This document shows, in pieces, positions 1 to 64,000 of a DNA stretch of 64,000 bases (within the stretch, counting starts at the first letter, position 1; each line of letters starts with the position of its first letter). The position numbers and the translations under genes were made by a program. A model generated the notes under the pieces. That model ran no database searches. It saw only the letters and a list, made by a program, of their open reading frames with translations, and had not been told where the DNA came from. The DNA comes from Pandoraea capi (lineage in GTDB: Bacteria; Pseudomonadota; Gammaproteobacteria; Burkholderiales; Burkholderiaceae). The DNA lies in the NCBI RefSeq assembly GCF_902459735.1, contig NZ_CABPRV010000003.1:682001-746000 (forward strand), given 5' to 3'.

Positions 1-593
1 GGCTTCGGCCAGATGACCGGTGCCGACTTCGAGGCTCGCAAGCAGTTGCGACGCCGGACGCCACGTCGGATCGAGCTGATGCCACAGCTTCGCGGCGACG
101 AGCGCATCGCCGAGCTGGCGCGCACCGAGCGCGATCTCGACGGAACGGCGCGCCATGCGCGGATCCTTCGTCCGGTTGGCCAGTGCGATATAGGTATTGA
201 AGGCGGGCGCGAGATTGCCTTGTTGCAGGCTCAGTTCGGCGGCCAGCACTTCGAAGACGATCTCGCTGGTGAGCGCGACGTTCGGCAGCTTCTCACGGGG
301 GACGTTTGCGTTCGGGGCGACGTCTTCGCTATCGACGTCGGCACTCGCACCGCTCGCAGCCTTCGGTGCGCTTGCCTTGGCCGGGGCCGCAGGCGCAGCA
401 GCCGGCGCCGGCTGTGCGGTCTGGGCCAAGGCGTTCGAAGATGGCAGAAATGCCATGATGGCGCTGGCGCAGGTCACGCTGAGCGCCGTGGCTCCGGCCC
501 ACGCCCCGCGAGCCAGGGCGCCGCGCAGGCGCAAAACCACGGGTGCCGCAGTCTGGGCAGCGGCAGGAATGGACTGGAATCGGGTGTTCGGCA
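1..593 (-). CDS. Tetratricopeptide-repeat protein with N-terminal signal (3' end outside window)
   Basis: The reading frame starts with ATG at 593 (MPNTRFQSIP) and stays open to the window edge, giving 197 residues of an incomplete protein. Residues about 20-58 form a basic then hydrophobic stretch ending in SNALAQ, which looks like a signal peptide or membrane anchor. An Ala/Pro-rich linker follows (about 60-85), and then helical text (EIVFEVLAAELSLQQGNLAPA, AFNTYIALANRTKDPRMARR) typical of TPR pairs. A TPR protein upstream of and divergent from mutM is the usual Burkholderiaceae arrangement. Its precise function is unknown; family members are envelope-associated scaffold proteins. The frame is real although the opposite strand also carries open frames, because the signal and TPR texture is only in this one. 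Confidence 0.8.
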
Positions 594-619
594 TAGGGAT
601 CCACGGCAGGTTTCGAGCG

Positions 620-641
620 ATTGTAGCGCGCCCGATACAAT
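620..641. promoter_or_regulatory. Mirrored -10 boxes of the divergent TPR gene and mutM
   Basis: TACAAT at 636-641 suits a plus-strand promoter for mutM (ATG at 674). Its mirror ATTGTA at 620-625 reads TACAAT on the minus strand, for the TPR gene (ATG at 593). The two hexamers form a dyad with a 10-bp GC-rich centre. The -35 boxes are weak (TTCGAG at 612-617 for plus). Inferred by eye. Confidence 0.4.
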
Positions 642-673
642 AGAGTCTAAATCCTCAGCAAACGTTCGCAGGC

Positions 674-1504
674 ATGCCTGAACTCCCAGAAGTCGAAGTC
701 ACCCGCCGCGGTATCGCGCCGCACGTGGCGGGCACTCGTATTGCGCGTATCGACGTTCGCAACGGCGCGTTGCGCTGGCCGGTACCCGACGGGCTCGATA
801 CCCTTTTGCGTGGCGAAACACTCGTCGGCGTGACCCGTCGCGGCAAGTACCTGCTGCTCGAATACGCGCCCGGCTGGCTGCTCGTGCACCTGGGCATGAC
901 CGGGACGCTGCGCGTCATGCCCGAGCCGATGTCGTTGCCGGCCGCCGGTGTGCACGACCACATCGATCTCGTCTTCGAGCGATGTGCGCTTCGCTATCGC
1001 GACCCGCGTCGTTTCGGCGCGGTGCTCTTCCATCCCCGTTCGGCGGGCGACGTGCTCGCGCATCCGCTGCTCGCCGGTCTCGGCGTCGAGCCGTTGACGG
1101 ACGCCTTCGACGGCGCGCTGCTTTATGCGGGCACACGCGGGCGCACCGTTGCCATCAAGCAGGCGTTGCTCGCAGGCACGATCGTCGTGGGCGTTGGCAA
1201 CATCTACGCCTCGGAGAGCCTGTTCCGCGCGGGTATCAACCCGCGCATGGCGGCAGGCAAGCTGTCTCGCCCGCGCGCCGAGAAGCTGGCGCAGGCTGTC
1301 AAGGTCGTGCTCGCGGCGGCGATCGAGAAGGGCGGCAGCACGTTGCGCGACTTCGTCGGGAGCGACGGCCAGAGCGGCTATTTCCAGCAGGAGTATTTCG
1401 TCTACGATCGTGCCGGTCAGCCATGTCGCGTCTGTGGCACGACGATCCGTCAGATCGTGCAGGGGCAGCGATCCACGTTCTTCTGCCCGCATTGTCAGAA
1501 ATAA
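674..1504 (+). CDS. mutM: Formamidopyrimidine-DNA glycosylase (Fpg/MutM)
   Basis: This bifunctional DNA glycosylase/AP lyase removes 8-oxoguanine and ring-opened purines from oxidised DNA. The 276 residues match the family length. The N-terminus PELPEVEV carries the catalytic Pro (after Met removal) and the following Glu. RGKYLLLEY holds the conserved Lys, [10 protein letters not shown] is the helix-two-turn-helix, and the C-terminal zinc finger is CRVCGTTI...FFCPHCQK (four Cys). It lies 45 bp or more upstream of mutY in the same direction, so the two GO-system repair genes are probably cotranscribed. The ATG at 674 is fixed by the invariant MPELPE. Confidence 0.98.
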
Positions 1505-1597
1505 TGCCAGCGTTCGCAGCGAGTTGAGTCGGCGCCATCTGCCCTCATCTTGCGCGTGACGCAACAAAATAGCGCCCCCAAAGCCCCCTATAACCCC

Positions 1598-2758
1598 ATG
1601 AAAGACGCCTCCCACGACATCAAGACCGGCACGCTCGCGGACACCTTCGCCGAGCGCCTGATCGCCTGGCAGGCCGAGCACGGCCGTCATGATCTGCCCT
1701 GGCAGAACACGCGCGACGCCTATCGCATCTGGCTGTCCGAGATCATGCTTCAGCAGACGCAGGTCGCCACGGTGATTCCGTACTACGGACGATTTCTGGA
1801 GCGCTTCCCCGACGTCGCCGCGCTGGCCGGTGCGCCGCAGGACGACGTCATGGCGCTCTGGAGCGGCCTCGGCTACTACTCTCGCGCGCGCAACCTGCAT
1901 CGTTGCGCGCAGGTCGTCGTCGCGGAGCATGGCGGACGTTTCCCGTCCGATCCGCAGACGCTCGCGACACTGCCCGGCATTGGCCGTTCGACGGCCGCCG
2001 CCATTGCCGCTTTCGCCTACGACGCGCACGCCGCGATTCTCGACGGCAACGTCAAACGAGTGCTCGCGCGGGTATTCGGCATCGAAGGATTCCCCGGCAC
2101 GCCGAAGGTCGAGCGGGAGATGTGGGCACTGGCCGAATCGCTGCTGCCAGCGAGCGGATTGCCGGCTTACACGCAGGGGATGATGGACCTCGGCGCTACG
2201 CTGTGCGGACGCGGCAAGCCGCGCTGCGGCGAATGTCCGTTCGATGGCGATTGCGTCGCACATTCGACGGGACGCGAGCGCACGCTGCCGACCGCCAAGC
2301 CGAAGAAGGCGCAGCCGGAGCGCTATGTGGACGTGCTGGTCATTCGCGCGGGCGAGCGGGTGCTGTTCGAGCGGCGTCCCGACAGCGGCATCTGGGGTGG
2401 CCTATGGAGTCTGCCGGAGCTCACACCACCGACCGACGCGCGCGACGCCGACGATGCGTTGCTGCGCCAACGTCTGACGGGCCACGCGGCGGCGCTCGGC
2501 GCGAAGCTCGGTCCGGTGCAGTCGGTCATGCCGTTGCATGGGCTCACGCATGTCTTCACGCACTTCAAGCTTCACTTGCGCCCGTGGTTGGTGACGCTGT
2601 CGGTGTCGTCAACGCCAACGCTTGCGGACGATGCCAATCGTGCATGGCTGGATGGCGCAGGGCTGGCGGCGGCCGGTCTGCCGTCGCCGATCCGGAAGAT
2701 CGCCGACGCGCTTTGCCTGCACACGTCGGACGACGGTCAGTTGTCTTTGCCGGCCTGA
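1598..2758 (+). CDS. mutY: A/G-specific adenine glycosylase MutY
   Basis: MutY removes adenine mispaired with 8-oxoguanine, completing the repair begun by MutM. The HhH-GPD fold is clear: SEIMLQQTQV holds the catalytic Glu, LPGIGRSTA is the helix-hairpin-helix, and ILDGNVKRVLAR holds the catalytic Asp. The [4Fe-4S] ligands follow as C-x6-C-x2-C-x5-C (CGRGKPRCGECPFDGDC). The C-terminal third (from VDVLVIRAGERVLFERRP) is the NUDIX-like MutT domain that reads 8-oxoG. I chose ATG 1598 (MKDASHD; 386 aa). A frame extension to a TTG at 1550 would add 16 residues that resemble spacer sequence. Confidence 0.97.
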   Translation: MKDASHDIKTGTLADTFAERLIAWQAEHGRHDLPWQNTRDAYRIWLSEIMLQQTQVATVIPYYGRFLERFPDVAALAGAPQDDVMALWSGLGYYSRARNLHRCAQVVVAEHGGRFPSDPQTLATLPGIGRSTAAAIAAFAYDAHAAILDGNVKRVLARVFGIEGFPGTPKVEREMWALAESLLPASGLPAYTQGMMDLGATLCGRGKPRCGECPFDGDCVAHSTGRERTLPTAKPKKAQPERYVDVLVIRAGERVLFERRPDSGIWGGLWSLPELTPPTDARDADDALLRQRLTGHAAALGAKLGPVQSVMPLHGLTHVFTHFKLHLRPWLVTLSVSSTPTLADDANRAWLDGAGLAAAGLPSPIRKIADALCLHTSDDGQLSLPA

Positions 2759-2821
2759 TGCGTGAGCCGTACATCGCCGGCCGCTGACAATGGGCCCGCG
2801 AATCTGGATCGGGATTGGTGA

Positions 2822-2866
2822 TCGGTCGAATCGGTCGAATCAGTCGAGTCGATTGAATCAGCGAAT
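2822..2866. repeat. 9-bp imperfect tandem repeat, about 5 copies
   Basis: TCGGTCGAA is repeated exactly twice, then drifts through TCAGTCGAG, TCGATTGAA and TCAGCGAAT. It lies between the convergent 3' ends of mutY and rapZ and belongs to a class of short spacer repeats seen several times in this window. Confidence 0.75.
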
Positions 2867-2877
2867 GCCGACGTCGC

Positions 2878-3756
2878 CTACGACTTCGCCTCGGAAGGCG
2901 GCGCGAGTTCGCGGTGACGCACGAGCACACTGGCCTCGTTGCGGAAGCGCTCGCCCAGCGTCTCGGAGATGAACACCGAGCGATGCTGACCGCCGGTGCA
3001 GCCGATCGCGACCGTCAGATAGCTGCGGTTATCGCGCATGTAACTCGGCAACCACTTGTGCAAATAGGCGGCGATGTCGTTGATCATCTCGTCGACTTCG
3101 GGGATGGCCGACAGGAAGTCGATCACCGGCTGATCGCGTCCGGTCAGCGGGCGCAACTGCAAGTCGTAATACGGGTTGGGCAACGAGCGAACGTCGAACA
3201 CGAGATCGGCGTCGAGCGGCACGCCATGCTTGAACCCGAACGATTCGAACATCAGCGTGAGGCCGGTCTGATCGTGCTGAACGAATTCGCGAATCCAGCG
3301 GCGCAGCGCACTCGCGCGCAAATTGCTGGTGTCGATCTGGTGACCGAGTTCGGTCACGCTGCTCAGCATCTCGCGTTCTTTCTCGATGGCTTCGACGAGC
3401 GAGCCGGTCGCCGAGAGGGTGTCGTCTCCCGTTACCGATAGTGGATGCCGGCGACGCGTCTCCGAGAAGCGCTGCACCAGTGTCTGCGTGGTGGCATTGA
3501 GGAAAAGTACACGCACATCGTGGCCGAAGCGTCGCAGTCCGCCGATGATCGGCGGCAGTTCGGCGAGCGAACTACCGCTGCGCGCGTCGATGGCGACCGC
3601 GAGGCGTGAGTAATTCTGGGTGCCGAGGTAGATGGCAAGTTCGGGCAAGAAGCGCGACGGCAGATTGTCGACGCAGTAATAGCCTGCATCTTCAAGGACG
3701 TTGAGCGCGAGCGACTTGCCGGAACCGGAGACGCCGGTAATCAGTACGATCTTCAT
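2878..3756 (-). CDS. rapZ: RNase adapter/nucleotide-binding protein RapZ (YvcJ family)
   Basis: RapZ proteins are GTP/ATP-binding. In enterobacteria RapZ guides RNase E to the small RNA GlmZ and so tunes amino-sugar synthesis; in other lineages the role is less clear. The 292-residue protein opens [18 protein letters not shown] with the Walker A motif at about residues 8-15. The C-terminal domain has the conserved [12 protein letters not shown] motif and the final HREL. ATG 3756 is preferred over a GTG six codons upstream because the family begins MKIVLITG and GGGAA lies just before it. It sits next to hprK-ptsN-hpf-rpoN, the usual PTS-Ntr neighbourhood. Confidence 0.95.
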
Positions 3757-3876
3757 GACATTTCCCGAATACACCCATCATGGTAAGCGATTGTGTCGTT
3801 CGGGTGTCGAACCGCCAAAAACGAGAACGTTCCATTGAATTTCCCTGCGTTCTCGAGACATCAGGGCTTTTCAACG

Positions 3877-3901
3877 AAAACGGCGCCCGTTAAGGGCGCC
3901 G
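3877..3901 (-). terminator. Intrinsic terminator of psiF
   Basis: A perfect 8-bp stem CGGCGCCC/GGGCGCCG with a 5-nt loop (3881-3901) is followed, on the minus strand, by TTTTCGTT. It lies 27 bp past the psiF stop codon. Confidence 0.8.
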
Positions 3902-3927
3902 TCGGGCAATACGGAATGCGTGAAATC

Positions 3928-4260
3928 TCAGGCAGCCGGCGCATTCGACAGGCATTGCTTCATGAATGCCTTGCGATCGTCGCCCTTCTTGCCGGACGCT
4001 TGCGTGTTGCAGGTCTTCATCTTTTCCTGCTGGGTCTGCTTGGCTGCCGGGGCGGCACCGCCTGCCGACAGACACTGCTTCATGAACGCCTTGCGGTCGT
4101 CACCCTTCTTGCCGGTGGCTTGCGAGTTGCAAGCCTTCATCTTGTCCTGCTGCGAATTCGTTGCCTTGGGGGCGGTTGCCGGAGCGGCGGCCGTCTGGGC
4201 GAACACGGGTGATGCGAGCAGCGGGGATGCCAGGAGCAATGCAGCGAGTGCTTTCTTCAT
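3928..4260 (-). CDS. psiF: PsiF-family periplasmic protein with two PsiF repeats
   Basis: The 110-residue protein has a clear signal peptide (MKKALAALLLASPLLASPVFA, cut before Q) followed by two near-identical PsiF repeats with the core CN-QA-GKKGDDRKAFMKQCLS. Each repeat has two Cys that could pair in the periplasm. At DNA level the duplicated unit is about 117 bp apart. PsiF of E. coli is a phosphate-starvation-inducible protein of unknown biochemistry, which fits a genome rich in phosphonate genes, though I see no clear Pho box in front of it. The start is set by the signal peptide and GGAGAG a few bases upstream. It ends at a strong terminator. Confidence 0.9.
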   Translation of the reverse strand: MKKALAALLLASPLLASPVFAQTAAAPATAPKATNSQQDKMKACNSQATGKKGDDRKAFMKQCLSAGGAAPAAKQTQQEKMKTCNTQASGKKGDDRKAFMKQCLSNAPAA

Positions 4261-4416
4261 GATCGTCTCTCCATAAGGTCGTGACGCACGGGCACAGGGA
4301 TGGACCGCGTAGCGATTACAACATGATAGAAAACGCGCCGCAATCACGCGGCGTTGACAGACAAACGCAAAAGTTGCGGTATACCCGGAGGGTTTGGGGC
4401 ACTTCGACGGGAAACC

Positions 4417-4426
4417 GGGGGGGGGG
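4417..4426. repeat. G10 homopolymer tract
   Basis: Ten consecutive G bases lie in the spacer between hprK and psiF, about 157 bp upstream of the psiF start codon. Such tracts are prone to slippage, so the length may vary between isolates or be a sequencing artefact. Confidence 0.8.
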
Positions 4427-4466
4427 CTCGACACCGGACTGCCGACGCACGCCACCCCGCGAGGAA

Positions 4467-5432
4467 TCAGAGCAGCTTGCCCTGCATGCCGTCCGGGTCC
4501 TGCATGGCCTGGCGTTGGCGCTCCATGAAGTCCTTGAGCGTATCGATGCCGCGCAACTGCAAGATCGTGTTGCGCACGGCGGCCTCGACCAGCACGGCGA
4601 GGTTTCGCCCGGCCGCCACTTGCAGGATCACCTTGTTGATCGGCAGGCCCAGCACGTCGACCGTCTGCGCTTCGAGCGGCAGGCGCTGGAACTCGCCATC
4701 GGGGCGGCGCACCAGTTGCACGATCAGTTTGAGCTTCATTTTGCGGCGCACGGCCGTTTCACCGAAGATCGTCTTGATGTCGAGCAATCCCAGGCCGCGG
4801 ACTTCCAGCAGGTTTTGCAGCAGCGGCGGGCAGCGACCTTCCACGAAATCGGGGCCAAGTCGCACGAAATCTACGGCATCGTCGGCCACCAGGCCGTGTC
4901 CACGGCTGATCAGCTCAAGGCCGAGTTCGCTCTTGCCCAGACCCGAATCGCCGGTGAGCAGCACGCCCATCCCGAGAATATCGATGAAAACGCCGTGCAT
5001 CGTGCATCGCGGGGCAAACACGCGGGAGATATACAGGCGCAGGCTGTCGATGACCGACGCCGTGGACAGCGGCGTGGTGAACAGCGGCGTCGATGAGCGG
5101 GTACAGCGCAGGACCAGATCGGGCGGCGCTTCGAGACCGTCTGCCACCACGAGGAACGGCGGTTCCAGTGCGATGACTTCCCCCATATGACGCTTGCGGT
5201 TCTCGTCCGTGAGGCGCTGGTAATAGCGCAGCTCGGCCTCGCCGAGCACCTGAATCCGGTTCGGGTGGATGAGGTTCAGGTGACCCACGAGGTCGGCGCT
5301 GGAGGTGGCCGTAGCCACGCTCTCGGGCGTGAAACCGCGCTCCCACCCCTCATGGCCCGTGAGCCACGACAGACGCAGCGTCGCCGCGTTGTCGTCGAAA
5401 ATGCTTTGCGCGTTGATGCCGGTCAGTTCCAC
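4467..5432 (-). CDS. hprK: HPr kinase/phosphorylase
   Basis: HprK phosphorylates and dephosphorylates HPr on serine and links the PTS to metabolite status. The 321-residue protein has the N-terminal DRTGG-like half, then H145, Walker A GDSGLGKS (161-168) and the HprK signature [16 protein letters not shown] (209-224). In betaproteobacteria it accompanies ptsN and acts with the nitrogen-related PTS rather than sugar uptake. The start is GTG at 5432, with GAGG upstream. It follows ptsN by 80 bp on the same strand. Confidence 0.96.
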
Positions 5433-5512
5433 CGCGTCGCCTCGTTCGGTTGGATGTGAGAGCTATTGAAGTCGTCTGTGTTCGCGGCGGTTCGTACCGG
5501 ATGGCGCCTGGA

Positions 5513-5968
5513 TCAGGGCTGCCAGTTCGCGAGTGCGGTATGGATCTCGTTCGCGCTTGGGGCGTTGATCAGTGTCTCGCGCATCGTGCGGTCGGAAAGC
5601 AACTGCGCAATTTCGGACAAGATCTCGAGATGCTGCTGCGTGGCCTGTTCGGGCACCAGCAGGAAAAACAGCAGGGACACCGGCTGGCCGTCAGGCGCTT
5701 CGAAAGGAATGGCTTCTTCGAGGCGGATGAATGCCGCCATCGGATGCTTCAGCCCTTTGATGCGGCCGTGCGGGATCGCGACCCCTTCGCCGAGTCCGGT
5801 GGAACCCAGACGTTCGCGGGCGAACAGGTTGTCAGTGACCGTAGCGCGCAAGAGCTGGGCATTCTTCTCGAAGAGAAGGCCGACTTGCTCGAAGACGCGC
5901 TTCTTGCTGGTGACGGACAGTCCAAGCAGGATGTTGGACTCAGGTAAGAGTTTGAATAAACGGTTCAT
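5513..5968 (-). CDS. ptsN: PTS IIA-like nitrogen-regulatory protein (EIIA-Ntr)
   Basis: EIIA-Ntr is the last phosphoacceptor of the PTS-Ntr relay. Its phosphorylation state controls potassium transport, nitrogen and carbon balance, and other targets by protein contact. The 151-residue protein fits the family, with the phosphorylated His67 in GEGVAIPHGRI. ATG 5968 (MNRLFKLLP) is the natural start; the upstream extension of the frame runs through the spacer. It sits between hpf and hprK, as in other Burkholderiaceae. Confidence 0.95.
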   Translation of the reverse strand: MNRLFKLLPESNILLGLSVTSKKRVFEQVGLLFEKNAQLLRATVTDNLFARERLGSTGLGEGVAIPHGRIKGLKHPMAAFIRLEEAIPFEAPDGQPVSLLFFLLVPEQATQQHLEILSEIAQLLSDRTMRETLINAPSANEIHTALANWQP

Positions 5969-6078
5969 CTTGTAATGCGGGCGAACGCTTAGTCGCCCTC
6001 CAACCCCCGATTGACCTCGCATTATAGACCACCCGCCGCCGTGCTCGCGGAGTGACACGGAACTGGGCCGAACCATAC

Positions 6079-6101
6079 AAAAGGGGCCGTACTACGGCCC
6101 C
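6079..6101 (-). terminator. Intrinsic terminator after hpf
   Basis: An 8-bp perfect stem GGGGCCGT/ACGGCCCC with a 3-nt loop (6083-6101) is followed on the minus strand by TTTTGT. It lies between hpf and ptsN, so ptsN-hprK probably have their own promoter or depend on readthrough. Confidence 0.7.
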
Positions 6102-6205
6102 GCGGTGGGTGATGCCAGACTTACGAGAGACGGATATTCGCTCGGGGGGTTCCTTGCGGGTTTTCGTCAGTGTCAGTCAATGCGACGACCACGCCTGAAC
6201 CTGCT

Positions 6206-6562
6206 TTATTGCAGCGGCTCCGCTTCAGGAGGGAGTTGATGGTGCTTGATCGCCTCGCGACCGTGATCCTGAACCTTATCCTTGTACTGCACTACCTTGC
6301 GGTCGAGCATATCGATCAGCTTGTCGATGGCGGCATACATATTCTCGTCACAGTTCTCGACGAAAATTTCCTTGCCCTTGAGATTCACCGTGACGCTCGC
6401 GTTCTGGCGTCCCGCCTTCTCCTTGGACTTGTCGACAGAAAGGATCACCTCGACACTAATGACCTGATCGAAATGCCGCAACACGCGTTCAAGCTTGTTG
6501 ACGACATATTCTTTCAGTGATGGCGTGACTTCGAGATGATGTCCACTGATCTGAAGATTCAT
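6206..6562 (-). CDS. hpf: Ribosome hibernation-promoting factor (short HPF)
   Basis: HPF binds the 30S decoding centre in stationary phase and promotes inactive 100S ribosomes. The 118 residues fit the short form ([20 protein letters not shown], then [20 protein letters not shown]). A Lys/Arg-rich surface and the NLKG strand are recognisable. AAGGAGAGC before ATG 6562 is a strong ribosome-binding site. Its place directly after rpoN is conserved across proteobacteria. Confidence 0.95.
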
Positions 6563-6703
6563 AGCTGCTCTCCTTGCTGAAATGCCGAAGTGCACGCCGC
6601 GTCCTCGTTGACGCTGGCTGGCATGAGCGCGAGCCATTGACGTGACGCAATGTCGCACTGCGGCGTTATGCCCCAGCCGCCAACATGGCGCACCAGGACT
6701 GTC

Positions 6704-8191
6704 CTACAAAGATTTGCGCAAGTTCACTGCGGGGATTCGCATGGCCTCGCGGTATTTCGCGACGGTGCGCCGCGCCACCACAAAACCTTGCTCTGCCAGC
6801 AGTTCCGCGATTCGGCTGTCGGAAAGGGGGCTCTGCGGGTCTTCTGCTCCTATGAGTTGCTTGATGAGTGCGCGGATGGCGGTCGATGACGCAGCGCCTC
6901 CGGCTTCCGTTGCCACGTGTGAACCGAAGAAGTACTTGAGCTCGAAGGTTCCAAATGGAGTGAGCATGTACTTACTCGTTGTTACCCGTGAAATCGTGGA
7001 TTCATGTAAACCCAGCGTATCAGCAATCTCGCGTAAAACCAAGGGCCGCATGCCGATTTCGCCATGCGTGAAGAAGTTCTTTTGACGCTCGACAATGGCC
7101 TGCGCGACCCGCAGGATCGTGTCGAAGCGTTGCTGGATGTTCTTGATCAGCCAGCGCGCTTCCTGCAACTGCTGTTGGAGGTTGCCGGTGCCCGGATCGT
7201 TCCGGTTGTTTCGCAGAATCCGCGCGTACATTTCGTTGATACGCAGACGCGGCATGACTTCCGGGTTGAGTTCGGCGGTCCAGCCGCTTCCCTGCTTGCG
7301 TACCAGCACGTCCGGCACGACGTAGTCGGCCTGCGGCGAGCCATACGCCGCGCCCGGGAACGGGTCCAGCGAGCGGATCAGTTGATGGGCGGCGCGCAGG
7401 CCATCCTCGGTCACGCCGAGCAGGCGGCGCAGGCGGGTGTAATCGCGCGCGGCTAGTAATTCCAGGTGATCGGTGACGATGCGAAGCGAGAGCGTACGCA
7501 CGCTGCTGGCGGGCAGACGCTGAAGCTGCAACCGCAGGCATTCCGCCGGGCTGCGGGCACCCACGCCCGCCGGATCGAAGCTTTGCAGGAGGGCGAGCGC
7601 TGCGTTGATCTCTTCGGTCTCGAGCGCCAGTTCTTCGGGCATTTCCGCCTGAATTTCGTCGAGCAGGGAGCCGAGATAGCCGTCTTCGTCGAGCGACTCG
7701 ATCAGAAACTCCACCAGCGCGCGGTCGCGCGGACTGGCCTTGGTCAGGCGCAACTGGGCCAGCAGATGTTCGCGGAGGTTGGGATGGTCGACGTGCAGTT
7801 GCGGGCGCGCGTTGTCGTCGTCGTCCGATGCGCTGCCCGAGCGGGCAAAGTCGTTCAGGCTCCAGTCGCTGCCGTTGTCCTGGGCGTTGTCGTCGAAGCG
7901 GGCCTCGCCGTCCAGCTCACGGGCTTCGTCGTGACCATTGGCGGGTTCCGCGCTGTCGTTCGAACTACTGGACGACGAACTCCGCTCGTTGCGCAGCGAC
8001 CCGTCGGTGCCCACACGCACCGAGCCGGCGAGCCAATCGTCCTCGCGTTCGAGCATCGGGTTCTGGGTGAGGGCGTGCTCGACTTCCTGCTGAAGTTCGA
8101 GCGTCGACAGTTGCAACAACCGGATCGATTGCTGCAACTGGGGCGTGAGGGTCAGGTGCTGCGAGGTGCGGAGTTGAAGAGTCGGTTTCAT
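6704..8191 (-). CDS. rpoN: RNA polymerase sigma-54 factor
   Basis: RpoN directs transcription of nitrogen, motility and other genes from -24/-12 promoters with activator ATPases. The protein has the Gln/Leu-rich region I ([38 protein letters not shown]), an acidic low-complexity region II, a core-binding region III, the HTH ([17 protein letters not shown]) and a C-terminal RpoN box ([10 protein letters not shown]). ATG 8191 gives 495 residues; an ATG six codons upstream (8209) is also possible. It is the first gene of rpoN-hpf and follows lptB. Confidence 0.97.
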
Positions 8192-8285
8192 AGCGTGTCT
8201 CGCCTTCATTGTAGAGGCTTTGTCACGCCAACGGAACCGGCCTGACCTCCTATCGGAGGCAGGGTTTACATGCGAAAAATTTGCT

Positions 8286-9101
8286 TTACATCCGGAAATT
8301 TTCGCCCAGATACACGCGACGGACGCTTTCGTCCGCGACGATCTGGTCAGGCGTGCCGGCGGCGAGCACCGAGCCTTCGCTGATGATGTAGGCGTGATCG
8401 CAGATGCCGAGCGTCTCGCGCACGTTGTGGTCGGTAATCAGGACACCGATGCCACGGTCCTTCAGGAAGCGCACGATGCGCTGAATTTCCAGCACCGCAA
8501 TCGGATCGACGCCCGCGAACGGTTCGTCGAGCAAAATAAAACGCGGTTGCGTGGCCAGCGCACGGGCGATTTCCACGCGACGACGCTCTCCGCCCGAGAG
8601 CGACATGGCCGGATTCTCGCGCAGATGGCTCACCTGAAGCTCGTCGAGCAGCGATTCGATGCGGCGCTCGATCTCGTCGCGCTTGAGCGGCTTGCCGTTC
8701 GCATCGACCTGCAATTCGAGCACGGCGCGAATGTTGTCTTCGACCGTGAGCTTGCGGAATACCGATGCTTCCTGCGGCAGATACGACACGCCCATGCGGG
8801 CGCGCTCGTGAATCGGCAGTTCGCTGATGAGGTTGCCGTCGAGCTGAATTTCGCCGTCGTCGGCGGGCACCAGACCCACAATCATGTAAAACGACGTGGT
8901 CTTGCCGGCGCCGTTCGGTCCGAGGAGCCCGACGACCTCGCCGCTCTTCACGTCGAGCGACACGTCCTTCACGACGGTACGCGCGCCGTACTGCTTCTTG
9001 AGCGAGCGTACGACGAGTGCGCTCGGCTTGCCGGCGAGGCCCGCGCCCTGATTGATGGTCGAGGCGTTGCTGCTGGCGGTGCTGTTGGCAGAATTACTCA
9101 C
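8286..9101 (-). CDS. lptB: LPS export ABC transporter ATPase LptB
   Basis: LptB is the cytoplasmic ATPase that, with LptFG, powers LPS extraction from the inner membrane. It shows Walker [10 protein letters not shown], signature [15 protein letters not shown], Walker [14 protein letters not shown] and the switch His in ITDHNVRE. The GTG start at 9101 overlaps the lptA stop by 8 bp and gives 271 residues with a 25-30-residue Ser/Asn-rich N-terminal extension ([14 protein letters not shown]) before the ABC fold. The larger frame upstream is lptA read out of frame. Confidence 0.96.
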
Positions 9102-9798
9102 GCGGATTCCCGATGGACTTGGAGGGCGATAGCGGCGACATATCGCCCTTGGGGGCTGCGGCCGGCTTGCTCGCGCCAGGCGGCGTTGCCTGCGCACCCG
9201 TGGCATTGCGCGGGGCGAGGGTGGCGCGCACACGGCCGTTCGGATTGTTGGCGTTGACCTGATCCGAGCCGCTGTTGGCGGTGTAGACCTCATTGTAGGT
9301 GTCGTACGTAATCATGCTGCCGTGAATCTCGTCGAGCACTTTGGTACCGCCGGCCAGACGCTTGAGCGTGGCTTGCGTGGTGAGCGTGGCGACTTCGGTC
9401 TTGCCGTTGTAATAGATCGTCTGGCCCCACCCGTCGATGTATTCGTCCGTGCCGTCGCGCTTCTGACGCATGTAGGCGAGCGGGCCGCCCGGCTTGTAGT
9501 AAGCCGTGGCGTACTGATAGCCCTCCGGATCCTGAGTCACTTCGACGCGATCGGCCTTGAGGAGAATCGTCCCCTTGGTCATCGTCACGTTGCCCGTGAA
9601 GATGTTGACCTGCTTGAGGTCGTCATAGCTCATGTGATCCGACTCGATGTTGAGCGGCTTGTCGCGGTCGGCGCGTTCGGCGTGGGCGAGCGGCGAGGCC
9701 AGCGCGCCGAGAACGGCGAAGGCGGCGGCCAGCGCGCGCAGGGCACGAAGCGTACGCAGGGACGAGAAGGCGGGTCGCAGGTGAAGGCGATCGGTCAT
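9094..9798 (-). CDS. lptA: Periplasmic LPS transport protein LptA
   Basis: LptA forms the OstA-fold bridge that carries LPS across the periplasm from LptC to LptD. The 234-residue protein has a long N-terminal signal peptide ending PLAHA, then [39 protein letters not shown], the signature of the family. A Pro/Ala-rich tail follows the fold. The start overlaps the lptC stop (ATGA) and the end overlaps lptB, so translation is coupled. Confidence 0.95.
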
Positions 9799-10466
9799 GG
9801 GGTCTTGGAGCCCTGTTTAGTCTGAGGTGGCGCGCTCGGCGCGGTGGGCGCAGCGGACTGACGGGGAGGCGGTTTTCCGCCCAGCTCCGCCGGCTGGATC
9901 GTGCCGTGGACATTGCCGAGCAATTGTACGGCGCGCGTGATGTTATTGAAAATCATGCCATCGCCGTACATCACGGATGCCCCGCGGAACAACTGCACGG
10001 GCTTTTCGGTACGCACGATGTCTTCATTCACGAGCACCTGAAAGTGCTCGGAGAGCGCGCGCATTTCCGGGTCGCGCGGTCCCGGCTGACGCACCACGAC
10101 AGCGTCGTCGTAGAGATCGACGATCGACATGTCAGCGTTGAGCGTGCCGCGCTTGCCCGTGGCGGTCACCTCCGGCTGATCCGGGGTAAAGGCGCGCACG
10201 GCCGGCATCGTCATGGCCGTCGTCTGATCGTCTTCGAAGTGCGTCATGTGAACGGCGTTGACACGGTACTGCGTCGTGCCGTTCGGCGACAACATGGAGA
10301 TCACCATGTCGTCGGCATAGTAGTCGGGGATGTGTTGCTTCACGTACGGCGCGCGATCGGCGTCCGAGGGCAGCGTGCGCTGCACCAGCCAGTACGTGCC
10401 CGCTGCCAGCCCCGCCAGAACGACGATGGCAAGCAGCGTAGACGGAGAGACGCGTTGAATGGCCAT
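9795..10466 (-). CDS. lptC: LPS export protein LptC
   Basis: LptC is a bitopic inner-membrane protein that passes LPS from LptB2FG to LptA. The 223 residues begin with one transmembrane helix (about 10-28, TLLAIVVLAGLAAGTYWLV) followed by a periplasmic OstA-like fold (HIPDYYADDMVISMLSPNGT). The Ala/Pro/Gln-rich C-terminal tail is longer than in E. coli LptC. It lies 24 bp after kdsC and overlaps lptA by 4 bp. Confidence 0.95.
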   Translation of the reverse strand: MAIQRVSPSTLLAIVVLAGLAAGTYWLVQRTLPSDADRAPYVKQHIPDYYADDMVISMLSPNGTTQYRVNAVHMTHFEDDQTTAMTMPAVRAFTPDQPEVTATGKRGTLNADMSIVDLYDDAVVVRQPGPRDPEMRALSEHFQVLVNEDIVRTEKPVQLFRGASVMYGDGMIFNNITRAVQLLGNVHGTIQPAELGGKPPPRQSAAPTAPSAPPQTKQGSKTP

Positions 10467-10490
10467 GAGTGGATCGGTTCCCTCGACGCG

Positions 10491-11060
10491 TCAGGCGAGC
10501 GCTTCGGCGAGCAGGGCGTCGTAACGCCCCTGCGCGCGCAGGATGAAGTCGCACAGTTCTCGCACGGCGCCTTCGCCCCCGCGCGTGTCGGCGATCCAGT
10601 GGCAGCGCGCCTTCACTTCGGCGTGCGCATTGGCCGGGCAAGCCGCGAAGCCCACGCGCGTGAGCACCGGCAGATCGGGCCAGTCGTCGCCGATGTGGCC
10701 GCACACGTCGGCCGTCACGGACACCTTGGCGCACAGGTCCTCGAACGCGGCGCGCTTGTCGTGCACCCCTTGATAGACGTGTGCCACACGCAGATCCGAC
10801 GCGCGTTTGGCGACGATGTCGGATTGACGTCCGGTGATGATCGCCGTGACGATACCGGCTTCGGCGAGCAGCTTCAGGCCGTGCCCGTCGAGCGAATCGA
10901 ACGTCTTGATGACTTCGCCTGCCGGGCCGTAGCGCAGGCCGCCGTCGGTGAGGACACCGTCGACGTCGAACACCATGACGCGCAGACGCGCCGCCCGTGC
11001 GGTGGCGTCGTTAGCGTCGAATGGCGTGGTGCTGGGATGACTCATGGACGGGAAACTCAC
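10491..11060 (-). CDS. kdsC: 3-deoxy-D-manno-octulosonate 8-phosphate phosphatase
   Basis: KdsC removes phosphate from Kdo-8-phosphate, giving the Kdo sugar of the LPS inner core. It is a HAD phosphatase without a cap: MVFDVDGVLTDGGL holds the nucleophile and acid/base Asp, and GDDWPDLPVL is motif III. The frame starts with GTG at 11060 (4-bp overlap with the kdsD stop) or with ATG at 11045 (MSHPSTTPF); either gives about 184-189 residues. Confidence 0.95.
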   Translation of the reverse strand: MSFPSMSHPSTTPFDANDATARAARLRVMVFDVDGVLTDGGLRYGPAGEVIKTFDSLDGHGLKLLAEAGIVTAIITGRQSDIVAKRASDLRVAHVYQGVHDKRAAFEDLCAKVSVTADVCGHIGDDWPDLPVLTRVGFAACPANAHAEVKARCHWIADTRGGEGAVRELCDFILRAQGRYDALLAEALA

Positions 11061-12037
11061 ACGACCTTGGCGGCGAAGAGGTCGTGGACGTTCAGCGCAC
11101 CGACGAGGCGGTCGTTCTCGGTCACGAGCAGTTGCATGATGCCGAAGCGCTCCATGAGCTCGGCGGCTTCCGCGGCGAGATGATCCGGGCCGATGGTACG
11201 CGGGCCGGCCTTCATGACGTCGGCCAGCTTCAGCGAAGTGAAATCGAGCGTACGCTTGAACAAACGACGCAAATCGCCGTCGGTAAAGATACCGACGACG
11301 CGGTCATCGGCGTCCACGATCGCGGTCATGCCGAGGCCCTTGGCGGTCATCTCGATCAGCGCGTCGGAGAGATTGGCGTCGGAGCGCACGCGGGGAATGG
11401 CGTCGCCGGTGCGCATGACATCGCGCACGAACGTGAGCAGACGCCGGCCGAGCGCGCCGCCCGGATGCGAGCGGGCGAAGTCCTCGGCGCCGAAACCGCG
11501 TGCGTCGAGCAGCGTGACGGCGAGGGCGTCGCCCAGCGCGAGGGCTGCCGTGGTGCTGGCCGTGGGCGCAAGACCAAGCGGGCACGCTTCCTTCTCGACG
11601 TGGGCGTCGAGATGCACGTCGGACAGGCGCCCGAGGCTGGAGGCGGCGTTGCCTGTCATGGCGATGAGCTTGGCGCCGATGCGCTTGATCATCGGCAGGA
11701 TACTGACCAGTTCACCCGTTTCGCCCGAGTTCGACAGGGCGACGACGACGTCGTCGGCCGTAATCATGCCGAGGTCGCCGTGGCTGGCCTCGGCCGGGTG
11801 TACGAAGAAGGCGGGGGTGCCGGTGCTGGCGAAGGTGGCGGCAAGTTTGCGGCCGATATGGCCCGACTTGCCCATCCCGGTGACGACCACGCGTCCCTTG
11901 CAGGCGAGCAGAAGCGAGACCGCTTCGAAGAAGCTGTCGTCGAGGTGCGCGGACACGCGTTCGATGGCGTCGGCTTCAGTGCGCAACACCTCCCGGGCGA
12001 CCTCTAGTGCCCGGCCTGGATTGATTTTCGCTATCAT
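11057..12037 (-). CDS. kdsD: Arabinose-5-phosphate isomerase (KdsD/KpsF family)
   Basis: KdsD converts ribulose-5-phosphate to arabinose-5-phosphate, the first step of Kdo synthesis. The 326-residue protein has an N-terminal SIS sugar-isomerase domain (VTGMGKSGHIGRKLAATFASTGTPAFFVHPAEASHGDLGM) and two C-terminal CBS domains (from about residue 200). It is the first gene of the kdsD-kdsC-lptC-lptA-lptB operon, so Kdo supply and LPS export are expressed together. Confidence 0.96.
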   Translation of the reverse strand: MIAKINPGRALEVAREVLRTEADAIERVSAHLDDSFFEAVSLLLACKGRVVVTGMGKSGHIGRKLAATFASTGTPAFFVHPAEASHGDLGMITADDVVVALSNSGETGELVSILPMIKRIGAKLIAMTGNAASSLGRLSDVHLDAHVEKEACPLGLAPTASTTAALALGDALAVTLLDARGFGAEDFARSHPGGALGRRLLTFVRDVMRTGDAIPRVRSDANLSDALIEMTAKGLGMTAIVDADDRVVGIFTDGDLRRLFKRTLDFTSLKLADVMKAGPRTIGPDHLAAEAAELMERFGIMQLLVTENDRLVGALNVHDLFAAKVV

Positions 12038-12251
12038 GCGCGGAGTATATCAAAACGGACGTGGCGTCGAAGGACAGCCGCGCCACGCCTGGCCCAGCGC
12101 CTTTCGGGACATCGCCTGAAGCGGCAAGGTTTCCGCTCCAGGCGTGACATCCAGACGTAATCTGGCATGTGTCTTGCATGAGATGTGCCAGACCCATGCA
12201 CGACAAAACACCCCGCTGACAACGTATCGCTCAGGAAACCGACCCTAGCTG

Positions 12252-14234
12252 ATGGCATCGCCGCTCGAACTCACTCTCGTCCTGTTGTTTGCCGCCTGCG
12301 TCGGGGTGGTGCTGTTTCGCATGCTCCATCTGCCGCCGATGCTGGGCTACCTCAGCGTGGGCATCGTCATCGGCCCGCATGCGCTGGGTCTGGCCTCGGA
12401 TTCGCAACGCGTGCAGTACCTGGCGGAGTTCGGCGTCGTGTTCCTGATGTTCTCCATCGGCATCGAGTTTTCCTTACCGAAGCTCAAGAGCATGCGGCGG
12501 GTGGTCCTCGGGCTGGGCGTGTCTCAGGTCCTGGGCACATTGCTCGTGGCCGTCGGGCTGGGCGCGCTCGTCAACCTCTTCTGGTCGTTTTCCTGGCAGG
12601 CGTCGGTGGCGCTGGGCGGCGCACTGGCCATGTCTTCGACGGCCATCGTCACGAAAATGCTGGCCGAGCGGCTCGAACTGGAGACGGAGCACGGCCGCAA
12701 CATCATGGGCGTGCTGCTGTTTCAGGATCTGGCCGTGGTGCCGCTGCTGATCGTGATCTCCGCGCTCGGCGGCAACTCGAAGGCGCTGGTGCTGGCGCTG
12801 TCGCTCGCGGCGCTCAAGATCACGGGCGCGCTCGCGCTGCTGCTGTGGTTGGGCCAGAAGCTGGTCGGCCGCTGGTTCCACATCGTGGCGGCGCGCCGCT
12901 CGCAAGAGCTGTTCATGCTGAATCTGCTGCTGCTCACGCTCGGACTGGCTTACATCACGGAGCATCTGGGGCTGTCGATGGCGCTGGGCGCATTCATCGC
13001 GGGCATGCTGATCGCGGAGACGCCGTTTCGCCATCAGGTGGAAGACGACATCAAGCCGTTTCGCGACGTGCTGCTCGGCCTGTTCTTCATCACGACGGGC
13101 ATGCTGCTCAACCCGACCATCGTGCTCAAGCAACCGTTGCTCGTGCTGCTGTTCTTCGTCGGGCCGCTGATCGTCAAGTTCACGCTCATCGCCGGTCTCG
13201 CGCGTTTGTTCGGCAGCCCGCCGGGCACGGCGATCCGCACCGGTCTCGGGCTTGCGCAGGCGGGTGAGTTCGGTTTCGTGCTGCTCAATCTGGTGATCGA
13301 TCGCAACTTGCTCGACCCGTCGCTCTCGCAGGCGGTGCTCGCCGGCATGCTGCTCTCGATGCTGTGCGCGCCGTTCCTCATCATCAACGCCGATCGCATC
13401 GCGCTGCGCTTCGTCGCGAACGAATGGATGATGCAATCGTTGCAGATGACGAAGATCGCCACGCAGAGCATCAAGACCTCGGGCCACGTCATCATTTGCG
13501 GTTACGGCCGATGCGGTCAGAACCTGGCGCGCATGCTCGAACAGGAGGGCATCGGCTATGTGGCGCTCGATCTGGACCCCGACCGGGTGATGGAAGCCGC
13601 CAGTTCCGGCGAAACGGTCGTGTTCGGCGATGCGGCAAGGCGCGAGGCGCTTGTCGCGGCGGGGATTCACCGCGCAGCGGGGATCGTGGTGACGTACGAC
13701 AGCACGCCGGCGGCGCTCAAGGTGCTCGCCCAGGTGCAGGCGCTGGAGCCGACGCTGCCCGTGGTCGTGCGTACCGTCGACGACACGCATATCGACGACC
13801 TGATCGCGGCCGGGGCGACCGAAGTCGTGCCGGAGATCGTGGAGGGCAGTCTGATGCTCGCGTCGCACGCGCTGGTGCTCATGGGGGTGCCGATGCGCCG
13901 CGTGTTACGCCGTGTGGCACAGGCCCGTAACGAGCGCTACAGCCTGCTGCGCGGCTACTTCCATGGGCTGGATGACGAAGACGAAGACGGCGAGCGCGAG
14001 CAGGTGCGTCTGCAATCGGTGCCGCTCACGCTCAATGCCGAAGCGGTCGGCCGCACGCTCGGCGAGCTTCGTCTCGACAAGCTTGGCGTGACGGTCACGG
14101 CGATCCGCCGGCATGGCATTCGCGGCGTGGAGCCGGTGGCGGAGACGCGTCTGATGGCTGAGGACATCGTCGTGCTGCGCGGCTTGCCCGACAAGCTCGT
14201 CGAAGCGGAAATGCGCTTGCTCGGGCGGGAATAG
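12252..14234 (+). CDS. Cation:proton antiporter, CPA2/KefB type, with TrkA-N and TrkA-C domains
   Basis: The 660-residue protein has about 12 transmembrane helices (residues 1-380), then a Rossmann NAD-binding RCK domain (HVIICGYGRCGQNLARMLEQEG, about 415) and a C-terminal TrkA-C domain (SVPLTLNAEAVGRTLGELRL). This architecture is that of glutathione-gated or nucleotide-gated K+/H+ antiporters such as KefB, KefC and YbaL; the exact ion cannot be read from sequence. It diverges from kdsD, a conserved arrangement in the family. ATG 12252 starts directly at the first membrane helix. Confidence 0.92.
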   Translation: MASPLELTLVLLFAACVGVVLFRMLHLPPMLGYLSVGIVIGPHALGLASDSQRVQYLAEFGVVFLMFSIGIEFSLPKLKSMRRVVLGLGVSQVLGTLLVAVGLGALVNLFWSFSWQASVALGGALAMSSTAIVTKMLAERLELETEHGRNIMGVLLFQDLAVVPLLIVISALGGNSKALVLALSLAALKITGALALLLWLGQKLVGRWFHIVAARRSQELFMLNLLLLTLGLAYITEHLGLSMALGAFIAGMLIAETPFRHQVEDDIKPFRDVLLGLFFITTGMLLNPTIVLKQPLLVLLFFVGPLIVKFTLIAGLARLFGSPPGTAIRTGLGLAQAGEFGFVLLNLVIDRNLLDPSLSQAVLAGMLLSMLCAPFLIINADRIALRFVANEWMMQSLQMTKIATQSIKTSGHVIICGYGRCGQNLARMLEQEGIGYVALDLDPDRVMEAASSGETVVFGDAARREALVAAGIHRAAGIVVTYDSTPAALKVLAQVQALEPTLPVVVRTVDDTHIDDLIAAGATEVVPEIVEGSLMLASHALVLMGVPMRRVLRRVAQARNERYSLLRGYFHGLDDEDEDGEREQVRLQSVPLTLNAEAVGRTLGELRLDKLGVTVTAIRRHGIRGVEPVAETRLMAEDIVVLRGLPDKLVEAEMRLLGRE

Positions 14235-14263
14235 TCAGCAATCGTCGGTAATCGTCAGCAATA
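14234..14263. repeat. 10-bp tandem repeat at the antiporter stop codon
   Basis: Three units, GTCAGCAATC, GTCGGTAATC and GTCAGCAATA, begin on the last base of the antiporter stop codon. It is one of several short repeats immediately after stop codons in this window. Confidence 0.7.
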
Positions 14264-14339
14264 CGGGAATCGATAGGGACATCGGGCCTTTTTGGCATAA
14301 TGTGGCGTGTTCCCTATCAGTACCCAAAGAAGGATCCCC

Positions 14340-14891
14340 GTGCAGATCGACGAGTCCCCTGCCGCCTATATCAAAAGCCAGATCCGCACCGTGCCGGACT
14401 GGCCCTCGCCCGGCGTGCAGTTCCGCGACATCACCCCGTTGCTCAAGAACCCGCGCACCTTGCGGGTGCTCATCGATGTGTTCGTGCATCGCTACATGGC
14501 GCAGCGGCCTGACTACATCGCGGGTCTCGACGCACGCGGCTTCATTCTCGGCTCGATCCTCGCGTACGAGCTGAACATCGGATTCATCCCCATTCGCAAG
14601 AAAGGCAAGCTGCCGTATCAGACGGTTGCCGAAGAGTACGAGCTGGAATACGGCAGTGCGACGGTCGAGATTCATGCCGACGCGTGCGGCCCCGGTGACC
14701 GCGTGTTGCTCATCGACGATCTGGTCGCCACGGGCGGCACGATGCTCGCGGGCAAGAAACTGCTGGAGCGGCTCGGTGCCACGGTCATCGAAGGCGCGGC
14801 CATCGTCGACCTGCCGGAATTAGGCGGATCGCGCCTGATTCGCGACGCCGGTCTGGAGCTCTTCCTGCTGTGCTCGTTCGAAGGGCATTGA
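14340..14891 (+). CDS. apt: Adenine phosphoribosyltransferase
   Basis: Apt salvages adenine to AMP using PRPP. The PRPP-binding loop [14 protein letters not shown] and the adenine-binding text [10 protein letters not shown] and [10 protein letters not shown] are clear. I chose GTG 14340 (183 aa), because AAGAAGGA sits at ideal distance and it begins [15 protein letters not shown], as in relatives. An in-frame GTG at 14307 would add 11 residues without a good ribosome-binding site. Confidence 0.96.
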
Positions 14892-15063
14892 GTCGTGCCT
14901 GCCCCGGCCATGGCCCGGGTCATGCCTTGATCATTGCCCGGGAACGCCTTGGTTATCGCCGCAGTTATCGCAATACCCAACCCAGACGCTGTCTCCTGAA
15001 ACTGCCGCCGGCTTGCGATTTCGCTGCCGAACTCGCCTCCGGCCCCACGATCTGAACGCTCCG

Positions 15064-15678
15064 ATGCCCAATCTCTGGTTGTTCCTGCTGACCTCGGTGG
15101 CGATCACGCTCGCGCCGGGCCCCGACAACATGCAGGTCATTGCGCGCGGCATCGCTCAGGGGCGTCGTGCGGGTCTGGCGGCGGCTGCCGGTTTCACGTT
15201 CGGCTGCCTCTTTCACACGACGATTGCTGCCGTCGGTCTGGCAGCCGTGCTGCGCTCATCGCCGTGGGCATTCGAGGCGATCAAGCTGGCCGGCGCGGCG
15301 TACCTGATCTGGATCGGCATCAAGGCATTGCGCGCGCGCGGCGCACTGGCGCTCGCGAACGACGCCACGCCGCAGCCGCTCATGGCCGTGTTTCGCCAGA
15401 GCGTGTTCGCGAACATGCTCAATCCGAAGGTCACGCTGTTCTTCCTCGTATTCCTGCCGCAGTTTGTCAGTGCCGATGCGGTCCATCCGGGCTGGCAGAT
15501 GCTGTTGCTCGGCCTCGTGTTCATGGGGCAGACCATCGTCGTGTTCAGCGCATACGGCTGGTTCGCAGGCGTGCTGGGCACGTGGCTCAAGCGTCGCCCC
15601 GGCGCGGGGCGCTGGCTCGATCGCGTGGCCGGTGCGATCTTCATCGGTCTGGGCCTGCGCGTCGCGTTGCAGGGGTAA
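15064..15678 (+). CDS. LysE/RhtB-family amino-acid exporter
   Basis: The 204-residue, six-helix inner-membrane protein has the family signature at the N-terminus (TSVAITLAPGPDNMQVIARGIAQGRRAGLAAAAG) and a basic cytoplasmic loop before NPKVTLFFLVFLPQF. These carriers export amino acids or homoserine lactones; the substrate cannot be deduced. ATG 15064 places the first helix at the N-terminus; the frame upstream is spacer. Confidence 0.9.
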   Translation: MPNLWLFLLTSVAITLAPGPDNMQVIARGIAQGRRAGLAAAAGFTFGCLFHTTIAAVGLAAVLRSSPWAFEAIKLAGAAYLIWIGIKALRARGALALANDATPQPLMAVFRQSVFANMLNPKVTLFFLVFLPQFVSADAVHPGWQMLLLGLVFMGQTIVVFSAYGWFAGVLGTWLKRRPGAGRWLDRVAGAIFIGLGLRVALQG

Positions 15679-15792
15679 GCCGGTGTGCGCCCGCACTCGC
15701 GACGCATCTGTCGCGTCTGCCGGATCTCCCGGGTGCTGAAGTCCGGTCCTCAAGAATTCGCAGTTCAATCGTTTCACTGACATTGTCCGATC

Positions 15793-16548
15793 ATGCTCGC
15801 CGAACAACGCCAACAATACGTGCTTGAACAACTCGCCAAGACCGGCGCGCTCGCCATCAGCGATCTGGTGCGGGAGTTGGGTGTCTCGCGCGAGACCGTG
15901 CGACGCGACCTCAACACGCTCGCCGCCCGTGGATTGCTGCTCATGACGCACGGCGGCGCACTGGCGGCCGATCGCAGCGAGCCCGACTGGACGCTGCGCG
16001 AGAACGTCAACGCCGTGGGCAAGCGCGCCATCGGCGTGCGCGCAGCGGAGCTGGTGCCCGACGGTGCGTCGGTGATCATCGACTACGGCACGACCACCCG
16101 TGCCGTGGCGCAGGCGCTGCTCTCGAAGCATCGCCTGCGCATCTACACGAACGACTGGCAGATCGCGCGTTTGCTCGGCCGTCATCACGACAACCGCGTC
16201 ACGCTGCTCGGCGGCGAGTTGCAGGACAACGAAGACGCCGTGCAGGGCTGGGACGCCATCAACCAGATCGCCCAATACCATGCCGACTTCGCCTTCATCG
16301 GTGTCGGTGGCTTGACGGAGGACGGTGGCATCACCGACTTCAACCGGGCTGCGGCCGAACTGCGTGCGCGCATGTTGCTGTGCGCGAACGTTGCCGCCGT
16401 GGTCGCGGACCACACCAAGTTCGGACGTGTCACCCCGGTGCGCATCCGCCATTTCGAAGCCGCGCGCTACCTCATCAGCGACGCCGCGCCGCACAAGAGC
16501 ATGCTGGCCCAACTGCGTGCGCGCGGTCCGGAACTGCTGATCGCCTGA
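15793..16548 (+). CDS. DeoR/GlpR-family transcriptional regulator next to phnCDE
   Basis: The 251-residue protein has the DeoR N-terminal winged helix (QQYVLEQLAKTGALAISDLVRELGVSRETVRRDLNTLAARGLLLMTHGGA) and the C-terminal sugar-phosphate-binding DeoRC domain (SVIIDYGTTTRAVAQALL; FIGVGGLTEDGGITDFNRAAAE). Such regulators usually sense phosphorylated sugars. C-P lyase produces ribose phosphates, and the gene ends 528 bp before phnC on the same strand, so it is a plausible local regulator of phosphonate uptake. That role is inferred from position only. Confidence 0.88.
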   Translation: MLAEQRQQYVLEQLAKTGALAISDLVRELGVSRETVRRDLNTLAARGLLLMTHGGALAADRSEPDWTLRENVNAVGKRAIGVRAAELVPDGASVIIDYGTTTRAVAQALLSKHRLRIYTNDWQIARLLGRHHDNRVTLLGGELQDNEDAVQGWDAINQIAQYHADFAFIGVGGLTEDGGITDFNRAAAELRARMLLCANVAAVVADHTKFGRVTPVRIRHFEAARYLISDAAPHKSMLAQLRARGPELLIA

Positions 16549-16915
16549 CGCTGGCCGACGCGCACCAACGCGCCGCAACCCGCCAGAATCTCGGCATCGG
16601 GGAGCGCGCCATACGTCGCCACACCACGCCACACGTCGCCAAGACGTGTGCGCTTCACCGCAAAAGTCTCGTCGTCTATACCTTTTGGGAAGCCTTGCGG
16701 CGCGGCCTTTTGCTGCCGTTTCTCCAGTCAATACACGTGCGGCGGTTTTTCAAAAATATGTAGACAAAGTGCCTTCGTCGCTCGACGAACGGTGCCGCAC
16801 AATCTCATCCCTCCTGACGGTCCCGTCGGCGTTGCGAAGTCCCTCGTGCGCCCTGAAACATTGGCAACTCGTTGAGTAGATAAGGGTTTTCGCCATCCCG
16901 GAAAAAGCTGATCGA
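16549..16915. other. Non-coding spacer upstream of phnC
   Basis: No convincing gene is seen here. The part from about 16660 is richer in A/T than its surroundings and leads into the regulatory sites before phnC. Open frames in it are short and lack family resemblance. Confidence 0.5.
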
Positions 16916-16949
16916 TTGTCACTGTGTTGTCATCCGCGCTTTTTAGACT
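16916..16949 (+). promoter_or_regulatory. Candidate Pho box and -10 for phnCDE
   Basis: Two direct half-sites, TTGTCAC (16916-16922) and TTGTCAT (16927-16933), are separated by 4 bp, giving the 11-bp periodicity of PhoB boxes (consensus CTGTCAT). A -10-like TAGACT (16944-16949) follows exactly 10 bp later, the spacing used when PhoB replaces a -35 element. Read by eye; supported by the same geometry before phnG. Confidence 0.6.
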
Positions 16950-16960
16950 GCGTTCACTTT

Positions 16961-16976
16961 TGGCACAAATTGCCAC
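16961..16976. promoter_or_regulatory. Dyad operator candidate between the phnC promoter and phnC
   Basis: TGGCA and TGCCA flank a 5-bp centre (16961-16975), just downstream of the expected transcription start, a position typical of repressor sites. The sub-sequence CACAAATTGCCAC (16964-16976) recurs exactly at 49776-49788 in front of phnR. Confidence 0.5.
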
Positions 16977-17076
16977 AAAACAGCTAGTCGAGCGATGCGG
17001 CACCGACACCCCGGGTGGGGATGTCGCCAGCCACCGGGCATCGGGGCCGACCGGCAATCTGACTGACAGGTGAACC

Positions 17077-17952
17077 GTGGACGAAGCGATTCGAATCGAG
17101 CGACTGACCAAGACTTTCGGCAGCGGCCGCCGTGCTCTGGACGAAGTGGCACTCAAAGTCATGCCGGGCGAAATGGTCGCCCTGATCGGGGCGTCGGGCT
17201 CGGGCAAGTCGACGCTGATGCGTCACATTGCGGGCTTTGTCCCGGCCGACCAGCAGCCGGGCAGCATCGAGATTCTCGGTCGCCCGATTCAGCGCGACGG
17301 ACGCATCGTGCGCGAAGTGCGTCAGATCCGCCGCGACATCGGCTTCGTCTTCCAGCAGTTCAACCTCGTTGGCCGTCTGCCGGTCATCACCAACGTGCTG
17401 ACGGGCCTGCTCGCCCGCGTGCCGCTGTGGCGCAGCCTGATGTTCCGCTTCACGTCGGCCGAGCGTCAGGCCGCACTGACAGCGCTCGCAGAAGTCGGCA
17501 TCGCCGATCTGGCGTTCCAGCGCGCGAGCACGCTCTCCGGCGGTCAGCAGCAGCGCGCGGCGCTCGCTCGCACGCTCGTGCAGGGTGCAAAGATCATTCT
17601 CGCGGACGAACCGATTGCGTCGCTCGATCCGGAGTCGGCACGCAAGGTGATGGACATGCTCGCGCGCATGAATCGCGATCACAAACTCACGGTCGTGGTC
17701 TCGTTGCACCAGGTGGACGTGGCCATGCGTTACTGCGTGCGCACCGTCGCGCTGCATCAGGGTCGCGTGGTGTACGACGGTCCGTCGTCGGCGCTCACGC
17801 CGGACCTGCTGCGTCGCCTGTACGGCGTGCAGGCGAGCGAGTTGCTCAACGAATCGACGGACGAAGCGGAAGGCGCCGCCGTCGACGCCAGCGCGAAGCC
17901 GGCCGAGGCCGAAGCCCCGTTCCTGACGTCGATGTCGCTGAGCCTTTCCTGA
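17077..17952 (+). CDS. phnC: Phosphonate ABC transporter ATP-binding protein PhnC
   Basis: PhnC powers import of phosphonates through PhnE. The 291-residue ABC ATPase has Walker A GASGSGKS (38-45), Q-loop [12 protein letters not shown], signature [15 protein letters not shown], Walker [14 protein letters not shown] and switch His SLHQVDVA. The GTG start at 17077 is preceded by ACAGGTGA. An Ala/Glu-rich C-terminal tail of about 35 residues extends beyond the usual fold. phnD and phnE follow on the same strand. Confidence 0.96.
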
Positions 17953-17976
17953 ACCTCGCGCACGACTCACCCATTT

Positions 17977-18010
17977 CGTCTCAAACCGTCTCAAACCGCC
18001 TCAAACCGTC
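17977..18010. repeat. 10-bp tandem repeat between phnC and phnD
   Basis: CGTCTCAAAC is repeated three times (the third with one change, CGCC) plus a partial CGTC, starting 25 bp after the phnC stop. It is a local tandem duplication in the intercistronic spacer. Confidence 0.85.
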
Positions 18011-18057
18011 GTACTTAAGCCTTAACCAAGGCCTTATCTGACCAGGAGCTTGCTCTC

Positions 18058-19026
18058 ATGAAATTGTGGAAATCCCTGCTGGCCGGCGCGGCCATGATCG
18101 CCTCGGTGGCGGTGGTACACGCGCAGGAAATCAACTTCGGCATCATCTCGACCGATTCCAGCGCCGCGCTGCGTCAACGCTGGCAGCCGCTGATCGACGA
18201 CATGGAGAAGCAAACGGGTCTGAAGGTGACGCCGTTCTTTGCCACCGACTACGCCGGCGTGATCGAAGGCATGCGCTTCAACAAGGTGCAGCTCGCGTGG
18301 ATGGGCAACAAGGGCGCGATGGAAGCCGTGGACCGCTCACAAGGCGAAGTCTTCGCGAAGATCATGTACGCCGACGGCACCGAAGGCTACTACTCTCTGC
18401 TGATCTCGAACGCATCGAGCCCGTACAAGACGCTCGAGGACGTGATCAAGAACGGCAAGAAGATCAACTTCGGTCTGGGCGATCCGACCTCGACGTCGGG
18501 CACGCTGGTGCCGGGTTACTACGTCTTCGCCAAGAACAACATCGATCCGCGCACGTACTTCAAGACGGCGCGCAGCTCGAATCACGGTGCGAACCTGATG
18601 GCGGTCATCAACAATCAGGTGGACGTGGCGACGAACAACACCGAAGAGCTCAACAAGCTCGAAGCCACACAGCCGGAGAAGGCCAGGCAGGTTCACGTGA
18701 TCTGGAAGTCGCCGCTGATTCCGTCAGACCCGCTGCTGTGGCGCAAGGACCTGCCGGACGGCACGAAGAAGAAGATTCGCGACTTCTTCCTCGCCTACGG
18801 CAAGGACGCGCACGAGAAGGAAGTGCTCAAGAACATTTACAACTACGGCGGCTTCCGTGCCTCGTCGGATGCGCAACTGCTGCCGATCCGTCAGCTCGAA
18901 CTCTTCAAGCAGAAGGTGCAGCTTGAGCAGGACGCCAATGTCGATGCGGCCAAGAAGAAGACGCAACTGGCCGATCTCGACGGCAAGCTGGCAGCGCTCG
19001 ACAAAGAACTGAACAAGACGAAGTAA
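18058..19026 (+). CDS. phnD: Phosphonate ABC transporter periplasmic binding protein PhnD
   Basis: PhnD captures phosphonates in the periplasm and hands them to PhnE. The 322-residue protein has a signal peptide ([16 protein letters not shown], cleavage near residue 22) and the family text [49 protein letters not shown] and [20 protein letters not shown] Lys/Glu-rich C-terminal helix closes it. ATG 18058 is preceded by CAGGAGCT. Confidence 0.96.
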
Positions 19027-19043
19027 GCAAGGCTTGTGGTGGC

Positions 19044-19079
19044 AGACGGTCGACCGGCAACGGTCGGCCGTCTTAATTT
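19044..19079 (+). terminator. Stem-loop between phnD and phnE (attenuator or mRNA-stabilising hairpin)
   Basis: A 13-bp stem with a single G-U pair and a GCAA (GNRA) tetraloop lies at 19044-19073 and is followed by TTAATTT. It begins 18 bp after the phnD stop. Hairpins at this place are known to lower permease relative to binding-protein expression or to protect upstream mRNA. Confidence 0.65.
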
Positions 19080-19123
19080 CCTCACCGGCGGCTACCGAGC
19101 CGGTACGACTCGTGGTACTCGAC

Positions 19124-19930
19124 ATGAACACCAGCGCATCTATTACTGCCAATGGCCGACTGCCGGGCGAGCCGCCCAAGCGTTCGTGGCTCTCCCTCAT
19201 CAGCTGGGGCATCTTTTTTCTGGTCCTGGTGTGGTCGTGGAGCGGCGCCGACATGCGTCCGCTCGATCTGATTCGCGATTCGGGCAACATGAGCCAGTTC
19301 GCGCACGATTTCTTCCCGCCCGACTTCCACGACTGGCGGGTGTACGTCCACGAGATGATCGTAACGATTCACATCGCAGTCTGGGGCACGGCGCTCGCGG
19401 TGGTGTGTTCGATTCCGATGGGGTTGCTCAGCGCGTCGAACATGGTGCCGGCGTGGGTCTACCAGCCGGTGCGTCGCGTGATGGACGCTTGCCGCGCGAT
19501 CAATGAAATGGTGTTCGCGATGCTCTTCATCGTGGCCGTCGGTCTCGGTCCGTTCGCCGGTGTGCTCGCGCTGTGGGTGCACACGACGGGTACGCTCTCG
19601 AAGTTGTTCGCCGAGGCGGTCGAAGCGATCGATCCGCGTCCGGTCGAAGGCGTGCGTGCCACGGGCGCTCGCGCCATCGACGAGATTCTGTACGGCGTGC
19701 TGCCGCAGGTCATGCCGCTGTGGATTTCGTACACGCTGTACCGCTTCGAGTCGAACGTGCGCTCCGCGTCGGTGGTGGGCATGGTCGGCGCCGGCGGCAT
19801 CGGCGTGGTGCTCTACGAAGTGATCCGCAGCTTCCAGTACGCGCAGACGTGTGCGGTGATGGTCATCATGGTCATCGTCGTGACGTGCATCGACATCTTC
19901 TCGGCGCGCGTGCGCAAGATGGTGATCTGA
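19124..19930 (+). CDS. phnE: Phosphonate ABC transporter permease PhnE
   Basis: PhnE is the inner-membrane channel of the phosphonate importer. The 268-residue protein has about six transmembrane helices ([20 protein letters not shown] first) and the EAA loop [33 protein letters not shown] that contacts PhnC. There is one PhnE here, complete and unbroken. ATG 19124 ([10 protein letters not shown]) is preferred over the spacer frame upstream. It ends at a bidirectional terminator facing phnM. Confidence 0.96.
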
Positions 19931-19956
19931 CGTTTCGCAAGTGGTGTCGTAACGAA

Positions 19957-19978
19957 AAAGGCCGCATCAGCGGCCTTT
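19957..19978. terminator. Bidirectional terminator between phnE and phnM
   Basis: A perfect 9-bp stem AAAGGCCGC/GCGGCCTTT with an ATCA loop carries T-runs in both directions. It separates the convergent phnCDE and phnGHIJKLM operons. Confidence 0.88.
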
Positions 19979-20000
19979 CTCATGAGATGACGTACGGGGC

Positions 20001-21146
20001 TCAGGCGATGCGCTGCCCGACCATATACGTCTCACGCGGAATCGGCGGCATGCCGGGGCGGGTGGCCACGCGCACCATGTCGGCGCGCAGACCCGGTGCG
20101 ATGCCGCCGCGATCCGTCAGGCCGGCCGATTGCGCCGGGTTCCACGACACCGTGCGCATGGCCTTCGACAGGGTCCAGCCGCAGTCGGCATGATCGTTGT
20201 GCAACTGGAACGCCGCTTGCAGCAGACTCGCCGGCACATAGTCCGACGACAGGATGTCGAGCACGTCGTTGCGCGCGAGTTCCGCGGCCGCCACGTTGCC
20301 CGAGTGCGAGCCGCCACGCACCACGTTCGGCGCCCCCATGATCACGCCGATCGACTTCTCGTGCGCTGCGCGGGCTGCCACCAGCGTCGTCGGGAATTCG
20401 GACAGCGCCACGCCGTCGCGCTCGGCCTCTTCCACATGTTCGAGCGACGTATCGTCGTGGCTCGCGAGCGGCAGGCCACGCGCACGGCTCATCTCGACGA
20501 TGGTGCGACGATGCGGGATCGCATACTTCTCCTGCTGCGCCTTCAGATCGGCGAGCATCGCGTCCCATTGCGCGTCGGGCACCTTGCCGTTGCGCTCGTG
20601 ATATTGACGATGCAGCACCGGATCGTGCCACTGACGCTGACCCGGCGTGTGATCCATCACCGACACGAGACGCAGCAACGGGTGATTGCACATGTCGGCG
20701 AACGTGTCCGCCGCGTCCTGCGTGGCGATCTCGCAGCGCAGATGCAGAAAGTGATCCGCACGGAAGAGCCCGGCGGCAATCGTGTCGAGCAGCGCCTGAC
20801 CGCACTCCGCCTGCACCTTGCGGCTGCGCAGACCGGAGGCGTCGCGCTCGCCGATCACCAGCGAATCGAAGACGGTGGTGATGCCGGCGGCTGCGACCTG
20901 CGCGTCGTGAATGGCGAACGCGGCGTGCGTGTTCCAGTACACCCCGGGGCGCGGCGCCAGATGCTTTTCCAGGTTGTCGGTGTGCAACTCGACCAGACCC
21001 GGCACCAGATAGTCGCCTTCCCAGTCGATGGCCTCGGCGGCCTGCGTGGTGCCTTCTTCGGCCGAGTGGATGAGACCCTCGCGCACTTCTACGACCCCTG
21101 TGAAGGTGGTATCGGGCGTGACGATGCGAGCGTTCTTGATAAGCAT
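20001..21146 (-). CDS. phnM: Alpha-D-ribose 1-methylphosphonate 5-triphosphate diphosphatase PhnM
   Basis: PhnM removes pyrophosphate from the ribose-phosphonate triphosphate made by PhnGHIL, giving the substrate of PhnJ. It is an amidohydrolase: ELHTDNLEKHLAPRPG holds the metal-binding His/Asp, and LHLRCEIATQD, SHDDTSLEH and NVVRGGSHSGN are other family blocks. ATG 21146 (MLIKNARIVTPD, 381 aa) has GGAG upstream; a TTG seven codons earlier overlaps phnL. It is the last gene of the operon. Confidence 0.96.
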   Translation of the reverse strand: MLIKNARIVTPDTTFTGVVEVREGLIHSAEEGTTQAAEAIDWEGDYLVPGLVELHTDNLEKHLAPRPGVYWNTHAAFAIHDAQVAAAGITTVFDSLVIGERDASGLRSRKVQAECGQALLDTIAAGLFRADHFLHLRCEIATQDAADTFADMCNHPLLRLVSVMDHTPGQRQWHDPVLHRQYHERNGKVPDAQWDAMLADLKAQQEKYAIPHRRTIVEMSRARGLPLASHDDTSLEHVEEAERDGVALSEFPTTLVAARAAHEKSIGVIMGAPNVVRGGSHSGNVAAAELARNDVLDILSSDYVPASLLQAAFQLHNDHADCGWTLSKAMRTVSWNPAQSAGLTDRGGIAPGLRADMVRVATRPGMPPIPRETYMVGQRIA

Positions 21147-21163
21147 GGACAAACTCCGGGGGA

Positions 21164-21970
21164 TCAATGAGCGGGACGAAGCACGGGACGCATGGCGAGC
21201 GTGCGCGTCGCCACTTCGTCGCGGGTCGCCTCGTCGTGGAAGATGCCCACGATGGCGCTACCTGCGGCACGGGCTTCGGTAATCAGTTGCGAGACCACGG
21301 CGCGGTTCCGGGCGTCGAGCGACGCGGTCGGCTCGTCGAGCAGCAGCACGGGGGCGGCGGCAATCAGCCCGCGCGCGATGTTGATGCGCTGTTGTTCGCC
21401 GCCCGAGAACGTCGCCGGCGCGAGCGTCCAGAGGCGCTCGGGAATGTTCAGGCGCGCGAGCAGGTCGCGCGCACGTCCCGTTGCATCGGCTTCGCCGTGG
21501 CCCAGACGACGCAGCGGTTCCGCCACGATGTCCAGCGTGCTCACGCGGGGAATCACGCGCAGAAACTGGCTGACGTAACCGAGCGTCGAGCGACGCACGG
21601 ACAGGACTTCGCGCGCGGTGGCGGTCGTGATGTCGACCCAGCGCTCGCCCTGACCGGTATCGTGACGAATCTCGATGCGGCCCTCGCCGGCGAGGTAGTT
21701 GCCGTACAGACAGCGCAGCAGCGTGCTCTTGCCCGAGCCCGAAGGGCCGACGAGCGCGACACATTCGCCGCGCCGTACCGTCAGATCGATACCTTCGAGC
21801 GCGGGAATCGCGGCGCCGCCCTGCGCGTGCAGGCGGAAGGTCTTGTGCAGACCGTGCGCGCGCAGCATGACGTCGTCCTCGCGCGTGCCGGGCGTGAGCG
21901 CTGCATCACCGAGTGAAGTTGCCGAAGTGGTCGAGGTGGCCGACGGCGTGAATTGAGTTCCGGAGTTCAT
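21164..21970 (-). CDS. phnL: C-P lyase accessory ABC-type ATPase PhnL
   Basis: PhnL is an ABC-like subunit that, with PhnG/H/I, supports displacement of adenine from ATP by phosphonate. The 268-residue protein has Walker [14 protein letters not shown]-loop [13 protein letters not shown], signature [15 protein letters not shown] and Walker [13 protein letters not shown]. About 35 Ser/Thr-rich N-terminal residues precede the fold, more than in E. coli; an internal ATG ([11 protein letters not shown]) could be the true start. It overlaps phnK by 4 bp. Confidence 0.95.
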
Positions 21971-22782
21971 ACGGGCAGCACCGAGGAGACCAGCAATTGC
22001 GTATAGGGATGTTGGGGATCGTCGAGAACCTGATCGGTCAGCCCGGCTTCGACCACGCGGCCCGCCTGCATCACGATGAGACGGTGCGCAATGAGTCGCG
22101 CCACACCGATATCGTGCGTGACGATGATGGCGGCAAGATGAAGGCGCTCCACGAGCGAGCGCAGCAGGTCGAGCAGACGTGCCTGCACCGAGACGTCGAG
22201 ACCGGCGGTCGGCTCGTCCATGAACACCAGACGCGGTTCGGTGACCAGATTGCGCGCGATTTGCAGACGTTGTTGCATCCCGCCGGAGAACGCGCCGGGC
22301 ATTTCGTCGACCCGTGACGGATCGAGTTCGACCTGCGCCATCCAGTGACGCGCCTTCTCGCGAATGTCGCCGAAGTGACGTGCGCCGACGGCCATCAGAC
22401 GGTCGCCGATGTTGCCGCCGGCGGAGACGTTCATGCGCAGTCCGTCACGCGGGTTCTGCTCGACGAAACCCCACTCGGTGCGCAGCAGGCGGCGCTTGTG
22501 CGCTTCGTCCAGCGCGCACAGATCGTGCAGCGTGCCGTCGGTGCCGCGATAGTGCAGCGAGCCTGCGTCGATCTCGTGGCGCAGGGCGAGCGCGTTGAGT
22601 AGCGTCGACTTGCCCGAGCCGGACTCGCCAACGACACAAACCACTTCACCCGGCCACAGATCGAAGCTCACGTCGGCGCAGCCGATGCGATCGCCGTAAT
22701 GCTTGCCCAGCCCTGCGACCTGGAGCAGCGGCTCGTCCATCGGCGCCGCAGCGCGCAGCGCTGTATCAATGACCGCGTTCAT
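21967..22782 (-). CDS. phnK: C-P lyase ABC-type ATPase PhnK
   Basis: PhnK binds the PhnGHIJ core and its ATP cycle opens the complex for turnover. The 271-residue protein has Walker [13 protein letters not shown], signature [15 protein letters not shown], Walker [14 protein letters not shown] and switch His IVTHDIGVA. It resembles oligopeptide-type ATPases ([18 protein letters not shown]), as PhnK does. ATG 22782 overlaps the phnJ stop (ATGA). Confidence 0.96.
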
Positions 22783-23735
22783 GCGTTCTCCTTTGCGGCT
22801 TTCGACGCGTGGGCGGCATGGGCGGCATGCGCGACGTCGGCCATGCTGGCCGAAGCACGATCGCCGCAGTAATCGCTGTCCGAGCACACGTACATGCGCG
22901 AGCCTTCGTCGTCGGTGATGACTTCGTCGAGGAAGCTGTCGGTCGCACCGCACAGGGCGCAGTGCGCGTCCCACTTCTGGATCTCGAACGGGTGATCGTC
23001 GAAGTCGAGACTCTCGACCGACGTGTACGGCGGAATCGCGTACAGACGTCGTTCGCGTCCCGCGCCGAAGAGTTGCAGCGCCGGGTTCATATGCAGCTTG
23101 GGGTTATCGAATTTCGGAATCGGTGACGGCGACATCAGGTAACGGCCGTTGACGATCACCGGATAGTCATAAGTCGTGGCGATCGCGCCGTGACGCACGA
23201 TGTCTTCGTACAGACGTACGCGCATGAGGCCATACTCGCCGAGTGCGTGCAGCTTGCGCGACTCGTTGATGCGCGGCTCCAGGCGATACATGGGTTCGGG
23301 CATCGGCACCTGAAACACGAGGATCTGACCGTCGTGCAGCGCAACTTCGGGAATGCGGTGACGGGTCTGGATGACGGTGGCTTCCGACGTCTTCGTCGTG
23401 GTGGCCACGCCCGCCGTGCGCGCAAAGAAGCGGCGGATGTTCACGGCGTTGGTCGTGTCGTCTGCGCCCTGATCGATGACCTTGAGCGTGTCGTCCGAGC
23501 CGATCACGGCGGCGCTGACCTGAATGCCGCCCGTGCCCCAGCCGTAAGGCAGCGGCATCTCGCGGCTGCCGAACGGCACCTGATAGCCGGGAATCGCCAC
23601 GGCCTTGAGCAGGCTGCGGCGAATCATGCGTTTGGTGTGCTCGTCGAGGAACGCGAAGTTGTAGCCGTCGGTGGTGGTCGATGCGCTCCGGGTCGCGGTG
23701 TCGGGGGTGTCGTGCAATGTGGCGGCGGGGTTCAT
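22779..23735 (-). CDS. phnJ: Alpha-D-ribose 1-methylphosphonate 5-phosphate C-P lyase PhnJ
   Basis: PhnJ is the radical-SAM enzyme that breaks the carbon-phosphorus bond, releasing the alkane and a ribose cyclic phosphate. The 4Fe-4S and catalytic Cys are C259, C262, C284 and C290 (HCALC...YVCSDSDYC), with the same spacing as in E. coli PhnJ. The glycyl-radical region IPGYQVPFGSREMPLPYGWGTGG is intact near residue 50. At 318 residues it is about 37 longer than the E. coli protein, through an N-terminal extension and an AHAAHAAHA tail. It overlaps phnI and phnK by 4 bp. Confidence 0.98.
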   Translation of the reverse strand: MNPAATLHDTPDTATRSASTTTDGYNFAFLDEHTKRMIRRSLLKAVAIPGYQVPFGSREMPLPYGWGTGGIQVSAAVIGSDDTLKVIDQGADDTTNAVNIRRFFARTAGVATTTKTSEATVIQTRHRIPEVALHDGQILVFQVPMPEPMYRLEPRINESRKLHALGEYGLMRVRLYEDIVRHGAIATTYDYPVIVNGRYLMSPSPIPKFDNPKLHMNPALQLFGAGRERRLYAIPPYTSVESLDFDDHPFEIQKWDAHCALCGATDSFLDEVITDDEGSRMYVCSDSDYCGDRASASMADVAHAAHAAHASKAAKENA

Positions 23736-25051
23736 GCTGCCTCCTGAGTGTTCTGGACGGCAGGCGTGGTGACGCTGCCCTCGGTCCGGGTTCCTTCGGT
23801 GCCGGTGCCGGTGCCCGTGTCGTTGGCATCGCCTGCGTCGGCACGGCTTCCATCGACATGGCTGCCGTCGATCTGCGTGCCGTACTTCGCCGCGTGCTCG
23901 GCGCGCAGGCGGCGCACCAGTTCCAGCTCGGCCTGAAAGTCGACGTAGTGCGGCAGTTTCAGGTGCTGCACGAAGCCCGACGCCTCGACGTTATCGCTGT
24001 GGTACAGCACGAATTCCTGCTGCTGCGCGGGCGAGTTGGCTTCGTCGCCGAGTTCCTTCGTGCGCAGCGCACGGTCGACGAGCGACATCGCCATTGCCTT
24101 GCGCTCGTTGTGACCGAAGGCCAGTCCGTAGCCTTGCGTGAACTGGGGCGGCGTTTCCTGATTGCCGCCGAACTGCGTGACCATCTGGCATTCCGTCACG
24201 GCGATTTCACCGATGTCGATGGCAAAGCCGAGTTCTTCCGGCTCGATTTCAAGCGAGACGTGGCCCAGACGAATCTCGCCCGCGAACGGGTGGTCGTTGC
24301 CGTAGCCGCGCTGCGTCGAGTAACCGAGCGCGAGCAGAAAGCCTTCGTCGCCGCGCGCGAGGTTTTGCAGACGCGCCGTGCGCGATGCCGGCGTGAACAA
24401 CGGCGAATGCACGAGGTCGTGCGGTTCGGGATCGCTGCTGTCGGTGCTCAGCGCTTCGAGCAGGCCGTCGCGCTTCATGATGTCGGTGATGCGCGTCGTG
24501 GCGGCGATGGGCGGCACGTCGGGGATGTCCGGCGCGTTACCCGCATTCCCCATGGCAGCCGGTGCTTCGGTCGCGACACGCGAGGGGGCTGACGTCGTCG
24601 CGCTCGTCATGTCTCCCGGCAGCAGGGCGTCCGACGTTTCTCCTTCCGCCAGCAAGGCGAAGTCGAGCAGACGTTGCGTGTAGTCGTATGTGGCGCCGAG
24701 CACCTGACCGCCGGGCACGTCCTTGAACGTGGCGGAGATGCGGCGCGACAGGCGCATCGCGGCCGTGTCGATGGGCGTCGTGGTGCCCAGGCGCGGCAAC
24801 GTCGTGCGATAGGCGCGTAACAGGAAGATCGCTTCAACGAGATCTCCCGCCGCCTGCTTGATCGCGAGTGCCGCAAGCGTTTCGTCGTACAACGCGCCTT
24901 CGCTCATTACGCGGGAGACGGCAAGACGCATCTGTTCACGGATTTGCGTCACCGTGAGCGCGGGGACGTCGGGATTGCCGCGTCGCGCTTTGGCGAGCAG
25001 GTCCCACGATTGTTCGATGGCGCGCTCGCCACCTTTGACTGCGACGTACAT
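23732..25051 (-). CDS. phnI: C-P lyase core subunit PhnI
   Basis: PhnI is the nucleosidase-like subunit that, with PhnGHL, couples phosphonate to ATP ribose. The protein opens MYVAVKGGERAIEQSW, as in all PhnI, and keeps GYGLAFGHNERKAMAMSLVDRAL and SSGFVQHL-type blocks (EASGFVQHLKLPHYVDFQ). At 439 residues it is about 85 longer than E. coli PhnI. The excess is an Ala/Ser/Pro-rich insertion near residues 165-200 and a Gly/Thr-rich tail (DANDTGTGTGTEGTRTEG). ATG 25051 overlaps the phnH stop by one base (TGATG) with GGAGG in front. Confidence 0.96.
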   Translation of the reverse strand: MYVAVKGGERAIEQSWDLLAKARRGNPDVPALTVTQIREQMRLAVSRVMSEGALYDETLAALAIKQAAGDLVEAIFLLRAYRTTLPRLGTTTPIDTAAMRLSRRISATFKDVPGGQVLGATYDYTQRLLDFALLAEGETSDALLPGDMTSATTSAPSRVATEAPAAMGNAGNAPDIPDVPPIAATTRITDIMKRDGLLEALSTDSSDPEPHDLVHSPLFTPASRTARLQNLARGDEGFLLALGYSTQRGYGNDHPFAGEIRLGHVSLEIEPEELGFAIDIGEIAVTECQMVTQFGGNQETPPQFTQGYGLAFGHNERKAMAMSLVDRALRTKELGDEANSPAQQQEFVLYHSDNVEASGFVQHLKLPHYVDFQAELELVRRLRAEHAAKYGTQIDGSHVDGSRADAGDANDTGTGTGTEGTRTEGSVTTPAVQNTQEAA

Positions 25052-25695
25052 CAGCAAACCTCCACGTGCGTAGTGCGCGGCAACCCGAGCACCGAGTCGC
25101 CTGCGACGATCAGCAGATCGAGACCGGCGGGAAAGCGCGGTGCAAGGGCGGCGCGGGCCTGCCAGAAGGCCGCCGTCAGTCCGCCGACGGTGACGTCCGC
25201 ATGTGTCTGAATACCGGGGCCGCGCAGGCGCAGACGCAGCGCGTCGTTATTCGTGTCGCCTTCATGACCCTCATGAAGCGCGGGCACATCGACGATCAGC
25301 GTGGCGCTGTGCTCCGGCGACTCGGCCGTGCCGAACGCGAAGCGCTCCAGCGCCGGGCAGTTCGCGGGATCGGTGAGTAAAGCGAACTGGGCCGTTGCCG
25401 GCCCTGCTTCGTCGCCGAGCAGCGGGGCGCCGGTGTGAAAGCGCAGCGCGCTCGACACTTCGCCGAGCGGCGCCTGCAACCACACCGGCGTCGTGGCGTC
25501 TGCCAGCGCAAGGAGGATGGCGCGTGCCGCGATGCTGGCTTCGTCACAATGGGCGAGCCGCCCGCCGACACTGCGCAACTGGCCGGGGCGCGCGAGCGCA
25601 TCGAGCACCGCGCGGAAGACGCCCTGCGCGTCGTGGACCGGATCGTCGAAACCGGGTTGCAGATCCGACCAGTCGGGAATCGTTGCCGTCAGCAT
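25051..25695 (-). CDS. phnH: C-P lyase core subunit PhnH
   Basis: PhnH is a non-catalytic core subunit of the PhnGHIJ complex. The 214-residue protein carries family text QPGFDDPVHDAQGVFRAVLDALARPGQL near the N-terminus and LRLRGPGIQ in the C-terminal half. phnG ends directly at its ATG (TGAATG junction, no spacer), so translation is coupled. Confidence 0.95.
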   Translation of the reverse strand: MLTATIPDWSDLQPGFDDPVHDAQGVFRAVLDALARPGQLRSVGGRLAHCDEASIAARAILLALADATTPVWLQAPLGEVSSALRFHTGAPLLGDEAGPATAQFALLTDPANCPALERFAFGTAESPEHSATLIVDVPALHEGHEGDTNNDALRLRLRGPGIQTHADVTVGGLTAAFWQARAALAPRFPAGLDLLIVAGDSVLGLPRTTHVEVC

Positions 25696-26187
25696 TCAGG
25701 CCTCCCGGACCATGGTGAAGAATTCGACACGGCTGGCAGCGGCGTCGGCATCGTTTTGCGCTGCGGTGGCAGCCAGACGTTCGGAGATGGCGGTGAGCGC
25801 ACCGGCCGCGAGCACACTGCGGTGCTGGGGCATCTGCATGAGCGCGTCCAGACGCGCCACGCGCACCGCGCGTTCCGCATCGCGGCCGAGCACGTAACCC
25901 GTGCCGACCACGCCATCCTGCTGACGTAGCGTGCAACGCGTGACGGTTGTCTCGCCGAGGTTGAAACGGTCGCCGCTGCCGCCTACGCGGCCCTGCACCA
26001 GCACCAGGCCGGTCTGCGGCGCACGCAGCCAGATGAAGGACGGGGCGTCGGGGCAACGGGCGATAGCGGCGTCGAGTTCGTCGCGCGTCGCGCGTGCAAA
26101 CAACGCGAGCCACTTGGCGCGGTCGGTCCGCTGTTGCGGGGCGCCGCCGTCCTCGTCACGCGTTGTGTCGGAAGATGTGATTGGCAT
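25696..26187 (-). CDS. phnG: C-P lyase core subunit PhnG
   Basis: PhnG is the small core subunit that, with PhnH/I/L, forms ribose-phosphonate triphosphate. The 163-residue protein shows RAKWLALFARAT near the start and RFNLGETTVTRCTLR and GTGYVLGRDAERA, typical of the family. It is the first gene of phnGHIJKLM; the promoter region holds a candidate Pho box, and the PhnF operator falls in its leader. Confidence 0.95.
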   Translation of the reverse strand: MPITSSDTTRDEDGGAPQQRTDRAKWLALFARATRDELDAAIARCPDAPSFIWLRAPQTGLVLVQGRVGGSGDRFNLGETTVTRCTLRQQDGVVGTGYVLGRDAERAVRVARLDALMQMPQHRSVLAAGALTAISERLAATAAQNDADAAASRVEFFTMVREA

Positions 26188-26189
26188 AA

Positions 26190-26218
26190 TTGTCTAGTCG
26201 TATAGACGTGTGTATGAT
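26190..26218 (+). promoter_or_regulatory. phnF promoter with overlapping HutC/PhnF-type operator
   Basis: TTGTCT (26190-26195), a 17-bp spacer and TATGAT (26213-26218) make a good sigma-70 promoter for phnF. Within it GTCTA (26192-26196) and TAGAC (26203-26207) form a dyad, and GTATAGAC (26200-26207) matches the HutC-subfamily pattern GTNTANAC. A PhnF dimer here would block its own promoter and sit in the phnG leader. Confidence 0.6.
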
Positions 26219-26253
26219 CGCAATAACTTCGATGGGGTACTGCTCGCGGCCTC

Positions 26254-26287
26254 ATTACAACTTTCCGGGGTGTCAATTTGATGACAG
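26254..26287 (-). promoter_or_regulatory. Candidate Pho box and -10 for phnGHIJKLM
   Basis: On the minus strand CTGTCAT (26287-26281, perfect consensus), 4 bp, TTGACAC (26276-26270), 10 bp and TGTAAT (26259-26254) occur in order. This is the standard geometry of a PhoB-activated promoter. The box overlaps the phnF start codon. Confidence 0.65.
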
Positions 26288-27042
26288 CACAACTCGAACG
26301 GGGCGGCGGCGTTGCGGTCTGGCGGCAGATCGCGCAGATTCTTGCCACAGAGATCGGCGAGCGCCGTTACGGCGAAGGCTTGCCTGATGATCGTCTACCG
26401 AGCGAGACGGATCTCGCGGTCCGTTTCGGTGTGAATCGCCATACCGTGCGACGCGCCATCCTCGGGCTCGCCGAGCAGGGGTTGGTCAACGTCGAACACG
26501 GCCGCGGCACGTTCGTGCAGGCGGCCGCGATCGGTTACGTGATCGGGCGGCGCACGCGCTTTACCGAGAACCTCTCGCAGAACAACCTGAAGACGGCGCA
26601 GCAGATCGTCTCGGCGTACAAGCTCAAGGCCGAGGGGGCCGTGGCGAAGGCGCTCGGGCTGCGTGTCGGCGCTCCCGTCTATCGACTGGAACTCACGCGG
26701 CGCAGCCTCGACCCGCAAGGCATCGAACTGCCGCTCGCGTACAGCGAGAACTGGTTTCCCGCGACGCGCCTTCCCGATTTTCCCGATGTCTTCGCGCAGC
26801 ATGAGTCGATCAGCGCCGCGCTCGCCGTCTTCGGTGTGAAGGACTACACGCGTCGCGAGAGTCGCATCGGCGCACGCATGCCCGATGCGGACATCGCGCG
26901 GCACCTTGGGATCAACCGTCAGCAACCGGTGCTGAGCGTGGAAAGTACGGATGTGGACGAAGCGGGCAACCCGATCAAGTACGGCATTGCCTACTTCCCG
27001 GCAGACCGCATGCAACTCGTAGTGCAAGGAGGGACCGAATGA
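26281..27042 (+). CDS. phnF: Phosphonate metabolism transcriptional regulator PhnF (GntR/HutC family)
   Basis: The 253-residue repressor has a GntR winged helix (LPSETDLAVRFGVNRHTVRRAILGLAEQGLVNVEHGRGTFV) and a UTRA ligand-binding domain (RTRFTENLSQNN..., YRLELTRRSLDPQGIELPLAYSENWFPATRLPDF). Its place, divergent from phnG and ahead of phnN, marks it as PhnF. ATG 26281 directly follows a TTG that could extend the frame by one codon. DUF1045 begins in its stop codon region (ATGA). Confidence 0.95.
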   Translation: MTAQLERGGGVAVWRQIAQILATEIGERRYGEGLPDDRLPSETDLAVRFGVNRHTVRRAILGLAEQGLVNVEHGRGTFVQAAAIGYVIGRRTRFTENLSQNNLKTAQQIVSAYKLKAEGAVAKALGLRVGAPVYRLELTRRSLDPQGIELPLAYSENWFPATRLPDFPDVFAQHESISAALAVFGVKDYTRRESRIGARMPDADIARHLGINRQQPVLSVESTDVDEAGNPIKYGIAYFPADRMQLVVQGGTE

Positions 27043-27818
27043 GCGAGGTGAGCGCCATGACAAGCGCAATGACCGAACAGGAGCGGGGCGCGCTCGACCT
27101 GAACGTCGCGCGCTTTGCGGTGTACTACGCGCCGCCACCGGGCTCGTGCTGGTGGAACGAAGGCAGTCGCTGGCTCGGCCGCGACGCCATCACCGGGCGC
27201 GAACTGCAAGCGCCGAACGTCCCCGGCCTCTCTCGCGCGCTGCATGACCTGAGCGTCGACCCGCGTCGCTACGGCCTGCACGCCACGCTCAAGGCGCCGA
27301 TGCGACTCGCACCGCAGGCGCAATTGAGCGATCTGGCGGGCATCGCCACGGCGGTGGCCGCACGTCACGCGCCGTTCGATCTGGTAGTCCATACGGACGT
27401 GATCGGCACGGAGAATGGCAAGCGAGCGGGGTTCGTAGCGTTGCGTCCGAAAACCGGGAGCGATGGCGAGAAGGCGGTCAACGCCGTGGCGGCCGACTGC
27501 GTCGAAGCGTTCGACGCCTTGCGTGCGCCGCTCACCGACGCTGAACTGGCGCGACGCAATCCCGAATTGCTGACGTCCCGGCAACGCGAATACCTCGCGC
27601 AATGGGGCTACCCGTACGTGTTCGACGAGTTTCGTTTTCATGTGACGTTATCGGATCGCGTCGATGCCGCCGATGCCAACGTCATCACCGACTGGTGGCA
27701 ACCTCGCGTGGACGCCCTCGGACCGATGCGCGTCGATAGTCTCGCCATCTTCGTTCAGCCGACGCCGGGCGAGCCGTTCCACGGCTTCGAGCGTTTCGCA
27801 TTCGGGAAAGCCGCATGA
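27039..27818 (+). CDS. DUF1045 phosphonate-metabolism protein, 2H-phosphoesterase-like
   Basis: The 259-residue protein belongs to the DUF1045 family found in C-P lyase loci. Two HxT motifs, YGLHATLKAPM and FRFHVTLSDRV, about 115 residues apart, are the hallmark of 2H phosphoesterases, which open cyclic phosphates or ligate RNA ends. C-P lyase yields 5-phosphoribosyl 1,2-cyclic phosphate, normally opened by PhnP, and no phnP is in the window. It may therefore take that step (inference). It overlaps phnF and phnN by 4 bp, so all three are translated together. Confidence 0.88.
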   Translation: MSEVSAMTSAMTEQERGALDLNVARFAVYYAPPPGSCWWNEGSRWLGRDAITGRELQAPNVPGLSRALHDLSVDPRRYGLHATLKAPMRLAPQAQLSDLAGIATAVAARHAPFDLVVHTDVIGTENGKRAGFVALRPKTGSDGEKAVNAVAADCVEAFDALRAPLTDAELARRNPELLTSRQREYLAQWGYPYVFDEFRFHVTLSDRVDAADANVITDWWQPRVDALGPMRVDSLAIFVQPTPGEPFHGFERFAFGKAA

Positions 27819-28387
27819 ATCACGCACGCCTGTACTACGTGATGGGGCCGTCCGGCGCGGGCAAGGATTCGCTGCTCGCGTATGCGCGCGCACGTCTGGA
27901 CGGCGCGTCGACGAGCGACGTGCCGGTGCTCTTCGCGCATCGTTACATCACGCGCCCCCCGTCCGAAGGCGAGAATCACGTCGCCTTGTCGCACGGCGAG
28001 TTTGCGTTGCGGCATTCGCTGGGATGCTTCGCGCTCGACTGGGAGAGCCACGATTGCCGATACGGCATCGGGATCGAGATCGATGCCTGGCTGGCTGCGG
28101 GGGCGAACGTCGTGGTGAACGGCTCGCGTGCGTTTCTCACGCAGGTCGTGGCCCGCTACAGCGAGCGGTTGCATCTGGTGGAGATTCGCGTCGATCCGGC
28201 GGTGCGCGCCATGCGTCTGGCCAGCCGGGGGCGCGAGACGGGCGATGCGCTCGACAAGCGGGTTGCGCACAGCGTGTCGTGGACACCGCCCGACGGCATC
28301 CCGTTGTCGGTGGTCTCCAACGACGGGGCGCTGGCTGAGGCGGGGGATCGTCTTATCGGTTTGTTGACGAAGCAGCACATCGGCTGA
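27815..28387 (+). CDS. phnN: Ribose 1,5-bisphosphate phosphokinase PhnN
   Basis: PhnN phosphorylates ribose 1,5-bisphosphate to PRPP, returning the ribose of the C-P lyase pathway to nucleotide synthesis. The 190-residue kinase has the P-loop GPSGAGKDSLL near the N-terminus and the guanylate-kinase-like text HRYITRPPSEGENHVALSHGEF. It ends the phnF-DUF1045-phnN operon. Confidence 0.95.
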   Translation: MNHARLYYVMGPSGAGKDSLLAYARARLDGASTSDVPVLFAHRYITRPPSEGENHVALSHGEFALRHSLGCFALDWESHDCRYGIGIEIDAWLAAGANVVVNGSRAFLTQVVARYSERLHLVEIRVDPAVRAMRLASRGRETGDALDKRVAHSVSWTPPDGIPLSVVSNDGALAEAGDRLIGLLTKQHIG

Positions 28388-28483
28388 TGACGAGACCGGC
28401 ATAGAGGGTGGGGCGCAATGCCCCGTCCGCCGGGCGTGTCGCTTCCATGACGGTGATGTGAATGTGGCATCATGTGTCGTTAT

Positions 28484-28501
28484 TTTGCAAATTATTGCAA
28501 A
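28484..28501. promoter_or_regulatory. Perfect AT-rich palindrome upstream of the FAD/GcvT gene
   Basis: TTTGCAA and TTGCAAA flank a 4-bp centre ATTA, 108 bp before the start of the dehydrogenase gene, in a spacer much richer in A/T than its surroundings. It looks like a regulator binding site; the regulator is unknown. Confidence 0.45.
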
Positions 28502-28608
28502 GTGCGCACACTTTGCGTAACCTTCACTTCACCGCATACGACATTGCCCGACCGGCGCGCTGCGACGTCACGTTCCGCCGCTGGCACGGGCGCCTCCCGG
28601 AGCCTTCC

Positions 28609-31116
28609 ATGTCATCAGTTCTGCCCACTCGTGCCCGCGTCGTCATCGTTGGCGGCGGCATCGTCGGTTGTTCCGTCGCGTATCACCTTGCCAAGCTAGG
28701 CTGGTCGGATGTCGTGCTGCTGGAGCAGGGGCAGTTGTCGTGCGGCACGACGTGGCACGCCGCGGGGCTCGTCGGTCAACTGCGTTCGCAGGAAAGCATG
28801 ACGAAGCTCATCCGCTATTCCACGAAGCTCTACAGCGAGCTGGAAGCCGAGACGGGGCTGGGAACGGGCTGGAAACAATGCGGTTCGCTGTCGGTGGCGC
28901 GCAGCCACGAGCGCATGACGCAACTCAAGCGCACGGCGGCCGTGGCGCGCGCCTACGGTGTGCAGTGCGACGTGATCTCGCCACGCGAAGCCGGTGAGCT
29001 GTGGCCGGTGATGCGCACCGACGATCTCGTCGGCGCCGTATGGCTGCCCGGAGACGGCAAGGCAAATCCGACCGATCTCACACAGGCGCTCGCGCGCGGT
29101 GCGCGCAGCCGTGGCGTGCGCATTGCCGAGAACACCTGCATCACGCAGATTCATACCGCGTCGCCGAATGGCATTCCCACGGCGACCGGCGTGTCGTGGC
29201 GCAACAAGGCGGGCGAGAGCGGACGCATCGACGCCGAGATCGTCGTCAACTGCGCGGGACAGTGGGCGAAAGCCGTGGGGCGCATGTGCGGCGTGACCGT
29301 GCCGCTGCATTCGGCCGAGCACTACTACATCGTGACGGAGCGGATCCCGGGCGTGCACACCGACCTGCCGGTCATGCGCGATCCGGACGGCTACATCTAC
29401 TTCAAGGAAGAAGTCGGCGGTCTCGTGATGGGCGGTTTCGAACCGAACGCCAAACCGTGGGGCATGAACGGCATTCCCGAGAATTTCGAGTTTCAGTTGC
29501 TGCCCGACGACTGGGATCAGTTCGAAATTCTCATGGAGAACGCGCTGATCCGCGTACCGGCGCTGGAGACCGCGCAGATTCGCCAGTTCTACAACGGCCC
29601 GGAATCGTTCACGCCGGACAACAACTTCATTCTCGGTGAAGCCCCCGAACTGCGGAATTTCTACGTGGGCGCGGGCTTCAACTCGATGGGCATCGCCTCG
29701 GCCGGCGGGGCGGGCATGGCGCTTGCCGAGTGGATCGTCGCGGGCGAGCCGACGATGGATCTCTGGCCTGTCGATATCCGCCGCTTTGCGGGATTCAACG
29801 GCAACGACACATGGCTGCACGATCGCGTGAAGGAAACACTCGGCCTGCATTACGCGATGCCGTGGCCGAATCGTGAGCTGGATACCGCACGACCGTTCCG
29901 TCGCTCGCCGCTCTATGCGACGTTGCTCGCGAAGGGCGCATGTTTCGGCAGCAAGATGGGATGGGAGCGGCCGAACTTCTTCGCGCCGTCGCCCGAGCAG
30001 GCGACCATCGAGTACAGCTTCGGTCAGCAGAACTGGCATCCATGGAGCGCGGCGGAGCACCGGGCGTGTCGGGAGGCTGTCGCGCTGTTCGACATGAGTT
30101 CGTTCTCGAAGCTGCTCATCAAAGGCCGCGACGCAGAGCGTGTGTTGCAAACACTGTGCAGCAACGATGTCGCCGTGCCGCCGGGACGCACCGTCTACAC
30201 CGGCATGCTCAACGAGCGCGGCGGCTACGAATCGGATTTCACGCTGACGCGGCTTGCGCCCGACCGATACCTGCTCGTGACCGGATCGGCGCAAACCACG
30301 CGCGACATGGATTATCTGGAGCGTCGCATCGAGGGGATGGCCGGCGCGGCGGGCATCGATGGCGATCCTCATTGCACCGTCGTCGATGTCACGGGCCAAT
30401 ACGCCGTGCTGGCGCTCATGGGGCCGCATTCGCGCGCGTTATTGCAGCAAGTCTCGAAGGCCGACTTCTCCAACGAAGCCTTCCCGTTCGGCACCAGCCG
30501 CGAGATCGATCTCGGCTACGCCACGGTGCGCGCGACCCGTCTGACTTACGTCGGTGAACTCGGCTGGGAGTTGTACGTGCCGGTCGAATTTGCCGTCGGT
30601 GTCTACGAGACGCTGCATGCGGCGGGCAAAGCGTTCGGATTGAAAGACGCGGGCTACTACGCCATCGACTCGCTGCGCATCGAGAAGGGTTACCGCGCGT
30701 GGGGACGGGAACTGACGCCGGACACGAATCCCGTCGAAGCCGGGCTGACGTTCGCATGCAAGCTCGCGAGCGGCATTGCCTTCACCGGACGCACGGCCGT
30801 CGAACTTGCCAAATCCAAGGGCGCGCGACGCCGGCTTGTCAGCGTGGCCCTGGACGAGGCGGGCGACAAGATGCTGTGGGGCGGGGAGGCGGTGCTGCGC
30901 GACGGGCAACCGGTCGGGTTCATCTCCTCGGCGGCATTCGGTCACACGATCGACGCGCCCGTCGGCCTGGCGTTCCTCACGAACCCGGACGGACCGGTGA
31001 CGGCCGATTACGTCGAGACCGGCCGGTACCAGGTCGATCTCGCGGGAGAACTGCTCGACGCGCGGGTGCAGTTGCGTGCGCTGTACGATCCGAAGGGCGA
31101 GCGCGTGAAGGCGTAG
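28609..31116 (+). CDS. Sarcosine/dimethylglycine dehydrogenase-like flavoprotein with GcvT domain
   Basis: These enzymes oxidise N-methyl groups of sarcosine or dimethylglycine and pass the methylene unit to tetrahydrofolate. The 835-residue protein has an N-terminal FAD fold (VVIVGGGIVGCSVAYHLAKLG), then TTWHAAGL with His50 at the site of covalent flavin attachment in this family, an FAO-M type middle domain and a C-terminal half with GcvT domains (LTYVGELGWELYVP). ATG 28609 has CCGGAGCC in front; an in-frame extension to 28462 is AT-rich spacer. It follows phnN, and purU lies two genes later. The exact substrate is uncertain. Confidence 0.9.
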   Translation: MSSVLPTRARVVIVGGGIVGCSVAYHLAKLGWSDVVLLEQGQLSCGTTWHAAGLVGQLRSQESMTKLIRYSTKLYSELEAETGLGTGWKQCGSLSVARSHERMTQLKRTAAVARAYGVQCDVISPREAGELWPVMRTDDLVGAVWLPGDGKANPTDLTQALARGARSRGVRIAENTCITQIHTASPNGIPTATGVSWRNKAGESGRIDAEIVVNCAGQWAKAVGRMCGVTVPLHSAEHYYIVTERIPGVHTDLPVMRDPDGYIYFKEEVGGLVMGGFEPNAKPWGMNGIPENFEFQLLPDDWDQFEILMENALIRVPALETAQIRQFYNGPESFTPDNNFILGEAPELRNFYVGAGFNSMGIASAGGAGMALAEWIVAGEPTMDLWPVDIRRFAGFNGNDTWLHDRVKETLGLHYAMPWPNRELDTARPFRRSPLYATLLAKGACFGSKMGWERPNFFAPSPEQATIEYSFGQQNWHPWSAAEHRACREAVALFDMSSFSKLLIKGRDAERVLQTLCSNDVAVPPGRTVYTGMLNERGGYESDFTLTRLAPDRYLLVTGSAQTTRDMDYLERRIEGMAGAAGIDGDPHCTVVDVTGQYAVLALMGPHSRALLQQVSKADFSNEAFPFGTSREIDLGYATVRATRLTYVGELGWELYVPVEFAVGVYETLHAAGKAFGLKDAGYYAIDSLRIEKGYRAWGRELTPDTNPVEAGLTFACKLASGIAFTGRTAVELAKSKGARRRLVSVALDEAGDKMLWGGEAVLRDGQPVGFISSAAFGHTIDAPVGLAFLTNPDGPVTADYVETGRYQVDLAGELLDARVQLRALYDPKGERVKA

Positions 31117-31213
31117 ACCTCTGCCACAGGCGCACTCGCCGCCGCTTCTGTAAAATGCCGCTTTTGCCTCGTTTTCGCGCGCCGGGGTCTGGCGCGCGTC
31201 CGGTCTCTGACGT

Positions 31214-32065
31214 ATGTCTTTTGCTTGTATTGCGGCGGCGCGCCGCTTCGACGACCGAGCGCATCTGCCGCTCGTGATCGGCTCGCAGCGTTATGGGTGG
31301 ATTCGCCGTAGCGACGTCGAGTCGCTGTGCCGTTGGCCCGACGTGTTCGAGATCAGCTCGCTTGCGGTGCGGATTCATCCGCGACACGACTCGTGCGAGG
31401 CCCGCACGGCGGCGCTCGCACCCGTGATCGAGACGCTGGCCGCCGAAGGCCGCATCACCGGCTGGCGCAACGAGCGTTACGCCATTCGGCAGCGTCTCTA
31501 CGACACACCGCTCGCCTGGATCGAGCGGGCTGCCTCGCGCTTTTTCGGCACGCGCACGTTCGCCGTGCATGTGAACGGCTACGTGCCGGCGCGGTTCGTC
31601 GGCGAAGCGCCGAAGATGTGGATTGCGCGACGCAGCGTGCTCAAGGCGACCGATCCCGGCTGTCTCGACAATGCGGCGGCGGGCGGAATCGGCAACGGGA
31701 TTGGCGTGGGCGACACGCTCGTCAAGGAGTGCTGGGAAGAAGCGGGCATTCCGGCATATCTGGCGAACGAAGCGCGGCCGGGCCGCACACTGCACATCCT
31801 CGCGGAGATTCCGGAGGGCGTGCAGTCCGAGCAGATTTTCGTCTACGATCTTGCGCTGCCGCGCGGCTTCGTCCCCGAGAATCAGGATGGCGAGGCGAGT
31901 GCGCACTGGTTGTGCTCGGCGGGGCGCGTGCGCGAGGTGATCGCCAGCGGCAAGATGACCGTCGATGCGAGCCTCGCGAGTCTCGACTTCCTGTTGCGTG
32001 AGGGCACCATTCGCGCGAAGGATTGCGCCGGGATCGAGGCGCTGTTCAAGCCAGCGGACGAGTAG
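31214..32065 (+). CDS. DUF4743/NUDIX hydrolase-family protein
   Basis: The 283-residue protein has the DUF4743 N-terminal part (about 1-120) and a NUDIX domain resembling the thiamine-pyrophosphate-related NUDIX proteins (HVNGYVPAR; PKMWIARRS). The NUDIX box GVGDTLVKECWEEAGI keeps the EE pair but has Lys for the usual Arg and lacks the first Glu. Relatives hydrolyse damaged thiamine diphosphate analogues; the substrate here is unknown. It lies 97 bp after the dehydrogenase gene and before purU. Confidence 0.85.
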   Translation: MSFACIAAARRFDDRAHLPLVIGSQRYGWIRRSDVESLCRWPDVFEISSLAVRIHPRHDSCEARTAALAPVIETLAAEGRITGWRNERYAIRQRLYDTPLAWIERAASRFFGTRTFAVHVNGYVPARFVGEAPKMWIARRSVLKATDPGCLDNAAAGGIGNGIGVGDTLVKECWEEAGIPAYLANEARPGRTLHILAEIPEGVQSEQIFVYDLALPRGFVPENQDGEASAHWLCSAGRVREVIASGKMTVDASLASLDFLLREGTIRAKDCAGIEALFKPADE

Positions 32066-32276
32066 CGGGACAAAGATAGCGGCGAATGCGGCGAGGTCCA
32101 GCGGGAGATCACCACGTCGCCTGATGGGCTGTCGTGTCTCGCGATGCCCCGACAAGTCCTGACGAGTATGGCGTCGGCAGCGGGGACCGTCTGAACCTGC
32201 CGGCCATCGACCGAATTCAGGAATTTACGAATTTCAACACTGCAACGACATTGCAAGCCTTTGCCCAGGAGCAATC

Positions 32277-33149
32277 ATGGCACCGATCGAAAATAGCTAC
32301 ATTCTGAAGTTGTCCTGCCCGGACCGTCCCGGCATCGTCCACACGGTGGCCGGTTTCCTGGTCGAGCGCGGCGGCAACATTCTCGACTCGGCGCAGTTCA
32401 ACGATCGCTTTACCGGCGGCTTCTTCATGCGCGTGCATTTCCAGCAACTGCCGGGACAAACCGATCTGGCGACGTTGCAGCGCGACTTCGCACCGCTCGC
32501 CGAGCAGTTCGAGATGCAGTGGGAACTGGTCGACGCGTCGATCAAGCCGCGTGTGCTGCTCATGGTCTCGAAGATCGGTCACTGCCTGAACGATCTGCTG
32601 TTCCGTTACAAGACCGGCCAGCTCAACATCGAAATCCCGGCGATCGTCTCGAACCACAAGGATTTCTATCAACTGGCAGCGAGCTACAACATTCCGTTCC
32701 ATCATCTGCCGCTGATGAATTCGACGCCGGAATCGAAGGCCGCGCAGGAAGCCAAGGTGTTCGAGCTGGTCGAGGACAACAACATCGACCTCGTGGTGCT
32801 GGCGCGCTACATGCAGGTGCTCTCGAGCGATCTGTGCAAGAAGCTCGCAGGCCGCGCAATCAACATCCACCACTCGTTTCTGCCGAGCTTCAAGGGGGCG
32901 AAGCCGTACTATCAGGCGTTCGACCGGGGCGTGAAGCTGATCGGGGCGACGGCGCATTACGTGACGTCCGATCTCGACGAAGGTCCGATCATCGAGCAGG
33001 AAGTCGAGCGCGTGGATCACACGATGGACCCCGAGCAACTGACGGCCATCGGTCGCGACGTGGAATGCGTGGCGCTCGCGCGTGCCGTGCGCTTCCATGC
33101 CGAGCACCGCATTCTGCTCAACGGCCACAAGACGGTGATCTTCCGTTGA
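32277..33149 (+). CDS. purU: Formyltetrahydrofolate deformylase
   Basis: PurU hydrolyses 10-formyl-THF to formate and THF, freeing folate. The 290-residue protein has an N-terminal ACT domain (SCPDRPGIVHTVAGFLVERGGNI) and a formyltransferase-like catalytic domain with INIHHSFLPSFKGAKPY and HYVTSDLDEGPII, containing the Asn/His/Asp catalytic set. Next to a THF-using demethylating dehydrogenase it would recycle folate when one-carbon units are in excess. CAGGAGCAATC precedes ATG 32277. Confidence 0.97.
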   Translation: MAPIENSYILKLSCPDRPGIVHTVAGFLVERGGNILDSAQFNDRFTGGFFMRVHFQQLPGQTDLATLQRDFAPLAEQFEMQWELVDASIKPRVLLMVSKIGHCLNDLLFRYKTGQLNIEIPAIVSNHKDFYQLAASYNIPFHHLPLMNSTPESKAAQEAKVFELVEDNNIDLVVLARYMQVLSSDLCKKLAGRAINIHHSFLPSFKGAKPYYQAFDRGVKLIGATAHYVTSDLDEGPIIEQEVERVDHTMDPEQLTAIGRDVECVALARAVRFHAEHRILLNGHKTVIFR

Positions 33150-33209
33150 GGATGGCGAGGCCGCGTGGCGTGACGTAGAACGCCGCCTGACCTCATGGCG
33201 CATAAGCGA

Positions 33210-33247
33210 GAACGCCCGGGATGTCATGTCCCGGGCGTTCTTGTTTT
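33210..33247 (+). terminator. Intrinsic terminator after purU
   Basis: A perfect 12-bp stem (33210-33221 with 33229-33240) and a 7-nt loop are followed by TTGTTTT. It lies 60 bp after the purU stop. Confidence 0.9.
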
Positions 33248-33402
33248 ATGGACGTGAGGCGTCCGATGATCGACGTCAGGAGGCGATCAACCTCATCGCT
33301 GTGCCAGTACGCCACTACGTGGCGAGTGAATTCAACGCTGCGGGACGTGTGATAGAGGACACCTAGCGGTGTGATGTTCGCAGGTGACGATCTTGCTGCG
33401 GG

Positions 33403-34791
33403 TTACGTCCGCTGCGCCAGTTCGCTACCTGCATCGCGCGACAGACGTGCAATCGAGATCGTCGAACTGACGGCAACGAGCCCCACGACAAGGAAGGCCC
33501 ACGGGAAGTCGACGTTGGTCACATGATCGCGCCCATGCAGCCACGACGACGTCTGCAACACCGCGGCGCCGATCGTAATGCCGAGCGTGAGCGACACCTG
33601 CTGCGCGACACTGGCAAGGCTCGTCGCCTGACTCATGCGATGCGCCGGTACGTCGGCGTAGGAGATTGCGTTCAGACTCGTGAATTGCAGCGAGCGGAAG
33701 CAGCCGCCGAAGAGCAGCGTGCCGAGAATCACCAGATGCGAGGTCTGCGCGGTGAAGAGACCGTACCCGCCGATGGTTGCCGCCGCGATGAGCGCGTTCG
33801 TCATCAACACGCGACGGAAGCCCCAACGCTTCAGAATACGCAGCGAGAGCGTCTTCATGAACATCGCCCCGGCCGCAGAAATGAAGGTCAGTGCGCCGGA
33901 CTCCAGCGGCGTCATGCCAAAGCCGAGTTGCAGCATCAGCGGCAGCAGAAACGGCGTTGCGCCTACACCGATACGAAACAGCGTGCCGCCCGCGACACCC
34001 GCACGGAACGTGGGAATACGGAAAAGATCGAGCCGCAGCAGCGGGTGCGCAAGCCCCTTCGCGTGACGCAGATACGCCGCGAGCAACGCCGCACCGACCG
34101 CGACGAGTGCAAGCGCCAGCGGCGTCGGAATCAGGTGGCGACCGATGGTCGACAGTCCGAGCATCAGGATGGAAAGACCGAAGCCCGACAGCAGAAAGCC
34201 CTTGACGTCGAGCGGCGGTACCTCGTCTTCATAGAGATCGGGGATGAACTTCGTCGCCAGCACGAAGCCGAGTACGCCGATGGGAATGTTGATGAAGAAG
34301 ATCCAGCGCCAGTGCCAATACGTGGTGATGAAGCCACCGAGCGGTGGCCCGAGCACCGGGCCGACGAGGGCGGGGATCGTCAGATAGTTGAGCGCGCGCA
34401 CCATGTCGCGCTTCTCGACGGACTTGAGCAGCGCCAGCCGCCCCACCGGCACCATCATCGCGCCCCCGATACCTTGCACGAAGCGCGCAATCACCAGTTC
34501 GGGCAGATTGGTCGAGATGCCGCAGCAGATCGAGCCGAGCACGAAGACACCGATGGCGGTGCGAAAGACATTTCTCGTGCCGAAGCGGTCAGCGATCCAG
34601 CCGCTGACGGGAATGAAGACCGCGAGGCTGATGAGGTAGGTCGTCAGCGCGAGCTTGAGCGTGATCGGACTCTCGCCGAGATCCTGCGCGATCAATGGCA
34701 ACGAGGTGGACAACACGGTGGAATCCATGTTCTCCATGAACAGCGCACAGGCGACGATGAGCGGAACGAGCATGAGGCATGATGTCGCCAT
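33403..34791 (-). CDS. MFS transporter, DHA2/EmrB-like
   Basis: The 462-residue membrane protein has 13-14 likely helices. The MENMDSTVLSTSLPLIAQDL motif of drug:proton antiporters follows helix 1, with WIADRFGTRNVFR in loop 2-3 and GGFITTYWHWRWIFFINIPIG near helix 5. It probably exports hydrophobic or toxic compounds; the substrate is unknown. I chose ATG 34791 (MATSCLMLVPL); the frame runs 35 codons further through low-similarity spacer. Confidence 0.85.
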   Translation of the reverse strand: MATSCLMLVPLIVACALFMENMDSTVLSTSLPLIAQDLGESPITLKLALTTYLISLAVFIPVSGWIADRFGTRNVFRTAIGVFVLGSICCGISTNLPELVIARFVQGIGGAMMVPVGRLALLKSVEKRDMVRALNYLTIPALVGPVLGPPLGGFITTYWHWRWIFFINIPIGVLGFVLATKFIPDLYEDEVPPLDVKGFLLSGFGLSILMLGLSTIGRHLIPTPLALALVAVGAALLAAYLRHAKGLAHPLLRLDLFRIPTFRAGVAGGTLFRIGVGATPFLLPLMLQLGFGMTPLESGALTFISAAGAMFMKTLSLRILKRWGFRRVLMTNALIAAATIGGYGLFTAQTSHLVILGTLLFGGCFRSLQFTSLNAISYADVPAHRMSQATSLASVAQQVSLTLGITIGAAVLQTSSWLHGRDHVTNVDFPWAFLVVGLVAVSSTISIARLSRDAGSELAQRT

Positions 34792-35146
34792 CGCGGCGAC
34801 GGGAGTAAACGGGTGACAAACGAAGCCCGCCCGAAGGCGGGTATGGACAACGGCAGGTAGACCGTCAGTCGGCCAATCCACCGGGCAATCAGACAATCAG
34901 ACAATCGGCCGGACAGCCAGTCGTACGGTCCGTGGAACCGTCGGTCGAACAAAACGAGCGGGAAGGCTTACGAGCGTTATAGCAAATTTCAATTCCGCTC
35001 GTCTCGTCCACGCGCAAAGCCAGAAAGCATGCGGTTTCCCGAGGCGTGCCTCTCGTCCCACGTCGTTTTGAGAGGCGGAATACCGTGTTGCGTTGCGATA
35101 CCTTGTTGTGTCTGGCGAACCCGTGGGGGGTAACGGTCGGTGACGG
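34792..35146. other. Spacer between the MFS and DUF488 genes
   Basis: No gene is supported. It contains an 8-bp tandem repeat at 34885-34908 (GCAATCAG, ACAATCAG, ACAATCGG) and otherwise nothing I recognise. Confidence 0.5.
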
Positions 35147-35626
35147 TCAGTGCGATTCGAGAAAGTCGCGCAGGACATGCAGATGCGTTGGCGTGTCGTC
35201 GTCGACGAGACGATGCGCAGCAGTGAGCAACGTGACGGGGCCCTGGGCGAGACGTTCGCGCAATTCCGTGAGCATCGCATTGTGTTGGGCGTCGAGTGCC
35301 GCAAGCTCGTCGAGAAAGCGCTGACGGAACTCGTCGAACTGCTCGGGGTGCTGGTGAAACCACTGCCGCAGGGGCGTGCTCGGGGTGACGTCTTTCGCCC
35401 AGAAATCGATCTGCGCCTTCGCCTTGGCGAGTCCGCGCGGCCACAATCGGTCGGCGAGTACGCGTTGCCCGTCAGCGGGATCCGGCGCGTCGTAGGCGCG
35501 CTTCAGACGGATGTCCAGACGCCTGGCGCTGCGCTTGCGCGCGGGCTTGGCGGTCGCCGCAGCCGTCGCGGTCGTGGTCTTGGCCTTGGCCGATGATGCG
35601 GTATCAGTCGCTTTCGATGACGGCAT
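35147..35626 (-). CDS. DUF488 family protein
   Basis: The 159-residue protein has an Ala/Thr/Lys-rich N-terminal extension (about 1-35) and then the DUF488 fold: IRLKRAYDAPDPADGQRVLADRLWPRGLAKAKA, WAKDVTPSTPLRQWF and HRLVDDDTPTHLHVLRDFL. The family is widespread and small, with no established function. The lone Cys found in some DUF488 proteins is absent. Confidence 0.85.
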   Translation of the reverse strand: MPSSKATDTASSAKAKTTTATAAATAKPARKRSARRLDIRLKRAYDAPDPADGQRVLADRLWPRGLAKAKAQIDFWAKDVTPSTPLRQWFHQHPEQFDEFRQRFLDELAALDAQHNAMLTELRERLAQGPVTLLTAAHRLVDDDTPTHLHVLRDFLESH

Positions 35627-35776
35627 GAGGGGGGCAGCCTCCGGATGGGGCGCGCGTTGTGATGTTAAACCCGGGTATGAAACCCGTGCGTAACACCGGT
35701 GTGCGATATCCGCGCGCGACACCCGCAAGCTTACCGGAGGCCGCCGACGCAAGCGAGCGCCGGCCCTTTTTCTGCG

Positions 35777-35828
35777 TCAATGGTTCACATCAACGGTCCA
35801 CGTCAATGGACTGCGTCAACGGCCTGCG
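35777..35828. repeat. 13-bp tandem repeat directly after the autotransporter stop
   Basis: Four units (TCAATGGTTCACA, TCAACGGTCCACG, TCAATGGACTGCG, TCAACGGCCTGCG) end at 35828. The next TCA (35829-35831) is the autotransporter stop codon on the minus strand. Confidence 0.8.
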
Positions 35829-38800
35829 TCAAAAGCGCCAGTTGACGTTGCCGAACACCGAGTTGTCGCTGACCTTGCCGCCGAACTGTCCGGCATAGCT
35901 CACGCCGAGGGTCACGGCGCGGCCAACGAACGCATCGACCCCGGCGCTGACGACCGCCGCGTCTCGCGCTATCGGCACGCCCGCCACCGTAAAGCCCGCC
36001 GAAGTGCCCGAGAACGCCAATCGCATGTCCGGCGCATTCGCCCCATAAGCGTGACGCCACCCCGCCGACAGGCGCAGCCGACCCGAGGCGGCGACGCCCA
36101 TCCCGATGCCGAACGAGACTTCCCCGCGCAGGCCCGCCGTCGAGAACGTGATGCCCTGCGTCTGCTCGTCGGCATGCAGCGCGGCGATGCTGCCGGACTC
36201 GTCGAACGCGTCGGTGCGCACGCGGGCATAAGCGACATTCGCGAACGGCTCGACGCTCACACGTCCAGCATCCATACGCCACGCCGCTTCCCCGAAGACT
36301 TGCCACACGGCAGCGTCATATTTCGCGCGGGCCGTTTGCGCGACGGCACCAATCGCGATGGCACGCTGCGAACTGATTTGCTGCCAGCCATAGCCGCCTC
36401 CAACCGTGGCGCCGAGGCGCCCGAAGCGACGGCTCACATAAGCGCCGATCTGCGCATCGTTGCTGCTGCCCGAGGCGCTGGCGCCGGTATTGAACGTGCT
36501 GTGCCCCAGACCGCCGAAGGCGCCCGCGCGCCATGCGTCGGCGAACGGCGCATCGACCCCGGCCAGCACGCCCATGCCGCGTCGATGCAGCGTTGCGGCG
36601 CCTGAGCCGCCGTCGGCGACGGATTTGTTGCGCATCTGGCCGTCGTTACCGTAGATGGATGCCCAAGCCTGTGTCGCACGACGTTGCGACCGGCAGGCGC
36701 TGCTGCCGTCGCGGCTGGCTCCCGACGATGGCGATGCGTCGTTGGCGTCATCGGGCATACGGTCGCCGCCTGTCGAAGACGTCTCGCAGTCCAGCGAAAG
36801 CGAAAGACCGTCGCGTAACCGCTGTGAGACGGCATCGCGCGCGATTTGCGTTTGTCCCAGCAGCATTGACGATATCGACGCGTGCAAGCTTCCATCGAGA
36901 CTCTCGAACGCGGCAGGCGCGGTGGCGGCCGTGAGGCCAAGCGCGGCCTGATACAGCGTGTTGCCGGTCCCCAGTGACGAGACGGCGGTGGCCACAGCCC
37001 GCTGATTGGGTGTCACGGCGCCGGCGGGCAATGGTGTACCGTTAGGCGCAAGCGTCAACAGGACGGAGCTCGGCGTGTAGCTGATCCGCGGCGTGAGATA
37101 GAGAAGATTGGTCGACGTTGCCGCAAACTGGCCGGAGACGCCCCCGGTCGCCGAGACGATGACGGCATTGACGGCATCTGCCGGTTGCGTTCCCGGCGCG
37201 GCGTTCACGATGAGATTGCTGCCACTGACTGAGGCACTCCCCGTGGCATTGACCTGACTCGGGGCGGTGCCGGGTGCGGCGTTGACTTGCAGGGTGGCGC
37301 CCGGTTGAAGCGTCAGATTGCCGCCGACCCCCAGCGTCGCGCCGGGGGCGCTGACCACGATCTGGCTGCCACCAGCACCTGTCAGCGGCCCTGTCTGCGC
37401 GCCGTCACCCGTGCCACCGGCGCTGGTTGGGGGCGGTGTTGTCAATGTAGCCCCGGTTTGCACCGTCACGGGAGAGTTGGGCAGACCACCGATGTTCAGC
37501 GTGCCGCCCGCCACGGTCGTCGGCCCGGTCAGCGGATTTTGCGTCCCTAACGTCAGTGAGCCGCTGCCGGTCTTGATGAGTCCGCCTGAGCCGGACACGC
37601 TGCCGGGGAAATTGCCTGAGCCCACCGACACCGAGCCGCCGTTGACGGTGAGGCTGCCTTGCGTCGTGCCGTTCAATGAGGGCAGCACGACGTTCACGCC
37701 CTGCGTTGTCACGTTCCCTTGCGAGAGGGTCAGGCCGCCACCGGAAGGGCTGCCGAGGCCTGTTGGCGAGGTCACGGTCACGTTGCCGCCGTTCACCGCC
37801 GTGCCGCCGGTATGGCTGTTGTTGCCACCGAGCGTGATGCCTCCCGGGACACCGGTGCCGTTCAGCGAGATTGCACCGCCGCCAGAGATGGGGCCGTCAA
37901 GCGTGAGCGGTGTCGTCCCGGCGATCGTGAGCGTTGTGCCATTGCCTACGGCGATGCCGTTGCCAAGCGTCACGGATGCGCCGACCGGCGACGTCGCAGA
38001 CAGCGTGCTGTTCCCCCCAACGGTCAGCCCGCCAGTGCCGAGCGCGGTGCTGCTGCCCACGGTCAACGTGCCCGCGTTCAATGTCGTGCCACCGGTGAAC
38101 GTGTTCTGTCCACTCAGCGTTTGCGTGCCGCTGCCTTGCTTGACGATACCTCCCGTACCGCTGATCGTGCCGCTCACGACGTGACTCGACGCATCGCCGA
38201 ATGTCAGCGTGTTGTTTCCCAGCGTGACGTTGGTCCCTGCCTGAGAGGTGAGTGCGCCGATGGTGCGATCGCCGTTCGCGCCGGAAATGTCGAGCGTCGC
38301 CCCCGCGTTCTGCAAGGTGACGGCGCCCGACGGCGCCAGCGTTCCGGCACCGCCCAGCGCCAGCGTGCCCGCCTGCACGACGGTGCCGCCGGTGAAGGTG
38401 TTCGTGCCGGTCATCGTTTCTATACCGGTCCCCACCTTCACGAGGCTGCCGGTGCCCATCACACCGCCGCTGTAGGTTTCGTCGAGTCCGCTCGCGCCGA
38501 CCTCCAGCGTATTGCTGCCCATATTGATCGCGCCGCCTCCGGTCAGCGCGCCAAAGGTCTGTGTGCCGTTACCCGCTGACAGATCGAAGACCGCGCCGGT
38601 ATGGACATCGACGACACCCGCCGCGTTGAGGCTCGCGCCGGCGCCGAGCGCGAGCGTCCCGGCGTTGACGTTGGTTGCGCCCGCGTAGGTGTTTTGCCCG
38701 TTGAGCGTGAGCGTCGCGCCGCCGTTCTTCGAGATGCCGCCCGCACCGCTGATGGCGCCATTGAGTGTGAGATCGCGGGATCCCACGACATCGAGGTCGC

Positions 38801-41800
38801 CGCCTAGCGTGATCTGGTTGCCGAGGGTCGTCGCTTGCGTCGCATCCAGCGACGTGCCCCCTGCAAAGCTCACCGTGCCGGTGCCCAGTGACGTGTTGCT
38901 GCCGACAGCGACGCCGCCCGCCTGCACGCTCACGCCCCCCGTAAAGTCGTTGTTGCCCGAGAGCGTCTGGACACCGCTGCCAAGCTTGACGAGGCTGCCG
39001 CCCGCGCCGTGAATGTCGGACGCTAACGCACTGCCTGAGGCATCCGCCAGCGTCAGCGTCGTATTGCCGAGATTGATCGCGCTGCCGGCCACGCCGGCGA
39101 TCGTCGCGGCGGTCTGACTGGGGCCGGTCGAAATATCGAGCACCGCTGTTGCACCGGTGAGCGCGGCATTCTTGCCACCCAGTTGTGTGCCGTTGCGCAA
39201 TGCGAGCGTGCCCGCGTCAAGGCTCACATCGCCGCCCAGCGCCGCACCGCCACTCAGCGTTTGCGTGCCACTCCCCTGTTTGACGAGATTTCCTGTGCCG
39301 TTGATCGCACCGCTGAATGTCGCATCGGCCGCACTGCCGAAGGTGAGCGTTTGCGTGCCGATGTCGACAGTGCTGCCCGCTGCTCCGGCGAGCGAGCCGA
39401 TGACAGGCGTCGTGGCGGCGCTGACGTCGAACGTGGCGCCGGAGGCCAGCGTCACGTCATTGGCGATCGAGAGTGTGCCGCCATTGCTCAGCGCGAGCGT
39501 GCCGCTGTTCACACCGACGTTGCCGGCAAACGTGTTCTGCGCACCCAGCGTCAGCTTGCCGCTGCCGTCCATGATGAGCGAGCCGGTGCCCGAGATTGCG
39601 CTGGCGAGCGTGGCGTTATCGCTGTTGCCGACGGTGAGCGAACTACCGCCGCCGAGCACGACGCGGCCCCCGGTGCCTGAAAGATGGCCCAACGACTGAT
39701 TGCCCGCCGCACTCAGATCGAACACCGCCCCGGCCCCGGTCAGCGAGACGTTGCTGCCCGGCGCGAGCGTCGCGTTCGCGCCGAGGGCCAGCGTGCCGTC
39801 GGCAATCGTCGTTGCACCGGTGTATAGCTGCGCGCCGAGTAACGTTGTCGTTCCACTGCCTTGTTTGACGAGACCGCCACTGCCACTCACGATGGCCGCG
39901 ACGCTGTGACTGGTCGCATCGCCGAACGTCAGCGTGTTGGTGCCGAGCCGAATCTGTGTGCCGGCGTCGGCCGTGAGCGCACCGATGGTTCTCGCACCAT
40001 TGGCGCCCGAGACATCGAAAGTCGATCCGGCATTGGCGAGCGTGACGGCACCCGTCGGGGCAAGCGTTCCGGCACCGCTGAGCGCCAACGTTCCTGCCTG
40101 GATGACGGCGCCGCCGGTATAGGTGTTGAGTCCCGTAAGCGTCTCGGTGCCGGTGCCGATCTTTACGACCGAGCCGGTCCCCGTGAGGCTGCCGCTGAAG
40201 GTGTCGTTGCCCGCACCGCCGATTTCGGTGACGAGTGCCCCGATGTTCACCGTGCCCGCGCCATTGATCGTACCGATCACTTGCGTTCCATTCCCGGCGG
40301 ACAGGTCCAGCGTTGCGCCGCTCGCGACATTGACCGACCCGGACGCATTCAACGACGCGCCCGCGCCCAGCGCCAACGTACCCGCGCTGATCGATGTCGG
40401 CCCGGCGTAAGTATTGCTACCGCCAAGGGTGAGTGTCGCCGTACCTGATTTGGTGAGGCCGCCCGCGCCGGAGAGTGCGCCGTTCAGGGTGAGGTCATGC
40501 GTGCCGAGTACTGACAGCGTTCCGAGCAAGTTAACGTTGTTGCCGAGCGTAACGGCTTGTGTGCTGTCCAGCGTGGCGTTATTGCCGAATGTGGCAGTCC
40601 CCGCCCCCAACGCGAGATCGTTGCCGACGACCAGACCTCCCGAACCGACGCTGACGCCGCCGGAGAAATCGCTTGCTCCCGCGAGCGTTTGCACCCCAGG
40701 GCCTGAGACGATGAGCGCGCCGGTGCCGTGAATCGCGCCGGCGAATGCCGCGTTGGTGGCGTTGTTCAGCGTGAGCGTCTGTCCGCCCAGCGAAATCGCG
40801 CTCCCCGCCACCCCGTTGAGCGTCCCGAGGGTCGACGCGCCACCGCTGCCGATATCGAACACGCTGTTCGCGCCGCTGAGCGTCAGCGCATTGCCGCCTT
40901 GCAGTGCTGCACCACCGCCCAATGCCAGCGTGCCATCGGCGATGTCGATACCCCCGGCGTATGTCGACGTTTGCGTCAGGGTCTGCGTGCCAGCCCCTTG
41001 CTTGACGAGGTTGCCTGTCCCCGTGATCGTGGCGCTCAACGTCTGGTCGGTACCGTCGCCGAACGTCAACGTGTTGGTGCCGAGCGCGAGCGTGCCGCTG
41101 CCCGACAACGCCCCGATCGTCTGCGCAGCAGACGCGCCACTGATGTCCAGCGTCACCGCCGGACTGTTCACGCCGTTCAGCACAACGGCACCTTGCGCCG
41201 CGAGTGAGCCGCCGCTGCCGATGGCGAGCGCGCCGTCGTTGATCGTCGTGCCGCCGGTCCAGTTGCCCGAGCCATTCACGGTCAGCGTCGCCGGCCCCGA
41301 CTTCTGCAATGCACCGCTGCCTGTCACTGCGCCGGTCAACGTCAGATCGGCACTGCCGAGAATGGCGGATGTGCCGCCAAGCGTGATGTTGTTGCCGAGG
41401 GTCAGGGCTTGCGTGGTATCGAGCGTGGTCTGATCGCCGAGGGCGAGGGTGCCCGTGCCGATGGCGCTTGCATTGCCCAACTGCAAGCCACCGGCGGTGA
41501 CTGTGACCCCGCCCGTGAAGTCGCTCGCCCCGCCGAGCGTCTGCACGCCGCCGCCTTGCTTGATGAGTGCGCCGGTGCCGTGAATGCTGCCGTTGAACGT
41601 TTCGCCCGTGCTGTCGCCGAACGTGAGGGTGTTGGCACCGAGCTGGACCTGCGCAGCCCCGCCGCTAAGGGATCCGATGGTCTGTGCATCGGCGGCGCTG
41701 ATGTCGAACGAGGTCGAGCTATCGCCGAGCGTTACCGCGTTCTGCGACGACAAACCGCCACCCGCACCGATCACGAGAGCGCCGCCGCCGACTACGATGC

Positions 41801-43736
41801 TGCCGGTGAATGTCTGCTGCGCGGTAATGGTCTGGGCGCCCGCGCCGAACTTGACGATGCCGCCCGTGCCGCCGATCGTGCCTGCAAACGCACTTCCGGT
41901 GTTGCCGCCAAGCGTGAGATTGTTGCCGCCAAGTGCGATCTGCGTGTTGCCGACACCGGCAAGCGTCGTGATCGTTCTGCCGCCATTCGCGCCCGACATG
42001 TCGAAGACCGCGCCCGCTCCCGATAGCGTGAGTGGCGTGCCACCGGTTTGCAGCGTCCCGGCGCCTGCCAGCGCGAGCGTGCCCGCCACCACGTTGACGC
42101 CGCCGCTGAACGTATTCGCTCCGGTCAGCGTGACCGTCTGTGCGCCTTGCTTGGCCAGACTGCCGCCGCCGCTGATTGGCCCGGACAACGTAAGTGCGGC
42201 ACTTCCCCCGAGCGTCAGGGTGCTACCGCCACCGATGGCCATCGCGTTTGCGAGCGTGACCGGCGCACTGGCATCCAGCACACCGGTCGCACCGGACACC
42301 TGAACCGCGCCACTGCCCAACGCGGCGTTGCTGCCAGCAACCAGCGTACCGCCGGTGAGCGAAGTCCCGCCCGCATAGTCGTTGGTGCCCGAAAGCGTCA
42401 GGCGTGCGGTACCCGAGAGCGATACGCCCCCTGTGCCGGTGACCGTGCTGCCCAATGTCAGGGGATTGGTGCCGGAGACCGCCAAACCGTTGGCACCGAG
42501 TGTGGTCGGCAGCGTAATCGTCAGTCCTGCGCTGGCAGCCTGCATGGCGCCGCCGTTGACGGTGAGCGTCCCCGTGCCGAAGCTACCGGCATTGTCGAAA
42601 ATCGCGAGACCGCCGTTGAGGGTGGTCGACGTGACGGACAGTGGCCCTTGAAGCGTCCAGGTGCCGCCGTTCACTGTCGCACGTGAGAAGTTCAGGTAAC
42701 TCGCGCCGCTCAGTGTTCCGGTGCCTGTCGTCGTCGCGTTGTTCGCGGAATTGCGAAGCACCAGCGAGTTGTTGCCGCCTGCACCGCCGTCCACGACGCC
42801 CGTTGCCGCGAAACCCAGATTGAATCCGGTGACGGGGAGGGCGCCGAGGCCGGGGCTTCCGCCGTCGTTGAACGTCGAACCGGTGACCGCCGTATAGGTG
42901 TTGGTGCTGTTGGCGCCGAGCGAAACGCTGCCACTCAAGGTGCCTTCGTTGCTGAACGTGTTCCCCGCGCCTGCCGTGCCGTTCGGCGCAAACGCGACCC
43001 GTCCGAGCACCGTGCCGGTGTTGGAGAAGTTGACGGCCGCACCGCCATACGTGGCAGCGACCGGCGCGCTGCCATTGCCGGTGAGCGACACGCCGAGAAT
43101 CGGCGTGGCCCCGAGCGTGCCGTTGTTACTGATGTTGGTGGTGCCGCCGGTCGCGTTCTGCACCGTCAGCGCGAGTCCCGTCAGCCCGGGAAGATTCACG
43201 CCAAGCACACCGACCGTGCCGCGCATGATCGCGTTGTTCGTCACCGTCTGCGTGCTGCCCCCCGCGCTTCCATTGCCGACGACGGTACCCGTCGCGAGAA
43301 GTCCGATGCCACCGAGCAACGAGGGATCGATGGTGCCGCCGTTGATCAGCGTGACGTTGCTTCCGGTGAGTGTCAGCGCCGTACCGCCCACCCCGAGCAA
43401 CACGCCTACGCCCGCACCACTGTTCACGTTCACCTGCAAGTTGCTGGCCGAGTTGGCGTACGACGGCGCCAGCGGATTCGCGGCGCCGCTGCACGTCACC
43501 ACATTGCCCGCTGCCGAGCACGCCGCCCATGACGACGTGGAAGACAGCGCCCCCAGTAACGCAATGCACGCGAGGCATACGCGAGTGAGCGAGACCGACA
43601 TGGACGCGCCGTTACGGCCACCGGCCCGGCGCACGCGCGAGGCCGGCGCGCCAGTGCTTTGCCGCGCCGTTTCCGGCACAGGGACGACGTCAATGCGGCA
43701 ATGCCGCCAGACCAATCGATAGAGATGCTTGTTCAT
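35829..43736 (-). CDS. Giant type V autotransporter with beta-strand-repeat passenger and C-terminal barrel
   Basis: The 2635-residue protein starts with an extended signal peptide (MNKHLYRLVWRH, then a hydrophobic core ending SSTSSWA near residue 71). A passenger of about 2200 residues follows, made of autotransporter-associated beta-strand repeats (pattern GTGGLVKQGSGTQTL...TYAGGTTI..GTLALG). The C-terminal 270-290 residues form the outer-membrane barrel (from QAWASIYGND) ending NVNWRF, with the required terminal Phe. Such proteins are surface adhesins or biofilm factors; no protease triad is evident. Internal super-repeats of about 0.86 kb are visible. Cys are almost absent from the passenger. 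Confidence 0.93.
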   Translation of the reverse strand: MNKHLYRLVWRHCRIDVVPVPETARQSTGAPASRVRRAGGRNGASMSVSLTRVCLACIALLGALSSTSSWAACSAAGNVVTCSGAANPLAPSYANSASNLQVNVNSGAGVGVLLGVGGTALTLTGSNVTLINGGTIDPSLLGGIGLLATGTVVGNGSAGGSTQTVTNNAIMRGTVGVLGVNLPGLTGLALTVQNATGGTTNISNNGTLGATPILGVSLTGNGSAPVAATYGGAAVNFSNTGTVLGRVAFAPNGTAGAGNTFSNEGTLSGSVSLGANSTNTYTAVTGSTFNDGGSPGLGALPVTGFNLGFAATGVVDGGAGGNNSLVLRNSANNATTTGTGTLSGASYLNFSRATVNGGTWTLQGPLSVTSTTLNGGLAIFDNAGSFGTGTLTVNGGAMQAASAGLTITLPTTLGANGLAVSGTNPLTLGSTVTGTGGVSLSGTARLTLSGTNDYAGGTSLTGGTLVAGSNAALGSGAVQVSGATGVLDASAPVTLANAMAIGGGSTLTLGGSAALTLSGPISGGGSLAKQGAQTVTLTGANTFSGGVNVVAGTLALAGAGTLQTGGTPLTLSGAGAVFDMSGANGGRTITTLAGVGNTQIALGGNNLTLGGNTGSAFAGTIGGTGGIVKFGAGAQTITAQQTFTGSIVVGGGALVIGAGGGLSSQNAVTLGDSSTSFDISAADAQTIGSLSGGAAQVQLGANTLTFGDSTGETFNGSIHGTGALIKQGGGVQTLGGASDFTGGVTVTAGGLQLGNASAIGTGTLALGDQTTLDTTQALTLGNNITLGGTSAILGSADLTLTGAVTGSGALQKSGPATLTVNGSGNWTGGTTINDGALAIGSGGSLAAQGAVVLNGVNSPAVTLDISGASAAQTIGALSGSGTLALGTNTLTFGDGTDQTLSATITGTGNLVKQGAGTQTLTQTSTYAGGIDIADGTLALGGGAALQGGNALTLSGANSVFDIGSGGASTLGTLNGVAGSAISLGGQTLTLNNATNAAFAGAIHGTGALIVSGPGVQTLAGASDFSGGVSVGSGGLVVGNDLALGAGTATFGNNATLDSTQAVTLGNNVNLLGTLSVLGTHDLTLNGALSGAGGLTKSGTATLTLGGSNTYAGPTSISAGTLALGAGASLNASGSVNVASGATLDLSAGNGTQVIGTINGAGTVNIGALVTEIGGAGNDTFSGSLTGTGSVVKIGTGTETLTGLNTYTGGAVIQAGTLALSGAGTLAPTGAVTLANAGSTFDVSGANGARTIGALTADAGTQIRLGTNTLTFGDATSHSVAAIVSGSGGLVKQGSGTTTLLGAQLYTGATTIADGTLALGANATLAPGSNVSLTGAGAVFDLSAAGNQSLGHLSGTGGRVVLGGGSSLTVGNSDNATLASAISGTGSLIMDGSGKLTLGAQNTFAGNVGVNSGTLALSNGGTLSIANDVTLASGATFDVSAATTPVIGSLAGAAGSTVDIGTQTLTFGSAADATFSGAINGTGNLVKQGSGTQTLSGGAALGGDVSLDAGTLALRNGTQLGGKNAALTGATAVLDISTGPSQTAATIAGVAGSAINLGNTTLTLADASGSALASDIHGAGGSLVKLGSGVQTLSGNNDFTGGVSVQAGGVAVGSNTSLGTGTVSFAGGTSLDATQATTLGNQITLGGDLDVVGSRDLTLNGAISGAGGISKNGGATLTLNGQNTYAGATNVNAGTLALGAGASLNAAGVVDVHTGAVFDLSAGNGTQTFGALTGGGAINMGSNTLEVGASGLDETYSGGVMGTGSLVKVGTGIETMTGTNTFTGGTVVQAGTLALGGAGTLAPSGAVTLQNAGATLDISGANGDRTIGALTSQAGTNVTLGNNTLTFGDASSHVVSGTISGTGGIVKQGSGTQTLSGQNTFTGGTTLNAGTLTVGSSTALGTGGLTVGGNSTLSATSPVGASVTLGNGIAVGNGTTLTIAGTTPLTLDGPISGGGAISLNGTGVPGGITLGGNNSHTGGTAVNGGNVTVTSPTGLGSPSGGGLTLSQGNVTTQGVNVVLPSLNGTTQGSLTVNGGSVSVGSGNFPGSVSGSGGLIKTGSGSLTLGTQNPLTGPTTVAGGTLNIGGLPNSPVTVQTGATLTTPPPTSAGGTGDGAQTGPLTGAGGSQIVVSAPGATLGVGGNLTLQPGATLQVNAAPGTAPSQVNATGSASVSGSNLIVNAAPGTQPADAVNAVIVSATGGVSGQFAATSTNLLYLTPRISYTPSSVLLTLAPNGTPLPAGAVTPNQRAVATAVSSLGTGNTLYQAALGLTAATAPAAFESLDGSLHASISSMLLGQTQIARDAVSQRLRDGLSLSLDCETSSTGGDRMPDDANDASPSSGASRDGSSACRSQRRATQAWASIYGNDGQMRNKSVADGGSGAATLHRRGMGVLAGVDAPFADAWRAGAFGGLGHSTFNTGASASGSSNDAQIGAYVSRRFGRLGATVGGGYGWQQISSQRAIAIGAVAQTARAKYDAAVWQVFGEAAWRMDAGRVSVEPFANVAYARVRTDAFDESGSIAALHADEQTQGITFSTAGLRGEVSFGIGMGVAASGRLRLSAGWRHAYGANAPDMRLAFSGTSAGFTVAGVPIARDAAVVSAGVDAFVGRAVTLGVSYAGQFGGKVSDNSVFGNVNWRF

Positions 43737-44225
43737 CGTGCTCCGGTTCCCAAAAGGCGTGGAGTGCAGAAAGGGCGGGGCGCGCGATGGCGGCACACCC
43801 ATGGCTGGCGGCATTCGGGGGGAGACGATGGCGGCGGTGGCTCGTGCGATCGAGGCTTCAGGCGGACGCCGTCGATCACCGTTTTCCAACGCCTGGCCAG
43901 GCGCTAATGCACGGCAAATGTGCGGGCCATTCTAGGAAGCACGATGGGAAATTGCCCGTGCGCCGGACGTGACGAGCTGCATCGAGTGACAAACATCGAC
44001 GCCGGATTTGGCAGGGGAATCAAGGCCGTGCGCGACCTTGTCGTGACGGAGACGACGCCCTTGCGGCGCCGGGAGAATCGCGAAGTTTCGGACGATTCCC
44101 TAAAGCACTTGAACCGTCCAAAGAGGCGATGGCGAGTGACATCGCAGGTCACTCGCCATGCATCGATGATCGATGACGTCGTACTGCGCGTCGCACTGTA
44201 GACGCGTCGCGGTCTACCGCGTGCG
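43737..44225. other. Spacer upstream of the autotransporter gene
   Basis: No gene is supported. Apart from the hairpin at 44129-44159 I recognise no element; the autotransporter promoter must lie in the lower part. Confidence 0.5.
44129..44159 (-). terminator. Hairpin, probable terminator of the phnW operon
   Basis: A perfect 12-bp stem (44129-44140 with 44148-44159) has a 7-nt loop. On the minus strand it follows phnW by about 65 bp, but the T-run is weak (CTCTTT). Confidence 0.55.
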
Positions 44226-45359
44226 CTACGCCGCTCGCGTCAGCGGCGCCACCTGACGAATGCCGAGCGACGCCAGCGACTGTGCGATCGCCGTGACGAC
44301 ATTGCGCATCTCGTTGTCGTCGATGGCGCCGATGCATCCCACGCGGAACGTTTCGATCTGCGTGAGCTTGCCCGGATAAAGGATGTACCCGCGCTCGCGC
44401 ACTGCTGCATAGAACGCCTTGAAGTCGTACTTGCTGTCGGCTGGTGCGTGAAACGTCACGATGACCGGCGCTTGCACTTCCGGCGCGAGAAACGGCCGGA
44501 ACCCGAGCGCGGCCATGCCGTCCACCAGCGTGCGGCAGTTCGCCCGGTAGCGCTCACCGCGTACCGGTTGTCCACCCTCGGCGAGGAATTGATCGACGGC
44601 GGCACGCAGCGCCGCGACCACGTGCGTGGGCGGCGTGAAGCGCCATTGCGTCGTCTTCTGCATATAGACGTACTGGTCGTGCAGATCCATCGCCAGCGAA
44701 TGGCTGTTGCCGCCGCTCGCCTCCAGCACTGACTTCTTCACGATCACGAAGCCCATGCCGGGCACGCCTTCGAGGCACTTGCCGCTCGCGGCGATGAGCG
44801 CGTCGAACGGCATCGACCGGGCGTCGATCTCCACCGCGCCGAACGAACTCATTGCGTCGACGATCAGCCCCTTGCCGTGCTTCTGGCACACGCGCGCGAT
44901 TTCCGTGAGCGGGTTGAGCACCCCGGCGCCGGTTTCCAGATGCACCTGCGCCACGTGCGTGATCGACGGATCGCGCGAGAGCGCTTCGTCGATGGCGGCG
45001 GCACTGGCGGCCTGATCTTCGGGGATGGGGAGGGCGACGGCGTCGCGTCCGAGATAGCGACAGATCTTGAGGATGCGCTGGCAGTACGCGCCGTTGTCCG
45101 GCACCAGAATGCGGGCGCTGCGGGGCGTAAGCGTGCCGATGGCCGCTTCGACCGAGAACGTCCCCGAGCCTTGCAGCGGCACGCAGACATAGTCGTCGCC
45201 CCCATGCACCACGCCCACGAGGTCGCGGCACAACGAGGCGGTGATCTGGTTGAACTGGGCGTCCCACGACCCCCAGTCGCGCAGCATGGCCTGTCGTGTA
45301 GCCGGCGACGTGGTGAGCGGGCCGGGGGTGAGCAGAATCGGTTCCTGACCGAGAATCAT
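44226..45359 (-). CDS. phnW: 2-aminoethylphosphonate--pyruvate transaminase
   Basis: PhnW transfers the amino group of AEP to pyruvate, giving phosphonoacetaldehyde and alanine. The 377-residue PLP enzyme has [18 protein letters not shown] at the N-terminus, [24 protein letters not shown] and the PLP-binding Lys194 in [17 protein letters not shown] precedes ATG 45359. It is the last gene of a leftward operon with the AEP transporter; no PhnX hydrolase is nearby, since PhnY and PhnA take the next steps. Confidence 0.97.
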
Positions 45360-45447
45360 GACCGTCTCCTATCGAACGAATGATGAAACCAATGAAACGA
45401 GTTGGCGAAACATCGGATGTGCAAAAAATTTCACGACGACACCGGCA

Positions 45448-47244
45448 TCAATGCCCCTTGCGTGAGGTCATGCCCGAAGGCCGCCGCCACGCCTGCGTGT
45501 AGCGCTCCACGATGATCTGCATGCCGTGATAGAGCAGACACACCAGCATCGAAGTGAGTACGACGAGCGTGGCCATCGCCGCCGCAGGGCCAATGGAGCC
45601 GGTCTCGTCCATGTTCACGATGGCGACCGACGCGAGCGAGGTATCGGCCGAGTAAAGGAACACGACCGCAGAGACCGTCGTCATGGCGTTGACGAACAGA
45701 TACCGGCTGATGTCGATGATCGACGGCAGGCAGATCGGTGCGGACACGCGCCAGAACGTCCGGTAGAACGGGACCTTGAGCGACGCCGACACATACTCGA
45801 ATTCCGGATCGATCTGCTTGAGAGCCGTCACCGCCGTGAGATGGCTCGACGAGTAGTAATGCACGACGTTGACGATCACCAGAATGGCCAGCGTGCCGTA
45901 CAGGTTGTGCAACGGATTCGCCTCGGAGACGAAAAAGAAGATGTAGCCCAGACCGAGCACCAGCCCGGGCACGCCCATCGGCAGCACGGCCATCATGCGG
46001 ATGAAGCCGCGTAGCCATGCCATGCCGCGCGTCTTCTCCAGCAGATAGGCGATCACGAAGATGGCGGCCGTGCCCCAGACGGCGCACCAGAATGCCATCT
46101 GCAAGCTGTTGACGTACGAATCCACGGCGCCGCTTTCGATCAGGCCGAAGCGGTAGTGGCCCAGCGACAGGCTGAAGTTGTACGGCCAGAACTTCACGAA
46201 CGACGCGTACACGGCCATGCCGAGAATCGCGAGCATGATCGCGGCCATGCCCCAGCACATCGTCGCCATCAGCCAGTCGAAACCGCGCGACGGCTTCGGC
46301 ACGTAAGGCACGGCGCGCGCCGAGAGCAACGCCTGTTGCTTGCGTTGCACGACAGCGTCTACCAGATACGTGATGCCCACGGGCACCAGCAGCACGAGCC
46401 CGACCACGGCCCCCTTGGAGAAATCCTGCTGGCCGATCACCAGTTTGTAGATGTCGGTGGCGAGCACATTGAAGTCGCCGCCGATGACCTTGGGAATGCC
46501 GAAATCGGAAATCGCATACGTGAAGACGATCATCGCCGCGCTGATGACACCGTACTTCGCGCCCGGCAGCGTAATGGTGAAGAAGCGTCGCACCGCGCGT
46601 GTGCCGAGGGCGTCCGCCGCTTCGTAGAGCCGGGCGTCGGTGAGCGAGAGCGCGGTGATCAGAATCATCAGCGCGTGCGGGAACGTGGCGTTCACCAGCG
46701 ACATGACGATGCCCAGCGGTCCGTAGATATCGATGTCGCCCATGAACGGACGCAGCAGCCCCTGATTGCCGAACCAGAAAATGAACGAGATCGCAGGCAG
46801 CAGCGTGGGGCCGAGAATCGGAATCAGCGCGATGTTGCGCAGCAGCGTCTTGTGACGGATGCAACTGCGCGTGAGCGCGTACGCGAAGATGAAGGCGAGC
46901 GGCACCGTGATGCATGTCGTCACCATGGAGATCCACACGCTGTTCCAGATGGAGCCGAACAGGGCGGGGGAATGGAAGTACTCGCGAAAGTGCCGCAGGC
47001 CGACGAAGTGCCCGTCGTTGTCCTGCACGCTCTTGACCAGAATTGCGGCCATCGGCGCGAGCAGGAAGAGCACGCCGGCCGCCGCCGCGATCAATAGCAA
47101 CGCCTGCGCGAGACGATCGGTCCAGTGCGAGGCGAGCCGCACCGGGCGCACCGCCGAGGGCGGCGGCCGGTCGGCCGTCGTGGGTGATGCGCATGAAGCA
47201 GGCGTTTGCGGCGCGCCGGTCAATGTCGAGGATACGGAACTCAT
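45448..47244 (-). CDS. 2-aminoethylphosphonate ABC transporter permease, two permease domains fused
   Basis: The 598-residue membrane protein contains two complete permease modules, each with an EAA-type loop: EAADALGTRAVRRFFTITLPG near residue 220 and EYVSASLKVPFYRTFWRVSAP near residue 480. It thus combines what other AEP systems split into PhnU and PhnV. The short cytoplasmic N-terminus is Pro/Ser-rich. It starts 5 bp after the phnT stop, so the two are cotranslated. Confidence 0.9.
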   Translation of the reverse strand: MSSVSSTLTGAPQTPASCASPTTADRPPPSAVRPVRLASHWTDRLAQALLLIAAAAGVLFLLAPMAAILVKSVQDNDGHFVGLRHFREYFHSPALFGSIWNSVWISMVTTCITVPLAFIFAYALTRSCIRHKTLLRNIALIPILGPTLLPAISFIFWFGNQGLLRPFMGDIDIYGPLGIVMSLVNATFPHALMILITALSLTDARLYEAADALGTRAVRRFFTITLPGAKYGVISAAMIVFTYAISDFGIPKVIGGDFNVLATDIYKLVIGQQDFSKGAVVGLVLLVPVGITYLVDAVVQRKQQALLSARAVPYVPKPSRGFDWLMATMCWGMAAIMLAILGMAVYASFVKFWPYNFSLSLGHYRFGLIESGAVDSYVNSLQMAFWCAVWGTAAIFVIAYLLEKTRGMAWLRGFIRMMAVLPMGVPGLVLGLGYIFFFVSEANPLHNLYGTLAILVIVNVVHYYSSSHLTAVTALKQIDPEFEYVSASLKVPFYRTFWRVSAPICLPSIIDISRYLFVNAMTTVSAVVFLYSADTSLASVAIVNMDETGSIGPAAAMATLVVLTSMLVCLLYHGMQIIVERYTQAWRRPSGMTSRKGH

Positions 47245-47249
47245 CGTGG

Positions 47250-48344
47250 CTACCCCTGACGGAAGACGCGCACGGCGGCGCTCGGCACCGCGAAGCGCAG
47301 CGCGCCGCCGGTGGCCGGTTGCAGGGCCTGCATGTCCGCAGGCGAGAGGTCGGCATAGAGCGGGTGATCGCAGGCCTGCATGCGCAACGTCACGCGCGAG
47401 AATGCCCCGAGGAATTCGATCTTCTCGACGGCGCCGTCGAACAGATTCGCATCGTCGTCGAGGTCGTCCAGATCGCGCACGCGCACGTCCTCCGGTCGGA
47501 AGAAGACACGGATGTCCTCACCGGCACGGCATCCGTTGAGCGTGCCGCACGTCAGTTCGAATTGCCCGACGCGCACGCGTCCTGCGTCGCCAAGTCGCGC
47601 GGGCAGGATGTTGGTCTTGCCCACGAAGTCCGCGACGAACGGCGTTGCCGGATGCTGATAGATCTCGCCGGGGGTGCCGACCTGTTCGATCACGCCCTGA
47701 TTCATGACGACGATCCGGTCGGCCATGGACAGCGCCTCTTCCTGATCGTGCGTGACGAGAATCGTGGTGATGCCGAGCCGCTGCTGCAACGCGCGGATCT
47801 CGCTGCGCAGACGCACCCGCACGCGCGCATCGAGCGCCGAGAGCGGTTCGTCGAGTAACAGCAGGCCCGGCGACGTGGCGAGTGCGCGTGCGATGGCGAT
47901 ACGTTGCTGCTGGCCGCCGGATAGCTGGCCGGGGAACTTGCCGCCGGCATCGGGCAGCCCGACCATCGTCAGCAACTCGGCCACACGCGCATCGCGCTCG
48001 GTGCGAGGCACCCGGCGATTCGTCAGGCCATAGGCCACGTTCTGCGCCACGCTCAGATTCGGAAACAGCGCGTACGACTGGAAGACGATGCCGTAATCGC
48101 GCTGCATCGGCGGCAGCCGCGAGATGTCCCGGCCGTTTTGCGACAGCGTGCCCTGCGTTTGCGCTTCCAGCCCCGCAATGATGCGCAGCAGCGTGGTCTT
48201 GCCGCAGCCCGACGGGCCGAGGAAGCAGAGCATCTCACCGCGTCTCACGGTGAGGTGAATGTCATGCAGCACCACGGTGTTGTCGAACCGCTTGTGGATG
48301 CCGGCGAGACTCAGATACGTACTTTGGCGAGGATCGTCGCTCAT
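47250..48344 (-). CDS. phnT: 2-aminoethylphosphonate ABC transporter ATP-binding protein
   Basis: The 364-residue ATPase has Walker A GPSGCGKTTLL, Q-loop FQSYALFPNLS, signature [15 protein letters not shown], Walker B LLLLDEPLSALD and a C-terminal TOBE domain (FRPEDVRVRD...), as in MalK-type regulators. ATG 48344 (MSDDPRQS) has AGGAGG 8 bp upstream; a GTG eight codons earlier would lack it. It lies between phnS and the fused permease. Confidence 0.94.
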   Translation of the reverse strand: MSDDPRQSTYLSLAGIHKRFDNTVVLHDIHLTVRRGEMLCFLGPSGCGKTTLLRIIAGLEAQTQGTLSQNGRDISRLPPMQRDYGIVFQSYALFPNLSVAQNVAYGLTNRRVPRTERDARVAELLTMVGLPDAGGKFPGQLSGGQQQRIAIARALATSPGLLLLDEPLSALDARVRVRLRSEIRALQQRLGITTILVTHDQEEALSMADRIVVMNQGVIEQVGTPGEIYQHPATPFVADFVGKTNILPARLGDAGRVRVGQFELTCGTLNGCRAGEDIRVFFRPEDVRVRDLDDLDDDANLFDGAVEKIEFLGAFSRVTLRMQACDHPLYADLSPADMQALQPATGGALRFAVPSAAVRVFRQG

Positions 48345-48431
48345 TCGGGGGACCTCCTGCGTTGTCACGTGAGTGAGGGGCGTTCGTTTGCGCTGCCGCG
48401 CAAGGCAGTGCGGGCAGCGCGACGCCAGACG

Positions 48432-49472
48432 TCACTTCTTTTCCGATTTCGCGCCGTAGCGCTTCTGCCACTCGGACAGCACCGACTCGCGGCTCTTGGC
48501 GATTTCCGTGAAGTCGTTCTTCACCAGCAGATCGGGGTAGTTCGCAGGGATCGTCTCGAACTTCCTCGCGACGCCCGGGTACGCCACGATCGCCCAGTCT
48601 TTCGCGTACATCTCATTCGCTTCCTTGCTGGCGAGCCAGTCCATGTAGCGCTTGGCGGCATCGAGCTTCTTAGTCGTCTTCACGATGCCCGCCGCTTCGA
48701 TGTCGTAGCCGAGACCTTCCTTCGGGAACACGAGATCGATGGGGGCGCCGGCGGCTTTCGTGCGATGCGCGTTGAATTCGAACGAGATGCCGATGGGGTA
48801 TTCGCCCGCGCCGGCATCGCGGCAGGGCTTGGAGCCCGAGTGGGTGTACTTGACGATGTTCTTGTCGAGAGCGTCCATGTACTTCCAGCCGCCTTCCTTG
48901 CCGAACATCTGCAACCACGCGGTCACATCCAGGAACCCGGTGCCGGACGTCGCCGGATTCGGCATCACGATCATCCCTTTGTAGATGGGCTTGGCGAGGT
49001 CTTCCCAGGACGTCGGCTTGGGCAAATTGCGCTTGGCCGCTTCGACCGTGTTGAAGCAGACCGTGGCGCCCCACACGTCGAGGCCGACCCACGACGGCGG
49101 ATTCGCCTTATCGCTGTACGCACGCGTGAGCTGATCGAAGCCCTTCGGTGCGTACGGCGTGAGCAAACCTTCCTGCTTGATGAGCTCCAGACTCGACGCG
49201 GCGAGCCCGGCAATCACGTCCGCCTGCGGGTTGGCCTTCTCCGCGAGGACCTTCGCCGTGACCACGCCGGTGGAGTCACGCACGTACTTGATCTCGATGT
49301 CCGGATTCGCCTTCTGGAACGCCTCGGCGTACGGGCGCATCACTTCGACTTCCCACGCCGTGTAGACGGTCAGCGTGGTCTTGGCGAACGCATGACCGGC
49401 CTGTACGGCACAGACGAGGCCTGTTGCGAGAACAGCGGCGGCGCGCATGGCACGGCGCAAGGATGAGTTCAT
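48432..49472 (-). CDS. phnS: 2-aminoethylphosphonate ABC transporter periplasmic binding protein
   Basis: The 346-residue extracellular solute-binding protein has a signal peptide (MRAAAVLATGLVCAVQAGHAFA, cleavage near residue 30) followed by KTTLTVYTAWEVEVMRPYAEAFQKANPDIEIKYVRDSTGVVTAK, the iron/AEP-binding type fold. Position with phnT, the fused permease and phnW assigns AEP as ligand. AGGAGCC precedes ATG 49472. It is the first gene of the leftward operon. Confidence 0.93.
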   Translation of the reverse strand: MNSSLRRAMRAAAVLATGLVCAVQAGHAFAKTTLTVYTAWEVEVMRPYAEAFQKANPDIEIKYVRDSTGVVTAKVLAEKANPQADVIAGLAASSLELIKQEGLLTPYAPKGFDQLTRAYSDKANPPSWVGLDVWGATVCFNTVEAAKRNLPKPTSWEDLAKPIYKGMIVMPNPATSGTGFLDVTAWLQMFGKEGGWKYMDALDKNIVKYTHSGSKPCRDAGAGEYPIGISFEFNAHRTKAAGAPIDLVFPKEGLGYDIEAAGIVKTTKKLDAAKRYMDWLASKEANEMYAKDWAIVAYPGVARKFETIPANYPDLLVKNDFTEIAKSRESVLSEWQKRYGAKSEKK

Positions 49473-49589
49473 GGATGGCTCCTGTGGGTCGCGATCACGG
49501 TCGCGTTGTGAGTACGGGCAAAGCCTTCTTTGAGGCGATTTTTTGCATTTTATTGGCAAATTATGTCGTTTTCTTGAAACCCTTAGCTT

Positions 49590-49623
49590 TTGTCATCTGT
49601 TCGTCAAATACCTCCAATAGTAT
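49590..49623 (+). promoter_or_regulatory. Candidate (weak) Pho box and -10 in the phnS/phnR spacer
   Basis: TTGTCAT (49590-49596), 4 bp, TCGTCAA (49601-49607), 10 bp and TAGTAT (49618-49623) repeat the geometry seen before phnC and phnG. The second half-site matches only 4 of 7 consensus bases, so this is weaker. It points toward phnR-phnA-phnY. Confidence 0.35.
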
Positions 49624-49775
49624 GGAAATCGTTGATTCAGATAGGGTTTTGTCGTTGCCGCAACCGACTCACCCCGACGGTGTTGCAAAATCTGTCTGCA
49701 AAGTCGGATGTGTTTTGTTGACAATCTACAAATCGCTGTGCTTGAATGTCAATAACAAAAATAATCACGTGATGC

Positions 49776-49788
49776 CACAAATTGCCAC
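49776..49788. promoter_or_regulatory. 13-mer shared with the phnC upstream region
   Basis: CACAAATTGCCAC here is identical to 16964-16976. A diverged inverted copy (TTGGCAAATTATG, 49553-49565, 10 of 13) lies at the phnS end of the same AT-rich spacer. Together they may form operators for a shared regulator. The rest of 49473-49881 holds no gene. Confidence 0.45.
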
Positions 49789-49881
49789 GCAGCGCTATCC
49801 GGCGAAGCGATGGCGAAGGATGCCCCCGAAGTGCCGGGCGTCGCGTGATGGCGCAAGCGTTCAGAGATAAGGAAGATCGGT

Positions 49882-50598
49882 ATGACCCCGAAGCCCACGT
49901 CGCCCACGGCGATCGAGTTGTTGCAGAGCCAGTCGCTCACCACGCTCGTCCAGCACGAGATCGAGCGCCAGATCATGGCGGGCACGCTTACGCCGGGTAC
50001 CAAGCTCAACGAGATCGAGGTGGCAGGAAGTCTCGGCGTGTCGCGTGGTCCCGTGCGTGAGGCGTTTCGCGCGCTCGAAGAGGCCGGGCTGCTGCGCACC
50101 GAGAAGAATCGCGGCGTGTTCGTGCGTGTCATTTCGCTCGAAGAGGCCGAGGAGATTTACGCGCTGCGCGGCGTGCTCGACGAATACGTCGCGCGCACCC
50201 TGGCGGAGTCGATTACGTCCGAACAACTCACGCGGCTGCGCGAGTCGGTGGAAGCCATGCACCACGCGGTGGAAGCGGGCGACAGCGAGGCTTATTACCA
50301 GTTGAATCTGGCGTTCCACGACACGCTCGTCGAGATGGTCGGCAACCGCAAGTTGCTCGAGACCTACCGGCGTCTCGTGAAGGAGCTGAGCCTGTTCCGT
50401 CACGAAGCGTTGACGGGCGATTCGTCCGCGCCGCCGAAGTCGGAGCGCGAGCACCGCGACATCGTGAGCGCGATTGCCTCGCGCGATCCGGAGCGGGCCA
50501 CGCAGGTCACGCGCGATCACCTGGTGCGCGGCCGCACGCGGATTCGCGAGATGCTGGCCCGCGCGCCGGGAACGAGCACGCAGGCGAAGGCCGGTTGA
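49882..50598 (+). CDS. phnR: Phosphonate-utilisation GntR-family regulator (PhnR type)
   Basis: The 238-residue protein has a GntR winged helix (GTKLNEIEVAGSLGVSRGPVREAFRALEEAGLLRTEKNRGVFV) and an FCD ligand domain with metal-site residues (NLAFHDTLVEMVGN, EHRDIVSAIASRDPERA). Its place between the phnS-phnW operon and phnA-phnY indicates control of AEP catabolism. It differs from PhnF, which has a UTRA domain. ATG 49882 is preceded by AAGGAAG. Confidence 0.92.
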   Translation: MTPKPTSPTAIELLQSQSLTTLVQHEIERQIMAGTLTPGTKLNEIEVAGSLGVSRGPVREAFRALEEAGLLRTEKNRGVFVRVISLEEAEEIYALRGVLDEYVARTLAESITSEQLTRLRESVEAMHHAVEAGDSEAYYQLNLAFHDTLVEMVGNRKLLETYRRLVKELSLFRHEALTGDSSAPPKSEREHRDIVSAIASRDPERATQVTRDHLVRGRTRIREMLARAPGTSTQAKAG

Positions 50599-50600
50599 GT

Positions 50601-52017
<1,417 letters not shown>

Positions 52018-52126
52018 TCGGATGTCGGCCCGAATGCAATGAAATGAGAGCCAGGGGCGCGCGAAACCCGCAAGGCGTGCGCCGCCCGGCCCCTGTCCAG
52101 TCGTTGGAGACGTTGTGGAGAACCCC

Positions 52127-53581
52127 ATGAACGCGCCGCACAAGCTGCATCCCGAGTTCCGCGCCGAAGCCCTTCGCATCGGTGGCGAGAAAGTGACCCG
52201 CGAACGGATCATCGAAGTGTTCAATCCGTATTCGGGCGATCTGGTCGGCACCGTGCCGAAGGCGTCGCTCGACGACGTGCGTCGCGCGTTCACGATCGCC
52301 AAGCAGTACCGCTCCACGCTCACGCGTTTCGAGCGCGCCAATGTGCTCGATAAGGCCGCGGCGTTGCTGCGCGCCCGCACGGCGGAAGCGGCCGCCATCA
52401 TCACGATGGAGTCGGGGCTGTGCAAGAAAGACGCCGTCTACGAAATCGGCCGTGTGGCCGACGTGCTCGGTTTCGCGGCGGGCGAGGCGCTCAAGGACGA
52501 CGGACAGGCGTTCTCCTGCGATCTCACGCCGCACGGCAAGAAGCGTCGCGTGGTGACGCAGCGCGAGCCGCTGCTCGGGGCGATCTCCGCGATCACGCCG
52601 TTCAATCACCCCATGAATCAGGTGGCCCACAAGGTGGCCCCCTCGATTGCGACGAATAACCGGATGGTGCTCAAGCCGTCCGAGAAAGTACCGCTCTCGG
52701 CTTACTACCTGGCGGACACGCTGTACGAAGCCGGCCTGCCGCCGGAAATGCTGCAAGTCATCACGGGCGATCCGATGGAGATTGCCGACGAGATGATCAC
52801 TAACGAGAACATCGACATGATCACGTTCACGGGCGGCGTGTCGATCGGCAAGTACATCGCGTCGAAGGCGGGCTATCGCCGTATCGTGCTGGAGCTGGGC
52901 GGCAACGATCCGCTGATCGTGATGGAGGATGCCGATCTGGAGCGCGCCACCGACCTCGCAGTGCAGGGCTCTTACAAGAATTCCGGGCAGCGGTGTACGG
53001 CCGTCAAGCGCATGCTCGTGCATCGCGATATTGCCGCGCAGTTCACCGAACTCGTGGTGGAGAAGACCCGGGCGTGGAAGTATGGCGACCCGGCGGACGG
53101 CGACAACGACATGGGCACCGTGATCGACGAGGCAGCCGCCCGTCTGTTCGAGGCCCGCGTGAACGAAGCCGTGGCGCAGGGCGCGCGTCTGCTCGTGGGC
53201 AATCAGCGCGATGGCGCCCTGTATTCGCCGACGGTGATCGATCGCGTCGATCCGAAAATGACGGTCGTGCGCGAGGAAACCTTCGGCCCGGTCTCGCCGA
53301 TCCTGACCTTCGGCAGCATCGACGAGGCCATCGCCATGTCGAACGGCACCGCGTTCGGTCTGTCGTCAGGGGTATGCACGAACCGGCTCGACTACGTGAC
53401 GCGTTTTACCAACGAGTTGCAGGTCGGTACGGTCAACGTCTGGGAGGTGCCCGGATATCGCATCGAACTGACGCCGTTCGGGGGGATCAAGGATTCGGGT
53501 CTGGGCTACAAGGAAGGGGTTCAGGAGGCGATGAAAAGCTTCACGAACACAAAGACCTTTACGTTGCCATGGGGAATCTGA
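52127..53581 (+). CDS. phnY: Phosphonoacetaldehyde dehydrogenase PhnY
   Basis: PhnY oxidises phosphonoacetaldehyde to phosphonoacetate with NAD+, joining PhnW to PhnA. The 484-residue aldehyde dehydrogenase has Asn160 (TPFNHP), Glu256 (LELGGND) and catalytic Cys290 (SGQRCTAVKR). The C-terminal GYRIELTPFGGIKDSGLGYKEGVQEAMK is typical. ATG 52127 is preferred (GGAGAACCCC upstream); GTG 52115 is possible. This is not the unrelated dioxygenase that also bears the name PhnY*. Confidence 0.95.
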   Translation: MNAPHKLHPEFRAEALRIGGEKVTRERIIEVFNPYSGDLVGTVPKASLDDVRRAFTIAKQYRSTLTRFERANVLDKAAALLRARTAEAAAIITMESGLCKKDAVYEIGRVADVLGFAAGEALKDDGQAFSCDLTPHGKKRRVVTQREPLLGAISAITPFNHPMNQVAHKVAPSIATNNRMVLKPSEKVPLSAYYLADTLYEAGLPPEMLQVITGDPMEIADEMITNENIDMITFTGGVSIGKYIASKAGYRRIVLELGGNDPLIVMEDADLERATDLAVQGSYKNSGQRCTAVKRMLVHRDIAAQFTELVVEKTRAWKYGDPADGDNDMGTVIDEAAARLFEARVNEAVAQGARLLVGNQRDGALYSPTVIDRVDPKMTVVREETFGPVSPILTFGSIDEAIAMSNGTAFGLSSGVCTNRLDYVTRFTNELQVGTVNVWEVPGYRIELTPFGGIKDSGLGYKEGVQEAMKSFTNTKTFTLPWGI

Positions 53582-53918
53582 GGCGGATTGCCCTCGGACC
53601 GGGAGCGGATGCGGCGGCGGTGGCGGCGGCCGAAAAGCGATGGCTGTCGGGGCGTCGGCCGCGTCTGTTTCCCTTATGCAACAAGGCTTAGCAGAAGGCG
53701 CGCAAAAATTGTGACAAATTCATGACACGATTGTTGCGCTGGTCAATTTGGTGTACGGTGTACCGATTGGGGATACGCATGACGCGCGAACTTCATACGC
53801 ATCCCGACGCCAGTGTTGGACTGACGCGGGATGCCGGTTCGGCAAACCACAGCTCGCGTCATGTTGGCGGCGCGAAGCGCTGCCTGTCCCGTCGACAATA
53901 AGATCACCTAACACTGGC
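53582..53918. promoter_or_regulatory. Spacer before the Na/Pi carrier gene, with a reversed Pho-box-like element
   Basis: At 53711-53728 two half-sites GTGACAA and ATGACAC lie 4 bp apart. On the minus strand they read GTGTCAT and TTGTCAC, a good Pho-box match but pointing away from the carrier gene, with no -10 at the usual distance. A direct repeat GGTGTAC (53750-53756, 53757-53763) follows. No gene is supported here. Confidence 0.35.
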
Positions 53919-55745
53919 ATGCTGACACTGCTCAATCTACTTTCCGGCGTGGCGATGCTGATCTGGGGTACGCACATCGTGCGTACCGGGGTCCTGCGCG
54001 TCTACGGTGCCGATCTGCGACGCATTCTGTCGCACAGCATTTCGAATCGCTTCCTTGCGTTCGCGGCGGGTGTGCTCGTCACGGGCCTGGTGCAGAGCAG
54101 TAACGCGACGGCGCTCATCGTGTCGTCGTTCGGTGCGCAGGGTCTCATCGCGTTGGCACCGGCCCTGTCCATCATGTTGGGCGCCGACGTCGGCACCGCC
54201 CTCATGGCGCGGATCCTGACGTTCGACCTGCACTGGCTGTCGCCGCTGCTGATCTTCTTCGGCGTCATCTTCTTCCTGTCACGCAAGCAGACGCGCGCTG
54301 GCCAGCTCGGCCGCGTGTCCATCGGCCTTGGTCTCATCATTCTGGCGCTGCAACTGATCGTGGGCGCGACCACGCCGATGACCGAAGCGGCGGGCGTGAA
54401 AGTGCTGTTCGGCTCGCTCACGGGCGACGTGATGCTCGATACGCTGATCGGCGCGCTTTTCGCGATGATCTCGTACTCCAGTCTGGCGGCTGTGCTGCTG
54501 ACGGCCACGCTCGCGTCGTCTGGCGTGATCTCGCTCAAGGTGGCCCTGTGCCTCGTGATCGGTGCGAATCTGGGCAGCGGCATGCTGGCCATGCTGACGT
54601 CGGCGGGACAGAACGCGGCGGGTCGTCGTGTGGTGTTCGGCAGTCTCATCTTCAAGCTGATCGGCTGCCTGCTCGTGCTGCCGTTCGTCGACTATGCGCC
54701 GATGCTCGTGAGCTGGCTGTCGGACGCACCGGCACAAGCCGTCGTCAACTTCCACGTGCTGTACAACCTGGTGCGCTGCGTGGTGAGCCTGGCATTCACT
54801 GCGCCGATGGCGCGCCTTTGCGTGCGTCTGCTGGCCGAGAAGCCGGAAGCCGACGGTGTCACGCGCCCTCGCCATCTGGACGAAAGCGCGCTGGAGATGC
54901 CGTCGCTGGCGCTGGCCAACGCCACGCGCGAGACGCTGCGCATGGGCGACATCATCGAGCAGATGCTCAATGGCTTGCTCGACGTCATCAAGAGCAATGA
55001 CGTGGCGCGCGCTCGCGAGACGCGACGACTGGACGACGACGTCGACCACCTCTACACGGCGGTGAAGATGTACCTGACGCGCGTGTCGCGCGAGAACCTC
55101 AGCGAGCCGGACAGCCGCCGCTGGACGGACATCATCTCCCTCACCATCAATCTGGAACATGCGGGCGACATCATCGAGCGCATGGTCGTCGAAGTCGAAG
55201 AGAAGAAGATTTCGCACAAGTTGTCGTTCTCCGAGGCGGGGTTGCAGGAGATCTGCGACATGCACGCGCGGCTGGTGACGAACCTGCAACTCGGGCTGTC
55301 CGTGTTCCTGAATACCGACCTCAAGAGCGCGCAGCGCCTGATGGCGGAGAAGGAGAGCTTCCGGGATCTGGAGCGCGCGTATTCGTACACGCACCTGAAC
55401 CGTCTGGCAGGTCAGTCGGTGCAGAGTATCGAGACGAGTTCGCTGCATCTGGACATCATCAGCGACATGAAGCGCCTGAATTCGCTGTTCTGCTCGACGG
55501 CTTATCCGGTGCTCGACGATGCCGGCGCGCTGCGCAAGAGCCGCATGCGCGACAAGCCGAAGGACGGCAAGGACGCGAAGGAAAGCAAGGATCTGAAGGC
55601 GCCGAAGGAAGCCAAGGCGTCGAAACTGGCGGCGCTTGCCGAAGTCGCGACGGCCGCCGCCGGCTCAGCAGCAAGTTCTCGCGACGACAACGAGAGTTCT
55701 CACGATGGCCCTGAGCCTGCCGGACATCCGCACCCTGTTCGATAA
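53919..55745 (+). CDS. Na+/phosphate cotransporter family protein with PhoU-like C-terminus
   Basis: The 608-residue protein has a Na/Pi-cotransporter membrane half with the duplicated QSS-type motif (TGLVQSSNATALIVSSFGAQGL; second copy MISYSSLAAVLLTATLASSGVI). The C-terminal half is a helical PhoU-like domain (METHR-type text ETLRMGDIIEQMLNGLLDVIK, LEHAGDIIERMVVEVEEKK) and ends in a Lys/Glu/Ala-rich tail. It carries phosphate across the inner membrane; direction cannot be told. Its place after phnA-phnY suggests a role in balancing phosphate released from phosphonates. ATG 53919 begins at the first helix. Confidence 0.9.
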   Translation: MLTLLNLLSGVAMLIWGTHIVRTGVLRVYGADLRRILSHSISNRFLAFAAGVLVTGLVQSSNATALIVSSFGAQGLIALAPALSIMLGADVGTALMARILTFDLHWLSPLLIFFGVIFFLSRKQTRAGQLGRVSIGLGLIILALQLIVGATTPMTEAAGVKVLFGSLTGDVMLDTLIGALFAMISYSSLAAVLLTATLASSGVISLKVALCLVIGANLGSGMLAMLTSAGQNAAGRRVVFGSLIFKLIGCLLVLPFVDYAPMLVSWLSDAPAQAVVNFHVLYNLVRCVVSLAFTAPMARLCVRLLAEKPEADGVTRPRHLDESALEMPSLALANATRETLRMGDIIEQMLNGLLDVIKSNDVARARETRRLDDDVDHLYTAVKMYLTRVSRENLSEPDSRRWTDIISLTINLEHAGDIIERMVVEVEEKKISHKLSFSEAGLQEICDMHARLVTNLQLGLSVFLNTDLKSAQRLMAEKESFRDLERAYSYTHLNRLAGQSVQSIETSSLHLDIISDMKRLNSLFCSTAYPVLDDAGALRKSRMRDKPKDGKDAKESKDLKAPKEAKASKLAALAEVATAAAGSAASSRDDNESSHDGPEPAGHPHPVR

Positions 55746-56253
55746 ATTCGGTTCGATCGCTTACAGCGGCGAGCCTGTCACCCAACTGGAGCACGCGCTG
55801 CAAAGCGGCGCGCTTGCCGAGAGCGAGGGCGCCGACGAGGCGCTCGTCGCCGCCAGTTTCCTCCACGATCTCGGCCATCTGCTCAATCTTCAGGGCGAAA
55901 CGCCCACCGAGCGCGGCATCGACGATCTGCATCAATACTTCGCATTGCCCTTTCTGAGGCCGCTGTTCGACGACGCGGTGCTCGACCCGATTCGTCTGCA
56001 CGTGGACGCCAAGCGGTGTCTGTGCGCGATCGATGCCGATTACTACGGCAAGCTGTCGGCGGATTCGGTACGCAGTCTGGCGTTGCAGGGCGGGGTCTTC
56101 ACCGACGAAGAAGCGCAGACGTTCCTCGCGAGCGAGCATGCGCCGGCGGCGCTGCGACTGCGTCGCTGGGACGACCGTGCAAAGATCGCCGGCATGCAGA
56201 CGCCATCGCTGGATCACTACATGAAGGTGCTGGAGCGGGTGACGTTGCAGTAG
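55705..56253 (+). CDS. PhnZ-like HD-domain protein of phosphonate loci
   Basis: PhnZ-type enzymes are mixed-valent di-iron oxygenases that cleave 1-hydroxy-phosphonates. The 182-residue protein has Tyr20 and Glu23 (YSGEPVTQLEHALQ), metal ligands His30, His54-Asp55 and His58 (FLHDLGH), His76, His99, Lys103 (RLHVDAKRCL) and Asp156, matching the PhnZ pattern. The partner dioxygenase that makes the hydroxy-phosphonate is not in the window, so the substrate is open. It overlaps the 3' end of the Na/Pi carrier by 41 bp. Confidence 0.85.
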   Translation: MALSLPDIRTLFDKFGSIAYSGEPVTQLEHALQSGALAESEGADEALVAASFLHDLGHLLNLQGETPTERGIDDLHQYFALPFLRPLFDDAVLDPIRLHVDAKRCLCAIDADYYGKLSADSVRSLALQGGVFTDEEAQTFLASEHAPAALRLRRWDDRAKIAGMQTPSLDHYMKVLERVTLQ

Positions 56254-56404
56254 GCATTGATGGGCCGTAACCCAACCGTGCCAATGGGAAATTCCCGTTC
56301 CTGGTCGAGCGCACTTCGGATTCGAAATCTCTCCGGATGTTTCGCAAAGTGATGCGACTGATGAGTGACAGACTGAAGTCTCCTATCGTTGATGGAGGCT
56401 TACC

Positions 56405-56926
56405 ATGAAGTGCGACCCCCAGACGTCGGCAGCCGCTGCAGTACCACTCCAGCCGGAACCCTCGGCACCGCCCGCTGCGACAGCTACGGACGGCTTTGCG
56501 GCGATGCTGGGCACTACCCAAAACATCACGGGCGGTATTCCCTGGGACAGCGATGGTCCGGAAGACTCACCACCCAGGGTGGAAGATGCATGGCCCCGTT
56601 GGGACGACAATCCCCGTAGCGATCAATGGGACCTCGTTCTCGCGAGTGAAAATCGTTCCGAGGCGTGGTCCAACCTTGTCTCGACCGTTGAGCAGACGCT
56701 CAACATGGATTCTCATTACGCGCTGGCGCTGGATGTCCGGAGCATGGAACCCGCGTCGAATCGTCTGCTCGCATGGGAGAGGTTGCTGAGTGACGTATGC
56801 TGGGCAAGTGCCGTCGCCGCCAGAAAAATCTGGACGGAATCACCGCCACCGGGGTTCTTCGACATTGGGGACGTGGCGCAGGCGCTGTCACTGCTGGAGG
56901 CGGCCGAAGCGCGGCATAACGGCTAA
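56405..56926 (+). CDS. Hypothetical protein of unknown function
   Basis: The 173-residue protein has no family I recognise. Residues 1-75 are Pro/Ala/Asp-rich and look disordered (PLQPEPSAPPAATAT, WDSDGPEDSPPRVEDAWPRWDD). Residues about 80-173 are richer in Leu/Ala/Trp and probably helical. There is no signal peptide or membrane helix. GATGGAGG before ATG 56405 supports translation. It stands alone between the phosphonate locus and the convergent ridA operon; its codon use is less GC3-biased than neighbours, hinting at acquisition. Confidence 0.6.
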   Translation: MKCDPQTSAAAAVPLQPEPSAPPAATATDGFAAMLGTTQNITGGIPWDSDGPEDSPPRVEDAWPRWDDNPRSDQWDLVLASENRSEAWSNLVSTVEQTLNMDSHYALALDVRSMEPASNRLLAWERLLSDVCWASAVAARKIWTESPPPGFFDIGDVAQALSLLEAAEARHNG

Positions 56927-57003
56927 AGGCATTGCCTGCGAATGAGATGGGCATCTTCAGGCACCTTCGGCATCTTGTCATTGTGTCGGCGTAGACCCAT
57001 CAA

Positions 57004-57043
57004 ACGACGAGGGCCACCCGGGCAATGTGCCGGGTGGCCCTCG
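57004..57043 (-). terminator. Terminator of the dehydratase-ridA operon
   Basis: A perfect 14-bp stem (57008-57021 with 57030-57043) and an 8-nt loop lie 11 bp past the ridA stop. The downstream T content on the minus strand is modest (GTCGTTTG). Confidence 0.75.
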
Positions 57044-57053
57044 TGCTATCCGA

Positions 57054-57452
57054 TTACCCCGCCAGCGCCATCGCCTCGATCTCCACGGCAACGCCATGAC
57101 TGAGTGCCGGCACGGGGACCACGCAACGTGCCGGTTTGGCGTCGCCGGCCCATGCCGCATAGACCTCGTTGAAGGGGCCCCAGTCGTCGACGTTCGTGAT
57201 GTACACGCGCACTTGCACCAGAAGGCTGATGCTCGATCCGCAGGCCGTCAGGATCGTGGCCACGTTGTCCAGCGCCTGCTTCGCCTGTACCGCGAACGGC
57301 GCGCCCACGAGACGCTCGCCCTCCGGCGTGATTGGCAACTGGCCCGACACGAACACGAAACCATTCGCACAAACGCCATGCGAATAGTGGCCGCGCGGCG
57401 GTTGCAAGGTCGGCACGATCACCGATTCGATACCTCGTTCCTGCGTGCTCAT
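57054..57452 (-). CDS. RidA-family enamine/imine deaminase
   Basis: RidA proteins hydrolyse reactive enamine/imine intermediates released by PLP dehydratases. The 132-residue protein has SHGVCANGFVFVSGQLPITPEG, AVQAKQALDNVATIL and PARCVVPVPAL with the substrate-binding Arg, and EIEAMA. The Cys two residues after the Arg in canonical RidA is Val here, as in some Rid subfamilies. It overlaps the dehydratase gene upstream by 4 bp, and the pairing fits: the dehydratase makes the enamine, RidA disposes of it. Confidence 0.92.
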   Translation of the reverse strand: MSTQERGIESVIVPTLQPPRGHYSHGVCANGFVFVSGQLPITPEGERLVGAPFAVQAKQALDNVATILTACGSSISLLVQVRVYITNVDDWGPFNEVYAAWAGDAKPARCVVPVPALSHGVAVEIEAMALAG

Positions 57453-58429
57453 ACGGTCTCCCCGAGCGTAAGTTTGGCGAAGCGCGCCAGATCGACGTTG
57501 CCGCCGGACAGAATGACGCCCACACGTTTGCCGCGAACGTCGACCTTACCCTGCAATGCCGCCGCCGCCGCGAGGCATCCGGTCGGCTCCACCACGATCT
57601 TCATGCGGCTCGCGAAGAACGTCATCGTCTTCACGAGTTCGTCATCGGTCACCGTGAGGATGTCGTCTGCCAACGCACGGATCACCGGGAACGTGTACTG
57701 GCCGAGATGCTGTGTCTGTGCGCCGTCGGCAATCGTGCGGGGCGTGTCGATGTGCACGATCTCGCCCTTGCGCAAGCTCTGCTGGCCGTCGTTGCCCGCC
57801 TCCGGCTCCACGCCGTAAATCTCGATGTTCGGGTTCAGGGCGCGCGCCGCGACCGCACATCCCGACAGCAATCCGCCACCGCCGACACACACGAGCAACA
57901 TGTCCAGTTCGCCGGCATCTTCGATCAACTCCTTGGCGGCCGTTCCCTGACCGGCCATCACATGCGGATGGTCGTACGGCGGGATCAGCGTCATGCCGCG
58001 CTCGTCTGCCAGACGTTTCGCCAGCACTTCACGATCTTCCGTGTACCGGTCGAACAGAATCACCTCCGCGCCATAGCCGCGCGTGGCGTCGATCTTCATT
58101 TGCGGGGCGTCCTTCGGCATGAGGATGACCGCGGGCACGCCAAGCTCGCGCGCCGACAGCGCAATCGCCTGCGCATGATTACCCGACGAGAACGCCAGCA
58201 CGCCACCACGTCGCTGATCTGCCGTGAATTGCGAGATCGCGTTGTAAGCGCCGCGGAACTTGAAGGCGCCCATGCGCTGGAAGTTTTCCGCTTTGAAGAA
58301 CAGGCTCGCGCCGGTCATGGCGTCGGCGGTACGCGAGGTGAGCACCGGCGTGCGGTGCGCGGCCTCGCGAATCCGGTCGTGTGCTGCGACGACGTCACCG
58401 TAGGTGATCGCCAGCGTGGGGGTCGTCAT
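57449..58429 (-). CDS. Threo-3-hydroxyaspartate ammonia-lyase/threonine dehydratase-like PLP enzyme
   Basis: The 326-residue fold-type II enzyme has the PLP Lys in MGAFKFRGAYN, the Ser/Asn loop FSSGNHAQAIA and the phosphate-binding VGGGGLLSG. The length, without an ACT domain, fits catabolic serine/threonine or threo-3-hydroxyaspartate dehydratases; which substrate is not certain. It is flanked by 4-bp overlaps with its regulator gene upstream and ridA downstream, so the three form one tight operon. Confidence 0.9.
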   Translation of the reverse strand: MTTPTLAITYGDVVAAHDRIREAAHRTPVLTSRTADAMTGASLFFKAENFQRMGAFKFRGAYNAISQFTADQRRGGVLAFSSGNHAQAIALSARELGVPAVILMPKDAPQMKIDATRGYGAEVILFDRYTEDREVLAKRLADERGMTLIPPYDHPHVMAGQGTAAKELIEDAGELDMLLVCVGGGGLLSGCAVAARALNPNIEIYGVEPEAGNDGQQSLRKGEIVHIDTPRTIADGAQTQHLGQYTFPVIRALADDILTVTDDELVKTMTFFASRMKIVVEPTGCLAAAAALQGKVDVRGKRVGVILSGGNVDLARFAKLTLGETV

Positions 58430-59100
58430 GATGTGCCTTTCGGGTCGGAGAGGTAGGTGTAGACGGTCGAGCGCGCAATGCCCAGCGTACGCGCGACTTC
58501 GGCGTGCGCGTGGCGCAGATCGAGCAGCCCGCGTGCTTCGAGCAGACGGATCGCTTCGCGGCGCTGCGCGAGTGTCAAACCCTGCGGCGTGGTGTTGCGC
58601 TGCGCCGCAAAGTCGGTAATGAGCGGGGTGATGTCGTCCAGCCGCCGGGTGGAGAGCGTTTCGTTGACAGACGCCGGGGCCTGATTCGGCACGTTCACCA
58701 ACTGCTGAATGCTCGAAGCCGCCGCCGCGAGCATCGAGATGTCCATGTTCAGGCAGATGGCCGCGACATACTCGCCGTTGCTGTTCTTCAGCCCGATGGA
58801 CGTACTCTTGGCCGGACGCCCGTCCGGGAACCGGTTCGCATAGTTGGCGATGACTTCGGGGAAGGCCGGATCGGCGATACGGGCGAGGCCCATTTCCGTG
58901 ACGGCATCGCCCGGCTCGCGGCCCGACAGATTGTTGGCGATGGCCACGATGGCGTGATCCGGGTCGGTCAGGTCGTGCAGCACCACTTCGACGAGCGGTG
59001 CGAACGTCTGGCCGAGCGCTTCGACGATCTTGCGTCCTTCACGCAGCAGCAGCGTGTTCTCGTCGAGCTTGCCCGTGGCAGGGGATTTTGCGGATTTCAT
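58426..59100 (-). CDS. YheO/DauR-type regulator (PAS-like domain plus HTH)
   Basis: The 224-residue protein has the YheO-type PAS-like sensor (EALGQTFAPLVEVVLHDLTDPDHAIVAIANNLSGREPGD; SIGLKNSNGEYVAAICLNMDIS) and a C-terminal helix-turn-helix (LLDLRHAHAEVARTLGIARSTVYTYLSDPK). Relatives such as DauR repress amino-acid catabolic genes. The ATG at 59100 is preceded by a stop codon four codons upstream and by no Shine-Dalgarno sequence. Together with the promoter position this points to a leaderless message. It probably controls its own operon. Confidence 0.88.
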   Translation of the reverse strand: MKSAKSPATGKLDENTLLLREGRKIVEALGQTFAPLVEVVLHDLTDPDHAIVAIANNLSGREPGDAVTEMGLARIADPAFPEVIANYANRFPDGRPAKSTSIGLKNSNGEYVAAICLNMDISMLAAAASSIQQLVNVPNQAPASVNETLSTRRLDDITPLITDFAAQRNTTPQGLTLAQRREAIRLLEARGLLDLRHAHAEVARTLGIARSTVYTYLSDPKGTS

Positions 59101-59139
59101 GATTTGACATTATGTCATTTGGTGACAAAATGTCAAATC
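59101..59139 (-). promoter_or_regulatory. Promoter of the dehydratase operon with two palindromic operators
   Basis: Two 13-bp palindromes, TGACATTATGTCA (59105-59117) and TGACAAAATGTCA (59123-59135), lie head to tail inside a larger dyad. On the minus strand TTGACA (59136-59131), a 16-bp spacer and CATAAT (59114-59109) form a near-consensus promoter, so each operator covers one promoter element. The -10 ends 8 bp before the ATG, so transcription should start at about the start codon. Confidence 0.7.
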
Positions 59140-59145
59140 GACGTC

Positions 59146-59200
59146 AAAAAAACGCCCGACGCCCGTTTGCCTCCTGACGGGAGGCACCGGACAGCGGGCG
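59146..59200 (-). terminator. Terminator of the AI-2E family gene
   Basis: An inner stem GCCTCC/GGAGGC and an outer stem CGCCCG/CGGGCG (59153-59158 with 59195-59200) are followed on the minus strand by seven T. It lies just past the stop codon of the AI-2E family gene. Confidence 0.75.
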
Positions 59201-59206
59201 ATTCGT

Positions 59207-60235
59207 TCAGACGAGTTCCTTTTCCGCCAGTTCGCTCTTCAGATAGCCGTAATAGATCGGCGCGGCGACCAGCCCGGGTAGCCCGAACGCCGCTTCCAGC
59301 ACGATCATCGCCAGCAGCAGTTCCCACGCGCGGGACTGGATCTGCGTGCCGACGATCCGGGCATTCAGGAAGTATTCGAGCTTGTGGATGACGATCAGGA
59401 AGACCAGCGCCGAGAACGCCACATACAGCGACATCGACAAGCCGAGCACCACGATGAAAGTATTCGAGATCAGATTGCCGACGACCGGCAACAGACCGAT
59501 GACGAACGTCACGACGATCATCGTCTTGCGCAGCGGCAGGTGAACGCCGAACAACGGCAAAATGCCGATCAGGAAGATAGCCGTGAACAACGTGTTGATC
59601 GCAGATATCTTCAACTGCGCGAAGACGATGCGACGGAACGCGTCGCCGAACAGCGTGACACGGCGCGTTAGCGCGGCGGCCAGTGGGCGCATGTGCTGCA
59701 CCGGCCGGATCGTCGAGAGGGCCACGAGCGCGCCCAGCACCAGCCCGATGATGATGTGTACCAGCGAGTTGAGCGCTTCCTTGCCGACGAACGACACCTC
59801 CTGCGTGTGATCCTTCAGGAAGCCGGTCATGGCGTCGTGAATGTCCTGACTGTCTGCCGGCAGCCGGTCCGTCAGCCACATGGGCAACTGGGCGCGCGCC
59901 TGTTCGAGCGCTTCCATCATCTTGCCGTTGATGTGCTCCAGATGCCCTGCGTCGCTGCGGAAGAAGGTGATGACGCCGAAGACCAGCGCCGTCATCAGCG
60001 CGACGATGACGGCGGAGAGTAACGCGACAGCGACCAGTCGGGCGCGCTCGCTGGAAATGCGCAATTGCAGGCGCGGCCCCAGCACGTGAACGAGCTGATA
60101 GACCACCATGCCCGCGAGCACCGCAGAGAGCAGATGGATGCTGAGAATCAGCCAGAGAGCCACGGCGGCGAAAACATAGCTCGCCAGTTCGACCCAGAAG
60201 TTCCGGTCCGGAGTCCAGCCAGAGCGCGGTTCCAT
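59207..60235 (-). CDS. AI-2E (YdiK/PerM) family transporter
   Basis: The 342-residue protein has about eight transmembrane helices with the family's C-terminal blocks: VTFVIGLLPVVGNLISNTFIVVLGL and the end LLLAMIVLEAAFGLPGLVAAPIYYGYLK. Members have been linked to autoinducer-2 or small-molecule export, but function is mostly unproven. It stands alone between two terminators, downstream of uvrA on the same strand. Confidence 0.88.
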   Translation of the reverse strand: MEPRSGWTPDRNFWVELASYVFAAVALWLILSIHLLSAVLAGMVVYQLVHVLGPRLQLRISSERARLVAVALLSAVIVALMTALVFGVITFFRSDAGHLEHINGKMMEALEQARAQLPMWLTDRLPADSQDIHDAMTGFLKDHTQEVSFVGKEALNSLVHIIIGLVLGALVALSTIRPVQHMRPLAAALTRRVTLFGDAFRRIVFAQLKISAINTLFTAIFLIGILPLFGVHLPLRKTMIVVTFVIGLLPVVGNLISNTFIVVLGLSMSLYVAFSALVFLIVIHKLEYFLNARIVGTQIQSRAWELLLAMIVLEAAFGLPGLVAAPIYYGYLKSELAEKELV

Positions 60236-60249
60236 GAGATGACGTCCTT

Positions 60250-60291
60250 AAAAAAACCGTCTCGCGATAACGCCCGTGGGGGCGGGACGGT
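60250..60291 (-). terminator. Intrinsic terminator after uvrA
   Basis: A 10-bp stem with one mismatch (60256-60265 with 60282-60291) and a GC-rich loop are followed on the minus strand by TTTTTTT. It lies about 85 bp past the uvrA stop. Confidence 0.65.
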
Positions 60292-60376
60292 GCAACGTGA
60301 ATTGTTACATCGCGTCCGTGTTGCCCCTGCGTTCGCCCTGCCGGCGTCGTTCGCTCGACGGGTTCCTGCGTCCTGA

Positions 60377-63241
60377 TTACTTCCCGCGCTTGAGCAGCGG
60401 CGCGAGATACTTGCCGGTGAAGCTGGCCTTGCTCGCCGCCACTTGCTCGGGCGTGCCTTGCGCAATGATCTGCCCGCCGCCCGCGCCGCCTTCCGGCCCG
60501 AGATCGATCACCCAGTCCGCCGTCTTGATCACGTCGAGGTTGTGCTCGATGATCACGACCGTGTTGCCCTGATCGCGCAGCCGGTGAATCACCGTGAGCA
60601 GCAGTTCGATGTCGTGGAAGTGCAGACCCGTGGTCGGTTCATCCAGGATATACAACGTGCGGCCGGTATCGCGCTTGGACAGTTCGAGCGAGAGCTTCAC
60701 ACGCTGCGCTTCGCCGCCCGAGAGCGTGGTGGCCGACTGACCGAGCCGGATGTAGCCGAGACCGACGTCGAGTAACGTCTTGAGCTTGCGCGCCACCACA
60801 GGCACCGGCTTGAAGAACTCGTGCGCCTGCTCGACCGTCATGTCGAGCACTTCGGAGATGTTGCGTCCCTTGTACTGGACTTCCAGCGTTTCACGGTTGT
60901 AGCGCTTGCCGTGGCAGACGTCGCAAGGCACGTACACGTCCGGCAGGAAGTGCATTTCCACCTTGATGACACCATCGCCCTGACACGCTTCGCAGCGTCC
61001 GCCCTTCACGTTGAACGAGAAACGCCCGGGATCGTAACCGCGCTCCTTGGCCGCAGGCACGCCCGCGAACAGTTCGCGGATCGGCGTGAACAGACCCGTG
61101 TAAGTGGCCGGGTTCGAGCGCGGCGTGCGTCCGATGGGCGACTGGTCGACGTTGATGACCTTGTCGAAGTGCTCCAGCCCGTCGATCTGCTCATACGGCG
61201 CGGGTTCGGCCGACGAGCCATAGAGATGGCGCGCGACGGCGTGATAGAGCGTGTCGTTGATGAGCGTGGATTTGCCCGAGCCCGAGACGCCTGTCACGCA
61301 GGTGAGCAGGCCGACCGGCAGATCCAGATTGACGTGATTGAGGTTGTTCCCGGTGGCGTCGAGAATGCGCAGATAGTCTTCGCCCGGCGCACGACGCTCC
61401 GCAGGCATTTCGATACGACGCGCGCCCGAGAGGTACTGCCCGGTGAGCGACTCGGCCGATTGCTCGATCTGTTCGGGGCTACCCTGAGCGATCACCGTGC
61501 CGCCGTGAATGCCCGCGCCCAGCCCCATGTCGACGACGTAGTCGCTCGCGAGAATCATGTCTTCGTCGTGCTCGACCACGATCACCGAGTTGCCGAGGTC
61601 GCGCAGGTGCTTTAGCGTGCCGATGAGACGATCGTTGTCGCGCTGATGCAAGCCGATGGACGGCTCGTCGAGCACGTACATCACGCCTGTGAGCCCCGAG
61701 CCGATCTGCGATGCGAGGCGAATACGCTGTGCCTCGCCGCCCGAGAGCGTGTCGGCGCTGCGTTCCAGCGAAAGGTAATCGAGGCCGACGTTGTTGAGGA
61801 ACGTCAGGCGCGCCACGATTTCCTTCACGATCTTGTCGGCGATTTCACGCTTGGCGCCGTGCAGCACCAGCTCGTGGAAGTAGCCGAGTGTCTCGCGCAG
61901 CGGCAGGTTGCCGATCTCGTAAATCGCGCGCGCCTGCTTGTCTTCGCCGACCTTGACGAAGCGCGCCTCGCGACGCAGGCGGCTGCCTTCGCAATCCGGG
62001 CAGGCACGGTTGTTCTGGTACTTGGCGAGTTCCTCGCGCACGGCGATCGAATCGGTTTCGCGATAGCGCCGCTCCAGATTCGGGATGATGCCTTCGAAGG
62101 CGTGCGAGCGAACGGAGGTGCGTCCCTTTTCGTTCACGTACGTGAAGGGAATTTCCTGCTCGCCGGAGCCGTACAGCACGATCTTCTGCGTGTCTTCCGG
62201 AAGCTCCTCGAACGCCGTGTCGACATCGAAGTCGTAGAACGCCGCGAGGCTTTGCAGCATCTGGAAGTAGAACTGGTTGCGTCGATCCCATCCCTTGATG
62301 GCGCCGGAGGCCAGCGAGAGTGCGGGAAAGGCCACGACGCGCTTCGGATCGAAGAATGTCATCTGGCCCAGCCCGTCGCAGGTCGGGCACGCACCCATCG
62401 GGTTGTTGAACGAGAACAGACGCGGCTCAAGCTCCTGCAACGAGTAAGAGCACACCGGACAGGCGAACTTCGAGCTGAAGACGTGTTCCTTGTCCGTATC
62501 CATTTCCAGCGCGATGGCGCGGCCGTCGGCCAGACGCAATGCCGTCTCGAACGATTCCGCCAGACGTTGCTTCAGATCGGCGCGCACCTTCACGCGGTCG
62601 ATGACCACGTCGACGGAGTGCTTCTCGGTCTTCTTGAGCTTGGGCAGCGCTTCGATGTCATACACCCGCGCCGTGCCTTCGTTGGCCGCGCCGCCGCCCG
62701 AGCGAATGCGAAAGCGCACGAAGCCCTGCGCCTGCATTGATTCGAACAGGTCCGCGTGCTCGCCTTTGCGATCGACGACGATCGGCGCGAGGATCATGAG
62801 CTTGGTGTCTTCGGGCAGGGCGAGCACGGCGTCGACCATCTGCGAGACGCTTTGGGATTCGAGCGGCAGGCCGTGATCCGGGCAATAAGGCGTGCCCACG
62901 CGAGCATAGAGCAGACGCAGGTAATCGTGAATTTCCGTGACCGTGCCGACCGTCGAGCGCGGGTTGTGCGACGTGGCTTTTTGCTCGATGGAGATCGCCG
63001 GCGACAGGCCTTCGATCAGATCGACGTCGGGCTTCTCCATCAGTTGCAGGAACTGACGCGCGTACGCCGACAGGCTTTCGACGTAGCGACGCTGACCTTC
63101 CGCGTACAGCGTATCGAAGGCGAGAGACGACTTGCCGGAGCCCGACAGGCCGGTGATCACCACAAGCTGGTGACGCGGCAGGTCGAGACTGACGTTCTTG
63201 AGGTTGTGGGTGCGGGCCCCACGAATACGGATGGTTTCCAT
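60377..63241 (-). CDS. uvrA: Excinuclease ABC subunit UvrA
   Basis: UvrA recognises bulky DNA lesions and loads UvrB in nucleotide excision repair. The 954-residue protein has two ABC ATPase modules, with P-loops [12 protein letters not shown] near residue 31 and [13 protein letters not shown] near residue 650. Signatures are [16 protein letters not shown] and [15 protein letters not shown]. Zinc-binding Cys pairs are CPVCSYSLQ...CPTCDGLG and CEACQGDG...[13 protein letters not shown] 63241 ([17 protein letters not shown]) is the family start. It diverges from an MFS gene, a conserved Burkholderiaceae arrangement. Confidence 0.98.
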
Positions 63242-63714
63242 TGACGTTTCCGGGTCGTCGCCGAGGAATCCGCGCGGCGAATTGTCGCGGGGCGGTTTCC
63301 GGCCCCCAAGCGCCTGAATTTCCCGGGACGCTGGAGTGCGTCGGCACGGCGTTGGCCGGGCATCGACGTGGCTGGCGCACAGCCTGCGGCGGGAGCGGTC
63401 GGGCGGACCGCTGGGGGGAAATCCGGGCGGCTAAACCTGCTAATATACCTAAGTTTGATTGCCGGGGCTGATCCCTGCTGACGGGCTGTCTCGGGCAGCC
63501 ATGCGGCACGGGGTTCAGATGGGGACGAACCGCCCGATTTCCAGAGGCGCGCGTCCAGTGGTCATCCGCCCGTCCCCCGTGGGACAGACGGCAGCCACGA
63601 CGGCCGCCGGCGAACCCGATGCCTGTCTGCCGGGCCGCCGACGAATCGGACGTCCGGGCGCAATCATCGGACGATTCCGGGGCCCCACGCGCTTTTTTCA
63701 TCTCTCAGGACGTA
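63242..63714. other. Divergent spacer between uvrA and the MFS gene
   Basis: No gene is supported. The sequence is very GC-rich except for an A/T island at 63431-63460 (TAATAT at 63441-63446), which probably holds the promoter or promoters. I looked for a LexA-type CTGT-N8-ACAG site for uvrA and found none convincing. Confidence 0.45.
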
Positions 63715-64000
63715 ATGTCGACTGATTCCGTGACTTCCGCTTCTCCTGCCTCGACACGCGGCCGAGGGGGCCGCATGACCCCGCTAGAAGTGCGCGCCAG
63801 CGCGTCGCTCGCGGGGATTTTTGCATTGCGCATGCTCGGTCTGTTCCTGATCATGCCGGTGTTCTCGGTCTTCGCGCAGACGATTCCGGGCGGCAACGAC
63901 ACGTTTCTCGTCGGGCTGGCCATCGGCATCTATGGTCTGACGCAGTCACTGCTCTACATCCCGTACGGCTGGGCATCGGACCGGCTGGGTCGCAAGCCGG
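63715..64000 (+). CDS. MFS transporter, N-terminal part (continues past window)
   Basis: The frame starts with ATG at 63715 (MSTDSVTSASPAS; CAGGA upstream) and is open to the edge, 95 residues. After a polar start it enters a membrane helix (ASLAGIFALRMLGLFLIMPVFSVFAQ) and the second helix ends with the MFS loop 2-3 motif GWASDRLGRKP. The type resembles YajR-like drug transporters. It lies divergent from uvrA; ssb would be expected next. Confidence 0.88.
   Translation, partial: MSTDSVTSASPASTRGRGGRMTPLEVRASASLAGIFALRMLGLFLIMPVFSVFAQTIPGGNDTFLVGLAIGIYGLTQSLLYIPYGWASDRLGRKP

Follow-up and report, generated by a model that had tools for sequence, protein, structure and literature searches.

A phosphate carrier gene overlapping that of a C-P-cleaving enzyme at a Pandoraea locus shared by two phosphonate catabolic modules

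The window, the whole 64,000-nucleotide stretch of a Pandoraea genome analysed here, carries two intact-looking phosphonate catabolic blocks, one for the C-P lyase pathway (17077-28387) and one for the degradation of AEP (44226-56253). The explanation that we favour, with a probability of roughly one in two, is that two separate and ordinary modules share one Pandoraea site, and that a Na/Pi carrier encoded in the AEP block exports the surplus phosphate released from AEP. Each pathway is ordinary, and the presence of both routes in one genome is already known from Stappia and Shinella. Less ordinary is a phosphate carrier gene that overlaps the gene of a C-P-cleaving enzyme, and this carrier, merely listed in the first-pass annotation, is the most informative part of the locus.

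The C-P lyase block begins at 17077 and not, as first annotated, at 15793, where a DeoR/GlpR-type regulator is encoded that adjoins the block, stays below the cut-off of every family it matches and bears no phn gene name. The genes, with the regulator placed first, are:
15793-16548, plus strand: DeoR/GlpR-type regulator
17077-17952, plus strand: phnC, phosphonate importer
18058-19026, plus strand: phnD, phosphonate importer
19034-19930, plus strand: phnE, phosphonate importer
20001-21167, minus strand: phnM, C-P lyase core
21164-21970, minus strand: phnL, C-P lyase core
21967-22734, minus strand, likely start 22734: phnK, C-P lyase core
22779-23735, minus strand: phnJ, C-P lyase core (PF06007, 6e-146)
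23732-25057, minus strand: phnI, C-P lyase core (PF05861, 6e-159)
25051-25695, minus strand: phnH, C-P lyase core
25696-26187, minus strand: phnG, C-P lyase core
26278-27042, plus strand: phnF
27039-27818, plus strand: DUF1045 protein (TIGR03223), between phnF and phnN
27815-28387, plus strand: phnN

All members of the C-P lyase set named earlier (phnCDE, phnGHIJKLM, phnF and phnN) were found, phnC, D, E, M, L, K, H, G, F and N each reaching at least one curated NCBIfam cut-off and PhnJ and PhnI being recognised by Pfam; its description as full does not extend to phnP, which has no match anywhere in the whole genome. The core phnGHIJKLM is complete (20001-26187, minus strand), and the residues of PhnJ look intact, as its glycine motif and four cysteines, features characteristic of C-P lyase, align with those of the Escherichia coli protein. 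The C-P lyase operon of E. coli likewise comprises phnCDE, phnF, phnGHIJKLM and phnN; the Pandoraea block differs from it in having a DUF1045 gene instead of phnP and in carrying the core and phnF to phnN on opposite strands. The DUF1045 protein, with two HxT motifs and a TIGR03223 score of 249.3 bits against a cut-off of 248.95, probably replaces PhnP, which is not universal in the C-P lyase pathway and for which DUF1045 proteins have been proposed as a substitute (PMC8235418). PhnCDE would import varied phosphonates, from which C-P lyase would strip the phosphate, probably under phosphorus starvation, with the DUF1045 protein probably opening the cyclic ribose phosphate.

The AEP set had been placed about 16 kb away, in agreement with the 15.8 kb that separate phnN from phnW. 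All of its genes, including those for the PhnZ-like HD protein (Phn-HD) and the Na/Pi carrier noted earlier, reach the cut-offs of their families:
44226-45359, minus strand: phnW, AEP transaminase
45448-47244, minus strand: phnU2, AEP importer
47250-48368, minus strand: phnT2, AEP importer
48432-49559, minus strand: phnS2, AEP importer
49882-50598, plus strand: phnR (burk type)
50677-52017, plus strand: phnA
52115-53581, plus strand: phnY
53919-55745, plus strand, likely start 53919: Na/Pi-PhoU (YjbB-type) carrier
55705-56253, plus strand, likely start 55705: Phn-HD, PhnZ-like oxygenase

PhnS2T2U2 would import AEP, probably whenever it is present, and PhnW, PhnY and PhnA would convert it to acetate and phosphate while its amino group passes to alanine. 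PhnA aligns over its full length with the phosphonoacetate hydrolase 1ei6; the three matches to PhnX in the genome are all far below the cut-off. In 10 of 32 genus genomes, among them a reduced genome of 1.2 Mb, the binding protein of the AEP importer does not exceed the family cut-off. The suggestion that phosphonates serve this organism as a phosphorus source is supported by gene content, which likewise speaks for AEP as a source of phosphorus, of nitrogen and perhaps of carbon. Phn-HD retains the Tyr, Glu, His and Asp positions found in PhnZ and TmpB, presumably the metal and substrate residues. The genome was searched for a hydroxylase partner of the PhnY* or TmpA type, and none of its four PhyH-type proteins lies above a PhnY-type cut-off; one of them fits no family and another matches only weakly, and hence such a partner for Phn-HD is possible. 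Phn-HD, its usual partner unrecognised in the genome, would probably act on preformed (R)-1-hydroxy-AEP and split it into glycine and phosphate. PhnZ-like genes have been reported in 24 of 75 phnWAY clusters, none of them together with pbfA (PMC8154272).

The carrier combines Na/Pi transporter repeats with a PhoU domain. In the window, and likewise in all 27 further Pandoraea loci checked (on 22 contigs), its gene shares 41 nt with that of Phn-HD; this invariance may stem from nothing more than conservation at the N terminus of Phn-HD. Of 112 PhnA places, 32 have a carrier within 10 kb, namely 22 of 22 in the genus and 10 of 90 outside it, the other 80 having none within that distance; of the 80 PhnJ places tested in a 200-genome sample of the family, none has one so near. 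Among 20 plasmid loci examined, 12 have no carrier within 8 kb of PhnA, and in seven a full carrier falls within that range. A class-wide PhnA survey of 369 genomes yielded four further genomes above the cut-off, and at one of these loci (L143-L146) a carrier match lies about 7 kb off, reaching the end of the examined stretch. On the trees, PhnA-adjacent carriers fall into separate supported clades, and in other bacteria, too, members of several distinct branches of the carrier family stand next to PhnA. Gene content, conserved residues, linkage, the gene overlap and the recurrence of such carriers near PhnA are observed; substrates, regulation and above all the outward direction of transport are inferred, and other members of the carrier superfamily import phosphate. 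When AEP serves as a nitrogen or carbon source, more phosphate would be freed than the cell needs, and we read the carrier as an exporter that would permit such use. YjbB is treated as a Pi exporter in Salmonella (PMC10055408), and Stappia stellulata growing on AEP as a nitrogen source exports Pi while its C-P lyase is unexpressed (PMC8316502).

Sites in the window that resemble Pho boxes include:
16916-16933, plus strand: Pho-box-like site before phnC, its position shared by 8 of 8 Pandoraea rows
26270-26287, minus strand: Pho-box-like inverted repeat between phnG and phnF, in 9 of 9 Pandoraea rows
53711-53728, minus strand: Pho-box-like site in reverse orientation to the carrier gene, in 26 of 28 Pandoraea rows, which include five second copies of the same contig

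The conserved sites at the C-P lyase promoters would fit control by phosphorus starvation. The gap between phnS2 and phnR also holds a Pho-box-like site (10 of 14 positions), slightly weaker than the C-P lyase sites and conserved in 17 of 17 rows, and the AEP block may thus likewise be phosphate-responsive; scores are similar at the C-P lyase promoters, the AEP promoter and pstS. No conserved site of this kind was found before the carrier in 27 loci of other genera, in which the look-alikes comprise two in genus g3 in the same orientation (L136 and L166) and one in Sinorhizobium in the other orientation (L187).

A somewhat unlikely alternative makes the carrier a housekeeping Na/Pi importer or Pi-balance protein that came to lie between phnY and the Phn-HD gene by accident. 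In five loci of genera g3 and g24, which have no phn genes there, uvrA and apt (or lysE) flank a related carrier, the trees group the Pandoraea carrier with carriers of this kind, and 337 nt and a Pho-box-like site separate the end of phnY from the likely carrier start. The Pandoraea carrier itself sits between apt/lysE and uvrA, probably its ancestral place, and hence its nearness to phnAY may stem from phn genes having landed beside it. However, other genera and Alphaproteobacteria also have carriers next to PhnA, from unrelated branches of the family, and the overlap with the Phn-HD gene is present in every Pandoraea locus checked. It is improbable that the carrier instead imports AEP or phosphonoacetate, as the label sodium/phosphonate symporter in a 2016 figure legend on alphaproteobacterial phnWAY operons implies (PMC4748535) and as might be read from several Pandoraea that have no AEP importer at the locus and keep the carrier. 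The carrier belongs to a family assigned to phosphate that includes a PhoU domain, most carrier-bearing loci have an AEP importer as well, and six of eight carriers examined without PhnA lie near phosphatase, sugar-phosphate or glycerol-phosphate genes rather than phosphonate genes.

The survey of synteny in relatives proposed at the outset bore out the linkage: of the 19 sampled genus genomes with both blocks, 18 have them on one contig at a distance of 12-37 kb, and the nineteenth is a draft of 1120 contigs with the loci on different ones. Among 14 same-contig pairs from outside the genus the smallest distance is 133 kb, and close linkage looks like a genus trait. Joint retention did not hold throughout: PhnJ is missing from 3 of 22 PhnA-bearing genus genomes, one of which retains phnCDE and has lost phnG to phnN, so that C-P lyase is dispensable in the genus. 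The gap between phnN and phnW holds genes for an MFS carrier, a DUF488 protein and an autotransporter-like protein of 2686 aa, as well as three genes whose tie to the phn blocks is uncertain:
28462-31116, plus strand, start possibly further in: DMGDH-like FAD/GcvT protein
31214-32065, plus strand: NUDIX protein
32277-33149, plus strand: purU

In genomes G048 and G072 the DeoR/GlpR-type regulator stands next to the DMGDH-like gene. A role of this gene in the use of sarcosine formed from glyphosate by C-P lyase was considered and dropped, since the gene occurs in these two genomes in the absence of C-P lyase and is missing from the locus in G062, a genome with C-P lyase. That the blocks form one co-regulated functional unit held together by selection for joint use is the least probable reading, for which their linkage in the genus speaks and against which stand the loss of PhnJ, the unrelated and variable genes between them and the want of comparable linkage among the 14 outside pairs. 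The two blocks are distinct modules at one site, each dispensable on its own, with no sign that they act as a single unit.

Extending the favoured explanation, we tentatively hypothesize, at somewhat less than even odds, that the PhnA-adjacent carrier is the unnamed exporter of Pi-insensitive AEP mineralisation, that it has arrived at phosphonoacetate hydrolase several times independently and that it is coupled to Phn-HD in Pandoraea. Under phosphate scarcity, PhoB would act at the reversed Pho-box-like site to hold the carrier down, and one locus could thus gather phosphate by C-P lyase or vent it during AEP use as needed.

Known systems share parts of this arrangement. S. stellulata (aepXVW-phnWAY and C-P lyase) also has both routes and the same kind of AEP importer with phnWAY, and makes PbfA where the Pandoraea locus has Phn-HD (PMC8316502). 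Shinella sp. DD12 has both routes as well, with a YjbB-type gene in the figure of its phnWAY operon; in contrast to Pandoraea, its regulator is of the LysR type, the gene bears the symporter label, and Phn-HD goes unmentioned in the available part of the source (PMC4748535). In most phnR-phnA-phnY-Phn-HD clusters of Paraburkholderia and Caballeronia (L018-L082), phnA, phnY and the Phn-HD gene follow the Pandoraea order, whereas no carrier lies between phnY and the Phn-HD gene; no C-P lyase gene was matched in the examined stretch, often ended after Phn-HD by the end of the contig.

The two routes side by side are of little consequence on their own. When bacteria draw nitrogen from AEP, they release phosphate that others can use, a step for which a role in marine phosphorus cycling has been proposed, and the exporter involved is left unnamed in the available text of the Stappia study (PMC8316502). 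If the carrier is this exporter, a single gene would serve as a marker, in genomes and metagenomes alike, for AEP users that release phosphate.

Family searches of the window bear out the gene list of the first-pass annotation, which had claimed two complete phosphonate routes within 40 kb (15793..56253). The start of this stretch has to be moved, as 15793 marks a DeoR-type regulator and the C-P lyase block opens at 17077. The region of this 5.85-Mb genome is laid out as follows.

Phosphonate blocks (family searches) and neighbouring genes
17077-28387: C-P lyase block; phnCDE, opposed by phnG-H-I-J-K-L-M, then phnF, the gene for a DUF1045 protein and phnN
28462-31116: DMGDH-like FAD/GcvT protein
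35829-43889: 2686-aa protein with PATR autotransporter repeats and an ESPR signal, lying between the two blocks
44226-56253: AEP block; phnW-phnU2-phnT2-phnS2 on one strand and phnR-phnA-phnY-carrier-Phn-HD on the other
53919-55745 (+; likely start): carrier, a YjbB-type Na/Pi-PhoU protein
55705-56253 (+; likely start): Phn-HD, a PhnZ-like oxygenase
57054-59100: genes for a RidA-like protein, a PALP-type PLP enzyme and a YheO-like regulator, present in most named Pandoraea loci and absent from L084 and L085

PhnJ retains all four cysteines and the glycine motif, PhnA is alignable end to end with a phosphonoacetate hydrolase of solved structure, and Phn-HD keeps the active-site positions of PhnZ and TmpB. 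Family searches of the genome found no match to PhnP and no PhnX above the family cut-off. Two HxT motifs occur in the DUF1045 protein, whose type is described as a proposed stand-in for PhnP (PMC8235418).

The occurrence of both routes in one genome is already known; a marine survey describes the co-occurrence of C-P lyase and the specific routes as low (PMC9381506). Our sample comprised 200 family genomes, 23 of them from the genus Pandoraea, with PhnJ in 19 and PhnA in 22 of the 23. Both share a contig in 18/19, 12.2-37.5 kb apart, and lie on separate contigs in the 19th, an assembly of 1120 contigs; the inter-block gap is variable among Pandoraea. Outside the genus, PhnJ-bearing genomes hold 33 PhnA places, 14 on the same contig (nearest 133 kb) and 19 on other contigs. 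While linkage thus stood up among the relatives, intactness of the loci did not throughout: at this site G048 and G072 lack any C-P lyase gene, PhnJ being absent from the whole of both genomes, and G031 retains phnCDE, with phnG to phnN gone. The two blocks are separable from each other, and their close linkage is a feature of the genus without evident function. The binding protein of the AEP importer PhnS2T2U2 scores above cut-off in 22/32 genus genomes, and at several loci phnW directly adjoins phnR without it. A second full-length PhnJ match lies elsewhere in one Pandoraea genome (G062, C19:18511-19344).

Five fetched loci from two other genera (g3 and g24) read apt-(lysE)-carrier-uvrA, uninterrupted by any further window gene; in Pandoraea, lysE and the carrier flank the phn genes, and Phn-HD follows the carrier. 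G048 and G072 run apt-lysE-deoR-DMGDH-like-NUDIX-purU-phnW, then a different ABC importer, then phnR-phnA-phnY-carrier-Phn-HD-orf342-uvrA, and other Pandoraea species have C-P lyase placed between deoR and the DMGDH-like gene. The sole genome of genus g17 examined, G017, has apt-C-P lyase-NUDIX-purU-orf342-uvrA, with PhnA 910 kb distant. Because C-P lyase occupies the site in G017, its presence there may predate the origin of Pandoraea, and G048 and G072 may have lost it. Relatives of the DMGDH-like protein adjoin phnWAY in Sinorhizobium (66-67 % identity), Phyllobacterium (68 %) and genus g20 (81-87 %); it is perhaps an N-methyl-AEP demethylase, or the association perhaps mere chance.

Pho-box-like matches in the window number 7 versus 3.2 expected, with at least 7 in 3/100 shuffles. 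Three sites are conserved in Pandoraea, upstream of phnC (8/8 Pandoraea rows), between phnG and phnF (9/9) and, on the reverse strand, ahead of the carrier (26/28); the last is missing in G048 and G072 and present in G031, likewise without the C-P lyase core. These motifs make it plausible that the C-P lyase block is controlled by phosphate. A clean contrast between the blocks is argued against by a site in the phnS2-phnR gap matching 10 (once 11) of 14 positions in 17/17 rows, and by the pstS region of the same genome, which scores no higher than the phn-block sites.

The first 15 named loci in a Phn-HD search are all Pandoraea (75-93 % identity), and on this ground the source organism is assigned to that genus. 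No recognised partner for Phn-HD was found in the genome; the open frames of its four PhyH-type matches fall, respectively, above the cut-off for a chlorinating-enzyme family, below that for an ectoine-hydroxylase family, very weakly in the latter and in no family. PhnZ-like genes are reported in 24 of the 75 phnWAY clusters tallied in PMC8154272, 0 of them with pbfA, and R-HAEP is given there as the likely substrate; the marine survey describes phnZ as frequently paired with phnA or phnX (PMC9381506). In genus g3 (L103, L105, L119) a Phn-HD relative (47-49 %) lies within a C-P lyase cluster, adjoining phnE and phnN, and many Paraburkholderia contigs (L018-L082) stop within about 1 kb past Phn-HD, as though a repeated element lay there.

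Family searches assign the carrier to the Na/Pi-cotransporters with a PhoU domain. With its likely start 337 nt downstream of phnY, it may be transcribed from a promoter of its own. The carrier stop codon falls 41 nt into Phn-HD in the window and in 27/27 further Pandoraea loci (22 distinct contigs), a constancy that may stem partly from conserved first residues of Phn-HD. Across the 200 genomes sampled, 32/112 PhnA places (22/22 in the genus; 10/90 outside, in three genera) and 0/80 PhnJ places have a carrier within 10 kb; for PhnA versus PhnJ outside the genus, Fisher p is 0.006 with kinship among genomes ignored. PhnA occurs in 119 plasmid records, and among 20 examined, picked for diversity from 60 listed, a full carrier lies within 8 kb of PhnA in seven (two Aminobacter, Sinorhizobium meliloti, S. 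medicae, Ensifer adhaerens, Leisingera thetidis pBMJM1_1 and Ruegeria sp. AD91A), is truncated in Shinella sp. WSD5-1 and is missing in 12. PhnA-neighbouring carriers split over separate clades, with 3 state changes on a 29-row tree and 6 on a 34-row one, where well-supported branches force at least 5 of them; these are trees of hand-chosen rows with long branches that meet, in which gains are indistinguishable from losses. Eight carriers without PhnA were examined.

Neighbours of carriers without PhnA
Inositol monophosphatase: S. meliloti pSymB, Leisingera caerulea
ugpBAEC: Sulfitobacter
SurE nucleotidase: Phyllobacterium
Trehalose-phosphatase: Rahnella
Sucrose phosphorylase and ABC importer (adjacent): Agrobacterium Ti plasmid (L199)
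No gene of such kind near: Ruegeria pomeroyi; S. meliloti (adjoining glmU)

Agrobacterium plasmid records matching the carrier family number 136.

AEP contains one P per one N and two C, and its use as N or C source would therefore leave surplus phosphate. Stappia stellulata is reported to export Pi with AEP as N source, C-P lyase proteins not being abundant meanwhile in that account (PMC8316502), and work on Salmonella takes YjbB to export Pi (PMC10055408). yjbB has also been drawn with alphaproteobacterial phnWAY operons, under the name sodium/phosphonate symporter (PMC4748535). Given its YjbB family, its recurrence beside PhnA and the fact that none was seen beside PhnJ, the carrier is best read as a putative Pi exporter during AEP use, and it is the lead worth following in this region.
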